A stretch of DNA of 64,000 nt from Nautilus pompilius (lineage: Eukaryota > Mollusca > Cephalopoda > Nautilida > Nautilidae), in the NCBI GenBank assembly GCA_018389105.1, contig JACATO010000999.1:620001-684000 (forward strand), given 5' to 3'. Below, piece after piece: positions 1 to 64,000 of this stretch (positions are counted from its first letter, which is position 1; every line of letters starts with the position of its first letter). Below the pieces are notes generated by a model that was not told the DNA's origin, did not search any database, and worked only from the letters and a program-made list of their open reading frames with translations. The translations under genes were made by a program, and so were the position numbers.

Positions 1-295
1 TCGTCCCAGACGGATCTCTAACTCAAAAGCACAGGAATTTATGTAGCACTATTATCTCCAAGAACGATAGAGGCTTGTTCCTAATGACTTCATTTAGAAA
101 TTTAAATAATAATTGGAAAGTAAACGTTTGTACTTTAAATGTCATGTGAAGATATCCTTTTGATTCTCTATGTCAGTCACTGAAGATAGGTAAAGATGAC
201 TCTTGGAAATCATGTGATTAGTCTATCGAAAGAAAACATGCGTTTTTCCACTTCCGTTGATTTGAGTTATCTGCTCCTAGTGGTCGTGTGCCGCC
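1..295. other. No recognised feature
   Basis: AT-rich sequence at the window edge. No exon, repeat or RNA gene could be supported here. Confidence 0.5.
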
Positions 296-452
296 CCCAG
301 GAACAAGTTGGGAGAATAGTTCGGCCCTTTGAAGGGCTCATCCTTAGAACGTCGTTGGAGACTCGCTTCGACCTAAATCGAGTCGGTACCGACCGGGATT
401 CGAACTACCGTAGCAAGTCCATTATCCTAACTGCCGGACTTTCGCGCGCCGT
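296..452 (-). repeat. tRNA-derived SINE-like repeat
   Basis: On the - strand this stretch begins like a tRNA, with a region resembling the polymerase III A box (AGTCCGGCAGTTAGGAT). About 30 nt later comes a near-consensus B box (GTTCGAATCCCGG), followed by a non-tRNA body. The head aligns by eye with the + strand repeat at about 4496, so it looks like an interspersed SINE family and not a functional tRNA. There is no closed acceptor stem. Both ends are approximate. Confidence 0.5.
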
Positions 453-915
453 TAAAATGAGATTTTTAAAGCTGGAAATTTATCGTTTTATGCGGTGAAA
501 AAATAATCTGATATATTTTTTAATGAAATCTCCAGCGTGACAAGGTAAATAGCGTTTAAGAAATAACCGATCGTTCAGGAAAACAACCCTAATGTTAAAT
601 ACAGCTCGTTCCAAACTCAATAGCAAGAATGGTAGAACCTTTTATGGCGTCGGACGAAGACCGTCTGCCAGCTACAGCGGCATCGTTAGAACAAAGAGCA
701 ACTTCCGGGGTTATGTACCTAACGTCGGCGATTGTAACCTCTAATTGTGACGTCGACGGCGAATCAAACAACCTCACGCGCATCTCCGCAATTCTCCTTC
801 AGACCGAAGTGAGGAGGGAAAATTTCCAATTTTACTCTTCTTCGCCGCTCATATTCATGCATTCTCAGACCTCCTGTTAAATCGTAATCGCCTACGGTGT
901 CGAACATCACGAAGA
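453..915. other. 5' flank of first RING-CH gene
   Basis: GC-richer flank upstream of the start codon at 916. Short open frames occur on both strands but none resembles a known protein. No TATA box was recognised. It probably holds the promoter and 5' UTR of the downstream gene. Confidence 0.4.
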
Positions 916-1800
916 ATGATGGAATCGGTGCAGAAGCCCAAACCTTGCGGAACGGAGGTGGTCCACGAAAGGGCCAGGTTTCCGGGCGTGGTGGCGAGCA
1001 GCAGGGAGTCCCGGACCTGCTGGATATGCTTCGAGGGCGAGGGCGAGAATTCGGCCAAAAAATGGACCAAACCCTGTCGGTGCAAAGGCACCATGAAGTG
1101 GGTTCACAACGACTGTCTTCTGCGGTGGATCGACAAAAAGCAAGAGGACGATCCGGCCGAAGAGGTGGCCTGTCCGGCCTGCAGAACCACATACGTGGTC
1201 ATTTCTGGCAAACGCGGAAGGATACTGTCCTGCGTTGAAAATCTAAAAAAGATGGTGTTCAGGTGCTGCCCCTATTTGCTGTCTCTCTTTGTCATGTGTA
1301 CTCTTTATTGTCTCTCTCTGGTGTACGGCCACTCTACCGTGACGCTTATATGCGGAATCGAAAAAAGTGTCGAAATGTTTGAGGAAACCAATCCAATGTG
1401 GCTGCCGTTCGCGCTTCCTCTGATCCCGGTGATGTTGATCGGGTTCAGGTTGCTCCGATGGGAAGACTACGTGTTACACTTGTGGCTGAGGTATTCGAGG
1501 CTCTCCGGAGTGAACTACTCAGTTCCACACACCTACGCCAGGATACCCATACGTGACCTGTCCTTGCTGGCCATATTTCCCGATTTTATCATGCTGATGT
1601 CTGAGGCTCTTTTTCTTCCCAGCATCGGTGTAGCAACGGGCAACATCCTGTTTAGCTCCCTTCAGTCGCGACTGAAGCGCGCTCTACTGGGATGTGTCGC
1701 CTACACCGCGCTGAAGGGAACGATACAGATCTACTACAAGCGTCAGCTTTTCGTACAGCAAAGTGACAGAACGGTTAGAAACTTCGATGATCTGAGTTAG
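916..1800 (+). CDS. MARCHF5-like RING-CH E3 ubiquitin ligase, paralogue 1 (intronless)
   Basis: Predicted 294-aa membrane E3 ubiquitin ligase. A RING-CH (C4HC3) domain spans about residues 35-89, with ligands C35, C38, C54, C56, H64, C67, C86 and C89, all present. A membrane region follows, with hydrophobic segments near 117-137, 161-180, 226-246 and 256-273. The motif WEDYVLHLW (about 182-190) and the KGxxxxYYK segment near the C terminus match vertebrate MARCHF5 (278 aa), an outer mitochondrial membrane ligase acting on fission factors. The mitochondrial location here is inferred from family membership. The reading frame is a single exon. Two adjacent ATGs (916 and 919) are possible starts; I use the first. 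Two similar intronless genes lie downstream on the same strand. The exact substrate is unknown, and orthology to MARCHF5 rather than a divergent paralogue is uncertain. Confidence 0.9.
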   Translation: MMESVQKPKPCGTEVVHERARFPGVVASSRESRTCWICFEGEGENSAKKWTKPCRCKGTMKWVHNDCLLRWIDKKQEDDPAEEVACPACRTTYVVISGKRGRILSCVENLKKMVFRCCPYLLSLFVMCTLYCLSLVYGHSTVTLICGIEKSVEMFEETNPMWLPFALPLIPVMLIGFRLLRWEDYVLHLWLRYSRLSGVNYSVPHTYARIPIRDLSLLAIFPDFIMLMSEALFLPSIGVATGNILFSSLQSRLKRALLGCVAYTALKGTIQIYYKRQLFVQQSDRTVRNFDDLS

Positions 1801-2045
1801 CATGCGATCGGTTCTGCCACCGACATCTCCGGCGACGCGATCCAGACAAAAGTCATACAGGAACCGTGGGGTGGGGGGAACGAAAACGCAGTAGCTCTCC
1901 CCACCACTGTGAGTTCATGCGTAAAAATATATGTAAATAAGGAACAAAAGTACCCAACAAAGGAGCTGTTTTCATTTTTATCATTTAGAAAAGAATACAA
2001 GGCATTCCAACAGGCAGAGACAAAGTTCTGTGAAATGTTTTTCGC

Positions 2046-2051
2046 AATAAA
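2046..2051 (+). terminator. Poly(A) signal AATAAA
   Basis: A canonical AATAAA about 245 bases past the stop codon of the first RING-CH gene. It is a plausible 3' end signal, judged from sequence and position only. Confidence 0.45.
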
Positions 2052-3479
2052 AGCAATTTTTGACACAAATGAATATTCGGAAAATATAACATTGACAGGG
2101 TTCACACTGTCGAAAGTATGTTATATGGAATAAGATCTCGCGTTACTAAGTAAAGTTATTTAAAGTCCGTCCGCGTGTGGATGATGTTTACCGGCCGGAG
2201 TCTGTTCTTGTTTCGGTTCTGGTCCAAACCGGCACGGGCCACAGTCTGCGACATAGGGTTAAAGAAGAAATGAATTTACGGTGTCTCAGAGGGATCCTAC
2301 CCTACGATACAAAGGCTCGAACCTTCGGCAACTCAGATGAACGGTACCGTGCAAAACGAAAAAGCAGAGGTCACGTGTTTTCATGGAGGGGCAAAAATGT
2401 CGGGGATGCAGCCATTTAAGACAAAGCAATTAATTAGTTGCGATAAACCCGAGAGAAGCGTCATTCTAACTAAATAATCTAAAAGATAAGATTCCTTCGC
2501 TGGTCGCCACGGCGACGGAAATGATCACGAGCGAAGGAAAGCGGGGGTCACTTCCGGTTAGAGAGATGACGACGTTTTTTGTGCTTAACTAAGCCATAAC
2601 GCACCCCAAAAGTGTTCAGCAGTCCCCCTTTTTAAAAGACCGGAAGGAGACAGGTATTTCGAGCCGCTAAGAGAAGAAAACTACTAGTGAGGAAGGAAAG
2701 TTGTACGGATCTTTGGTCTTCGAGCCGGAAGGAAGCTGTTCACTTGCGAAAGACCGCGTCCGGGAAATGTCGTCTGCGCAGAGACCCGTACTTCGAGATG
2801 TAGCGTTTGCGTGACATCTGAAAGGAGAAGGAATAGATCAATTGTAACGGGTATTAAAACTCCTGAAGGGACGGCGACGCTACACCATCCTAAATGAATA
2901 CCCTGATTTATAAGAAATACGATTAGATTTCCTAACGGTAATTTTTTAATGCACAAAAGTGTCTTCAGCGGGGGGGGGGAGGGTTAAAGAAAGGGCGACT
3001 GCTATATACAGGGAATTATTGTTCCATTATAATTAGCTTTGATGAAATTTTTGAATAAGGATGCTCCATTTGGTGCTAAACTAAATGCGACAGCCTCAGG
3101 TACCGGACAGGCACGAACTCCCCTCTCTCTGGTATCGCCTGACTTAAGGTGTCCACACACAACTGGCCACATGAAAACGATGACCGACATCTCGCTAGAG
3201 CGAGATTTTCTCAAACAGTGAATGTATATATACACTGGCGTCTATAATTATGAGCACACCGGACGAAAACGCTGATGTATGCGTTCGCAATATTTTATTG
3301 CTAATGGAGATATTAACCCAGCTAAGAAACCCATCAGGTGAACCAGGTATCAGAACATAAACTATAGCGCTTTAATCCCTTAAAGATTTTTAAAAATTTT
3401 TTGCCTAATTATGGACCCAGAAACTTATTTCTATGAATGTTACATTTAGTTTATACCGAAAGCATTATGCTGTTGTGTT
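2052..3479. other. Intergenic, no gene seen
   Basis: Mixed-composition sequence with a G10 run near 2970. A B-box-like GGTTCGAGCC occurs on the - strand near 2312-2321 and may be a decayed SINE. On the - strand an AATAAA (about 3292-3297) could belong to the secreted-protein gene that comes from the right, but no connecting exon was found. Confidence 0.4.
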
Positions 3480-4300
3480 CATCTGACGCCATTTCTTACA
3501 TATGAAAAAAATAGCGATTAAAAACAAAATCCAGGATGAATCAAGGGCATCATCTGTTATTGCCTTTCATAAATCTGGCTACTCCCAATGGAAAATTGTA
3601 GAGGAAGTGGTGGGTATTGTGGTGTGCAAACAAGTATTTACCTGGCTAGGGGAGGGGACTTTGAAGCGGAAAAATAGGCTACTGATTCGAAAGCTGACAG
3701 GTAGCCAATTAACGTCTGACCACAATTTATCTTCAGTAATCAGAGCATGGCTAATAAGGGCTGAACTGCCTGGCTAAGCAGCAGCTGTGAGGCCCCGACT
3801 TAGACGTGGTAACGACAAAAAGACACTTGACTGGACTAAGGGAATCAGAACCACACCTCGGAGCAGAGGTGCAGTGGGATAAGAGCAGTGTTCGATGCGT
3901 CTGATTCTAAGTGACGACATCATCTTAGGAAAAAGGACGGACGGAGAAAGTATAAGGGGAAGCTGCTTTCTCACACAGTAAAGCATGGTGGTGCAAATGG
4001 AAGGATGCGGGGTGGTTCTGCAGGTTATTTGGCTGATAGCTTGGTAAAAATTGCTGAGATTCTTGCGAAAGAGAGAGACATCGCAGTGTCTTGCAATTCC
4101 GCCAGGGTGTTGTTTGACGGGCGATGGCTTTATACCGCAACAAGATGGTGATCTGAAGAGCACCGAAAAGATCGGCATGCAACACTCTGCTGGAAAACAA
4201 CAACAAAAAAGGGGGCTTCTTAAAGGCAAGGATTTGACATCTCAGTATGCAGCTCTGAATGCCATTAGACTTGAATGGCGTGAAATAGACTGAGGAGTTC
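3480..4300 (+). pseudogene. Decayed Tc1-like transposase
   Basis: Conceptual translation across frames gives pieces in Tc1-transposase order. A helix-turn-helix-like N terminus (starting at 3502, with SGYSQWKIVEEV) is followed by a KHGGAN-type segment near 3980. Then comes GFIPQQDGD near 4129-4155, which corresponds to the family's FQQDNDPKH catalytic region, and a terminal RLEWREID like the family's NPIELLWRELD. Several stops and frame changes separate these pieces, and the conserved aspartates are partly lost, so it cannot encode an active enzyme. Terminal inverted repeats were not located. Confidence 0.7.
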
Positions 4301-4495
4301 AGAAGGATGGGTCCACGGTATCAGTGGGCTTTCGGACTGCTATACCCTCAAGCGGAACGCGGGTTACTTACGAAGGGAGGTATTTCGAGAGGTCACGGAA
4401 CAGGGCGCCCGAATCGGCAGTTATCCGCATGAAAAAGTTGCTATTTTAATGAAAAAGGGCCTAAACATCACAGTTAATGTTTCGCGTGTTCTGTT

Positions 4496-4680
4496 GGGCG
4501 GCGCGGTAGTCCGGTGGTTAGAGTACTAGGCTGTGAAGGCTATGACCGGCTCGATTTGACGTACCTCTTCAGCACGGTTCCTTCTTGCCCCTATAAATGA
4601 GGAGTTAAGGTAGGGACTTTCGACACACACTTCATTTGTTGACGAAGGCTACGGGAACCCTGGTTAATCCCCTACCTGGC
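4496..4680 (+). repeat. tRNA-derived SINE-like repeat
   Basis: The head reads GGCGCGGTAGTCCGGTGGTTAG, which looks like the 5' part and A box of a tRNA. A weak B box (GGCTCGATTTG) lies about 30 nt on, followed by an unrelated body. It resembles the - strand repeat at 296-452. The right end is a guess. Confidence 0.5.
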
Positions 4681-4810
4681 ATGACTTCCTGCTGAAATGG
4701 AGCCGCGAGCCTGCCCTCCGGGAAGATATCGACGATACCGACAGCGCAGTGTCGATCAGGTGGGGCCCGTGAGCTCCCCCCCCCCCGCGGTTAGTTTCGA
4801 CACCCTGGCG
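4681..4810. other. Short GC-rich spacer
   Basis: Contains a C10 run near 4780. It is the 3' flank of the secreted-protein gene. No poly(A) signal is visible immediately here. Confidence 0.3.
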
Positions 4811-5396
4811 TCAGTTCGGGGTAAGGACCCTGCGGGGACCCGCCGTACGTACGTTTAACTCGCTGATGTCCTGAGCGGTGAGCTTGTTGCCGACCGGCGC
4901 CATATCCGCTACCCTGATCAACATGACGGCCACGCTTAAGGAGCCGCATTCGTCGAAGTTGACCTTGTCTACGTAACACGTGGCCGCGTCTTTCAGGGCG
5001 CTGGAAAACAAAGGGAAAAACAAACAAAAACGGCCTGGCTGCTGAACTACGGTCCGCCGAATCACCACTCGGTAAACCTACGCGCCCACTATCGTTTGAT
5101 CTTTTAAACTTTCTTCTCCCCCCCCTAAACTCACAGAAACATCCAGCTCCTCCGCACCCCCGCTAACACATCACTACTATTAAACAAATAATCAACTAAC
5201 TCTCCCACCCACTTGCCGGTGTTTTGGATACCGCCCTCTTTTTTTTCTTTGCGGACTGATATTCAAAAAAAGAAGTCCGGACTCCAGATAAACAAAAAAC
5301 AGCGACACCGAAACGGTAAAGGTGATGAAGAAAAAAAACAGAGCATTATTAGTATTTTAATATCAGGTATGCATGCTATTATTATTATTATTATTA

Positions 5397-5429
<33 letters not shown>

Positions 5430-8400
5430 ATTACAATTTTGAAATCCACATCTGTGTCGTGTTTCGGTATTTCTCCCCGTCCGTGTTTCACTGTATACCT
5501 TCAATCTGTCCACTGCAATAGAAATCTCCAGAGCTAAATCAAAGAAATCTTTGCCTCTGTCTAAAAATAGAAATAAACAGATTCACTCTTTAGTCTTTTT
5601 TAAAGTTTGTTTCTCGTGTTCACTTGTTTTTATTCCCCAAATTTTAAAGAGTTAGTAAAAACAACAACAACAGTAATAATAGTTACCCATCGGGATTTTC
5701 GTAGATGCTGTTCAGACATAACTCGTCAAAGTTCATTTTGGTGCGCACGCAGCCCGGGTTGACCTCCCCGCCGCCGTGAATAACTGGAAGAGGGAGAGGT
5801 AGGCGAGCGAATAGTCGTTCTATGTGCTGAACCAAGAACTAAAGGCGTCACGTGACTGGGAAAATGCCGTAAAGCGAATTAAAAGCGCCATCTGTTCGGT
5901 GGAATTTTGGGCTAAGTTGAGCACAGTTTGGTTAACCCTAACCCTTCCACGAATGTTCAGCAGCGGTTGGCAGTAGGTCAGAAAAGATTTTAAGAAAGAA
6001 AAGTTACAAAGCAAATAAAACGAACACATTTTAAAAAGAAATTGGTTGGCGAAAGTTGAATAATTCTTGGCGGATTAAAATGCAGAAAATATGGTCTGTT
6101 TTTATTTTTGGTGTAATAAAAACTTTTAAAACAGTTAACAGGCTATTATTGCGTCCTGCTCAAGTGTACGTGATGGAAATGTTTCATGAGCGGGGTGTTT
6201 TGCGTACTGTCGACATGTCAGCATCCTCATGGTGTGGGAGTTCACCAGCTACCAATTTTTTACGTCCATCTGGATGTTGAGACCAGGAGTTTCAATGCGG
6301 GACAGATGTTATCATTACAAATAATTCCTCTACACGAAAAAGGCCAACTCTACGTTCATAATAAATTAATTTCTTCGCTTTTTGTTTTGAAAACTTAAGT
6401 AATTAAGCAGATTTTCAGTGATGAGAACTGGTGATTTACCATCTCGAAATTGACGCTGCACAGACGACAACCTTAGCTTCCGGTCGAGGAAATACGGATT
6501 GGCCGTTGGAATTAGACCTAATGGAGACTGTCAACTTAAAGGAGTCTGCTAATAAACAGACCCAGTGAATTTACCCAGCAACTAAAACACCGTCAATTAC
6601 TTATATCACTGATTTCAAGAAATATTAATACATTTAACCGCTTAACGTCTTTTTTTAAAAATCATGTATCGTACGAGTCGCGACATCATCATCACTTCGG
6701 CAGTGGTACTTTTGCTGCCATACTCGGCGTCGCACCTGGATTCGCCAAAAGAGATGAGTCTCAGGTCCATTCCCGACGATCCGGATTTCCTCATTTCTAA
6801 AGCTCAACGTTGCCTTATCGAGTGGTGGCCATAAAGTAAGAGCTGCCCACAGCAAGAATGTCGGCAAGGAAAGCCTCGTTCTGCAAGAACCGTCGACGAA
6901 AATTTCTCTCCGTGACCCCTCCCCCTATTTGGCACCACCGCAGGGATCTGGGCGCAGTCGTTCCTGCTGTTCTTAAGAGACATCGGGGAACAAGCGCGAA
7001 ACCACAAACTTCCTGCCTCCCTGCTCCGCTTATTCCAGCGACAGCCGCCAAACGATGATCGTAAATGTCTTTTGAATTGTATCAAAACAAATAATTACTA
7101 TTCGATAATATTTACGAAATAAATAGAGAATAAATCTACGCAGCCCCTTTAATGCCTGTCTTGGTAGTTCATGTCCCCTAGAACGTCATCTTTGCTACAC
7201 CCCTACCCCAGAATGAGTAAATTAATCTTCTATTTGTAATCACAGTGTTTTTCTCAGTGGTAGCGTCAGAATTTAATCCACAGAATGTCTTATACTCTGA
7301 AAACTGGACGGTGTTGTGACCGTGTCCAATAAGGTTCTTCATCAGGCGTAACTAAGACTCGAGGGTAGCGTAGTTCAGCTGAATTCCAAGAATCTGTCGC
7401 CTATTTCCGGGACGTTTTCCCAATTCTCGGCGCGACGTGGATGGGTTACGGTGATCGGCGTGGGTTTACAGGAAACAAAAGCGTTAAAATAACACGGAAA
7501 TGAAAGGACAAAAAGAGAGTTAACTACTCACCACTTGTTATTTCCTCTGAGAGATCGTCGCCAGAGCAGAGAAAGCTCGGCTGTTCTATAGAGGAACTGC
7601 AAGGAGCGCAGCGGACAAATCCAGGCACGAGCGTCCTGGAAATAGAAGGCAACACACCTGACTGATGACTGAAGGTGATGCGCTAAGAGACAAACGTGTA
7701 AAATCTTTGGAAAAAAAAAAAAAGGTGCTATAATTTGCCATATCGCCAGCAAAATCGTTAGGCGAGTTCTCGAAGTTAAATCGGTCCACAGGCAGGGTTA
7801 GGGTTAACTTACAAACCGCCCCTGGCTACCCGCAAATAAAAATTAAGGCCACATAAAAGTAATGCATAATGGCCGTATTCTCCATCCCTGCCACAGTCAA
7901 CTCTATACCCACCGAAGGGCTGTTTCTATTCCAAATCATTATTCTATTTAACCTCGTGTGAAAATTGTATGATACTTACCCGCAGTAGTTTTTGAGAAAT
8001 TTGGTGAGGTCGCTATCGGTCATCGATTCGTCTCGAAGAAATCCGATGTCGGTTTGAGCGCTCGATTTCGCGTGGCATTTGCTGTATTCTTTTTGGCACT
8101 TCCCGGCCAGACATACTGAAAAACAACAAATATCCATCGTGTGCGTGAGTTTGAAGGTTTGTCTCGGAAGATTCCAAGAAAACCTTACAAAGGTGTCCCG
8201 TTTTGTCTTCCCCTATCCGGCGTTACGTCTTCTAATGTCTAAGAACTGAAACACCCTGGTTGAGTTAGACGAGAAGAAGGAGCAGCCCTGAAGTCTTCAG
8301 CGGACGGAACCTGTCCTTTTTTAAATGGTTGTACGCCACGAGACACCAGAAACCGAACCTGTGGCGTCTTAGATCTAGGGATTGGAACTGGGGGAACTCC

Positions 8401-9249
8401 CAATACTTAGGGAAGTAACCGAGCCGGAAATCCGAGAACCATGGTGAAGTCTACAGAACGTTAGAATGGGTGGAAAGATCGTCAGCGAAGCGCTTAAGTT
8501 CGAAGGCTGAGAAAGGGCTGGAAGTCCTGCGATGGGGAGATTGCATCGTTGGGTGGCTAGAAAAAAACCTCACAGGAAAAAGCCGAAGACATTACACGCA
8601 CACAAGTATTTAGTAGCAGAAAGTCTCGCGTGAAAAAATACAAAACAAAACGATCACCCAATAGATACCATTTAATTCAGTATCCCGCCAATCTACGGGG
8701 TTAATTCTTCACACAGTGGCCGACACATGTATCCCACTCGGACTCTCGAGAGACTGGTAGCTTTATTCCGCTTACATCCGTTCCACCGTTTTCAATTGTT
8801 TGTCTGTATTACTATTATTTTACTTTCAGTTTATATTAAGTATGGCAACGCGAAAGTCATTCGCAGAAGGACACAGGAAGTCCTTTAAAAGCTCCCTTCC
8901 CTTTCAGATCAGCCATTGATGTGTTGGTCGCTTGACCCTAGATCAGGCCCGATTGTGCTGTTCACTGCATTTTTCGTGATAGGTTTGGCCAGTGACCGTC
9001 GTGACTGACAGAGTGGCGAGAACAGCTCGTGATTATCGTCCGTCCAGGAAGGCAAAACGTTTCGCCCTCTGTCGCCAGCGTTTTTTATGGCAGTTATCTC
9101 CCTTCAGCCGTAGCGCAACCGATATAGAAATAACATTCCTTCACGTAATGTCAGCACTAACAAATTATTTTTTCCACCTGAAGAACCGAAGATAAGTCTG
9201 CATACATACCCGCCACTGTTAGTGCGAAGCAAAAGATTCTAGCAAGCAT
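4811..9249 (-). CDS. Secreted cysteine-rich protein, five or more exons, family not recognised
   Basis: Rebuilt from splice signals. Coding exons on the - strand are 9249-9210, 8115-7980, 7635-7532, 5783-5687 and 5000-4853; every junction has GT-AG ends and keeps the frame. The first exon encodes a hydrophobic signal peptide (MLARIFCFALTVA) that runs into VCLAGKC. The five exons give 175 aa with 11 cysteines. Cleavage after CLA would leave 10, an even number that suits disulfide pairing. The last exon may splice on at AAC|GTACGT (4853), or read through 13 more residues to a stop at 4811; the stated span uses the stop. A 27-kDa-haemolymph-protein-like or other disulfide-rich extracellular fold is possible, but I do not recognise the family. 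Introns of 1.1, 0.3, 1.7 and 0.7 kb contain no other gene I can support. A TATA box lies upstream. Confidence 0.75.
5377..5430. repeat. (ATT)n microsatellite
   Basis: About 18 ATT/TTA units, slightly interrupted, inside the last intron of the secreted-protein gene. Confidence 0.9.
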
Positions 9250-9322
9250 TTTAGCTTCCCGCGATCGGTCTCTGTTCTTGAAGTCCTGAACGGTTACAAT
9301 GGCCGTTTGAGAAGCAGCCGAC

Positions 9323-9329
9323 ATTTATA
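9323..9329 (-). promoter_or_regulatory. TATA box of the secreted-protein gene
   Basis: TATAAAT on the - strand, about 75 nt upstream of the start codon at 9249. This predicts a transcription start near 9295 and a 5' UTR of roughly 45 nt. A TATA promoter suits a highly or conditionally expressed secreted protein. The call rests on sequence and position. Confidence 0.6.
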
Positions 9330-9737
9330 CAGCAAACTTCTTTGATGTTGCTATTTTATTCTGCGGAACCCCCCCCTGCCCCTGAGCTCGCGTTAATTAC
9401 TGTTTAATTGCATTTAATTCTTTTTCTGACGTTTTCAAAGTATGAAAGATAGAATTTGCAATTAGTGAATTATGCACCAGTTATCGACATTTGATCAAGT
9501 TCCTTTACAATCTCCTGCTATCGGAAAGCGGCGACAGACTTTCTAATCTCATGACTCCGTGTCACGAGATCCCACCAAGTTTCGGTTCCTAATCTGTATT
9601 CATTTATGTACCGAATTTACCATAACTTTGAAATTATTGACTGTAAAATACCATTTCTCAAAATAATGTCTCGTTACACAAAATAAATAGACGGGTGTTT
9701 CATAAATGCCAATTAATTACGAGGGATAATTCATCAC
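9330..9737. other. Intergenic, no gene seen
   Basis: AT-rich sequence upstream of the secreted-protein gene, running into the CA-type microsatellite. No feature could be supported. Confidence 0.4.
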
Positions 9738-10100
9738 TACACACACACACATACACACATACACACACATACATGCATACATACATACACACATCTCACA
9801 CACACACACACACACATACATACACCCACACACACACACATACATGCATACATACACACATACAGACACACACAACACACATACATACATACACACTCAT
9901 ATACATTCATACACGCACGCACACACACACACACACACATACACACACACACACACATACATACCCACACACACATACATGCATACATACACACACACAT
10001 ACATACCCACAACAATACATGCATACATACACACATACATACATACATAACACACACACACATACATACATACATACACACTCATATACATTCATACACG

Positions 10101-10146
<46 letters not shown>
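9738..10146. repeat. Compound (CA)n / (ACAT)n microsatellite
   Basis: About 400 bases of CACACA, interrupted by ATACATAC and GCATACAT blocks. A segment near 9892-9950 (ACACTCATATACATTCATACACGC) recurs near 10077-10110, so the tract contains an internal duplication of about 185 bases. Long open frames of Thr/His or Cys/Val across it are artefacts of the repeat. Confidence 0.95.
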
Positions 10147-10149
<3 letters not shown>

Positions 10150-11988
10150 CGACAGAAGACAGACGGTGATAAGTAAGTTAACAGGGAATAGCTTAAATAA
10201 ATATACAGAACCGAACAAATACTTTTCTATATATTTTCAATGTTTTGTTTTCTAAGTTAATTAGATAATAATCCCTGTTATCCCGAGCTGCGTACGAGTC
10301 GGTCGCCCCGAGCTCCCATCACCGATCTCGATAGTTCTCGTGCAGCTGTGGCCCCTGTCACCGAGAGTTCACCGGGGCGAATGGCTCCGTGGCGGAACAA
10401 TACCCCACCCCGCGCGCTCGGCTACAGTGGGTGTGGAGCATCTTAAAACCCCCTTTTCAACCTAGACGACCCCTCCCTTCTCCCTATATGTCGGAAACAT
10501 TAGAAACGCTGCCACCAGACCCTGACACAGGACCCCGAAGACCCAGCGCCAGCCCAGATAATGGCCCCTCCCTCCCTGATGCCGAGGGACTCGACCGTTC
10601 GTCTTCGCTGTTGTTTACCCCGCAACGAGACGGAGCCATTTAAATAACAGCGGGGCTGCATTAACCCTCCATTTTCTAGTGGCTGCGTATATTTAGGGTT
10701 GTTGCGGATACTCGAGACGGTTTACCGTGGAACATCTGTGTAAAGGAAGAAATTCGAACTAAACTTGTACCGGGAATAATTAAATATTTAGTAACTCGTC
10801 ATGATGGGGTTAAAGCCGAGTGACAGCTTTATTAGAAAAAGTAGAACTTTTTATATTCATAATTAATAGCACTAAATCTTTTTAGAAGAAGGAGGCCTGT
10901 TTTTAGTTTCTGTTCTGGCCACCAGAGGGAAGCACCTCGATCAAAAAGTATAAATAAAAACAACAACAACAACAATGCCTCTGTCACGCTCGATTTCATC
11001 CGACAAAAGGTAGGATCTAAAATTGGAGGAAAATTAAGGTGAGAATATTTGATTTGGTACAGACATTTATGGAGTCATTCAATTAACTTATTCTGCAGCT
11101 GTCAGCTTCGGACGGCGACCATTTACTCCAATTTACAACAATTCTATTACCATTTCTTAAAAAAAAAAGACAATAAAATTCCACTATTGGCCTTATTCCT
11201 AAACGTTTTAAATGTCCGATCTGATAATTTCCACTGTTCAGTCTATTCCAAACATTTAGGAACCGAGATCAATCTAGAAATCCGATGCTGAGCCATTATT
11301 AACACATTAATGTCCTTTCTCGAATATCTCCACATTTATGAAGAATGTTCCAGAGGCGGATGAACCAAGGTTTTATTTAACAAAACTAAAACTTAGCTGG
11401 TTTTTTTTTTTAACGTTTGATACTCTGGTTAATTACTCGCCCCCCCCCGTTTGTATCTGAAATCAGGGAAAGCTTCTCGTCCGAGATGCCGGCTAACGAT
11501 TTCTCCGGTTAAACAATAAAAGACATCCACCGAACGAGTAAAATTATTATTTTTAGATTTTCTCTTAACTCAAAATATTATTCAGACTATAAAAAGTAAA
11601 GTAGAGATGCATAAGGAGAGGAAATAAATGGAATTTTAACTATAACTAATGATTTGAGTTTCGCCAAACACAATCGTGGTTTAAATCCCCTCCAATAGAA
11701 GCGGAAGTCTTACGTAGGGTCGCAACGTCGTCTCCATGGCAACGAGTCAACTTTAACCAAATTATGACGTACCACAGATAGGTGTTTGTGTTTGTTTCAT
11801 GTCCAGATTTGCAAGAAAAACAGGAAGACATTTCAGAGAAGCTTCACGTTTCCCCCTCCCCATCCTCCCTCTTCACAGAGAGACCCTTCTTTTTCCAGAA
11901 AACGTTTTCAGTAGTTTCCCTTTCCTCCCCACCACGCAAGTTTTTCTATTTTCGCGTCGTCGTGTTCCCAGAGCAGTCGCTTGCAGAG
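10147..11988. other. Intergenic region upstream of RING-CH gene 2
   Basis: Contains a GC-rich block at about 10280-10660 with an 84-codon proline-rich open frame (10389-10643) that matches nothing I know and is probably not coding. The rest is AT-rich. The frame of the next gene stays open upstream of 11989 back to an ATG at 11782. That extension is low-complexity and unlike the family, so I treat it as 5' UTR. Confidence 0.4.
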
Positions 11989-12831
11989 ATGACGAAGGAG
12001 AGCCGCCCCAGGGAGAGAAATCGGTGGTGCTGGATCTGCTTCGAGTGCGACAAAGATAACTCGGGCAAGAAGTGGCTGAAGCCCTGCCGTTGTAAGGGCA
12101 GCATGAAGTGGGTCCACAACGACTGCCTGATGCGGTGGGTCGACGAGAAACTGGCCAGGGAAAGCGACGGCCAAGTGGCCTGTCCCGTGTGCAAAACCAA
12201 GTACACCATCATCTTTCAGCAGTACGGAAAGATGTTCTGCTTCATCCGGCGCGTGAGGAGACTCATCTACTCCGTCTGCCCCTTCGTCTCGAACGTCATC
12301 AAAGGATGCGCCCTGTTTTTCTCGGCCGGCATCTACGGGCGACTGACTCTGGTCCAGGTGTACGGCTTCGAGACGGGGCTGGCGATCTTGGAGAACGAAG
12401 ACCCCGTCTTGCTCCTGGGCTGCATGCCGGTGATCCCGCTCCTGCTCATCACCTTCCAGCTGTTTTCCTGGGAGGACGAGGTGCTGACGCTGTGGCGAAA
12501 GTACGTTTCGAAAGCCGACGGCAAGGGCCGCCCTCCCAGGCCGAACCCGCCGTTGGCGCGGAGCGTCCACAGCCGGCACATCCACATGGTTCTGTTCGAT
12601 AGGGTTCTGTGCGAGGCCCTGCTCCTGCCTACGATAGGGATACAGCTGGGCAACCTGTTGCTGAAGAATGTCGTGCAGTCCAAGCTTCTACGAGCCGTTT
12701 TCGGCGGATTCCTGTACACCCTGACCAAGGGGATGTTTACCATCTACTACAAGCAGCAGATCCACCTGAAGCACAACAGGCGGATAATAAAAGACTTCGA
12801 AGAGCCGAACGATGTCCTGACGAAGCTTTGA
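11989..12831 (+). CDS. MARCHF5-like RING-CH E3 ubiquitin ligase, paralogue 2 (intronless)
   Basis: Predicted 280-aa membrane ubiquitin ligase, close to the 278 aa of human MARCHF5. RING-CH ligands C14, C17, C33, C35, H43, C46, C65 and C68 are all present. Hydrophobic segments follow the CPF motif near residue 90, in the usual four-pass arrangement, with the family WED motif (FSWEDEVLTLW) between segments. The C terminus has the KGMFTIYYKQQ stretch, closely matching the KGAFKVYFKQQ region of MARCHF5. I chose the ATG at 11989 because it gives family length; an in-frame ATG at 11782 would add 69 low-complexity residues. The codons are richer in G and C than those of paralogues 1 and 3. It is on the same strand as the other two copies, and no intron is visible. 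Substrate unknown. Confidence 0.9.
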   Translation: MTKESRPRERNRWCWICFECDKDNSGKKWLKPCRCKGSMKWVHNDCLMRWVDEKLARESDGQVACPVCKTKYTIIFQQYGKMFCFIRRVRRLIYSVCPFVSNVIKGCALFFSAGIYGRLTLVQVYGFETGLAILENEDPVLLLGCMPVIPLLLITFQLFSWEDEVLTLWRKYVSKADGKGRPPRPNPPLARSVHSRHIHMVLFDRVLCEALLLPTIGIQLGNLLLKNVVQSKLLRAVFGGFLYTLTKGMFTIYYKQQIHLKHNRRIIKDFEEPNDVLTKL

Positions 12832-12864
12832 AAGCTTCTGAGACACAGCTGCCGTCTAAAAGAA

Positions 12865-12870
12865 AATAAA
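12865..12870 (+). terminator. Poly(A) signal AATAAA
   Basis: AATAAA 34 bases past the stop codon of RING-CH gene 2, followed by an AT-rich stretch. This would give a very short 3' UTR. Confidence 0.6.
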
Positions 12871-13850
12871 GCTATATATATATATAATTTCTTTAATTAA
12901 CAATGTTCCTAATTTCGATACAATTTACAAAAACATCTGTATTGTGGTAAATAAAAACCTTATCGTTCGCGGAACGTTGGCATTATTATTTTGTAACATA
13001 TATAAGTGAGTACATAGCAAACTCGCGGATTACAAACATTCCATCTTGGACTCTCAAAATAGCTGACTGCAATCGAACCCCCGACTGGTTTCGGTTACGC
13101 ATGACTACGTTTCGAACGAGATTAGAACCAGCAGCAGGAGACCGCCGCGGTTTATGTTAAGGGCCTTCCAACAACCCAGAGAAGAGAGGATAGGATGGTG
13201 GGAGGGGGGAAAAGGGGGCTTCGCCAATACATCCACTACTGCGCTTTCTGGGAATTTATTTTGACCATTAGAAATTGTATTCATAAAAACTGTTTTCTGA
13301 TATTTAACCAGGCCGAAAGGCTCGGTTAGTTTCTAACTCCGAGCCCTGCTGTCAGTCACTGTAGACGGGCGACAAACATTCACTTCTGCCCACGTGTCGA
13401 AAAATACTTCTTTCTTACCCAACGCCATTCGTAGCCACGTAAAATTGTGTACTACACCGCAATACGTTTAATTACGATAATCTAAACTAATTGCTCAATT
13501 TCTGTAGTACTCATTAAAAAACCCCCGAGTTCCGCAGCTTCTGTTTAGTAGTTTTAAAAGATGTTGACAGAAGGCGCCCGAGGTTTCTCTCAAAAGATCT
13601 TTTTTCTTTTTAAAGAAAGTAAATGTATCTATTTCACTCAACGATAAATTTATTCCATTCAAAAATTTTAATTTTCAATAAATAGTGGGACATTTTAACG
13701 GTTTTATTTTTTTTAGGGTGGAGAGGTGAAACAAAAAGGGCAGTTTGCTTACGAACCCATCCATCAGTGCGATTAAAAACTACATAACCTTTTGTTTCTG
13801 AACGTGAAATAATAAATTCTTAAATATCTAATTGTCGACCGTGCAGCTTT
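12871..13850. other. Intergenic, no gene seen
   Basis: AT-rich with short GC islands. A B-box-like GGGGGTTCGATT on the - strand near 13075 suggests another decayed tRNA-derived SINE, but no A box or body could be aligned with confidence. Confidence 0.4.
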
Positions 13851-14117
13851 AATACTCTCTCTCATCTCCATCTCTTTCTCACCCTTCTTGTCTCCATCTC
13901 TCTCTCTGTACTGACGTCATCTCTCTCTTCTCTCTCTCCCTCATCTCGCTCTCTCTCCTCCATCTCTCTCTTTCTCACCCTTGTCTCCATCTCTCTCTCT
14001 CTCCATCTCCTCTCTCCCTCTCTCCTCATCTCTCTCTCTCTCCTCTCTCTCTCTCCCTCCTCTCTCTCTCATCTCTCTCGTACTCTGTACTGACGTCATC
14101 TCTCTCTCTCTCTCCAA
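13851..14117. repeat. (CT)n-rich tract, left arm of an inverted pair
   Basis: About 270 bases of CT repeats, with ATCTCCATCTC and TTTCTCACCCTT interruptions. A GTACTGACGTCAT block occurs twice (CRE-like palindrome TGACGTCA at 13912-13919 and 14091-14098). It is the reverse complement, in general structure, of the GA tract at 14816-15119. Confidence 0.9.
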
Positions 14118-14811
14118 ACTGAAAAGATGTAATCGTTAAAGTAATTAATGCTGAATAATAAATAATTAGATTTGGAGAAATCTGTAGGCAATCGCCAAAC
14201 AGGCTTTCTGGTCGCACATTTCCTTTTCATCTCCATCAATTGTTTTGCATTCACAAAGGTCGCACATTGGTAATCGCCCACGATAAACGGCTTAACAATT
14301 CCTTTTCACATTCACCCACTATTTTGAGTTGAAAAAAAAAAGGGGGGGTCAGCTCACGCGCAAAGCAGAGCACCAGCTAACATCTAATTTCGGTATTCGA
14401 ATGACTAATATCCACCGAATTCCTTTTACTGATCTTCGTAAGGATGCCTGCACCATTCCTCTCCACGCTGCGTTTCGAGGCGAGCTACTTGGATCGCCGA
14501 GCATCGTATACAGTGGTACCTACCCCAAGCGCACTCTGTTCCCGAAGGTCCTCGTTGCTCGGTAAACATACGTTGGCGGCGGCTGCAGAAAACTCTGAAT
14601 CGAACCGAACGGATGCGAATTTCCAGTTGGAACTGGTTTCATTCATCGCCTTGAAAAGACGATCTAGAGTAGACTGTACAGGACGCTGTTTATATTATAT
14701 ATATATATGTGTGTACGTGTGCAAAGAACAAATCCCGAGGAAATTTAAAGTGTAAAAACAGACCAAAAACAAAATAATAATATATTCACTGAATCGACAC
14801 CAGACTAAATT

Positions 14812-14815
<4 letters not shown>
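14118..14815. other. Spacer between the CT and GA arms
   Basis: About 700 bases of unique-looking sequence between two inverted simple-repeat arms. Short open frames (for example 14329-14565 and 14444-14755, +) overlap in different frames and resemble nothing known. Confidence 0.4.
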
Positions 14816-14856
<41 letters not shown>

Positions 14857-14984
14857 TGACGTTCAGTACAGAGTACAGAGAGAGAGAGAGAGAGATGAGG
14901 AGAAAGAGAGAGAGATTGACGTCAGTACAGAGTACAGGGAGAGAGAGAGAGATGGAGAAAGAGAGAGAGAGAGAGAGATGGGAG

Positions 14985-15068
<84 letters not shown>

Positions 15069-15119
15069 GGAGAGAGAGAGAGATGTGAGAGAGAGAGAGA
15101 GAGATGAGAGAGAGAGAGA
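14816..15119. repeat. (GA)n-rich tract, right arm of an inverted pair
   Basis: About 300 bases of GA repeats containing GACGTTCAGTACAGAGTAC (near 14858) and TGACGTCAGTACAGAGTAC (near 14915). Both are the reverse complement of the blocks in the CT arm. Predicted open frames of alternating Arg/Glu or Ser/Leu are repeat artefacts. Confidence 0.9.
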
Positions 15120-15461
15120 AGCAGCTGATGACATCACGGAGACCGGCAGGCACTGGCTACAGAAAGGTACACTGTCGGATAATCTAAATACGCACAGATC
15201 TACCCACGGATTTTACTTGATGTTTTAAAGTTTACCATTTAAAAATAAAATATTGTAAGGTGTGTGTGTGTGGAGGGCAGGTGCTTTATTTATAGACTTG
15301 CCACAACATCTGTTGTAACAGTGATACAGACGTTTCAAACGTCCGAGGTGAGCGAGCTTTCTGCATGAATGTCTTAACCTGTTCATTATCCCAGGCTAAT
15401 AGCTTACAAACATCGCCGATGCCTTGATATGCCCGCCCCACCCCGCGGCCGTTATAGGTAC

Positions 15462-15462
<1 letters not shown>

Positions 15463-15521
<59 letters not shown>
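15463..15521. repeat. (AAT)n microsatellite
   Basis: A pure run of about 19 AAT units. Polyisoleucine and polyleucine open frames across it are artefacts. Confidence 0.95.
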
Positions 15522-18273
15522 GAACCTCAGAGTGAGAGACAGAGCGCGCGGAGTTTTGGCTCGCAAACGCGACCGCGCGTAACATCACTGTTAATTTCCG
15601 CCAGGGGCCGGAACGAACCGAAAGAGCCCCCCTAACCCCGCACACTTAAGACTCGCACACGTGGGCCAACACTAAACGTACCACAACGCACAGCTCAACC
15701 TTACTTGTAGAAACTGGGCAACAAAGGACCCCGCCGCTTACCGAAGACAATGTAAAAGATTTGCATGACTTCACAAAGTGACAGGTAGTAAATGGCAGTT
15801 TGGACGTCGGGAGTCTCAGTGTCGTCTATTCTCGTCGAATGGGTGAACGAGGGTGCGGAGAAGGACCATCGAGCGCTTCAGAGAGCTCGCTCGCAGCCCA
15901 AAGTTCAACAGCGAAACAGCGTGTCGCTGGGATGACCGACCTGGTGTTCATCGAGCCATACCTGAATTTTGTTCCACACACATCCATTCTCGACAATCAT
16001 GTTCTTATACTACTTTTCCAACAAGGCGTTTAGCAGTTCAAGACATATTTTGTGCAAGAAGATTATGCCATTTATCATAACTCCAAAAAGCCAACACCTT
16101 CCGGCGAAGACAGAGGGGACAGGGGCTGCAGATCTTCCACTTATGCACTGTTATCATTAATGCAAATGAACCCCTCTTAGAGAGCCTTCATCTCCAAATT
16201 CGAAAAGCAAGACTCTCTCTCACATTTGAAAAACATATTGGCCGAACTTTGGAAACATTTGGACCGTGTTATTACACAAATTCTTGTTCCATCCACACTC
16301 TAAGAGCGTCCCTTTTTTTTGGCAAGGCTCTTGTACTTATCTCATTATGCCCCCAACCCTTTTCTTTTAGAACCCTAATAGTAAATTAGGGTATTTACTC
16401 TTTTTCATATACTAGATTCCCAGCACAAAGACACTTTTCGTGTACTTCATTTTCTTAACTGTAAAAACTGCCAGTGTATGTACGTCCATCTGCCCGGACG
16501 CGAAGATTCGGCTAACGCTGGGACAGTTCAGTGTACAGGATCTGAATCATGATCTTGACGATTGGAATTCATCCCTTCCATTATTTCTCTCTCTTCACTC
16601 TATCGCTCTTTTGAATTCCTACACACGCACTTCAGATGGTTGAAATATAGTTTCTATTTACCACCCTTGCTTTGTTTTTGCCCGTTTCTAGAATTAAAAT
16701 TAGATTTAGTTCTGTTCATTTGGATGAAATGGCAATTCAATATTCTCGTTTAGGAACCTCGGACGACAGCCATTTCTAACGCTATTTTCGAGGGAGAGAA
16801 AAGGAAATAGTGACATCAGAACCCACGTGATCGCCATACAGCACCAAGCAGAACTGCAACAGCGCCATCTACACATTTTAAAAGAGTATCGAAAGCTTAA
16901 ATTAACTACAATTTTTCTTCGCAATTAATGAGGAAAGTTGTGATAAAAATCCTTTATGGAGTAAATAATAATTTTTTTTTTCCTTCCTGCGCGAGACGAT
17001 TTTCGTCCAATCGTAATTCGTCTCTCGAAACGTATGAATTAGAAGCGGCGTAGCAGGCTCGTGGGGGAGGGAATCCGACAGACAGATTCTCTCTCTTCTT
17101 TGCATGCGTTGCTATTTATGCAACAGAAAACGATCGCCCGCGGTTTATCTGATCTGGGAGAAGGCCGAGTGATCAAAGGTACATACAGCAGTTACATGTC
17201 TTGTAAGGAGGCCCCTTGCAGGCACCTCACCGGCTGGACTTCTAACCGACTAAATGCCAGGATTTAAAAACGAGAAAGAAATGGAGACGTTTCGTCGTGT
17301 GTTTTAAAACCTTTTCTGTACACGCAATTAAGCATCTATCGATGGGAATCCTTGCGACTAGGTCCATCTCGACACGGATGCGTTCGATGTCGTGGTACCG
17401 ATGCAATTTGTGGGAACGCCACTTTAGAATAAGGTTCATATCAAGCACAGGGGCGATAACTCGCCTCGGCTTCTTTCCCTCTTCGCTGCACAAATTACCG
17501 GAGCGAAAGTTTATTCTGTTTATCCACGATACTTGGTAAGGCTACAGGTTCAGGTGATGACAGAAAGCGCTCTCCGGAAGACCGAGCGACAGTCAAAGAG
17601 AATCTTGCGCTGTTGAAGAACCATTTTCATAATAGCCCGGAGAATGTGTTCGAGGGCCGGACCGATCGCCTCGTCATTTAAAACCCTTAAGCACGTGACT
17701 TTGTAATACAATTCACGTTTGTTTTCATCTCGTGTATTTAAACAGGTGTTCTAACCCCTCTAAGACTTGAAAAAGCCAACGTGACTAACACAAGGCTGGT
17801 GTGTATAGTACGTGTACTGACAGGTTCTTATTGGAAATTGCTTGTATCATATGATGCACCCTCTATCGGGTGTTATCTTTCAGTATTAAAATAAATAACA
17901 AGGCCAGGCACCAAGAATTTTGGGACTCCAGTGCAACTATGGAAGGCAAGAACGAAAACAAATCAAATTGATAGATATTAATATAAAACGTGGATAGTTA
18001 TAGATTCATTCAACTTAATACAAAACCAACATGTACTTTTGTTGCGTAAAATTTAATTTTCTTATTGACGAACCGACTTCTGACGTCTTTGAACTCCACC
18101 TCTTAAGCTGTTATCGTCCACCTAGCTGAGTAGGTAGATAGCGATGAAAAGCAACATTTTTGTGGCATAGCTGACAGACACAAACTTTTAATAATTTTCT
18201 GCTTACTAAACTTCTCTCTCCAGCTGCTGCAGTAATGGAATCAGGGCTGCAGACGAGTTAGAGAACATTTGTA
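15522..18273. other. Intergenic, no gene seen
   Basis: About 2.7 kb with only short overlapping open frames on both strands. No splice-consistent exon, RNA gene or transposon could be recognised. Confidence 0.4.
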
Positions 18274-19429
18274 TTAGGTTGTTACAAAAGTTTTGTCGTT
18301 TTTTGTCTGTTTTTTTTATTTTTATTACGGCAATGAGACTTCAGATCGCCGCTGAACGTGAAGTTTATTAACCAAACTAAGTTCCGTTACAATCGAGGTG
18401 TTTGGAAAGGTGGTAGTCTGTAGGAGAAAGGTGTGGTGAATGGACTGGGTGAGGGAGAACTTCGTGCCCCAAAGTGTTCAGTTTCTGAAGAGTCACTTTT
18501 TCAACACGAGGACGGCCATTGTCGTGGAGCAGCACTGGGCCTCTTCGATTCACCAATGCCGGCTGTCGTTGGGAGAGTTTCTGATGGACACCGTTTAATT
18601 CACGACAGGACCTTTCAGCTGCGATGGTTCCACCAGGTTGCAAGAAGTTAAAGTGGATGACACCTGCTGCACTCCACCAGACAGTGACCATGACCTTCTT
18701 TGGGTGGAGGCTGGCTTTTGGAATGTGGTTAGCCGCCTTCTCTCTGTCGAGCCAATGATCGTTTGCGATTGTCGTAAAAGATCCATTTTCCATCACACGT
18801 AATGATTCGGCCAAAAATGGGTCGTTTTTATTTCTCATGACGAGAGAAGAGCAGATCTCCAATTGACGATTTTGTTGTTGTTCATTCAACTCGTGAGGCG
18901 TCCACCTGTCAAGCCTTTTCACCTGGCCGATTACGTCAAGATGCCGGGAAACAGTTGCAGTGCTGACATCAAGCTCTCCAGCAGTTTCTCACTGTTTTTC
19001 TTGGATTGGCTTCAACTGAGGTTTTCAGACAGTTGCCATCACAGCTGGAAGGACGTCCGCTACGTTCCTCATCTTCGAGGCTCACATCTCCAGATCGAAA
19101 ATCTAAAAAATATCGTCGTACTGTGCGCTCATCTGCTGTGTCCTCGCCCCATCCCTGCTTGATGTCACGAGTCGCCTCGCTCGCTTTGTGGTCCAGTTTG
19201 AACTCGTGAAGCAAAATGGCACGAAAAACGTTTCTATCCATGCTTCGGTCAGAACCCTGAAACAAATATCCATTTTATGATTTTTAAAAAGGTAGGTTTT
19301 TCGTAATGTATGCTAAAGCACACGCTACTAAACGATATATAGCTAATGTACATACACCTTCACAATCAGGCAAAAAATGTACCCCAAATTAACAATATAT
19401 AAACCAACGAAACTTTGGTGACGACCTGA
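18274..19429 (-). mobile_element. Dead mariner (Tc1/mariner) transposon
   Basis: A complete but decayed mariner of 1156 bases. Terminal inverted repeats of about 29 bases start TTAGGTTGTTAC on the left and, reverse-complemented, TCAGGTCGTCAC on the right; about 22 of 29 positions match. TA dinucleotides flank both ends (18272-18273 and 19430-19431), the expected target duplication. The transposase reads on the - strand in two frames. An N-terminal HTH part (19265-18969) includes RSGRPS. A C-terminal part (18922-18377) includes WTPHELNEQQ, LHPKKVMVTVWWSAAGVIH, LLHDNGRP and SPTDYHL. The first catalytic region (usually CDEKW) has become RVMENGSF, so that Asp is lost, and a frameshift splits the enzyme. 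It is inactive. Confidence 0.93.
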
Positions 19430-19460
19430 TAGTTCATGAAATTGAGTTATTAACTGAAAG

Positions 19461-19784
19461 TTATGCCCCCCTTTCTCTCAATTCGTTGATGGCCAAATAA
19501 CCTACTGATTCGCATAGTTTGGAGGCTTCTAATATGGGCGGACCATGGTAGACTACTGGACCGCTATAGATGGGAGCCCAGTCGGAATACCAGTTGGGAC
19601 TGGCTTGGCTTGGCATACCTCCCTCTGGCATAGTTCTCACATCTAAAAGTGAAGTGTTCTGGTAAGGGTTTACGGGTACATATAATAGAGCTTCAGTGGG
19701 TACCTCTTGACTCTGGTTTAGCCCCCCCAAATAAAGCCGTACCTGGGTCACGAGTGTCAATACACAACCTACACCTATCCCCAC
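19461..19784 (-). CDS. Unrecognised 107-codon open frame
   Basis: Encodes a protein-like sequence with a hydrophobic N terminus, followed by a Pro/Tyr-rich section (NWYSDWAPIYSGPVVYHGPP) and a charged end (AINELRERGA). It is not low-complexity and could be an exon or a transposon fragment. No family was recognised and no flanking splice logic was established. It lies between the mariner and the third RING-CH gene. Confidence 0.2.
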   Translation of the reverse strand: MGIGVGCVLTLVTQVRLYLGGLNQSQEVPTEALLYVPVNPYQNTSLLDVRTMPEGGMPSQASPNWYSDWAPIYSGPVVYHGPPILEASKLCESVGYLAINELRERGA

Positions 19785-20127
19785 TGCAGCTCACCGCTGT
19801 GTGAAGCAAGTACTTAGATCTTGAAAATCAGGGCTGGGTTCACCCACAAAGACTTAATGATACGTCATAGTAGGAAGAGGTTGTTGTGTGACGTCATTTT
19901 TAGGTTTATGATGTTACATTACCTTTTTTTTTTTAAAAATATATATACATATACCCTAACTACACCATCCGAACTTCTCCAGCAGTCTTATTTTGAAAGA
20001 AAACCAATCCCCTGATATCTTCAAGCGATATCCTTTTCTTTTGTTGTTGTTGTTGTTGCTGCATTATAAAATATTTTCGAATACCATAAACGTTGTAAGA
20101 ACAAACGGCTCAGTTCACACCTTTACA
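19785..20127. other. 5' flank of RING-CH gene 3
   Basis: Contains AT-rich sequence with a (TTG)n run near 20041-20058. The frame of the downstream gene is open back to an ATG at 19993, but this extension is low-complexity and is probably untranslated. Confidence 0.35.
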
Positions 20128-21210
20128 ATGCAGTCAACGAAAAACACAGCACAGACCGGAGACGAGAGAGTCTCGTTATGCTCAGATGCCGCCACTGCGG
20201 CATTGTGTTCCAGTTTTCGTAGAATATGTACGAACGATGCAAACAGGGGGGAAAAGATCACGGTGGCTAACAGCCCGGTTGGATTGCCAAATTCAAACGC
20301 TGAAAGTCCATCACACGCTTTAGTCACGAGACAGACAGCCGCGCCGCCGCCTGGGAGAGCAGAGGAGAACTTAGGAGGTCACACAGACCGGCAAAGCAAC
20401 AACAGGAGTTGCTGGATATGCCTAGGGACCGAGAAAGATAACCCGGGGAAAAAATGGGCAAATCCCTGTCGCTGTCGAGGTACGATGAAGTGGGTTCACG
20501 ACTGCTGTCTTTTGCAATGGATCGACCAATGTCAGAAGAATGATCCAGGAGCGGAGGTCGTGTGTTTGGCTTGCAAGACCGCTTACGTCATAGTTTTAGG
20601 TAAAAACAGCACATTTATCTCCTTCCTGAATTCTCTCAGAGAACTGGCGTACAAGATTTGCCCATATATTTTGACAGCTCTGTGCATGGTCACATTGCAC
20701 TGCGTTGCGATGGCGTACAGCTACATAACGATCAAGTTGATATGCGGGATGGACAAGAGTAGCGACGTGCTAGAGACAGCCGACCCGATGGTGCTGGTAT
20801 TTGGGCTGCCCCTCATCCCACTAGCGCTGATCGTCTACAGGATGTTCTCCTGGGAAGACCGTATACTGGAAATGTGGTATAAACGCTCACCCAGCAGGTC
20901 TCTCAGCCCGTCCCATCCCGACTTGTACTACTTGATTGTCATCCAAGACATGCCACCAATGAGAATCTGCCCCCGGTTTATTTTAATCCTATCCGAAGCC
21001 CTGTTTCTACCAACCTTGGGAATGGTAACCGGCGACATTTGCTTCCGCTTCGTTCGTTCGAGACTGAGGCGCACCCTGCTGGGCGTCCTCGTGTTCGTTC
21101 TCGTTAAAGGAGTTCTACAAATCTACTACAGCTGTCAGGTTCACACTCAGCATGACAGCAGGGCTATCAAGAATTTCGAAGAAAATACTCCACAAGTCTG
21201 TATCCAGTAA
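20128..21210 (+). CDS. MARCHF5-like RING-CH E3 ubiquitin ligase, paralogue 3 (intronless, long N terminus)
   Basis: Predicted 360-aa membrane ubiquitin ligase, counted from the ATG at 20128. About 90 residues of polar, probably disordered sequence precede the RING-CH domain. Its ligands C95, C98, C114, C116, H124, C127, C146 and C149 are all present. The membrane region starts at KICPYIL and keeps the WED motif (FSWEDRILEMW) and a C-terminal KGVLQIYY stretch like MARCHF5. It is more like paralogue 1 than paralogue 2, for example in the ICGMDKS and ICGIEKS segments. The long N terminus is unusual for the family (278 aa in human MARCHF5). An in-frame ATG at 19993 would lengthen it by 45 residues, and no shorter in-frame start is obvious near the RING. 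No intron is visible. Function is inferred from the family. Confidence 0.88.
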   Translation: MQSTKNTAQTGDERVSLCSDAATAALCSSFRRICTNDANRGEKITVANSPVGLPNSNAESPSHALVTRQTAAPPPGRAEENLGGHTDRQSNNRSCWICLGTEKDNPGKKWANPCRCRGTMKWVHDCCLLQWIDQCQKNDPGAEVVCLACKTAYVIVLGKNSTFISFLNSLRELAYKICPYILTALCMVTLHCVAMAYSYITIKLICGMDKSSDVLETADPMVLVFGLPLIPLALIVYRMFSWEDRILEMWYKRSPSRSLSPSHPDLYYLIVIQDMPPMRICPRFILILSEALFLPTLGMVTGDICFRFVRSRLRRTLLGVLVFVLVKGVLQIYYSCQVHTQHDSRAIKNFEENTPQVCIQ

Positions 21211-21406
21211 AGCAGGTGTTTTAAAGAAACAAATACAAACTGTCTACGTTCTGTACTTTCAGCTGATGTTATAATTATAAAGAGAAGTTGGTTGGGTTAG
21301 GGGTGGGAAATTTGTTTTAAATTGAATTCTTTGGTAGTTTTGCTGCCTAAAGCTGCTCTACATTTAGTATCGTTCGCAAGTCACTGTGAAATATTTAGTT
21401 GCTAAA

Positions 21407-21412
21407 AATAAA
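21407..21412 (+). terminator. Poly(A) signal AATAAA
   Basis: AATAAA about 200 bases past the stop of RING-CH gene 3, followed by an A-rich run. Confidence 0.5.
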
Positions 21413-24400
21413 AAAAATTAATTTCCGAATTTTGTGCCTTTTGGTTTTCTTAGAATTATCAGGCACAATTTTCAACTATTTACTCTCAATGTTGGAATGT
21501 AAGAGACTTGTTGATGATGTGGGATGCAGAATGTGAACAGTTTGATGATGGTGCTAGTGAACTACAAAATCCCTCCAGGCATCCATGCGTGACGTAAGAT
21601 ATGACAGATACTGTGCTAGTACTTCGAAACACCTCACACAAGAGGGTTGACATGATACCAATATGATGGCACTATAAGCAAATAGCACTGTCATGGTAGA
21701 GTCCGTTTGTAGTTCTTATAAGTGGCTGCGGTTTCTAAATGTATACTGCACAGTGCCACTTTTGTTGGAGATTGTAGAGCGTAAACTGTTTCTTCTGACG
21801 AGAGCCCTGTGGTGAATCCTCACCTTTCTACTTGGAACCCTGCCTGACTTGAACAGGTAGGGTGACGGTCTGAGCAGCTTTCCCTTGAACTGCTGCTGGT
21901 TCCATTCTGTGGAGGTTCGGACGAGTGATGTTGCCAACCGAAGATTAAAGGGAACAGTGACAGAAAAGCTGTTACTTCAAAAAAAAACCTGCCACGAACA
22001 ACACAGGCATCGAGCTGAGTTTTCTCTGGAACCCCAGGTAATGAAATCTCAGAAAACACTCCAAGCCTGCAATCTTGGTGTACTGATTTCACCCACATCC
22101 AAAATTGATATTTTCAATTTGTCCAATATTCAAGTAATCATCCCAAGTAACATTCATGAAACTTGAGGATTTTCTGTAAATCGGATTAAGGATCAAACAC
22201 TTGTATCCTTTCTCTGAATGATTGACCAAATTTACATTAAAAGAATACTATTAGCTAACCTTAAATCATCAGATAAATCAATCCCAACATATCCAGATAT
22301 GTACTTCTTTAAAAACTTCAAAGTTATTATACAAGACAAACTAGAATCATACCTTGCAGATAGCATCTTGTCAACTGGTGCTTTCAACTGCATCCTTAAT
22401 TATGAAAGGATGGATTACTAACTATAGGGATCATCTATATGGGATATTGCAGCTGAAACTATATCTGCTCATCAACAGATCAGGTGCATATAAAGAAATC
22501 TGAAATATCTTGGTGTTGAGTTGGTACTTCTTGTCACAGGTAGTTGTATATATCTTGACGTTTTCATACACGCATTCTCTGATAGAACAGTGTAGCTACT
22601 AGATTGGGTGATGTACCAGGGACATCCAAATGAAGCACAGCTGAAATAAAATTGCTGTAGCTCATCGTTGGTACATTACAGTAAAATAACCATGCTCCAG
22701 AACAATTCATAAGATTATTCCTCGAATCAATCACTGTCGGGTAAGTCAACGAGAAGCCAGTTAATTGGAAATTTAAGAAAATCCTCACAAAGTCAGACTC
22801 TGCTGATGCAAACTTCTGTAAGTATTGGAGAATTGAAGAATGCAAAAGCTAAGGTTTCCAAATCCATTTCTGATGGGATATAGGTCAGACACAAGCTATA
22901 ATGTCAGCAAAGAACATTGTCACACAGAGCAAAGTTAGGAAAGCAGCATTCACAATAGTTCTAACAGACAAGTCTCAATTTATTCAGAAAAAAACCATGG
23001 CTGGCCTGGTGGGGCAAGTCACACATGACTAAGACCAACTTACCCACTCCTGCTCCTCAGAGCACTCAAAGAAAATAAACTTACTTTTCTTTCCTACCTC
23101 CAAGGGCTACCAACTCTGACGTTCTTAGGTTCTTAATTCATTCACACATGGCTACAGCACCCAGATGTAAAACTGGTCTAACTACATTACAACACTTTTC
23201 AACAATCATCATAATTAAAATTCTTTTAAGATATAATAAAAACATTTGCAACGCTCACACTGGCACCATAGGAAGATGCTTTTTCATCAACCAATCAACC
23301 AAGCGTAGAGCAAGTGCAAGAAATTTTTTATTACAGTTAAATCTAGCACATGTTTAAAGCCCATCAAATAATTTTCCAAATTATATTGCTATAAACACTC
23401 TTGGAATATTAAATTCCCTCACTTATTTTACTGTGTGCTTATCCACATGGATGGGATGAAGGTAGTTGGTACAAAATTTAATCAATGCCAAGGTAAACTA
23501 GTTTTATTTGGCACATCAGTTTGTGCTGCCAATCAACACACAGGTTAGGAACAACAGACATTACTGACTTCTCAGCACACAGTTAAACGATTTACTACAA
23601 TTTTCCAGCAACAGAAAAAAAACAAACAAAAAACTGTCCATTTAATGGCATTTTTCTAGTCTATACCAAAATAACTGAGATTAATACATAAAGAGGATGG
23701 TCCTAATATTGGGTACATCATTATTCTAGATAGTGACTTTAATGTGTTCTGGCATGGATTTCACAAGATATTCTGTGGCACTCAGAGTCATTCTTGATTC
23801 TGAGATAGTAATTGTTCAATGGGAATAGAGATGAAGGAATTGGATTGGACAGGAAAGGTGTGAAGTCGTGTGTCCTCAAAACCACTGCTGAAAAATAGAC
23901 ATTTCGTCTTTATGCAGCCCTACAATAAGATGAAGCGGGGCACAAGAATAACGTCTTCACACCAGCTTCAGCAGCCTGGTCCCATGTAGGTGGTTCAGTA
24001 CTTCATGACCTGTTTGTGGCTAGTGGTGGTTTTCAGCAAACAACACCAACATGGTTATAGAGTTTCTCCGGATGGACGTGCTCACTACAGCCACTACAGA
24101 GGGAGCTTGATGAACAGACAGACATCCACTATCAATCCAGTTTTTAAGTCCCCAATATCCTTCTGTTATGACTGATGGATAGTTGTATACAAGTCTCACA
24201 TACATACATACAAGTGTAGGTGTAGTGGATCCAATGAATGTGTGTATACACATCTGGTAGAATATGGAACTTTCCATTTTTTCTTTAAATAGGCAGAGCA
24301 GTACGAGATCTTATCAACAGCTAAAGGGAAATAACTCGATGAGCATTAATTCCACAGTAATATTAATTGTATAAAAGTGAACTATTCTCTCATTTCCTTT

Positions 24401-24779
24401 TCTTTTATTGTTGACAAATATTCTTTTAAGTTACATACAAAACTCAGATGTTTAAAAACCATATTCAACAGTAGCTAATCAAAAACCAATGGTACACTTT
24501 AGATTAGTAACAACAGTTAATTTAAAGCTGTCTCATTAACCACACTATTAATAAACACTCCTGCTATTTATCATGGGTGTTTACGATTTCAAACTGATAA
24601 CTGCTGTAACAAAAAATAATGTTTTTAGATTTTCCTTCTTTATTTAGGCTCCATGGATTTATACTCTATTACCTACACCCTGAACAAGCAATTATTTTTT
24701 AACATTATAGAATGAAAATAAATCTATACAGTATATTCATACACAATAAAACTTGAAAAATTCAAGGTGAACAAAAATC
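21413..24779. other. Intergenic, no gene seen
   Basis: About 3.4 kb in which base composition changes from the GC-richer left third to AT-rich sequence. Short open frames occur (for example 21820-22098 and 22564-22845, both -), but none resembles a known protein or is joined to others by splice signals. It may contain decayed transposon sequence. Confidence 0.4.
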
Positions 24780-24785
24780 TTTATT
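24780..24785 (-). terminator. Poly(A) signal of SDHC
   Basis: AATAAA on the - strand, about 240 bases past the SDHC stop codon. It is the first canonical signal I noticed downstream. Confidence 0.5.
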
Positions 24786-25022
24786 CAAGAGAAACAACAC
24801 AATTTTAGTTATTATAACAGCACTTTTTTGTGCATAATTAAATGATTTATACAAAATAAACAGTTTATACAGAAAAAGTATCTGCTACTCTCTTCTCTTC
24901 ATCTACTGTTCAGAAGTTAGCACAAAGCTAGTAATCCCAAATATGAGCCACATAGAAACTGGTCAAATTAGCAAAACTGCGAGAATACATTGTTTTTACA
25001 TCATCATCATTTTGTAAGTCAG

Positions 25023-28000
25023 CTAGAGTGATGCAAAAATAGCTGAAACAGTTAGTGCAAGAGCTGTAACAAAGTAGCCAGACTTATACAGTGTCTTCAG
25101 ATCAAATCCCAAACATGCATCCCAGGCCTAAAAAGAGAGAGAGAATTTTTTCTCTTTTCCTTTGAAACAAAAACTGTTTAAATTGCAAAAATGAAATAAC
25201 TCCTAAAATTGTTTGTCTTTTTTTCCTGTATAAAGGGAATAGTTATACTTTTAATAAATTAACCTCAACACAAGGCAGTCTGACAGACGTTTTAATGCCA
25301 TTATATGGCTAACAAAAATCTTTGCAAAGTCAAGACTGATTTGAAGTTTTACGTGCAGTAGTCAGATTACTGGAATGCTAAGAGCCTGAATTTGAATTCA
25401 GATGTGAATAGGTTAATTGGGTAAGCTATTCTAGCTGCCTTCAACATGTAATAATGAAAAGTTCTAGGTGGTTTTATTTTTAGGTCTGCTGAAGTTAAAG
25501 TGCACTAGCCACTTAATACAGAAATAAATTCCACAATGAGTTTCCAGTGTTGAAGTATAGGTTGAGTGTGTTTTTAAAGTAGTTCTTCCTTCTAAGCAGC
25601 TCCTCTTACACTAAAATCTTAAAGTGCTATAGATCAAGAAGATAAAACAAAACAAGTCCTTACCAGATGTCGAATTCCATTGATATAGTGGTAAACAACA
25701 GGGAAAGCTATTATGAACTTGACACCTGTTATAAGAGCCGGATTTAGCTGCAAGTCTTTCACCAGTTGAAGATAGTGAGTGAAGTCTCCAGGCAGCGTCA
25801 GCAAAAGAACTGAAACACTGGAAATAGCTGTAAATGTAATAAAGACTTTTTTTTTAAAGTTCTCTTAAAGTTAAATATCCACCTCCTCATTTTGCCTATT
25901 TATATAATTCACACACACACACACACTGTTAAAACAAGTGCATGTACAGAATCTGAAGTTTCTACCTGTTAGTGACATGAGATAATATTCCTACAATGGA
26001 ATGCTATAAGAGTCAACCAATCTCTTGGTGAAAGATGTTTGTAAAATGATAATCTTTTTTTAAATGACAGATCCTGGATACTACAATTGCAATAAGCCAT
26101 GCAAGTTATATATATATATAAGTTTCAGTAGTATTGCATCATGAGGTAACTTATTTATCAATTAGTTTCAGATTCCATACACTTGTTTAAAGAAAACAAG
26201 GCGCTAATATATAATAAACAAATAATAAAAATAGCAAAACAACAAACAAACAGAATATTTCAAACTTACATTAGTTCATCGACTCAGGCACAAAAGATAC
26301 AAAACAAAAAAATACTGAAAAAATGCTGCTTTGTATACATTTGAGGAAAAGAAAAAAATACAAATGTAAATTCAAGGAAAAAATAGTATTATTTTCAGCT
26401 AAAAAAAGGAATCCAAATGTTTGATAAAAATATTCTTTGATTTGCATTTTGAAATCCAAACAAGATGTGGCCAATATTCTGATGTTATCTTAAACAAAAC
26501 AGTGATATAAATTAAGAGAAATTTGATTCAGAAAGACTGAATTTCTCAGCTGGACATGTGTGATATTAACTTGGTATCAGTTCTTGCAGTATTTTTTTGT
26601 TCCTGAATTGGGTCTTCAGAAACTATGAAAATACTTAGAAAGAATTTTTCTATTTACTATTTACATAACTGCTTTATACACAGCTGTTTGGTATTCTTAG
26701 TTAAAATTTAAAATACATTGCTGAAAATATTTTTCTCTCTCTTTCTTTATATACCCACACAAGAATCTTATGGATTCATTAGTAAAATCACTCCATATTC
26801 TATACCTAAATCATCTAATGCATATAGTTGTTTTTTTTTTCTCAGCACATCCCCATTATAAAATCCATGTACCTACAAAGTTTAATTTGGAATTTTTGAC
26901 ACAAAAAACATCTTACTATCAAAATATTCTCCTTTTATACCAATGAATTATTTTGTTGGTAAGTCTAAAATGATGGCGCTGCTGCTGCTCTCTCTCTCTC
27001 ATGCCGTCATCTCTCTTTTCTTTAAGAAAAACTTAACATTGAATTTAGTTTAGTAGTTGCAAGGAGACGAGAGGAAGCCATTTAGTTAATGCACCCATCC
27101 CCCTGGAAAAAGTGAAATTAGAATAGTTATATGAGGTTATTTAACACCAAGCTATAGCAGCGTAATAAAGTTTTTTTGACTAAGAAAAGAAATTACAATT
27201 AAGTTGATTGGTAATCACCATTTTTCCATTACTAAACACTTACTAAGAGACATTACAATGCCAGTAACTCTGTGACAAAGGGACAGCATGGAGGTCAGCT
27301 GAGGTCTGAAAAGAAATCATCAAAAATGAATCCAGATTATTACTATTTTAAAAAAAAAGAAGAAGAATTTTCTCCAGTGAAGCTTCCTAATTGCAAGAAA
27401 ACAAAAGAAACAAAGCTAAATTCTGCAAGTAAATGATTCAGTAAGCAGATTACTTCCAGGTGGAAGTGTTTTTTGCAAAAACCAAAATGTTTATTGCTTC
27501 GAGGAAATCCTCCCTAGACTGTTAAAGGGTTAAAGGACTACAAAATAGAGCAAGGGCTAACTGTAACTTCACATTACAACAAACACAAAAGGAAGGATGA
27601 TTTTTATTTTCCTCCTTAATTGTGATTGGCTTTGTTTCTTGAACATCCATAAATGGAACTTTAACCAGTTATTCTTCAGCTTCAGCAAAACGTGAAGTCA
27701 TTATTTTCAAACAGGATTTTAAAGCAGTTTTGATTATCTGCACCTATATTTGCTACAATGATACTTTACTTGACAAAGGCTAAATATGAACATTGTACAG
27801 AAAATCATGAGCTCCAACCCTCCGAAAAACAAATGCTATATGGACAAACCTGTGATTTTGTTCGCACAAAAAATACCATGTTGCCTCTATTCATGAACTT
27901 AAATAGCATACTTGTTACTTCATAGGTGACAGCACAACAGTCATTTACCGTGAATTATATTCAAATAAAGAGTTCTTCAAAAAAGATGATGTCAGTACTA

Positions 28001-31000
28001 AAAACAATCATGTGCCTAGTGAGTCAAGCATTAATTATGCAAGTGGTGTTAATAACCTTGAAGACAAACCATGTTCAGGCAGTGATGAACCAATTCTAAC
28101 AGTTGACTTCTTTTAGGGTTTTTTCCAGGTGTTTCCATGAGGTGTTACATTTCGTCCAAAGAGTGGTTGTTACATAATTAATTAAGGCTCATTACTTTCA
28201 GTATGACCCTTAAAACTGTTGACCCTGTCAACATCATCATCATAGTAAGTTTAGGATGATCTTACTTGTAAATTGTCAGGTGAGGTGACAGTGGTCTCTT
28301 TAGGCGCCTGTTTTTGTTCCAGAACTCTCTCATCTCTTCATAGACAGATGAGGATGCAGATGCTACAGGAATGCTGAAAAAGTAACAAACAGTAGAATAT
28401 ACTTTTTATAATGAGTCTCAGAGCGCTTAAGTCTCATTATGCATCTTTAAAACCATTTTGATCACAGAAAACCAATATAATTTTCAGATAAATAAAGTTT
28501 TATAAAAACAAGCAAATTATACACCAAGAATCTTTTACTTCAGCCAATTTTTAACCTTTCTGCAGGTGTTTTAAGAAGTATAAAAATTCAGAGCATATTT
28601 TTATTTTGCAATAATCAGCATTAACCCTTTCCTGGTCAGCAAGGCAATATTTTACATGCAAAAATGGTCAAACAATTTCCAAGGTGACTGAACAAAAATG
28701 CATCTACCTGATTAAAACTATTTAGAAATCATTAAGATGTCAAGGAATAACTCAAATAGCTCAAAGTTCAGTTAAAGAAAAAAAGGAAATACGACTAAAA
28801 CATAAAGGAAAGATTCAATTTATAGTGCTGAAAGTAAAAAAAACAACAGAGAAGTCGCTGTTTCAGTCACTGCCAATTCACATGGTCAATAAAACATAAA
28901 GCTGACAGCTGCAGATGGTCTCCACTTTGCAGCCTGAAGGGGTTTTGCAACCATTCCTGGGGCTGAAGCCACCCCTCCGACTCTCCTCAACGTCCTGCTG
29001 GAAGTCTTTGTAGGTGTTCAGTTTGTTTCTCTTTGCTTGAGGGGGGATTCAGAGTACAGTATGAAAAACATTGATAATGGCTGCGTGAAACACAAACTAC
29101 ACCAACTACTTCTAACAATACTTCATATCATTCTTCCCTAAAGGATAGTATGACCTGTGCTGACCTCCAAAGTCAGTGGGTAACGGCTGGTACATCATCT
29201 TTACACCACCTTTGCCTGGTGACCCTCAGAACTGCAGTTGGTGCTCAGCAGCATGGCATCCTGCTCATCATGCCACTTGATGCCAGGTCACCATTCCACC
29301 ACACCTCGCCCTCCCCCTGATACAGTTGGTGCTTGTTTAAGTCAGCAGGAAAACCTCTCCTGTACTTGTGAATAGCAGAGCAGGCATGAACCCTCTTCTT
29401 CCTCTATCTTTAAAACAAAGTAGAGGTGGTGTTCTTTCACACCTTCCACTACATGTACACCTAACCCTTGCTGAGGTTGGCACTGGGTCTTTCCCATGTG
29501 AATGCTGAAGTTCAGCATGAAGCCATTGTGCATATCAGCCACTATCTTCAGGCCCCACTTCATTGGTTTGATGAAGAGATACTGCTTCACGTGGTGCCTG
29601 CACATGAAAAGACTACCATAGCCTCATTGGTGCTGACCTCCTTGTGTGGCTGGTACCTAGCCTAAAATTCCTGGTGGTCATGTCAAGGAGAAACCTGACT
29701 TTGAAGAGGCAGTACCTGTCAGAGTCATCAGAGACAGGTCCCTGACTTTAATCAAAACAGGTGCCAATACTGAATTTTTGAATCTCTATGTTGCTCATTG
29801 TCATTACTTTTGACACTCCAGTAACACTAAGACTGTCATCCTCCTTCCAATAATCCTCAATAGAGAGTACAAAATTATAGTTGTGTTTACTGTTACAAAT
29901 GCTTACATCTCCTCCTATGGTGACTATCCAAGTGTTGTCAATTTTGCCTATCTACCTGTGGGTTTGTGTGGCGAAGCAATTAATTTCCTCAGCCAAGATA
30001 AAGAGAGATCTTCTGGTATCATCTTGTAAAGGACGTCCACTGGCCTTGTATTAGCAGGGATGGTCAGTGGACTGCAAAAATTCTGGCATGTTGATTGACT
30101 GCAGATCACTAACTTCACTTGACAACTTTGCACCCTTACGATTCTCACTTTCTACCCCTAATGCATTTCTTGATCTCTCTCCATCACTGTGCAACCAGAG
30201 ACCTCCAAATCATAGAGGGAAAGGATTCAGCATCAGATTCCATCGTGTAACAAGCAGATAGAGCAACGTGACTAGTAAAGTAACTCTTGCAGCAGGAAAC
30301 TAAGCACTAAGTAGCAACAGCAACCTGCATGTATTACCTATAGTATATTAAATGACTTCTCAATGCCTGACTGTTTTTGACCGATCTCCCAGAATCAGTT
30401 TCTGGTGGCTTACACAGGAAAGGATTACTGCACTTCATTTTTTCCATTTGCATTTCCAAATTTCCTTAACAATGCTGCTGTTGTAGCAAGTTAATGCCAA
30501 TGAGATACATCTGAAAGGAACTGGCACACAGGTGTTGGTGACTTCATTTTCTGACCATCTTCAACCGAAGCACTGTTCCTATATAGGTAGCACAAAAATA
30601 TTGGCACTCTTTCAAAGAATGGCATATTGTGAAACTAAAATTCTCTTGTAATTATCTCTCTCTCTTAGTGTACCTTTTTTGATTGTTTCACACGAACAAG
30701 AAAACCAAAACAGAATGTTGAAACTTACCCCAGTTTGATTAAAGAAAGTTGTGACCTCAACATGCATTGTCGCCCGAGAGTTCTTAAAAAGAGAAACAAT
30801 TAATAGAAGTACAAAATGAAGCTTATAATTGATTTTGTTTTTAAATCTAACAACATTACATTTAAATCTGCTACAGTAAAATAATTTCATCCTATGTTTA
30901 AGCATTTTTTCCACCAATCCTTGCTGTTATTTTTTTTTTTCAAAAACTTAGGAAAAATATCGTTCTCACAGTATGACAGTGGACCTTGAAAAAGCTGCAA

Positions 31001-32188
31001 ACAAGTTGGATTTCAGTGTAATAACTGTTGCTTTGATTTCTCACTAATACTTCTTACTCATTAATATTCATGCCAGAAAACCAAACTGTGGTATCTTTCA
31101 TTAGCTCCCGCTGTAGACTGGCTGAGAAACGTCATGGCTTTCCCATTTAATATAACCAAGTCTGTGCATACCACCAAAAACAAACAACAACAACACTCTC
31201 TGTGATCAGCCACCCTGCAAACCCATGTCCACCATCACTGAAATGTCAAACAATGATATGCCACAATCATAACGAATACAATTCTTCTGTCTATATTAAA
31301 ATATAGATTCTGGTTTTTTATTCAGTATAAATACAGACGGTAATGGTTTGTATTAATGATGGCAACGTTTAACTTAACAATGAAAGGAAATAACTTTAAA
31401 TACAAAATATCGCAAGTCCGTTACACTGAGAACCCTATATATCTTTTCATTAAATTTTATATTCTGATTATATATATAGAGGATTTTATTTTCAAAAAAT
31501 GTCTGGCATGATGTGCTGCATATTTCTGTTCCTGCACTATCGGGAGAGATTCAGCTGCGGCCCCCGGGGGGTTACCCCAGCCTTTACCAGAGCCCGGCCC
31601 CCCCCGGGGGGTTACCCCAGCCTTTACCAGAGCCCGGCCCCCCCCGGGGGGTTACCCCAGCCTTTACCAGAGCTCGGCCCCCCCCGGGGGTTACCCCAGC
31701 CTTTACCAGAGCCCGGACCCCCCCCGGGGGGTTACCCCAGCCTTTACCAGAGCCCGGCCCCCCCCCGGGGGGTTACCCCAGCCTTTACCAGAGCCCCGGC
31801 CCCCAGATGTCAAATGAAGGTCAATAGTAAAAGTTCCACTTTCATACTCGGGACAGGACTGTAGAAGAGGACTCAGGATGAGGAACATTACCCGGCTATC
31901 TACTGGGAGTCCGAACAACAATCCGACGATGACTACTATTATTATTATTATTATTACTGAGTCCCGTCGCTTACATTACAACTGTGAAGTCGGTCGGACT
32001 CACGGTGGGACTTCTGACGAAGTCCATTTCCCGTAACCGCGGAAGGTGAAAGCTGCCCCGTCACCCCTGGACATCGAGGACAATATAACCACTAACAAGC
32101 AGACACTCACACACAGAGCGAGGTGGTGGTTTTTGTTTGTTTGTTTGTTTAATTATCGACACACGTACCTCAACAACAGCGAAGCCAT
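25023..32188 (-). CDS. SDHC: Succinate dehydrogenase cytochrome b subunit (complex II, SDHC)
   Basis: Membrane anchor of mitochondrial succinate dehydrogenase; it helps bind haem b and ubiquinone in the inner membrane. Six coding exons on the - strand: 32188-32169, 30782-30729, 28373-28266, 27305-27244, 25827-25664 and 25127-25023. All have GT-AG ends and phases agree, giving 170 aa (human 169). Exon 1 encodes MASLLLR, like human MAALLLR, and begins the mitochondrial targeting peptide. Exon 3 has [10 protein letters not shown] and [11 protein letters not shown]. Exon 4 has SLCHRVTG, which holds the quinone-site Ser and Arg; the human sequence is SICHRGTG, so one Gly is Val here. Exon 5 has YHYINGIRH with the haem-ligand His. 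Three transmembrane helices are expected (exons 4-5, 5 and 6). The intron between exons 2 and 3 carries a piggyBac remnant, and that between exons 1 and 2 a GC-rich minisatellite. Confidence 0.97.
28900..30260 (-). mobile_element. Decayed piggyBac-like transposon
   Basis: On the - strand, conceptual translation in shifting frames gives pieces in piggyBac transposase order. [17 protein letters not shown] (near 29840-29790) is followed by a [13 protein letters not shown] segment near 29725. [23 protein letters not shown] (29587-29520) matches the family's KQYIPNKPHKWGFK region. Weaker matches continue to about 28900. Many stops and frame changes make it non-functional. It lies in the intron between SDHC exons 2 and 3, in the same orientation as the gene. 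Ends are approximate; TTAA target sites and terminal repeats were not identified. Confidence 0.75.
31557..31803. repeat. GC-rich minisatellite, about 40-bp unit
   Basis: Six tandem copies of a roughly 39-40-base unit (CCCCGGGGGGTTACCCCAGC followed by CTTTACCAGAGCCCGGCC). They vary mainly in the length of the C and G runs. It lies in SDHC intron 1. Open frames of repeated Pro-Gly-Tyr-Pro-Ser-Leu-Tyr are by-products; unit length changes would break them. Confidence 0.95.
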
Positions 32189-32200
32189 GTTTCCCTTCCC

Positions 32201-32226
32201 CCGGAAGCGGCTCGCCGCGCATGCGC
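32201..32226. promoter_or_regulatory. ETS/GABP site and NRF-1 palindrome upstream of SDHC
   Basis: CCGGAAG (32201-32207), an ETS/GABP (NRF-2) core, and GCGCATGCGC (32217-32226), the palindromic NRF-1 core, lie 13-38 bases upstream of the SDHC ATG. Both factors are known regulators of nuclear genes for respiratory-chain subunits. The match is by motif only. Confidence 0.65.
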
Positions 32227-32860
32227 GGGACGCTGCGGCACTTTCAAACCAAACGCGGGCCGCGCCATAAATTGAAATATGGGGACTCGCTGGTGAATGG
32301 TTTCCGCCGAGAGTTGGGTAAGACGTCCAGTCCACTGCTCGCTAACCCCAGCCCCTTCTGGCGGGCGTGATTCTAATGTAGGTGCTCGTTCGTGTTTTTT
32401 CGGCCCCCGCAGAGATCCCCCCACCCCCCCCCTCCGGAAACCCGAGTCATAAAGCGAAAGTAGAAGTCGATGGGGGTTTGTCTGATATGGAGCAGATAAC
32501 TGCGTTCGGGGCCGCTCGCCCCTGCGCTTTCCTTCCTTCCTTCCTTACCGGGGCCCGTTGACGTTTCGTCCCTTATTGGGGCGGCCCCAGCGCAACCGTG
32601 TTCTGACAACAAACGAAATTACGACGAGTGCTTTAAGCGATTCCTGGCAGACCTCCATCCCGAGGGGTGGGGGGGGGGACTAAACCCAGTCACTCCCCGC
32701 TGCATCGACTTGAAATTGCGTTTATGGAGCTTCCCGTCTGCTGCAGTCGACATGTTGTTCGAGAACGCGTTGGTGGAGTAATTCCGGAGGTCGGAGCTTC
32801 GTGCGAGTCCCCCCGACCGACCGACCCCTGTATGACTGTCCGTCCATCCATGGCCAAGCA

Positions 32861-33020
32861 TTCTCACCGCCGCTCGCCCCCACCCACCCCTCTACCTTAA
32901 TTCTCACCGCTCGCCCCCACCCCCCCCCCCTCTACCTTAATTCTCACCGCTCGTCCCCACCCCTCCCCTCTACCTTAATTCGAGCCGCTCGCCCCCACCC
33001 CACCCCTCTACCTTAATTCG
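32861..33020. repeat. C-rich minisatellite, about 45-bp unit
   Basis: Four tandem imperfect units with the core CTCGCCCCCACCCC, CTCTACCTTAATTC and then CACCGC or GAGCCG. It is inside the presumed CKS promoter or 5' UTR. Short proline-rich frames over it are not genes. Confidence 0.9.
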
Positions 33021-33729
33021 AGTTTCGAACTCTTCGGTCTGGAAGTCCCTCATACCTCCTGGGCCTTTCAGGGCAAAGTTAGCCGGGCACTGGGAGCTTT
33101 GAAGAATCAATCAGTCACAGCAGACCCCTTATTTAAAAACGTGCCACCTGAGTCTGGTAATGTAGTTGGTATTGTCTCTCAAAGTAATAATTAAAAGTCT
33201 GCAGAGATCAAGCTCTGGTAATGCATCAGTGCTTTACAGCCGGTGCTCAAATGTACCAGTTTGTTTTTGGATGCTTTAATTACAGGTGTGCCCAGGTTTT
33301 AGAAAGCATAATTGTTGTAACTATCACACGTAGGCTGCAGTTCTTCTGCGAAATTCCCTTTTATAACTTGAATCTGCTGAATTGTTAATGACAATTTATA
33401 AAAAGGAAAACAAAAAAATATCTCCTTTCTATGTCGTCGATTGGTTTTAATTGATTTGTGTGCAGAAAGAAAGAGAAAAAACAACAAAAAACACTTTCAG
33501 TTAATTTGCTAACAACCTTTTGGATCTGTTAAAACCTTTTTAGTTTCACATAATCAAGTTGCTGTTTACGTTAATGACCAAAAAAGGTATATGGCTATAA
33601 AAAATATTTTTGTTCTGAAATAGAATTGAGTTTTCATTTTTATTTATTTTTTTTTTTGTTTTTCAGATAGCAGTCATTCTTTTGGTAAAGTTTAATTAAC
33701 ACTGGGTACAACAAAGTGACGAAGAGAAC

Positions 33730-36700
33730 ATGCCCATTGATCAAATTACATACTCTGAACGATATTATGATGACAAATATGAGTACAGGTATTGCTTGTT
33801 GCTTTTAAGTTTATATTCATATAAATAAATGATTGTTCTCCTTAAAAGTTGATAAATGATTAAATCTAAACTGAGTATTAAAACAATTGTTATCAACTTC
33901 ATTAACAGTAATTCTATTTTCTGATGTATGGACTAATGACTTAATTGCAAATCAAAACACAATTATCTGAACTGCTGCATTAATGGTAGCTAAATGTACA
34001 TAGCCACTTTATGATGCATCTATTAGTTGTATAATTCTGTTGCAAAGATCCAACAATGTTGACACTTCATTTATTTCTCAAAGTTTTCATATATAAATTG
34101 TCTGCTGAATTTTATTCCTTTTAATGCTCAGATTTGTATCCACAACATTTTTCTCCTCGTTTTTCAGGTATGTTAAAAAAATGTTTATATTTTTAATATT
34201 TCTATATTGTTAATACTTCCTTGAGTTATCTCTAGGTTCCTTTGTCTATCTCCTGCTCTTGTTAGCTGACATTAGAGTCGGTGCTTCCACTTAACCATAA
34301 TTAGTGTGTGTTTTTTTAAAGGAACTCAAACAATATAAAAACAACTTTGCTACTTCTGAAAGCTGAGCAGTGCTTGAGGGGAGATAACTGGAAAATTAAT
34401 GATTTAAAATAGAAATTCATTTTGCAGTCCTTGCTCTCTGCTCAGCTTAATATTTCTAGTTTTCAATAATAGTGATGATGATGCATTTTAACAAATGAAG
34501 ATGTCTACTAATGAAGACTTTAGTGTTCATAGTTGCATTCATAAAAACTTTAAAAATATTTAGATTTTTCAAGTTTAATGGTTCTCACTTCATATCTAAG
34601 CTTGTAGAATTACAGTGTAACAAATTTTCAAAAAGTTTTCAGTTATCCTATTTTTTAAATTGGCTACGGTCAGTTTTGGTGAGCTGATTACTAACATGGC
34701 ACTGGTTTTTCTAAAGTGTCAGTTTTTCACTCAGAATGTTACTTTAAACATTTTAACACATCATTACAGATAATACAATTACAACTAACTTTTCCCAAAC
34801 CAAAAAGAAACAACCATTTTAAATCATGAAAAAAGTTTATTCATTACATTTATTTAATTTTTAAATACAGTAAAAATCTAAATTGCAGTTGCAGAAATCA
34901 AAAATGCACAACTTTTCTGGCTTTCCTTCTATACATTGAAGTATCATCACGAATTAGACCCTAAATATAGTCATTCGTCATTCTGACCCATCTTCCCTGA
35001 TATATCTCTTACATTGTTAGGATATCTTGGTGAAATCTCTCTCCATGCTTTTTACTGAAATCTCCCATTTTGTCTTTGAAGAAATCTAGATGAGAATGAA
35101 GGATGTGAAGCTTGAGAGACATTCTGCATCCAAGTTTTTCGTACTCATTGATTAAATCCTCAATCAATTGTATATAGTTTTCACTTCTGTTTTCCAGGAA
35201 ATTTTCAACAACTAAACAAAATGCCTTTCATGCTCTTTTTTCTTGTTCTGACATCTTTTCTAATTCTGATTTGAGCATTTGACGAACTTGTGGGCCAACA
35301 AAAATTTTACCTTTTAATTTTGCTTTTGAAATATTTGGAAACAGTTCATGAATGTGTTGGAATGCTTCACTTTCTGTGTTAAGAGCTTTAAGGAACTGCT
35401 CAAGCCCCAGTTTTATGTGCAGTGGAGGCATGAGGATTTTTTCCTGATCTCGCCAAGGAACATTTTGTGTCCCAGGAATAAATTGATCTTTGGCTGGCCA
35501 CACTTTTCTTCTGTAATGCTGTGATGTGGCATGACTATCCCAAAGACGGAGAAAGCATGAGTATTTTGTGAATCATCCTTGCAGTCTTTTCAAAAATCTA
35601 ATCATCTTAAAATCTCCACAAACATCCCAGTTATATTTTTTGTAGTCAGTTGTCTCCAGCAGAAACTTAACATTTTCATAATCCTTTATATGTACAGAAT
35701 GGCCAATGGTTATTGATGGATATTTGTTTCCGAAGAAGGACTGCTTTGAGACTTCTCGCCGAACTGTCAATGAAGAGACGCCATTCAGTAGGATTTGTGC
35801 ATAATACCCATTTTGTAAAACAAGCTATTATTGTCACTGCAGAAGCACAATTTTCCATTCACTGAGAAGTATCTTGAGAATTTTTCATGCCTCTTTCTGG
35901 AAGATGTAGATATCTAGATTTACAACTGCTATCAAAGAGATTCCATTCTTTCAGTCTTGATATAAGAAATTCAGCATTAGATTTTGTTAAACCTAAATCT
36001 TATACTAAGTCATCCAGTTCTTGCTGATTTGGAAATGAGGCTTTTTTGAATTTAAGTCAGAATCATAGTTTTCATCTACAGGTGAATTTTCACTTTCTGA
36101 TGATGAATCTTTCTTCGGATTTAGATTGTGGATGTGGCACTGGAAGGTCATCATTGTGTGGAACTGGTGCAATGGATGATGGAATATTTGGATACACAAA
36201 ATCATGCTGGTTTTTGGTTTTCTGAATGTTGACACATCCATTAGACAAAAGTAACAGTCATCTGTGTGATTCTTAGACTCGCCAAATACGAGGGATTGCA
36301 AATGGCATTGCTTTACAATCTCCTCTTAGCCATCCTTCTAGTGCTGATCTGTATGTTCCACAAGCCATATAAGGTGCTTATGCTTTATTTTGATCACCAA
36401 TCTTCATTCCAAAGTATGGTTCATAGGCCAGTGAAAATTTATTGTTCAGTGTGATCTCATGTCTTACTTGCTTTGGACCATTATAGAATCCACAAACATA
36501 AAATGAGTCTGCAGAAAGCTTTCTTTTTTGATTTGCAGCCATTCTTATCTAATAACAGAATTAAAAATTCATCTGTTAAATGCTTTTATTTCATACTGGG
36601 TGTGCACAAGGGTTTATATACCTTGGTTTATGGATGAGAGTGCTAGAATATTCTAGAAAATTCTAAAATGTTCTTTAAAAAATCTAGGAATTTTTAGGGT

Positions 36701-39700
36701 GATCTGTATTATGCATCCACTCTATCAACTATAATAATATAATTCTAATATACTTGACATTTACCAAAAACCAATGCTAGAACTGTATTTAACACCCAAA
36801 AATGCCATGGAAAATGTAAAAAAAAAAATCAAGTTAACTAAATTTTTGTTACCTAGCGTTATCTAACATTTACTGGCATCCTTAGCATTTTATTTCTCTA
36901 ATTACTGTCAGTGTGGCAGAAGCCATTTTATTATCAACAGGATCCCTTCCAAGATTAATTAAGTATTTATCAGTGTAGTGGTTCATAGTGTTCACACATT
37001 ACTATTATTTTTATATACTAATGTTGTTAATTTATTTAAAAATATATATTTATCCTGTAATATAGTTAAGCTAAATTAGAATTAGAATTTTAGTATTTAC
37101 ATTTTTTATTATTTATAATAAAAAATAAGTTATTAGCATCTGAACAATCAAAGCTTTGGTAGTTTTGAGAATTTAAAAACTAAGCAAATGAACCACAACT
37201 TTGAAATTAAAAGCTTCTGTGTATGCCATCTGAATCTGGTTTTTGTCTGCTGATTCCACTGGACAACAACCTGAGGTAAAAGATGTGTCTTAGACTAATT
37301 GGAGTATGCTGTTTTCAAATCTGAAATCAGAATTTACCCAATACATAAGGATTTCTAGTTACAGAAATAAATGGAAATCTAATATATATTTTTGAGTGTT
37401 TTTTTTTTAGTAGTGTGTACACAGCAGGCTACATGGGAGAACCATGTGGTTGTCTGCTCACATGTGCTTGTGGAATATCCAAGACGATGCAGATTATTAT
37501 AGGATCAAAGAGTGGCCATCAAGAACAGACCATACTCCAGAAAAATTTGGTGGGCAACACGTGCCACTGGTATGTCCACAAAGAATATTTCTTCCACCAC
37601 TGCATATAAAGCTGGGCCTACTGAAGAGCTTTGTAAAGGTGATGAGTGTTGAAGGTGCAGGATTTCTTTATCTGAAAGAAAAATTTGGAGAGAATTTAAC
37701 TGATGCCAAGTTGAAGGCTGGAATATTTGTCAGACCATAAATTTGCAATTTATTTGCTGATCCAGTTTTACACTCACGGCTTAACCCACTGGAGCTGGAT
37801 GTATGGGAGGCTTTGAAACTGATAGTTCACAATTTCCTTGGAAACCACGAAGCAGACAACTATGCTGAGTTGGTTCAAGACATGATAAAAACCTTTCAAG
37901 AAATGGGTTGCCGTATGTTGCTGAAGTTGCATTTTCTTCATTCACACTTTCATTCCTTTCAAACCAACCTTGGTGCTGTGAGCGATGAGCATGGTGAGAG
38001 GTTCCACCAATACATAAAGCCAATGGAGACCCGCTATCAGGGGAAATTCAACTCCAACATGATGGAGGACTGTTGTTGGTTTCTTCAGAGACAAACCACT
38101 GCTATTCACAAGCATAAAATCAAGTACTTAAAGCGTTTTTAAACAGTTAATGTATACTTTATACAGTGTGTTTGAGCTTATGGATAACAGTTACTGACAA
38201 TGTGTTTATATTGTGAAATGAATTAATTTTTTGCAGTTTTGTGATGTGCTCGATTTATTAATAAACAATGATTGAAAATGACATTTTTCTGTAACTACAA
38301 ATCCTGATTGTTGGGTCAATTCTGACTTCAGATTTGGAATCAGCTGCTTGATTTGATAAAGGACACCTGCATATACCTCAGTAGCAGATGAAAAGTTATT
38401 TTTTGTTGTCCATTGTTGTTTAGAAAACCTCACAGTGCAACATTATAAAAAAAAAACCTCATTGGGTTCTGATGATTGCCCTTTTATCTCTCTCTTCCTA
38501 ATGTTTAGCTATTAAATTAGTATGGCAGTTGAAGTGATATGTTTGAACAAAAGAAAAGACAAAACAGTAATTTAAAAAAAATTATTGTTGAATTTGCTTT
38601 TGACGATTGCCAGACATATTTGACCAACTTTTGCTCAAAAGCAGTCATGAGTTTTTGTAGATTTGCAATGAGAGGAAAGTTTTCTAATTTATCCACAGTC
38701 AGATTGCATGCATATCTACTTTAACTTTCAGGGATTTGCCAAGAGTTTGGTGCCATATGCTTTACTTCAAACTACAAAGAAACCATACAATTAAATGAGT
38801 TCTACACGTATTTGTTTATGGGAATAAAATTAATTTTTTAATTTCTTGTTTTGACTAATGTGAAATTCTAAAAAAATAGTCTATAAAAACTTGCAACAAG
38901 ATGACAGAACCAGAGTTTGATATGCAACAATAATAATAGTTAAGGAAGTTCCAATGAGGAGGATGTCAGGTGTCCTCCTCTTTTGACTTTACTTTACTAT
39001 TCAGTGAAACAGGTGAGATGTAGCAACAGTTTCATTAAAAGTTCTGTTTGGGTTTTTTTTTCACTGTTTTTACAGGCATGTGATCTTGCCTGCTGACATT
39101 GCTAAACTTGTTCCCAAGAATCACTTGATGTCAGAGACAGAATGGAGGAACCTGGGAGTCCAGCAGAGTCCAGGATGGATCCATTACATGGTTCATTCTC
39201 CAGGTAGTGCCACTGTAACTATCTCTATTTTGGTTATTTTATCTTTTTTTTTTTTGTAAATAGTGTACTTATAGTGTGAATTGAAACTGTTGACTTGGTA
39301 AGCAGCAGTCTAAACGTTATGGGTACTTTCACAGACAGCTCTTAAGAATCTTCCTTTTTAAATTGTTTTATTTTCTTCCTTTCAAATGGATTCCTCAAAA
39401 GCTTGGGCCAGTAATATTAATAGTCATTTGTGCCAAATGATGAAAAGAAAAAGATTTACTTAGTTTTGGTGCTATACATTTGAGGGGAACTCCGATAGAT
39501 ATTTGCAAAATGATGAAGGTTTCTGGGTGCGTGGCTAGTCACAAAGTCATTTGGCTGTCTACGGGAGTTAACTATAAATGGGATAATGTGCCAGCACAGC
39601 TTGATCCGAAGTATTGGTGTTCATTTTTCCACAGGATGTTCTTTGAGGTATGAACAGCTCTCTCAGCTTCACTATTTGATTGTGGGTGCAGTGGTGTGGA

Positions 39701-42700
39701 AGTGCTGTAAGAGAATCCACGAATCTTGTGGAATTTGCAAAAGCATTTGGATGAATATTGTGGAATGTTGTTGGAAACCACAATATCCAGAATGCCACAT
39801 GCACTAAATATGGACACTGCATTTCTATTCACTGTAAGTAGTAGTAGTAGTAGTAGTCAACCACAAAAAGGTACATTGCTTCTCAAACTTGAATAGATCT
39901 GTGCCAACTTGTTCCTGTACATGGCTAGGTAAAGAAGATGGTATGAGAGGTTTCTTTCTCTCAGGATGAAGTTTAGAGCATATCTTGCATTTTGTAACCA
40001 TTTCCTGAAAGGGTTTGCTAAGGAGGGGGCATCAAACACTTCTGAGATCTTGCTTTACATTTTGTGTTGCCCAGGCGATTTTCTGCCCAACACTTCTAGT
40101 CATAGGAAATGTGGTGTGTAGATGCAGTTGTCATACAGCAAGATGTTGTTCAAATGATGGCGGTTCTCCCAGTAGGGATGTAAAAGAGCTTGTTGTGGCA
40201 AACATATACTGGCCGACTTTTTGCAGTACTTTTTCAACTCTGAGAATTCTACGTCTACATTGTGTGCACCTTATCTGGTTGAGCCTGTCACTCTCTTGCT
40301 GGTAAAATGGCGATGGTGTGAGAAGCATGCTCCTTGACTTCTTTGACCAATGACACATCTGAATGACTTGGCTTACTGACTGGGGCAGTAAACTGTGTAT
40401 CAGCTGTTGCTTGGTTTTTTCCTTGGACATGCATAACCTCTGGACTGAAACTTATTGTTCTTAATCAGAAGCAGAGAGCACTTGGAGGCATCTTGGAGAG
40501 GTCAATAGTGAATTGAAGTGAAACCACTGCTATGTGTTCTGTCAGTGAAGTGTAGACTTAGGATGTACAGACGCTCCCCTACTTACGAACGAGATACGTT
40601 CCGAACGATCGTTCGTAAGGTGAATTCGTTCGTAAGTTGCTTCATTGCTATATTTTGTATGGAATGTATGTTTAAGGCTTATATAAGTATGTTTAAGGCT
40701 TATATAAGTATGTTTAAGGCTTGTATAAGTAACCTGTATTGGTTTGTACTGAAAAATAAACATTTAATAAAATAATATGCTCTATAAAGATATGTACATG
40801 TACAACTGGAGAGAATACTACATATGTTAGAGAGAGAGAGAAGAGAGAGAGACACACACAGTATGTACATGTATGTAATAAGATAAATAAAATGAAGTTT
40901 AACTTACTTTTGGAAGATGTACTCGAAGGCTTAAGGAGATGATGGAGGAGGAAGAGGAGGATTTTATATCATGGGGCCGAGAGGGTCTTCGTCGTCGCTG
41001 GAATGGGCTTCAAGAGTTACTTCCTCCTCCGTAACATCAATGAAGGAAGAAGTTGAGGGTCCAGGAGAAGAAGATGAGGGTTGACGAGTATCTTCCTTGG
41101 AGGATGTAGTAGAAACTGGCCGAAAGAAGCGATATAACGACGATTGCACAGTTTTCTTCTTTTTCTCATCATAAATGATGCGGTAGCACTGTATGACATC
41201 ATTCATTTGATTTGCAACCTTTGTGCAACGTTCAATATTTGGGTCTTGCTGCTCGAAGAGTGCGATGGCTTTATCTATGAGCGAAAACCCCTCAGCCAAG
41301 AGTTTCGTCTCGAATTTCTTCATGGGGACAGGCGTTTCGTCCTCCTCCTCCTCCTCGACACGTTGCTGAGCCTCCAACTCCATGAGGTCTTGGTTACTCA
41401 ATTCCTCCCCATGGGACTCAAGCAATTCCTCGAAGTCCTCCTCCTCCAGGTCAAGCTCGAGTTTCTCACTTAGCCCGACAAGAGTGCTGAGAATGTCCTT
41501 ATTGATGTCCTCCTGATCAAAGCCACGGAAGTCGTTGACGAACTGAGGGCATAGAGGCCTCCACACGGCGTTGAGGTTGACCTGGAAACCTCACGCCATG
41601 ATGCTTCAATGTTTTTGATGCAGTTAAAGATGTTATACGACTTCCAGTAGCTCCGCAAGGTCATCTCGGGGTCAGAATCCACTGCCTTCAAGGCCATCCT
41701 GTACGTCCGTCGGGTGTAATATTTCTTGAAATTGGCGATAACGCCCTGGTCCATCGGCTGCAGAAGTGAAGTTGTATTTGGCGGCAGGTATACAACTTTG
41801 ACGTCAGGATGAAAATCATCCAAGTGCGGGGGTTGGCCAGGGGCATTGTCCAGCACCAGCAGGATCTTGAATGGAATTCCATTTTCCCGACAATACAACT
41901 TCACTTCTGGGATGAAATGGTGGAAGAACCAGTCCTCAAATACAGCGAGTGTCACCCATGCCTTGATGTTTGACATCCATATAACGGGGAGAGAGCTTTT
42001 CGTCACGTTCTTCAGGGCTCGAGGGTTAGCTGCCCGGTAAACTACTAGCAGCGGCTTCAGCTTGAAGCTCCCGTCAGCATTCGCCCCAAGCATTAAGGTT
42101 AAGCGGTCTTTAGCCGCTTTATATCCGGGCATCGTCTTCTCCTCCCGGCTAATGTAGGTCTTCTCTGGCATTTTCTTCCAAAAAAGACCCGTTTCGTCGA
42201 CATTGAAGACTTGCTTAGCCGAATAGCCACCCTCCTCGATGATCTCCTTCAACACTTGGGGGAATCGCTCGGCAGCCTCTTTGTCCGCAGATGCTGCCTC
42301 TCCGGACACGGCCACATGGTGGAGATTAGCCCTCTTCTTGAAACGGGAAAACCACCCGTGGCTGGCAGAAAACGTTTCTTCGGCAGCGCTTTCCCCAGCC
42401 TTAGCCTTGACATCCTCAAAGATAGATTTGGCCTTCTCCTGAATGAGCATAAAGCTCAGAGGAATACGCCGCTGCTGCTGATCCTCGAGCCAAATGGTGA
42501 GAAGTTTCTCCATCTCTTCTAAGATTTTCCCTCTTTTCTTGCTAATGATCGTCGATTGCATCGGCACTGCACCTTTCACGTGTTCCATTATGCGATCTTT
42601 CTGTTTATAAATGGTACCGATGGTCAAACGATTCATGTTGTATGCACGTGCAACGCTCACCATTTTCTCACCCACATCAAGCTTCTTTATTATTGCCACT

Positions 42701-44910
42701 TTCATTTCAAATGAAATGGCTTGCCTCTTCTTTACACTTCCACTCTCACTAGAAGCCTTTCGCTTTTCACCAACCATATTGAATAATGGATGCACGAGAT
42801 ATTTAACAATAAAAATGTCAAAGTTCTTAGCGCGCTGGAGATACATTTACACACTCAGGCACTGCGACGAACTGGGCAGAGGAAGCCGGATTCGGGGTGG
42901 ATGCTGGGCGAGCTCTCACAGCGCCTCACGTCGGTATTAGCGGCGGAAAGAAGCACTACTCGGAAAAAGGCGCGCAATACAAAATCTAACTTACAGCATC
43001 TCTGTCCGAACATTTTTCGACATACCCGCAAAAATGTTCGTATGTACCGTTGTTCGTAACTCGAATGTTCGTAAGTAGGGGAGCGTCTGTACTCAGAAAA
43101 TTTCTCACAGGCCCATGTTGCTGCTAATGCCTCAGTTTTGATCCGGCTCTCAGCAGCTCTTAACAACATTGATACATAGCATATTGATCTTCGGTCTCCT
43201 TTTCTATAGAGTTGGAAAAGAACAGTGCCTAACCTATTTCGGCATGCATCTGCTGCAACTATGGTGCATCAGTTTGTATTGTAGCGAGTAAGTGTGTTTG
43301 TGGAAGCTAGCTGAATTCCTTTAAAGGCATCTTGTTGTGGCTTGACTCTTGAGCAACTGACAAGGTGGTTCATTGATAATTTGTTCCAGATCTGGCAAAC
43401 TAGTCAATTGATTTACCATTTTCAGTAAACTTCTGAAGCTTCATGATATTTGAAGGAGAGAATTCATGCACAGCTTTTATCTTAACAGGGTCTGCCAAGA
43501 TTCCTTCAGGGGTTATTATTTGCCCTAAGAAGTGTTCCTCTCTTTAAGAACTTGCACTTGTCATTAAGGATGAGTCTCTGCTTCTCTTAGTGTATGTAAG
43601 ACGGCTCTTACACATTGGTCATGTTCAGGTGGCAAATGATGCTATCCAAATTTTCTAAGAGGTTTGACATTTTTCTCTGGAAAACTTTTAGTGCTGAGTT
43701 GATACTGAATGGGGGGGGGGGGCAGTTGAAACAGAACTTACTAAATGGTGTCACAAAGGTGATCAGCTTTTTGGGGGTCGAGGGGAATTTGTCAAAAACC
43801 TGAGATGGCATTTAATTTTTAGATGACTCTATCCCATAATTTTTCGATGTTTTCATTAACTCTTCATAGAGTGAAGTGCTCTAAGGACTACCTTATTCAG
43901 GGGGGGGGGTGAGGTCATTGTACTGCACTTATCCATTTTTCTTCAGCACACATACCATGTCCAAACACTAGGAAGTTGGCTTGTTGACAATTGAAATAGC
44001 ATTTTCCATTTTTATGGCAGATAATTCTTTCTCAACCTGTTTTAGGAGAGGACGCAGTAAATGAGTGAAAGGTGGGTGTTAACTTATGCTACAGCAGGGA
44101 TGGAGTCTATTGTTCTCTTCACTGATGTTGAGTAACTGCCTTGTTGAGATTGTAGGTACTAAGCTGGGCTTCAAGAAACCTTTGGACTGTCAGAGCCATA
44201 AAATGCACAAACAGTTGTCACCTCAGCTGTAATCTTCTCCTGCAGCTGCTTTGAGAAGAAAACAGGTTCTCCAGATTTGTGTACACTCCATACTCTTCAT
44301 GGTTAAACTGGTTTTTAGTGCAATTCACTATTAAACTTATTGCTTCATAATAAATAGTTCTGTGCAGCTCCTCCTCACTTGTGGAATAGTAAGGTCCTGG
44401 GGAGTTCTGGGTCACTCACATCAATTTTTGAAAACTACCTCCCTAATGAAACCAAATGCTGCTTTGTTTCTCAAAGTTTCCAGGTCTGTTACTGAAAACT
44501 GCCATCTTCTGCAGAAAAAAGAGTAGGAGTCTGTAAAGCCCTGCTTAGGTTGACGCTGTACCTTAAAAGGTGTTCACCTGGCATGGCACCAGATAGAAAA
44601 TCAAATTTTAAAAAGTAGATAGACATGCAGCCCTTATCCTCTTTGCATTCTTCCTTTGTGTGGATCATAATTTGGGTGGAAAGTAGGGGTGGTAGTCCCC
44701 CTTTCCTGTTCCTACAAGCATGTATTAAAACAATTTTTTTTATATATACCTGAAAATACTGAATAACAGGATCATCTCAATTTCTGCTTGTCATCGGCAT
44801 GAAAACCAAATCACGATTACTACTTCACAGAACCTCATGTGCTGCTGTTTAGAAGACCACTGCCTCTGGGTGAAAAGAATCAAGTCGTCGTCAAGCCAGC
44901 GGGTGAATAG
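33730..44910 (+). CDS. CKS1B: Cyclin-dependent kinase regulatory subunit (CKS1/2)
   Basis: Small adaptor that binds CDK1/CDK2 and phosphorylated substrates in cell-cycle control. Three coding exons with GT-AG ends and matching phases: 33730-33788, 39076-39203 and 44831-44910, giving 88 aa. Exon 1 encodes [13 protein letters not shown]. Exon 2 encodes the core, including [20 protein letters not shown] and [10 protein letters not shown]. Exon 3 continues [12 protein letters not shown], completing the HxPEPH hinge needed for domain exchange. The C terminus ([13 protein letters not shown]) is longer than, and unlike, the KKPKK tail of human CKS1B/CKS2 (79 aa). CKS1 and CKS2 cannot be told apart here, so the symbol stands for the family. 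Intron 1 (5.3 kb) carries two dead gene copies. Intron 2 (5.6 kb) is almost filled by a gypsy element with a nested Tigger. Confidence 0.96.
34898..36542 (-). pseudogene. Decayed copy of a multicopy uncharacterised invertebrate gene family
   Basis: Reads on the - strand from an ATG at 36542-36540 ([10 protein letters not shown]) to a stop at 34900-34898, with about ten stops and frame changes. Recognisable pieces in order: an N-terminal Cys/His region ([16 protein letters not shown]), [71 protein letters not shown], and [15 protein letters not shown] followed by [10 protein letters not shown] know this order from a protein family present in many copies in arthropod, mollusc and cnidarian genomes, usually annotated as uncharacterised. 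Its multicopy nature suggests a transposon or retrocopy origin. No intron-like gaps are apparent. It lies in CKS intron 1, antisense to CKS. Confidence 0.8.
37444..38142 (+). pseudogene. 3' part of a second copy of the same uncharacterised family
   Basis: Covers only the C-terminal half of the family: [20 protein letters not shown], then [18 protein letters not shown], an in-frame stop at 37738-37740, [36 protein letters not shown] and [12 protein letters not shown], ending near 38142. It is better preserved than the copy at 34898-36542 but lacks the first half and has at least one stop. It is in opposite orientation to that copy, about 900 bases away, in the same CKS intron. Confidence 0.8.
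40964..41566 (-). CDS. Tigger transposase C-terminal part, displaced frame
   Basis: A 200-codon open frame, 5' truncated, that continues the transposase beyond the frameshift at about 41570-41585. It encodes [11 protein letters not shown], an acidic stretch ([19 protein letters not shown]), a conserved-looking section ending [10 protein letters not shown] and a Ser-rich tail ending [10 protein letters not shown]. It overlaps the main frame by about 97 bases and has no start of its own in family terms. A one-base deletion in the copy, or an error in the assembly, would explain the split. Confidence 0.8.
   Translation of the reverse strand: MWRPLCPQFVNDFRGFDQEDINKDILSTLVGLSEKLELDLEEEDFEELLESHGEELSNQDLMELEAQQRVEEEEEDETPVPMKKFETKLLAEGFSLIDKAIALFEQQDPNIERCTKVANQMNDVIQCYRIIYDEKKKKTVQSSLYRFFRPVSTTSSKEDTRQPSSSSPGPSTSSFIDVTEEEVTLEAHSSDDEDPLGPMI
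41470..42846 (-). CDS. Tigger/pogo transposase, main frame (DDE_1)
   Basis: An uninterrupted 458-codon frame. The likely true start is M24 ([12 protein letters not shown]), since the first 23 residues are not family-like. It has an N-terminal pipsqueak/CENP-B type helix-turn-helix (about residues 40-90), a second CENP-B type DNA-binding half (about 105-180), and a DDE_1 catalytic core with aspartates D217 (NVDETG), D333 (LVLDNAPG) and D366 (QPMDQGVI). Compared with the family it ends early: near 41585-41570 the frame is lost. The expected continuation, [18 protein letters not shown], is found in another frame. All three catalytic residues remain, so only this single lesion is visible. Confidence 0.93.
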   Translation of the reverse strand: MYLQRAKNFDIFIVKYLVHPLFNMVGEKRKASSESGSVKKRQAISFEMKVAIIKKLDVGEKMVSVARAYNMNRLTIGTIYKQKDRIMEHVKGAVPMQSTIISKKRGKILEEMEKLLTIWLEDQQQRRIPLSFMLIQEKAKSIFEDVKAKAGESAAEETFSASHGWFSRFKKRANLHHVAVSGEAASADKEAAERFPQVLKEIIEEGGYSAKQVFNVDETGLFWKKMPEKTYISREEKTMPGYKAAKDRLTLMLGANADGSFKLKPLLVVYRAANPRALKNVTKSSLPVIWMSNIKAWVTLAVFEDWFFHHFIPEVKLYCRENGIPFKILLVLDNAPGQPPHLDDFHPDVKVVYLPPNTTSLLQPMDQGVIANFKKYYTRRTYRMALKAVDSDPEMTLRSYWKSYNIFNCIKNIEASWREVSRSTSTPCGGLYALSSSTTSVALIRRTSIRTFSALLSG

Positions 44911-45556
44911 ATGTGAGCAGAGCTGACCTGATCTAGAGTCCAACAGAACCATCTCTCCAAGATTGCAACCATCACTGCTGAGTTGACCTCACCGGAGAGG
45001 CAGTCCTTTTGTTAATACTTCTGTATATACGTTACAGCTTTCTGGTGCTGAAACTGTCTCATCATCCGAAGTATTTAACAGTCATTTAAGCTGTATTTGA
45101 CAACTTTCTTTGTTGTTTTATTCCAATTTTAAATAGAAAATTAAAAACAAGTATTATTTGTTTTTAAATGATAAACATTCTAAATATGCTTCTTGTATTT
45201 GCTGAAAATGTCAATTTATAGTGAAAATTTTTAAAATGGTATTTTTATTTGGAAAAATTGTGATTATATTTTAAGTATTTCATTTGTTTTTTGTTTTTTT
45301 TTAGAATTTAACTACCTAAAGGGAAAACAGTTTTCATCTTTCATATATTTTTTAAAAATGATTACAGTGTCAGTTACTTCCCTTTAAAGATAAAATTGGT
45401 CTTATTTCATAAACTGAATTTCCAGATTCCAAGTCAAAAGTTAGGTCTGCAGTTTTACTTACAGACCAATTGAAAAGATAGTTTTCTTATCAATGTAGCA
45501 TTCTTATTCACAATGTGAAATCCTAATGTTTATAATTTGGTAAGTGTTTGTGTATG
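44911..45556. other. 3' flank of CKS
   Basis: Holds the presumed CKS 3' UTR. No AATAAA was noticed close to the stop; an ATTAAA lies at 45140-45145 and could serve. The rest is AT-rich. Confidence 0.35.
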
Positions 45557-45847
45557 CAGTAAACCCTCACTAACCTGGACTAGTTGGGAGGAGAGGGTGT
45601 CTGGATTAGCCAAAAGTCTGGATTATCTGAGATATGTATGTATAGAAAAATATTATTTTTAACTTTTCTGCAACTGTTATGGACATGTTTCCTTTTCTTT
45701 GCACTCTTTGGACCCATTTTAAATACTTTATAAGATGCTGGAAGTTAGCAAAAAGAGAAAGTTTGTGAGAAATTTCCTCAGACCTCTGTGCCGCTCCGTT
45801 GGTGAACAAAAACCGATGCCAGGGTGCCACGTGGTGAGGGTTTACTG
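45557..45847. mobile_element. Tigger-like MITE (291 bp)
   Basis: The ends are inverted repeats, with 14 identical terminal bases (CAGTAAACCCTCAC) and the partly matching continuation CCTGG. The right flank is TA; the left flank is TG, probably a mutated TA. The interior (CTGGATTAGCC and CTGGATTATCTGAG) is typical of short non-autonomous Tigger derivatives. It has no coding capacity. Confidence 0.75.
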
Positions 45848-48800
45848 TATTTAGTTTTCAGAAAGTTAAATTTTAACAGAATAGCAGATATTTACCATAG
45901 AGGTTTCTCATTAAATACAGAAGTATGAGAAAACTTTTCACTAACATTGCCATCAGTTCTGTTGGTTTTGAGCTCCTTATTTATTATATTTATTTAACTT
46001 ATTTTATTTTGTGAAGAAAATGCTCTTTGGAAGGTGTATATTTCTAGTATATTAAAATATATTTGAGATAGCTGGCCGAGTTATTATTGAGCTGGTATCT
46101 TTTTAAAATAAACCATTTCATCACGGATTTATTCTGTAAAAATGAATGAATTCAGAATTTTTTTTTTTTTTAAAGATTTTCTTAAACTTTGAGATTTGAT
46201 GTGCCAGTAGATGTCATTGAGCTAATTTTGTGTATTTAAGAAAGTTCAAATGTATGCATTTACTATCGTTGTAAAGTAGTTCTTCAGGAAGTTAGTTTTT
46301 GATAACGCACCAATATCATAATGTGTTAGCACCTGTGCAATTACTTGGTTTTATGTTTTGAAGAAGGCCCAAGATCTTGGAAATGTTTTCCACCTTTTGA
46401 AAGAAAAGAAAAGTCAAGACAAGTTTAGTGATAGTGTGAACGATGCTTGAAATATTGTTATTGTCATGAAAATATCCACTTATTTCTTGCATTGTTTTTC
46501 TCTGGTTGTGCACGTACCTGCATATAAAAATTCTAGCTAGAAACAAGCAAACAAGTTTTAAAGCTCTAAACCCTCTGACAGCGATAATATTAACATGCAG
46601 CGTGTGGTCAAACTGACAGAAAATAACACTTTTCCTTCTTTCTAACAGTGTTCTTAGTTTAAAGACCAGTTCCACATTCTGAAGATATCTTTTGAATCTG
46701 GTTTTCCATCAGATTTGGCACATTTTCATAAGTATGTAAGTTTCGAAGATATCAGACAAGGCGGATTTTGGATTATATATGTGGCGGGAGGGAGGGAATT
46801 GTTATTTCTTAGAGCAGTATGCAGCAGAAACTCTCTCCAAAAATTAATTAAATGAGCAAAATAATTTATACGGTAATTTTTTTTTTGTGCTTTATCTCCA
46901 AACTTATTTTTTTGTATTGCTCTAAAAAAAAAAAATGCATGATGGATACAGACTTTTAAAATCTTATTTGCTTAGAACATGTAGAGTTATGCTTGTGAAC
47001 AGAAATTTCCTGTAAAATGGGGCTAAAAGATAATTAACTTCCTAGTGCATAAATTAGAGAAGAAAACAAAATTTTGAGTGTAACTGACAGGTGAATCTAC
47101 TATCAAAGTATATGATGGTGGTCCTTTGCTAAAGCAAGATGTAAAAACCATCAAAGCTCGGAATGTTGAGGATCACTTTTGATAAAGAACTGTTTTCACA
47201 TGACATTTTGAAATTTGATTGTGAGAGAACTTATGTCAAAATCTTACTGACAGACATTAAAGGCCAAGCTTGTTTGAACTATAAGGGCTTGCCATTTCTG
47301 TGCAGGTGTGATTAAATCCCATTACAGATAACAGGAATGAATGGCGAGTATTTGCACTGTAACTTTTAACTGTTGAGAGAGTCTGCTGGAGCAGAGAAGT
47401 AACTTAATTTTGCCAAAAAATGATCCCCCTCCTATTCTTAGTATGCGTGCTAGAAATGATAGAATAGGGCACACTTGTTCAGAACAGACTTGCATCAAAG
47501 ATGTTTAAATGGCTGATTTCATCTAAATAGTCCATGAGGATGCTAAAAAATATATATATTTTTAAGTGGACTAGAGCAATGATTTGTCAAGTTCTTTGGT
47601 TAAGGTAGCTTCTGTAACCCTTAATGGTTCTACATTCATTAACATTAATGAAGTTATTTACCAGCTAAAATCCTATGATAAAAATTCAAGGTTTTATTTA
47701 GCAAATCAGATAAAGCAAGAACTGAGTGGATGAGAAATTTAATTCCAGTTATTTTCAAAAAATATTTCTGGGATGTTCCAGAAACCATTACCAAAGCAGA
47801 GTCTTTGGTGAAGTCATCTGAAATTTTGCATCTTTCAAAATAATTCTTATGAAGGAATCTAAAGTCATCCCAGTTTATATTTGATTCAACCCCTCTCTCT
47901 CCACTTTATCTCCAGAAGTTTACAAAAATTAAACATGAAGCAACAATGTTTAGATAGTAAGCCTATCAGATGTTTGAATATGAATTTACATTTGACAATG
48001 CTATTTACCAGAGAAACTTGTCAAGTGCTGGAGAATGCTTTGTATTATGGAGTATTCCACAATCCTGAGGCATGAAATCCATTATTTTGTTACAGTTATA
48101 AAGTAATTCTATAACTGTTCTATTGGTGCTGCCAGTAGGATATTGTTGCACATCTATTTCTGAATTGATTAGTGAGTGCAGTTTGTAATGGAAAAAATAA
48201 AATTTTGTATTTTGCTAAGTTTATTTTGTGTTATTCTTAATACACCTTTTGTTTTGTTTGATCTAGGTCTTATAAAGAAATTAATTCTATCAATTTGTTT
48301 TTTTTTTTAAAACACTATTAATGGATGGCTTTGAGGGTGAACAGACATTGCAAGCTACAGATTCTTTTTGAATTTCCCCCTTCAGCCTGTCTTGAGTTTG
48401 GTTCTTGTCTGCCTGGAGAATGTCCCTCCAATTAATTAAATATATTCTAAACATTGTAAGGATATATTTTTGTATATACACAAAAATAACTATGATGAAT
48501 TCTTAGTCACCTTTAATACAATTACTGAGAAATGATTGTGTCAAGTTCTGTACAGAATTACATTATTGACATATTTCTCAACTACAGTCTTATGTCAGAA
48601 TTTTAACACAATGTATTAAAAATTGCAGAATTTGTTTTTCCAGAGCAAAAAATTTAAATTCTGTTTTATGTACATTACAGATGTCTTTCTATAAAGCTGT
48701 AAAGTTCAGAGCAGTTAAAGGAAGCGGCCATGTTGGCTTGCTCCCTATCTCTGTTAACATCATAAGTTTATAGTTTAATCCATTTATTAACAATTGCATT

Positions 48801-50241
48801 GCCGAAAATTCTATCAAGCTGTCAGCTGACATTACTTCCATGTGTCCTGAAACAAATTATTAATGAACTGACGCCCAAGATATTAAAGAGTCTTTAGCAA
48901 TTCTATGCTTCTAATTCCTCTGGCATCAGATTAATATGGGACTATAATCCAATCCTATTGGATTTGTCTTAGGTGAAAGGTAGTGCCAGAGGCAAGACTG
49001 GTATAAACAAAGTGATTGGCTGGTAAAGTGCTATACCAGGGTTATAGTCAAAACGTTTTAAATTATTTTTTAAAAATATTGTGTATAATTTGTATGAAAA
49101 CTAGTCTTGTGGTTCACTAAAATAGTCAGCCATTTGCAATCCAAGTTAAAAATATTAGAATTAAATAAAAAAAAAAAATACTAACATTAGAAGAAAATAG
49201 TATGCTTGTTTAGGAGTAAAAACTGTTTAAAAATAGTATGCCGTCACTTTCCTAAACGGTTGACTGAAGATGGCGGGCTTTCACAAGCCAATTCAACGAA
49301 TTAAAATCTGACAGGGTACTGTTTTGTAAATGTCGGTTTATCCCCAAATACAGATAACTAAACGTACTGGTAATTAAAATATATGTAATGTTTTAGATCT
49401 GTGATGAATTTCCTAATAATTCTTAACAAACAAATGATTTTTTTTAATCTTTCTTTTTCAAAAAAAAAAAGTAATAAGTTTAAGTGGGTAAATTAGTATC
49501 TGTCTCATTTTAGGAGACTGAAAGGGTGTGTCTCACTTCACCCATTGACCCGTGTGCGTATAATCAAACAGACAAGCTCCTCAAACTGGGATGCAGGCAT
49601 ACCGGTTACTCAATATTCTGGAAAATTAGTTATTTAAGAAAAAATATTAACAACATATTCAAAAGTTCATTAAAACGTGGGCATGTTTTTTTTTTGTTTT
49701 TTGCTCCATTTTGGTGAAGGGACTTTGTGAGTTTTTTCTAACACGCAGGAATATTACAAGGAGACCTGCAACAACCTATTTTTTTTAACAAATGTGAAAT
49801 GTCTGTATTCACATTACTTCAGAACATATACCATTTTCTGAGATATCCATCTTCTATAAAGTGGATTTTTATACAAATACTGTTTTTATCACTCAATGTG
49901 AAGGATAATTTAATAATACTGCATTTCTAGCTCTCTCTCCTCAGATCTAATAAAATTCCATGAAGATACCACGGCATTTAACAGTTGCGTTTATAATTGT
50001 GGCTAAGACTTCCCTTACCTGCAGTAATAAAGCCAGGCTTACTGTTGAGTCAGCAGGTGGCAAGAAGCCATCATGGTTTATAGAATGACCCCAGGAAAGA
50101 GAAACTAAGCTTCTATATACTAGAAATGCATATTGTTGTTATGATGTAATATTATCTTTGTCATTTTGATACAACCCCTTACTAATCTTTTTAATGCAGT
50201 ATATAAGCCACCAATAATGACTTAATAGCAGATGGAAAAAA
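45848..50241. other. Intergenic, no gene seen
   Basis: About 4.4 kb of AT-rich sequence with many poly-A and poly-T runs. Short open frames (for example 46316-46675, -) match nothing recognised. Confidence 0.45.
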
Positions 50242-53200
50242 ATGGATATCACATTAACAATTTTTCTGGGATACTCTCTTCTGCATGGGTTTGGCCTCAC
50301 AGGTGAGTAAATCTGATATTTTGGTGTTTTCAAGTTCTGTATTGAAATATTCTTGTTGCATTTTCTAAAAATCTTTGAACTGGCAATGGCCAAAAATTTG
50401 AAAATGATCATCTATCTGGGTTTCTTGCAACTCAAATGAATGCAAATCCATTTTGAAAAATTGTTCGAATGCTACGAACAAGTTAGCCTTGGCCGCCATC
50501 ATTCGTGAATGCTTTTAGTTTGATTTTGACAAAAATTGATTGTTACCTATTCTTAAATTAAGATTAAATCTGATACCAGCAAATGTGGTTTCAAAATCTG
50601 TTTTTTGAATTGTACTGATGGTTGTTTCTCTTTGCTTGGGTAGGATTAGGGTGGGTCCTCATACTAGCTTTCTGCTCCCCTCCAGTGAACATAAGCTAAC
50701 ATTTCCTAAAAATGGACAATTATAAAACTATTTTGATTAAAAACAAGATATGATACTGCAATAATTTTGGCACCCTGCCACCAGATATCTTGGAAAAAAA
50801 TTTTTAAATGAATTAAATTTGTGATCCTATGTATTAATAGTTGTGATGAAAACCAAACATGCTTTGGTTGCCTAGTTTGGTATACAAGCATTTCACAGCA
50901 ATGTAATTGGAGTTTCTAAACCTATGTAGATTGATATAAAAACAGTGGGGCCGGGCAGCTTTACAACTTAAAGACGACAAGTGTTCAGTTTGTTCTTGAA
51001 AGCATTGATGCTGCTACTTCTACCATCTGATTTGGTAAAGCTTTCCAGGCTGAAACAACATGATTGCTAAAAAGCCTTATCTAGAATGTTTTTAAAATGA
51101 TTCTAAACTTATGCCCTTTAGGGTATCCAGTGCGCATTCATTGTCAGAAAAGAGAGAAAATTGTGAAAAACTTCAGTCAGGATGCTTACAAAAATGCCTG
51201 TTGGCTAAACTGGGCAACTGAAGCATCTCTAGTCTTTAACTATGGTTACATAAGGTGCTAACCATCCAGAAACCTTTCTCAAGTAACTGACACCTTTTAG
51301 TTGGCTGAAAGAGGTCTTTAATAGTGTATAGAGCAAAAATATCTGCAGCATTCTAACCATCACTACTATCTACCTAACATCAAAGTTTAGAGAGAGACAG
51401 AGGTTCTTTGACAAATCATATCACTGGACACCTCAATAAACAACTGGAACATTCTCATTAGGAAGCACTTAGTAACTGTATCTTTCAAGAAAAGTTTGCT
51501 AAACCAGGTAATAGAAGTAAAAAGAAAAAAAAAAGCATAAATAGTTCTTTTATTTGACTAGAATTTTTGGAGAAAAAAATGGTTTTATGCATATTAAAAG
51601 AAAACTCCCTGGCCTATATCCAATTTTGCTAGTACTATGTACTTTCACTAACCAGTCTCTACAAGGGAGACTATTCCAAAGTAGCACAGTGCTGAACTCA
51701 TCCACTAGAAAGCATACTTCTATGTCACAAGGGCTCAGCACTGCTGACTTCAACAGGAAATCCTTACCAGAACCCTTTATTTTTAGATGGGGAAGAAAAC
51801 AAACACACAACCGGCCAGTGAAGAACTAGCAGCAGCCATGCCAAAGAATCACTCAACCTTGGCTGTCCGGTAGCACAGACCTTTTTGAAGCAGCAGCTTG
51901 TGAAAACAAATCACGTGACAAAATTGTCTGTGTTTGTAAAGATGACTCGAGGCAGTTTTTCTACCATATAATTACCCATCGTACTAAGAGATTTGTGAAC
52001 ACACATATGACCTCGTCTTTCCTTTTTTCATAATCTGACTCTTTCAGCCAAACCGTTTTCTGATACTTAATCTGTGTTGTATGTTGAACCATAATTGCAG
52101 GCCATTCAAAAACACAAAACAAATCTACAGAGAAGGGAGATAACCTACTGGTTTTGATATTCTTTAGAGAAATACTAACAATACCTGTAAAAATGTTTTA
52201 GTTTTTCTTGCCAAAAAACAACAAATTGAGATAATTCTGGATTATTCACTCAACGGTTTGCCAATGGGTTTCCTTCCACAGTTAAACAGAAGTTCCAGGG
52301 TGGAAATCCTGCACAAGTCGTCCATCCTTATCTGGGTCACTAAGGCTGATGCCACCCCACACCTTTCCCTTTTCTGGCCAAGGTATTTGCTCTGTGAAAA
52401 TAAAGGCCATGTCGCACGCCCAAAATTTATTTCAACAAGAGGCTTTGAATATTTTCTTCAGGTTAACTGCTATAGGGGACTAACCCTCATCCTTCCTTTA
52501 GTGATCTTGGATGTGCAGGGTTAATATGAAGTATGAAAATGCATCTGTTTCTGGATCTTTAAAATCTTCCAGCTCAGAAATGCTAGATATCTTACCACAT
52601 TTATAAAATGGTCAATCCATTACAAATTTTTTTTAATGTTTGTATATTAATTTTCTCTTTAAATACAAATATGCACATGACATTTCTACCAAATGACTTT
52701 GCTAGATTTTTGTGCCAAATCATCATGGATATTCATGCTACCCTTCTCCATATATACCCATACACATTTTCCCCAAAAGTTAAAAAATCTGAAGAATATG
52801 GTAAAAAAAAAGAAAACAAAAATCTGTGAACACATTTTAATATGCACTTGGCACTCCATTCCATTCGCTGGTTACTGCTTCAATATGCACAAAACAACAC
52901 AGGAATGGTGCTATTGTAAACATGTGGAAAGTTGTCGGTCTGAATGGGGCCTATTCGAGATGCTTGTAGGTGATGCAAAACCAACACAAACAAAATATCC
53001 TAGTGATCACTATATACTTGCAAGATTGAGCAGGCAAAGGGACTACTTCACCACTGTACTTTCATCAAGCAAAAAATAAAAACTGGAGAATGGCAGATAA
53101 AATTACCTGGCCAGTTCTAAATTATGTCTAGACTATTGGAGGCTTAGCATCTGCTGGCCTCCCACACCATGACATTGTACCCTCATACTATCATCAAAAT

Positions 53201-56200
53201 GTTGCAGAAGAAAACAGATATTAGTTCTGGAATAAGGAGTCTCCTCTTCCAGTGTCCCTGGGGCTTGTGAACATGACTGCAATTCTCTTGGATTGTAATG
53301 GTAACAAGAGCCCTTGATTAGGTTGCTAGCACTGTAAACCTGTGCCTCAAGTGATTTCCTAGAGTTTGAATCCACTGAGCACCAGGCACCTGAGTTAACA
53401 ATATGCACAGAAATAACAATTTTCATTTCAGATGCATGAAGGTGGAGAAAGCTTTGGGAGAGTGAATACTACATTCTAAATTTTGTATTCTAAAAGCTAC
53501 ATATAAAAAAAAACAATGTCAAATTTTGGATAAATAAATTTAATTTCAAATAAAAACAAAAATACTATAATAAACATTTTCAGACATAATACCACATTTA
53601 AAGCGAACTTTTCAAATGCAATGGGGATACTGCTATTTTTCCACAGATTATTTTATCTAAAAGCCACATTATCTGCATTTCAGCTGCCCTCGACTTGCGA
53701 TTCACCCCTTCTGTACCAGTGGCAGGAACAGACAAGCTCAGTATATCATGTAACGACACAGACATTGGCGGAAAAATCTATTCAGTATCCTTCATAAAAA
53801 ATGAAAAAACACTTGTGAATACTGATAAGTCTGAAACAACATGGGTGGACAAAAATATCAGAAAGCGGGCCAGAGTCATCGATACCAATTTCACAAAAAA
53901 CAATGTTCAGGCAACACTTCAGCTGAAGCCTGTGCAAGCACAAGATGGCGGAACCTATCAGTGCTCTGTTCAGTCGAGTTTCGGATCAGTTTTTTCTGCA
54001 TCAAAAAATCTTTCTGTGAAAGGTAGGTTATGTACAGGTAAAACTAAAAGTCAGCCCGAGAAAATTCTGTTTTCGTTTCTGATGTTCAATGATGCATGGA
54101 ATGTTGAACGTAATCTCATCGCTTGGGAAAAAACGCAACAGCTTTTGATGGCACCTTGAATACCTTTCTACGCTGTGCAGACCTGGAACCTCAGTTAAAA
54201 AAATAATATAGATAAAACTTATTTACTGTGTTGCGGTCTGAGATGTTTCCCCAAAACCAAAATAACTATGGAAATAAAGGTGCACAGGCACTTACTGACA
54301 TTAGGTGCCGGCTATGAAATTAGTTTCTGGCAAAGAAACAGGTGACAAAGCTTATCTAGGTAAGGTAAGGGACAAAGAAAGTCATCAATGTGGAATAAAA
54401 TAAAATTAATTACAACTTCTCTAAGTGTTGCATGGTGTTTCAAATCTCAGTCATTTTGGATGTGTTCGGGCAGGTTTATCGCATTCATTAAGTCAATCTA
54501 AATCTCAGAATATCAGTATGCAAAATCATTTTCATCCGTAGTTATAACAAAAGATAGAGTATTCGAAGTTATTTTTCAAACTTGGTAGAAATGACTCCTC
54601 CTTAAAAAAAAGGGTTATCAGAAAACAGGAAGGCACCACAACTTATATGAGATTTCCCCAGTTAAGTAAATCTTCTATACGTGTGTTTTTTCAAAATCTT
54701 TGACAGTTGCCATTAAATTAATGGAAAACTTTGAAATATATTTAAACTAAAAAAAAAAAGGAACTTTTTTCTCCCTTTGCATCTTCTCCATTAAAGTTGC
54801 ACTCTCATCATTTACTATTTTAAATCACTGAATGTTCTGTTTAAAAACCAGATTCTTATTCAATTAAGTTCATAAAATGGTTATATCTCAGTGAGCCGTC
54901 TTGAATAAAAGTTCCTTGTGCTACATATGTAGGATTTGTACAAACCAAGTTTTACTTTATTTAGTTCAGTTATTATGAGGCAAGAATTCATTATGGTTTA
55001 TACTAGAACCTTAGTGAGAATAAATATTTACCAAAAATGATTTTAAAAAAATTTATTACACTATCACCAGCAACTTGTTTCATTTATCATGAACTGTTTG
55101 TAATTTTTTATTTTTTTGACATCAACCCATACTGCAGCTTTAAACAATTTCTAATTGTGATCTATAGTGATGGTTTGTTATAACCTGAACAGTAATAGAA
55201 TGTGTAATCTCAAAGCTCTCAATTTTATTTTTAACTTATTAAATAAGTGTACAACTTTGCTCTTTTTCAGTACTCCCCAGGCCAACACCAAGACCTAAAA
55301 AGAGAGAAACTAAAAGTTCAGGTAAGGTCAGCTAATACACAATGTGTATAGTATGTAGGGGTTCCTCAGAACACTACATTCAGTTATTCACATCACCCTG
55401 TGTGCAGAAGCCAGTCTTGGCGATAACAGAGGATACAGCGAACAAGCAATAAGTGCACACCTCCTCCTAGTGTCGAAAACATGTCACTGCAAATTTGAAA
55501 AGTATTAAAAATTTAGATTCACCACAATCCCCTCTGACCTCTATCTGACCAAATGGGTACAATAGAATCCTGGGGGTCTATTGTTTTAGCAATAACTCCA
55601 AGTGTGCTGGACTTGGGTAAATGATCTCCTATGTAATTTTTGAGGAATATCTTGTGGGTTACTAAGCAAGTTTCAAAATAACTGCAACAGAATCAAAGGA
55701 TACAACCAGAAACCTGGATCTACCAACACGGGTCCAATATCTTTCACAATGGCCATTTATTATGACTAATAATAATAATAATCACAAATGATAATAAGTA
55801 ATAACACTGCTCACACCTTCATCAAATTAGTGATAGTACAGATCTGCTCTGTTACAGAAACTAATTACCACATAGTATAATAATAATAATAATAATTTAT
55901 TTTCATAGATATTTCAAGCCAACACACTGATAATTTAAACATACCCATATTTGCTACTGTTTTATGATTAAGCAAGATTCATGGAAAATCCCTCTTCTAT
56001 ATGTAATTTAAGCACATTTTCATCGAGTGTATGCCACTGTTTATGAAAAATTACTAAGTTTTGTTTTGAATTTCCAGGAGCAGACATGGTAAAAATTAAC
56101 ATGGTTCTGGTCTCCGTTCTGATGTGGATGAAATTATGAGGAAAAAAAGCAATGGTTCTGGTAGGTTGAGGTATGCAAGAGAGAGAGAGAGAGAGAGAGA

Positions 56201-57101
56201 TATGAAGTGAACACGCACACACATACACACACTAAAGTTTAAATGCTATCAGAAGCGGATGTTTGGCTAAGGAACCTTTACCATCACTAAAGAATTCTAG
56301 AATTTTTTTGTTTCTTTTTTAATCTACAACTGCAAATAAAAAAGAGTCAGTCAGTCCACAAGTGTGACTACATCTTCTTACGTGGAGCTGTTCTCTGAAG
56401 AATTCTGCATCAATTAGAACCACACAGCTGAAAAGAAAAAAAAAGGGGGAGGGGGCTTTGGAATTCTAGCTGGTAAACCACCATGGTTAATGTTTTATAA
56501 AACAAACAAACAAAAGGTGGTGGTGATCAATCAAAACTGAGAAAAAGAATCTATTTATAAAAATACAGTTTCTAGTGTAATGCATTATTCACAGAAATTA
56601 GATTTCATTTCAGGTTAATTATCATGGCCGTAAAGCTGAGGTTTAATGATCATTCCTCATTACCATTGTCAGGGTTAGGGCTGAGATTCTGCGCTTAGTT
56701 TACAGGTATCACCAGCAATAAGGCGGTGGAGAAAAACACACAACCACCCTCTTATTTCTGAGAAGTTATCACATTTACCTGGCAGGTTAAGAATAGTTTG
56801 TTCTGTGTAATTAGCCACAGGTGATGTAAGTCAAGTAGTGCAAGTGAAACTACAGGATGAAACTGAGTTATGCATGGAAAGATTTATGGAGTAAAGGATA
56901 TTAAAACAAATTTACGCGAGTTAAATGTGCAAACATTTTGAAATATTCAGTCACTCATAACAAAATTATTCATTCATCGTGGTTTTTATCCAGTTTTTTT
57001 TTTTTTTTTCAGATTTCTTTGGAAATCCAAAGGATCCTTCTCCCTCTAGTTTAGATAGTAATGGCTGTAGCACGAAGGTATCAATTAATTGTGTAGTGTA
57101 A
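50242..57101 (+). CDS. Small secreted single-Ig-domain protein
   Basis: Four coding exons with GT-AG ends and consistent phase-1 junctions: 50242-50302, 53684-54022, 55271-55321 and 57013-57101, giving 179 aa. Exon 1 encodes a signal peptide (MDITLTIFLGYSLLHGFGLT). Exon 2 encodes one Ig-type domain with Cys43 and Cys114, W74 and the DGGTYQC signature. Exon 3 encodes a short Pro/Lys/Arg linker (VLPRPTPRPKKRETKSS). Exon 4 ends with a TAA at 57099-57101. There is no transmembrane segment, so it should be secreted. The start (LRFTPSVPVAGTDKLSISC) resembles the N-terminal Ig domain of gastropod fibrinogen-related proteins. A donor-like AAG|GTATCA at 57077 could instead splice to further exons; none with a fibrinogen domain was found in the window. 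Immune function is only a possibility. Confidence 0.72.
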
Positions 57102-58223
57102 TCTTGGTGATTGAAACCACGCATTTTAAATAAATCAATTTAAACATTGTCTTTCAGAGTGTCATAATTTGGTTATCATTCTAGAGAAGGAAAAAAGAAT
57201 ATAAAGTTTGGAAATGACACAAGAAATGCAAGAGGTGGCATATGACTAGCTACATCTCATTTTTAATCTGTTCCCCTAGTGGCAGGTACAGACAACCAAG
57301 AGTTATCTTACAGCAATGCCGGGATTTAGTTACCGACTCCTGAGAGCTTGTAGATGTCCCATCCAGCGAGAATTGTGCCTGCATAGATGGGTCTTCAACC
57401 AGAAATTTGTCAGGCGGCAACATGAAGCAGCTGCTTCTAGAGCCACACCAGGTACTGATTCTGACAAACGAATAAAAGGAAACTAAGTGGAGTTCTAACA
57501 TGAATAAAGAAATGGTCTGCCAACATGTGAAAAGATGACATTTCATGTTACAAAACACCAATTAAACGATTGCCATCTGGTATCAATGTTCATTCTTGGT
57601 TAGTTTGCACTAAAAAAAAAAAAAAAACACAAATCAGCCTTGGGCTGTAGTGAATTATGCTGATGCCCATAAACAAGAATAGTAGAACGGATAACAGCAA
57701 CCAGCTTAACGGTCATTAGCGTGCAGTACAGAAAGATTTAACCAAACATCAGAGGTAAAAAAAGTTGGACTTCAAATGTTTACATACAATACCATCTACT
57801 GAAATAACAGCCATATCAACGAGTTCCAAAGCACTAAAAGTGCCACCACAAAAGTGGATATACTTCATAGTTACTAAACAGAAATCAGGTCCTTGAGGCT
57901 CCTAAAAGTATTCTAAACGGCCAGAAGACATCAACATAGAGATGTGAATAGACTTAATAATTTTTAACAAACACACACCAAGGGTACCCATTTAGACAGA
58001 TGATTCTTATCAGTTCCTCTAGTTGTCCAAACACATAACCCTCAAATCTCCTATAATTTTCCTTTCGTGGTAACAAAAACCAGTCACATGAGCATTTCTA
58101 AGTGGTCTTTAAAATGAAAATGACCAGCATGTTTAAGCCACAACAACATAGTTTTTTTGTGTGTTACCATAGCTACCTTTCTGATAATCCTTGTGTGTTA
58201 AGTAGTTTACTAAATATGGTATA
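57102..58223. other. No gene seen
   Basis: AT-rich, presumed 3' flank of the Ig gene. A 103-codon - strand frame at 57250-57561 is unassigned. Confidence 0.4.
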
Positions 58224-58742
58224 CAGTCAACCCCCGCGTAATTGCGGTTCGGCATTCGCAGAATTTTCCTTAGAACCTAACTAATAATTGTTCATGGAAA
58301 TCCCAGCATATTCGTAGAATCGCAAATATCTTCCGCAATTTTTTTTATGGCAATATTTTTTTTCACGCTAAATTATTAACAATATAATTTACTAATTTTG
58401 TAATTAAATACTAACGTAAATTCAGCAAAATATCAATATAAAATGGCTGGAGGTTTGAAAGTAGCCAATCCGAGAGCGTTATTCATTTCTCCTTGCTGCT
58501 GATTGGCTGCTGCCCATGAGGCGCCGTCTCGGCAGATGCAGCCCAGCATCATCCCAGTTTACCGCATGTAGCTATCTCGAGAGTTTCTTTGAGTGTTGTG
58601 TTTTTTATTAAATTATTATTATATATTTACTTATATTTTGACATTTATAGGCATTTTTATGGACCACGTCCAATATTTGCGGTTTTTCACTCTTCGCGGG
58701 TGCTCAAGGGACGTAACCCCCGCGAATACCGGGGGACAACTG
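58224..58742. mobile_element. Tigger-like MITE (519 bp)
   Basis: Inverted termini of about 24 bases: CAGTCAACCCCCGCGTAATT on the left, and on the right the reverse complement of CAGTTGTCCCCCGGTATTCG. TA flanks both ends (58222-58223 and 58743-58744). The interior is AT-rich with CpG-rich ends and no transposase. The termini differ from those of the autonomous Tigger at 40568, so that element is not its obvious source. Confidence 0.85.
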
Positions 58743-61700
58743 TATTTAGCTTGTTCTTACATGGTCATTTTAAATACTGTTACTGTATATAAGCAAATAG
58801 GCTTTTGATACAAGTCTGTAATGATTACAGATCCCTTCCAGGCTTTTAGCGATAGCTTCCCTTTCTACAGTACATGCAAGTAAAAACTCTGAAAAGTATC
58901 TACTTGACCTACTGTCTGTAGCTGAAATATTTAATATGAGGAAACATTTTTAATCAGCACAATATGAAAATATGTAAAGATAAAAATTGCTGTAATCCTA
59001 AATAAAGCCAGTAACATTAACCTACCTTTGAGAAAGGTGTTGGATACACCAAAACATTCAACAGACTTTCACAAATGGAAAGAAATTCTCTAAAATGTAT
59101 ATACAGTACTATGCTAACTGTTTGACATTCTATTCTCTCTTAAGGTGAAAAAAAAAAACATTTGAAATCAATGTCTGATTATTTGTTAAGCTATTTAAAT
59201 ATGACTATACCGACTGCAAATTCCAACTGTAGTTTGTAGTCGTCATTTTATGCATTATTTGCATTAACTATTTTGTAGCATATCTTTAATGCAGTAGCAT
59301 TACTTCAATAAAACTATGGTGTATTAGGTTTACTTAGAGCCACTCTGAAATGCAAGTTAGTTCAGAATTTTCTGATCACTTTGTTAATAGTAATACAACT
59401 AATGAACCTTGCATATTGGCAATCTTTCCACTGTTGTACTTATGTTGCAGGCATGTATTGTTATTATTTTTTGCAGTAGATATACACATATTTTGTAGTG
59501 GGTTTCTATTTCTGGAGCATTCAAGTGGGTCCAGCTGGTCCCAAACTGCAACCTATTGGTTCACAAGATTCTGGATGTGATGGTTTGAACACATCAGCCC
59601 ACTGTGCTGCAGGTTCATTATAAATGAGTTGATTTAAACATTTCTAAAAACTTGTTTATTCACTATTGTAACCACCATTTAACAGGTTGTTTGGTTCAGC
59701 CAAGCAAAATGCATTATGAAGAATTTCTGAGATAAAAAAACAATAGATGCAGTAATACAATCAAAATAAACCAACCACAAAACCTAATGAAGTCCACATC
59801 ACAGTTTCCATCATACAGTACAAGAAATGATGTTTATACAACATGCCCCTAGTGTCTGCTTCATTCTTGGACATCTGCAGGTTGTATCATCTCTAGTTGT
59901 GGAAAAACCAATTGTCTTTCTGTATGCTCGCTTATTTTTGGCTACTATGGTACATTAAAGTAAATGTCTACAATAAAGATATGACCTGCAAAGCCATATA
60001 TGATATCCCCTCCCCCAGTTTATGAAGGGCCTTACTGGTATAGTGGCATAACTAAACAGTACCAGCAACTGAATTTTCAGTTTTCTGTCTATTCTGAAAT
60101 TACATTTTGTATATTCTATTCATTTAATCAAGTGATGACACCAGGTGATTGTAAAGTTGCTTATAACTTTCAGACATAACATGCAAAAGTAAAGGTATGC
60201 CTGCATAAACACGGGGTTTACTGCATTACCAGAACTTGCAGATTTTGTCACAGAAGTCCAACTTGACCATACCAATTAAAAAAAAAGGTTCTTCTAAAAT
60301 CACTGTAGCTGTAACAGAGCAACAAAAAAAAAAAGAGAGAGAGAGAGAGAGTTACCAATACCAGTTTAAACAAAACCATATTAATGTTTTGCTGAACTGT
60401 TTTAACTTGTTACAATGGGCATTCACAATATCTACTGCCATTCTCGAGAACAGGTTTCAGACACTGCAACAGATGGAATACAGCTGCATGCAAAATTGGG
60501 TTCTGTGGATGGCAAGAATGTGTCACTGGATGATGGTCTTAAGATCAGTTGTCAGCTTCGGATGGAATGATACACCAATATTTTTCAGAAAGCACGCAAA
60601 CATGAAATCCAGATTTATAGTCATTACCATGGACAAACTTCATAAGTGCTATGCAGTCTTGGAGTCTCTCTTTGCAAGCAAATCTGCAGGGAAACAAACA
60701 AATTTAATGAAGTGACATCACATAGCCTGGTGCCTCCCATCCCAAGCAAAATCTGCACATTGTAGAAATGCATTTCCCATAACTACTTGTGTATGCACAT
60801 TTACTTCCATTAAGATATGTTGTGCTTTGGGAGTTATAAGCAACTGGCTTCGAAATGAACATGGTCACCCAGTGCATATGGGTTTTACAGATGATGTCTA
60901 TAGGAAATTTGTACATATCTGAAGCATTTTCTTGCTAATATCAATATTCAACATCTGCTACATCTTATACAACATTAAGAAAACAGTTAGATTTTCAAAT
61001 AATTGATTCTGTACCACTAGTGCCCACCTGTCAGATTATGAATTTTTTTTTATTTTTTTTTTTAAAAGAAAGTATCAAATTTTTTACCTTCCTCCTCCTG
61101 TCAGGTGTTTTGAATAATTTTTGCAATCTAGCTTTTCAGATAAATGTTTGAGAGATCATTCTGATCCAAAACATTAAACAAACAAAACAGTATAGCTGAA
61201 ATATGCAATCCATTAAAAATTAACTGCTAATCATTTTATAAGCTTGAGATAAAAAGTAAGTAAATGCATTAAAAACCGATGGTTTTGGAAACAGTGTTGA
61301 GAGGCTGATAATTTAAGTAAGGATTGTATTAAAAGAAAGAAATAAGACCATGTTCATATAAATCAATCTTACTGCATCTGGTATGGGAAACAAGCATTTA
61401 AAGTAAAACTAATTTAAAACAATTATCCTAAGCTGAAATTTTAGTGGTAGATTTTGCATTCTTGTCTAGAATTTGTTTGGTTAGTGATTCACCTCTAAGG
61501 CCTTTCATTTTAAATACAATTTTCTGGCCTCAAGTTCAGCTTTATATTAAAGATATTTCTTGAACTATTTTTACATTTACATCGCAGTTTTTGTAGACAA
61601 AAAAAAAAAAAAAAGTAAAGTAAACATAACTATTATTCAGTTTACATAGTGCAATATATATTTTTAGGATTCTTTTTTCAAAAAGTAAAAACTAAACATT

Positions 61701-62195
61701 AAAATGCTGCCTACATCACTGTACCAAATATTGCTCAGGATACACGATTTCCTGCTTAAGTTTGCAATATACAGTGCCACGACAAATGTCACAAAAACAA
61801 TACAAAAAATAGTATAGGGCTTTAATTTGAAAAAAAAAAAAATGATGATCATGTTGGATGACTGAATACATGAAATTTCCATGAACAAAGCACAGTAGTC
61901 CAAAAAGTGTTTATCTGTAGCATTCAATAATGGAGAAGTCCAGAAGCCGAAGTAATAAAGTCACACTGTAGATAAGATAAACCTGTAAGTCTAAATGAAG
62001 ATATGGAGACATCAGCTATACTACTAGTATACCTTTGCAAGTACACAGTACACTGGTTACATCTACATGTACAATTACATTGCACTGTCAGCTTTTTATA
62101 CATATGTAGACCATGTTGTACATCAATGTCAGTTTCAAGCAAACAGCCGGGCATACACAGGGTAACTACTACAGCACTTGGTAATGTATATATAT
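58743..62195. other. Intergenic, no intact gene seen
   Basis: AT-rich sequence. A stretch at about 60440-60560 reads in one frame like part of an Ig domain (GSVDGKNVSL and LKISCQL) but hits a stop at once. Near 60218 a TIR-like end (GGGGTTTACTG) lacks a partner. The last part before 62195 is probably the 3' UTR of the zinc-finger gene. Confidence 0.4.
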
Positions 62196-63148
62196 TTATA
62201 TATTTGTTTTGTGCAGCCTGATATGCTGAGCAAGACCGTTACTTGTCAGGAATACTTCTCCACAGCATTCAAACTTAAACGAGGTTTTCTCTGCATTAGA
62301 GGTTTTTTGACTGCTGATGGAACTATCTGACAGCAGTTTATCAGCAGCAGAATTAAGAGCAATTTTTCTCGCTTGACGTTTTCCCAGCAAACTGTGGTCT
62401 GAAAGCCTCTTTTTTGACTGGTTGCAAAATCTTTGCAGTTTTCTTCTGGTTCACCAGACCCTTTCTGCTCTGCACATCTCTTTCGCCTTTTAAAGTTATT
62501 CAATTTCCAAAATGACTTTCTGCCCTTTTTTTGTTTGTTACTTTTAACCATGGCACGATTCTGCTGGAGCGTTTGCACCTCTTTTCTGAAATTTGCAATT
62601 TCCAAAACAGACTTGTCAAAAATGTTCATTTTCTGGCTGCGGGACCTGTCTGCAGCAGTGTATCCTGACATATTTTTAGCCAAATTCTGTGAGAACTGTT
62701 TACTGATCCTTTCCGAAGCATGGATTTGCGTTTTCTTCTTTCTAAGGCAAATTTTTGATGGTAAATTGTATCGATTGTGGATCTTCATGTGTGTTGTCAG
62801 GTGGCTGCTCTGGGAAAAAGTTTTCTTACAAAATTTACACCCATATGGTCTCTCTCCAGTGTGGACTCTCACATGTCGGGTGAGATGGCTGCTGTTGGTA
62901 AATGACTTATCACAGAGCTTACATTTGTAAGGTTTCTCTCCTGTGTGGATCCTCAAATGCCTAATCAGCTGAGACTTATGAGGAAACACACCAGAGCAGT
63001 GGTCACATTTGTAACATTTTTCGTTGCCACCCGAAATCTGCTTTTTCAGAGGAACCTGACCATCCGTAGAGTTATTAAAGTCATACTTGTACACCCTTTC
63101 ACCGCTGTTGGTTGTCATGTGTATTGTGAAACAATTACCCTCTGACAT
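62196..63148 (-). CDS. C2H2 zinc-finger protein, last exon, with an apparent frameshift
   Basis: A - strand coding exon with an ATG at 63148 and three good C2H2 fingers: residues 48-68 (C48, C51, H64, H68), 76-96 (C76, C79, H92, H96) and 104-124 (C104, C107, H120, H124), joined by TGEKPY/TGERPY linkers. They bind DNA, so a transcription factor is likely. A basic, low-similarity region follows. In the starting frame the protein ends at 62246 with an ill-looking tail. One base of change in a run of six T (62410-62415, A on the coding strand) would instead continue with [20 protein letters not shown] and a fourth finger-like end ([10 protein letters not shown] ... LAQHIRLH), stopping at 62196. 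That last finger has Phe where the first Cys should be. Upstream exons may lie beyond 64000, since an in-frame stop comes 33 nt before the ATG with no clear acceptor identified. Confidence 0.8.
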
Positions 63149-64000
63149 CTCTGCATTAGTACCACCCTCAGTTGTCTTTTACTTGATACTATATCTGCTT
63201 AGTCAGCAGAAGTTAAGTAAAGGTAAATAAAAAATAAATTATAACAAGAAAAAAAAACGCATCAAGTTTTCTGTAATAGGATGGGAAGAAAATGATGCAG
63301 TTACATCTCAGATTCCATTGTTGGGGTTTTCAAGTCCATTGTAAATGTACAATATGGAAACTGAATGTGGTTATTAAAAATATTTTCTTTTCCTTGCAAT
63401 GCTACTGGAAAACATCATCAACTCCCCTCAGATCTAAAAGTTAAAACAAAACAGGTGCATTAACAATAATAATAATGAAAACAACCCAGGTGTCACATAC
63501 ACACTATCTTTATAAAGCAATGACATTTAGGGTTCTGCCCAGTTTAGCTTATGATGAGATGGTTTAACTAAATATGACAAATTTTCCATCTTAGCTTATA
63601 AAAACATGATGATAGAAATGCATTAATAGTATCTGGTATCTAATAGAGCTAATAGAAAGATAATTCATAACATCACTAAGACTATACAAAACACAGTAAA
63701 AGGCTGGAGCAGTGGTTACTAGTTTTAAAGCTTATATGTCATGGAAAAAAATCATCTGTCTACATCTCCACACCTGGGTCTAAACACTCATGGTCTCTGA
63801 GAGGTATACATCCTGCAGAAAAATTTCTCCTATAGGAAATTAACCCCATTAATTTACAAAATTTTTTTCCACATACTTAAAAGATGACTAAGATATTATA
63901 TACATTTTGTGAATAGTCAATATCATGTAAACCTTGGTTTAAATCTCTAATTTAGCATCTCTTCTTAGATCATAGATGTAAAAGTGATTATTTATTTCTG
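63149..64000. other. 5' flank or intron of the zinc-finger gene
   Basis: AT-rich. A possible - strand splice acceptor (CTGACTAAGCAG, near 63197-63208) lies just upstream of the first ATG, suggesting a preceding exon outside the window. No other feature was recognised. Confidence 0.35.

Follow-up and report, generated by a model that had tools for sequence, protein, structure and literature searches.

The window, a 64,000-nucleotide stretch of a Nautilus pompilius contig (C954), carries three single-exon genes for MARCHF5-like proteins, w1, w2 and w3 (Table 1), whose reading frames run uninterrupted from ATG to stop with no intron in the coding region. In each the Pfam RINGv domain is recognized (E-values of 2.1e-13 for w1, 2.1e-13 for w2 and 7.2e-10 for w3) and all eight C4HC3 RING-CH ligands are present in order. 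In a protein search of the genome w1 aligns over residues 14-277 of the canonical MARCHF5 (E 3.7e-53), w2 over residues 13-278 (E 2.0e-53) and w3 over residues 17-278 (E 1.3e-51); because the homology spans the full length, these frames are not chance ones. Three intronless MARCHF5-like genes on one strand, each with every RING-CH ligand and the WED motif, is what an earlier note on this DNA had claimed, and all of this is borne out. Identity between the three, pair by pair, is 38, 42 and 36%, and w3, provided that its first ATG is the start, has a 94-residue N-terminal extension ahead of the first RING cysteine. A search for RNA families and tRNAs found none.

Table 1. The three window genes and their features (window positions counted from its first letter)
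Feature	Window position	Strand	Contig position	Remark
MARCHF5-like copy c (w1), single-exon CDS, 294 aa	916..1800	+	G000:C954:620916-621800	
w1 RING-CH (RINGv) domain	1018..1182	+	C954:621018-621182	
w1 WED motif	1459..1467	+		sequence reading and alignment
w1 possible polyadenylation signal AATAAA	2046..2051	+		consensus match only; 245 nt past stop
MARCHF5-like copy d (w2), single-exon CDS, 280 aa	11989..12831	+		
w2 RING-CH domain	12028..12192	+	C954:632028-632192	
w2 WED motif	12469..12477	+		sequence reading and alignment
w2 possible polyadenylation signal AATAAA	12865..12870	+		consensus match only; 33 nt past stop
w2 second AATAAA	12950			consensus match only
MARCHF5-like copy e (w3), single-exon CDS, 360 aa	20128..21210	+		
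w3 RING-CH domain	20410..20574	+	C954:640410-640574	
w3 WED motif	20851..20859	+		sequence reading and alignment
w3 possible polyadenylation signal AATAAA	21407..21412	+		consensus match only; 196 nt past stop

Two whole-genome protein searches, over the 727.6 Mb of the host genome, agree on at least ten intact single-exon MARCHF5-like copies, with frames of 183-360 codons. The clustering noticed earlier is real but the count of three was too low: five intact copies, the three window genes and two more upstream of the window (C954a and C954b), lie in tandem on one strand over about 33 kb (C954:607.8-641.2 kb). Apart from the cluster are the canonical MARCHF5, itself a single-exon frame (contig C59), one full-length copy on C298 and, elsewhere in the genome, three short copies without some 114 residues of the protein middle (canonical residues 108-221 in two, 108-225 in one). 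Besides the further copies for which the note had proposed a genome-wide search, three decayed relics with stops or frame changes came to light. One, at C954:609456-609698, is weak alone in the genome search (E 0.028) and stronger in local comparison, another (C298:2022863-2023283) was picked up by local comparison only, and the third is at C2552:905997-906191.

All eight RING ligands are present in all ten intact copies. WED is intact in four of the seven full-length copies and its position reads WEN in C298, WDE in C954a and WEE in C954b. The three short copies have neither WED nor four membrane segments and, lacking the canonical middle, are MARCHF5-derived rather than MARCHF5 proper. A tryptophan follows the first RING cysteine in 8/10 copies, including 3/3 in the window, and an arginine does so in C954b and S_C263a. 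Tryptophan in place of arginine is described for the MARCHF5 RING (PMC4897099), and on our own reading the residue meant is the one after the first cysteine. With MARCHF5/MITOL, the animal E3 ligase of the outer mitochondrial membrane, the copies share the N-terminal C4HC3 RING-CH, an alignment that in full-length copies extends to the C-terminal tail and, to the extents just given, WED and the tryptophan. Unlike it, they are single-exon, and among them are six diverged full-length copies, a tandem cluster and short versions.

For comparison outside the genome a single sequence was used, a provisional version of human MARCHF5 (‘provisional human’ below). The canonical copy is 61% identical to it, each of the six diverged full-length copies shares 30-36% of its residues with the canonical one, and the nine paralogs are 28-42% identical among themselves. 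By region, the six full-length paralogs show a mean identity to one another, set against that between canonical and provisional human, of 49% vs 62% in the RING, 17% vs 42% in the linker, 28% vs 79% in the first membrane region, 41% vs 86% in the second, 14% vs 34% in the loop (176-208) and 44% vs 56% in the last membrane region. Canonical and provisional human, too, differ most in loop and linker, so the divergence there is not peculiar to the copies; against that yardstick it is the first membrane region whose divergence stands out. For the further claim, that the membrane segments are kept, the case is less clear-cut than was stated, with three hydropathy peaks in w1, three in w2 and five in w3. 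Among the other full-length copies there are four peaks in the canonical protein and C298, three in C954a and two in C954b, and the short forms have one, two and one. The structure models are weak, with a mean pLDDT of 59, that of w1 included; this AlphaFold2 model has long helices at 119-146, 163-179, 217-245 and 252-283.

In all 45 pairs of copies pN (0.35-0.51) is lower than pS (0.60-0.99), and in all 45 codon position 2 is more alike than position 3. With dS saturated in 13 of the 45 pairs and high in the others, the omega values are rough and positive selection cannot be tested in this way, so that the dN/dS comparison suggested earlier yields a purifying signal in every pair but no exact ratios. 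In a neutral simulation (substitutions only, 500 runs for each of ten genes) none of the 500 runs remained open for any gene at 0.6 changes per site, and 0 to 4 of 500 did so at 0.3. That the copies are strongly diverged and under selection, as had been supposed, is upheld, and the family is one of birth and death under purifying selection. An unrooted tree of 11 proteins, all MARCHF5-like, which does not give the order of duplications, groups w1 with w3 (96/96), C954a with C954b (87/86) and the short forms together (69/78), the remainder being unresolved. Neither in the tree nor in any of 200 bootstrap trees does a single branch separate the five tandem copies from the rest.

The reading preferred here, with a probability of about 0.65, is that intronless MARCHF5-like ligases form an old family, expanded in this lineage, of which w1-w3 are members; it would have grown through duplication of DNA, in part in tandem, and shrunk by decay, with one better-kept canonical MARCHF5 alongside. 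The earlier note had proposed instead a retrocopy that was then duplicated and diverged. Intronless, duplicated and diverged the copies are; an intron-bearing parent, for which a search had been suggested, was found in neither of the two whole-genome protein searches, and the canonical gene itself lacks introns in its coding region. At sites where canonical and provisional human differ, the nine other copies match the canonical residue 120 times and the provisional human one 153 times; taken copy by copy, no count reaches significance (p 0.13 to 1.0 over the nine). Without an excess of residues shared with the canonical gene, they are unlikely to stem from one recent retroposition of it. As an origin, DNA-level copying of an old intronless ancestor is enough, and the copies are likely too old for a target-site duplication or a 3′ poly(A) remnant to be informative.

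Plausible, though on balance not probable, is a retrogene origin in which an intron-bearing MARCHF5 mRNA was reverse-copied, its parent lost or replaced and the retrocopy then duplicated in tandem. It would fit the absence of coding-region introns from ten of ten copies, as against six exons in fish MARCH5A and MARCH5B (PMC4897099), and has a precedent in amphioxus, where a retrogene replaced its multi-exon parent (PMC5803294). However, the searches gave no such parent, the residue counts show no leaning to the canonical gene, and introns may also be lost by other routes. Possible but rather doubtful is that the copies represent a second, ancient MARCHF5 subfamily, which split off before or near the mollusc-vertebrate split and was lost by vertebrates. 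Five of the six full-length paralogs are nearer to provisional human than to their own canonical copy, by 1 to 4 points, and of the 108 sites where these two differ there are 11 at which at least four of the six have the human residue and 5 at which at least four have the canonical one. Faster evolution of the canonical lineage would produce the same pattern, though, and the single, provisional outside sequence, the non-significant per-copy counts and C298, which leans towards canonical instead, also tell against the split.

The old intronless family preferred here most likely consists, as predicted from sequence, of membrane E3 ligases with a constant RING and the rest varied. Each protein would be located in the outer mitochondrial (or peroxisomal) membrane and bind an E2 via the conserved RING-CH, and the copies may reach different substrates, since the region between the RING and the last membrane helix has diverged most. 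With human MARCH5, a construct of residues 1-139 (dT234), which has a single membrane segment, was still able to lower MAVS levels and interferon reporters and dRING lowered neither. In pull-down assays MAVS remained bound to the RING-containing N terminus, but not to the loop (160-208) or the C terminus (PMC4918326). FUNDC1 interacts with MARCH5 via Cyto2 (PMC5526904). The short nautilus copies resemble dT234 in keeping the RING and missing the second to third membrane region; dT234, however, is a laboratory construct stopping after the first membrane segment, whereas the natural short forms retain the C-terminal helix and tail. Keeping the RING and the C-terminal membrane helix but not canonical residues 108-221, they would drop loop-dependent substrates (in mammals, FUNDC1) and retain RING-dependent ones (in mammals, MAVS). 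In layout, a RING with one or two membrane helices, they also recall MARCH proteins and viral K3/K5, with RING-CH and two membrane segments (PMC4897099), and as the sequence on either side of the gap aligns with MARCHF5 this likeness looks convergent. One canonical and nine diverged intact copies, three of them shortened at the same place, offer a natural experiment, both on how substrates are divided among the parts of MARCHF5 and on how a mitochondrial ligase can turn into an expandable family.

The use of such ligases would most likely be restraint of mitochondrial signalling or quality control, with antiviral tuning as one possible version; an immune or stage-specific role for the expansion is speculation. 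Birth and death with divergence is typical of immune families, a pattern that the copies fit. An immune-driven arms race, in which they tune MAVS/RLR-type antiviral signalling or act as viral-antagonist decoys, would also be in keeping with the down-regulation of MAVS by MARCH5 (PMC4918326), with the greater weight reported for fish MARCH5A than for MARCH5B in VHSV defence (PMC4897099) and with an RLR C-terminal domain encoded in the nautilus genome. It is nonetheless unlikely, the sequences being too saturated to reveal positive selection and the same pattern being expected from mitochondrial control in the germ line or hypoxia. Quite improbable as a whole is the longer chain in which an ancient intronless MARCHF5 branch, lost by vertebrates, underwent birth and death in cephalopods and, through one internal deletion that took away most of the membrane domain together with the substrate loop, gave a new type of short ligases dedicated to regulating mitochondrial antiviral or quality-control signalling; if true, these would naturally split RING-dependent from loop-dependent MARCHF5 functions. 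A relaxed array of mostly non-functional copies heading for decay, as the three relics and the low identity of the nine paralogs might suggest, is very hard to credit with ten frames open, every RING ligand kept, pN below pS throughout and neutral survival of such frames essentially nil at the observed divergence.

In teleosts MARCH5 is likewise duplicated, with a copy linked to virus response (PMC4897099), but there are two genes, of six exons and four membrane domains each, compared with ten or more intact copies in nautilus, all intronless and some of a type with an internal deletion. MARCH5 is strongly constrained in vertebrates, in a study whose sampled species include Octopus bimaculoides (PMC5526904). 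Among the papers listed in literature searches none was seen to describe an expansion of MARCHF5 in molluscs, and a search of the main text of the Nautilus genome paper for the word ubiquitin gave no match.

A search for RINGv gave 15 places in the genome, ten of them MARCHF5-like, and other MARCH families were rejected as a source of the copies. In three of the remainder (C645, C2029 and C1345) alignment to the canonical protein is limited to the RING part, and two (C636 and C2028) are absent from the matches listed in the canonical-protein search. The idea that C1345 might be exon 1 of a MARCHF5 gene with introns was rejected, since it covers canonical residues 17-58 only with no further exon listed. 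A viral origin of the copies was also rejected, a single peptide pattern giving no match in viral contigs. A weak match on C321 (L031; E 0.015, 30% over residues 192-270), with two internal stops, was not accepted as a copy; on our own reading of its sequence, RNase H-like stretches lie there in other frames.

The MARCHF5-like ligase family of this genome is real, under selection and larger than first reported. The three plus-strand ORFs of the earlier note (w1, w2 and w3) are each open throughout and single-exon, with a RING-variant domain and no further Pfam family above cut-off in any, and their clustering on one strand stands, but their number was an undercount: a tandem array of five full-length copies on one strand spans about 33 kb of the window's contig (C954), and at least ten intact copies are present genome-wide. 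In the assembly searched (727,640,739 bases, 2,558 contigs; all match counts are lower bounds), where the window occupies C954:620001-684000, a RINGv profile found at least 15 places, and protein searches with w1 and with the best-kept copy ('canonical') gave at least 15 matches each and both identify ten intact MARCHF5-like copies. Canonical is 61% identical to human MARCHF5 (a provisional sequence, hereafter 'provisional human'), and identity to canonical among the six diverged full-length copies ranges from 30 to 36%; the identities between pairs of w1, w2 and w3 are 38, 42 and 36%. Among solved structures, w1 matches solely the RING regions of viral K3, Doa10 and one MARCH-type protein. 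The best explanation, to which a probability of about 0.65 is given, is an old, lineage-expanded family of intronless MARCHF5-like ligases, subject to birth and death, beside canonical MARCHF5.

MARCHF5-like copies, their relics and other features of the window
Feature	Location	Strand	Remarks
w1	window 916-1800 (C954, 620.9 kb)	+	294 aa, uninterrupted
w2	window 11989-12831 (C954, 632.0 kb)	+	280 aa, uninterrupted
w3	window 20128-21210 (C954, 640.1 kb)	+	360 aa, uninterrupted
Two further array copies	C954, 607.8 and 611.4 kb	as w1	full length
Canonical MARCHF5	C59:787150-787986		279 aa, full length
C298 copy	C298:2024798-2025673		full length
Short copy	C954:487211-487816 (487.2 kb)		intact
Two short copies	C263:12528-13079 (12.5 kb) and 15418-15972 (15.4 kb)		intact
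Relic	C954:609456-609698		decayed; between two intact copies
Relic	C298:2022863-2023283	opposite to C298 copy	decayed; adjoins that copy
Short-form relic	C2552:905997-906191		decayed; aligns across short-form junction
Mariner-type transposase piece	window 18377-18838	-	PF01359, E 1.8e-20
Tigger/pogo-type DDE_1 transposase	window 41470-42846 and 40964-41590	-	one ORF of 458 aa
Reverse transcriptase piece	window 42855-43268	-	RNase H-like; adjoins Tigger element
Immunoglobulin V-set-like domain	window 53602-54159	+	open stretch; Pfam E 5.9e-6
C2H2 zinc finger ORF	window 62246-63148	-	three zf-C2H2 stretches

In all ten copies, canonical included, the coding region is one exon from methionine to stop, and the ordinary MARCHF5 gene of this animal is thus without coding introns; fish MARCH5 genes have six exons according to PMC4897099. 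Since canonical too is intronless, DNA duplication of an intronless gene accounts for the cluster with no retrocopy step needed. The earlier proposal of a retrocopy from an intron-bearing parent, later duplicated, is in its simple form unsupported, the genome protein searches with canonical and w1 having found no multi-exon MARCHF5, and a retrocopy origin is unproven. Loci on C645, C2029 and C1345 were rejected as candidate MARCHF5 genes because their match to canonical is confined to the RING, and RINGv places on C636 and C2028 because they are absent from the matches listed for the canonical query.

That the copies are under selection, as already proposed, is borne out by comparison of all 45 pairs of the ten and by neutral simulation. 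pN (0.35-0.51) is below pS (0.60-0.99, saturated in 13 pairs) in every pair, codon position 2 is always more alike than position 3, and three misaligned controls gave pN of 0.71-0.72. With substitutions only and 500 runs per gene, no run left any of the ten ORFs open at 0.6 changes per site, while at 0.3 the number of open runs per gene ranged from 0 to 4; at 0.05, 9-37% were still open, so very recent loss of function is invisible to the simulation. The family undergoes birth and death, with decayed relics beside intact copies and, on C2552, one that has in-frame stops and has lost the RING histidine.

Canonical and provisional human differ at 108 sites. Counted over the nine paralogs, these sites give 120 matches to canonical and 153 to provisional human. 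The C298 copy matches canonical more often, one short copy is evenly split and the other seven match human more often, no per-copy difference being significant (p 0.13 to 1.0). With no excess of canonical matches, the copies bear no sign of recent descent from the canonical gene; judged from sequence, either their age may be close to that of the mollusc-vertebrate split, or change along the canonical lineage may have been enough to mask descent.

The three intact short copies lack canonical residues 108-221 (108-225 in one), the same place in each, and group together in the tree with modest support (69/78). They retain every RING ligand as well as the tail and C-terminal helix; their hydropathy profiles have one, two and one membrane peaks. 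AlphaFold2 models are weak for a short copy (helices 98-112, 116-128 and 135-165; mean pLDDT 58.9), and that of w1 has long helices at 119-146, 163-179, 217-245 and 252-283 (mean pLDDT 59.1). The short copies are, by predicted protein, a distinct, new shortened variant of MARCHF5-derived ligase with about 114 middle residues gone.

Averaged across the six full-length paralogs, identity (canonical versus provisional human in brackets) is 49 (62)% in the RING, 17 (42)% in the linker, 28 (79)%, 41 (86)%, 42 (70)% and 44 (56)% in the first to fourth membrane regions, 14 (34)% in loop 176-208 and 29 (54)% in the tail. The RING and last membrane region are thus best kept, and the first membrane region has lost most identity. 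Loop and linker are the most variable in absolute terms, yet are likewise variable between canonical and provisional human; because loop divergence is not peculiar to the copies, confidence in the expanded-family explanation is set at the level stated. According to PMC5526904, vertebrate MARCH5 Cyto2 contacts FUNDC1 and has the lowest dN/dS of four tabulated parts. In human cells MARCH5 1-139 still reduced both interferon reporters and the level of MAVS; pull-downs showed MAVS bound by the RING-bearing N terminus and not by loop 160-208 (PMC4918326). Taken with these results, the regional identities suggest that the copies may retain the catalytic end and vary substrate-contacting parts, and that short copies would retain solely RING-dependent partners. 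A putative immune role of the expansion is possible. K268, a lysine reported in human MITOL by PMC6893362, falls opposite a residue other than lysine in the canonical C-terminal tail, and K or R stands two residues past that position in nine of the ten copies (again with the provisional human sequence).

As to other features, the V-set-like stretch is probably a single exon from a multi-exon Ig gene, and the second Tigger/pogo ORF appears to continue the 458 aa one in another frame. C263, the contig with two short MARCHF5-derived copies, carries another copy of the Mariner piece, with about 80% identity across 1 kb. Elsewhere in the genome there are 14 molluscan hemocyanin beta-sandwich domains, arranged in two seven-unit runs (C557 and C1362). 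Seven-unit hemocyanin is a feature of Octopus and Nautilus. For one unit, the best single-unit chain matches, which unit type may confound, are 4yd9_C and 1js8_A, presumably squid Todarodes and Octopus hemocyanin.
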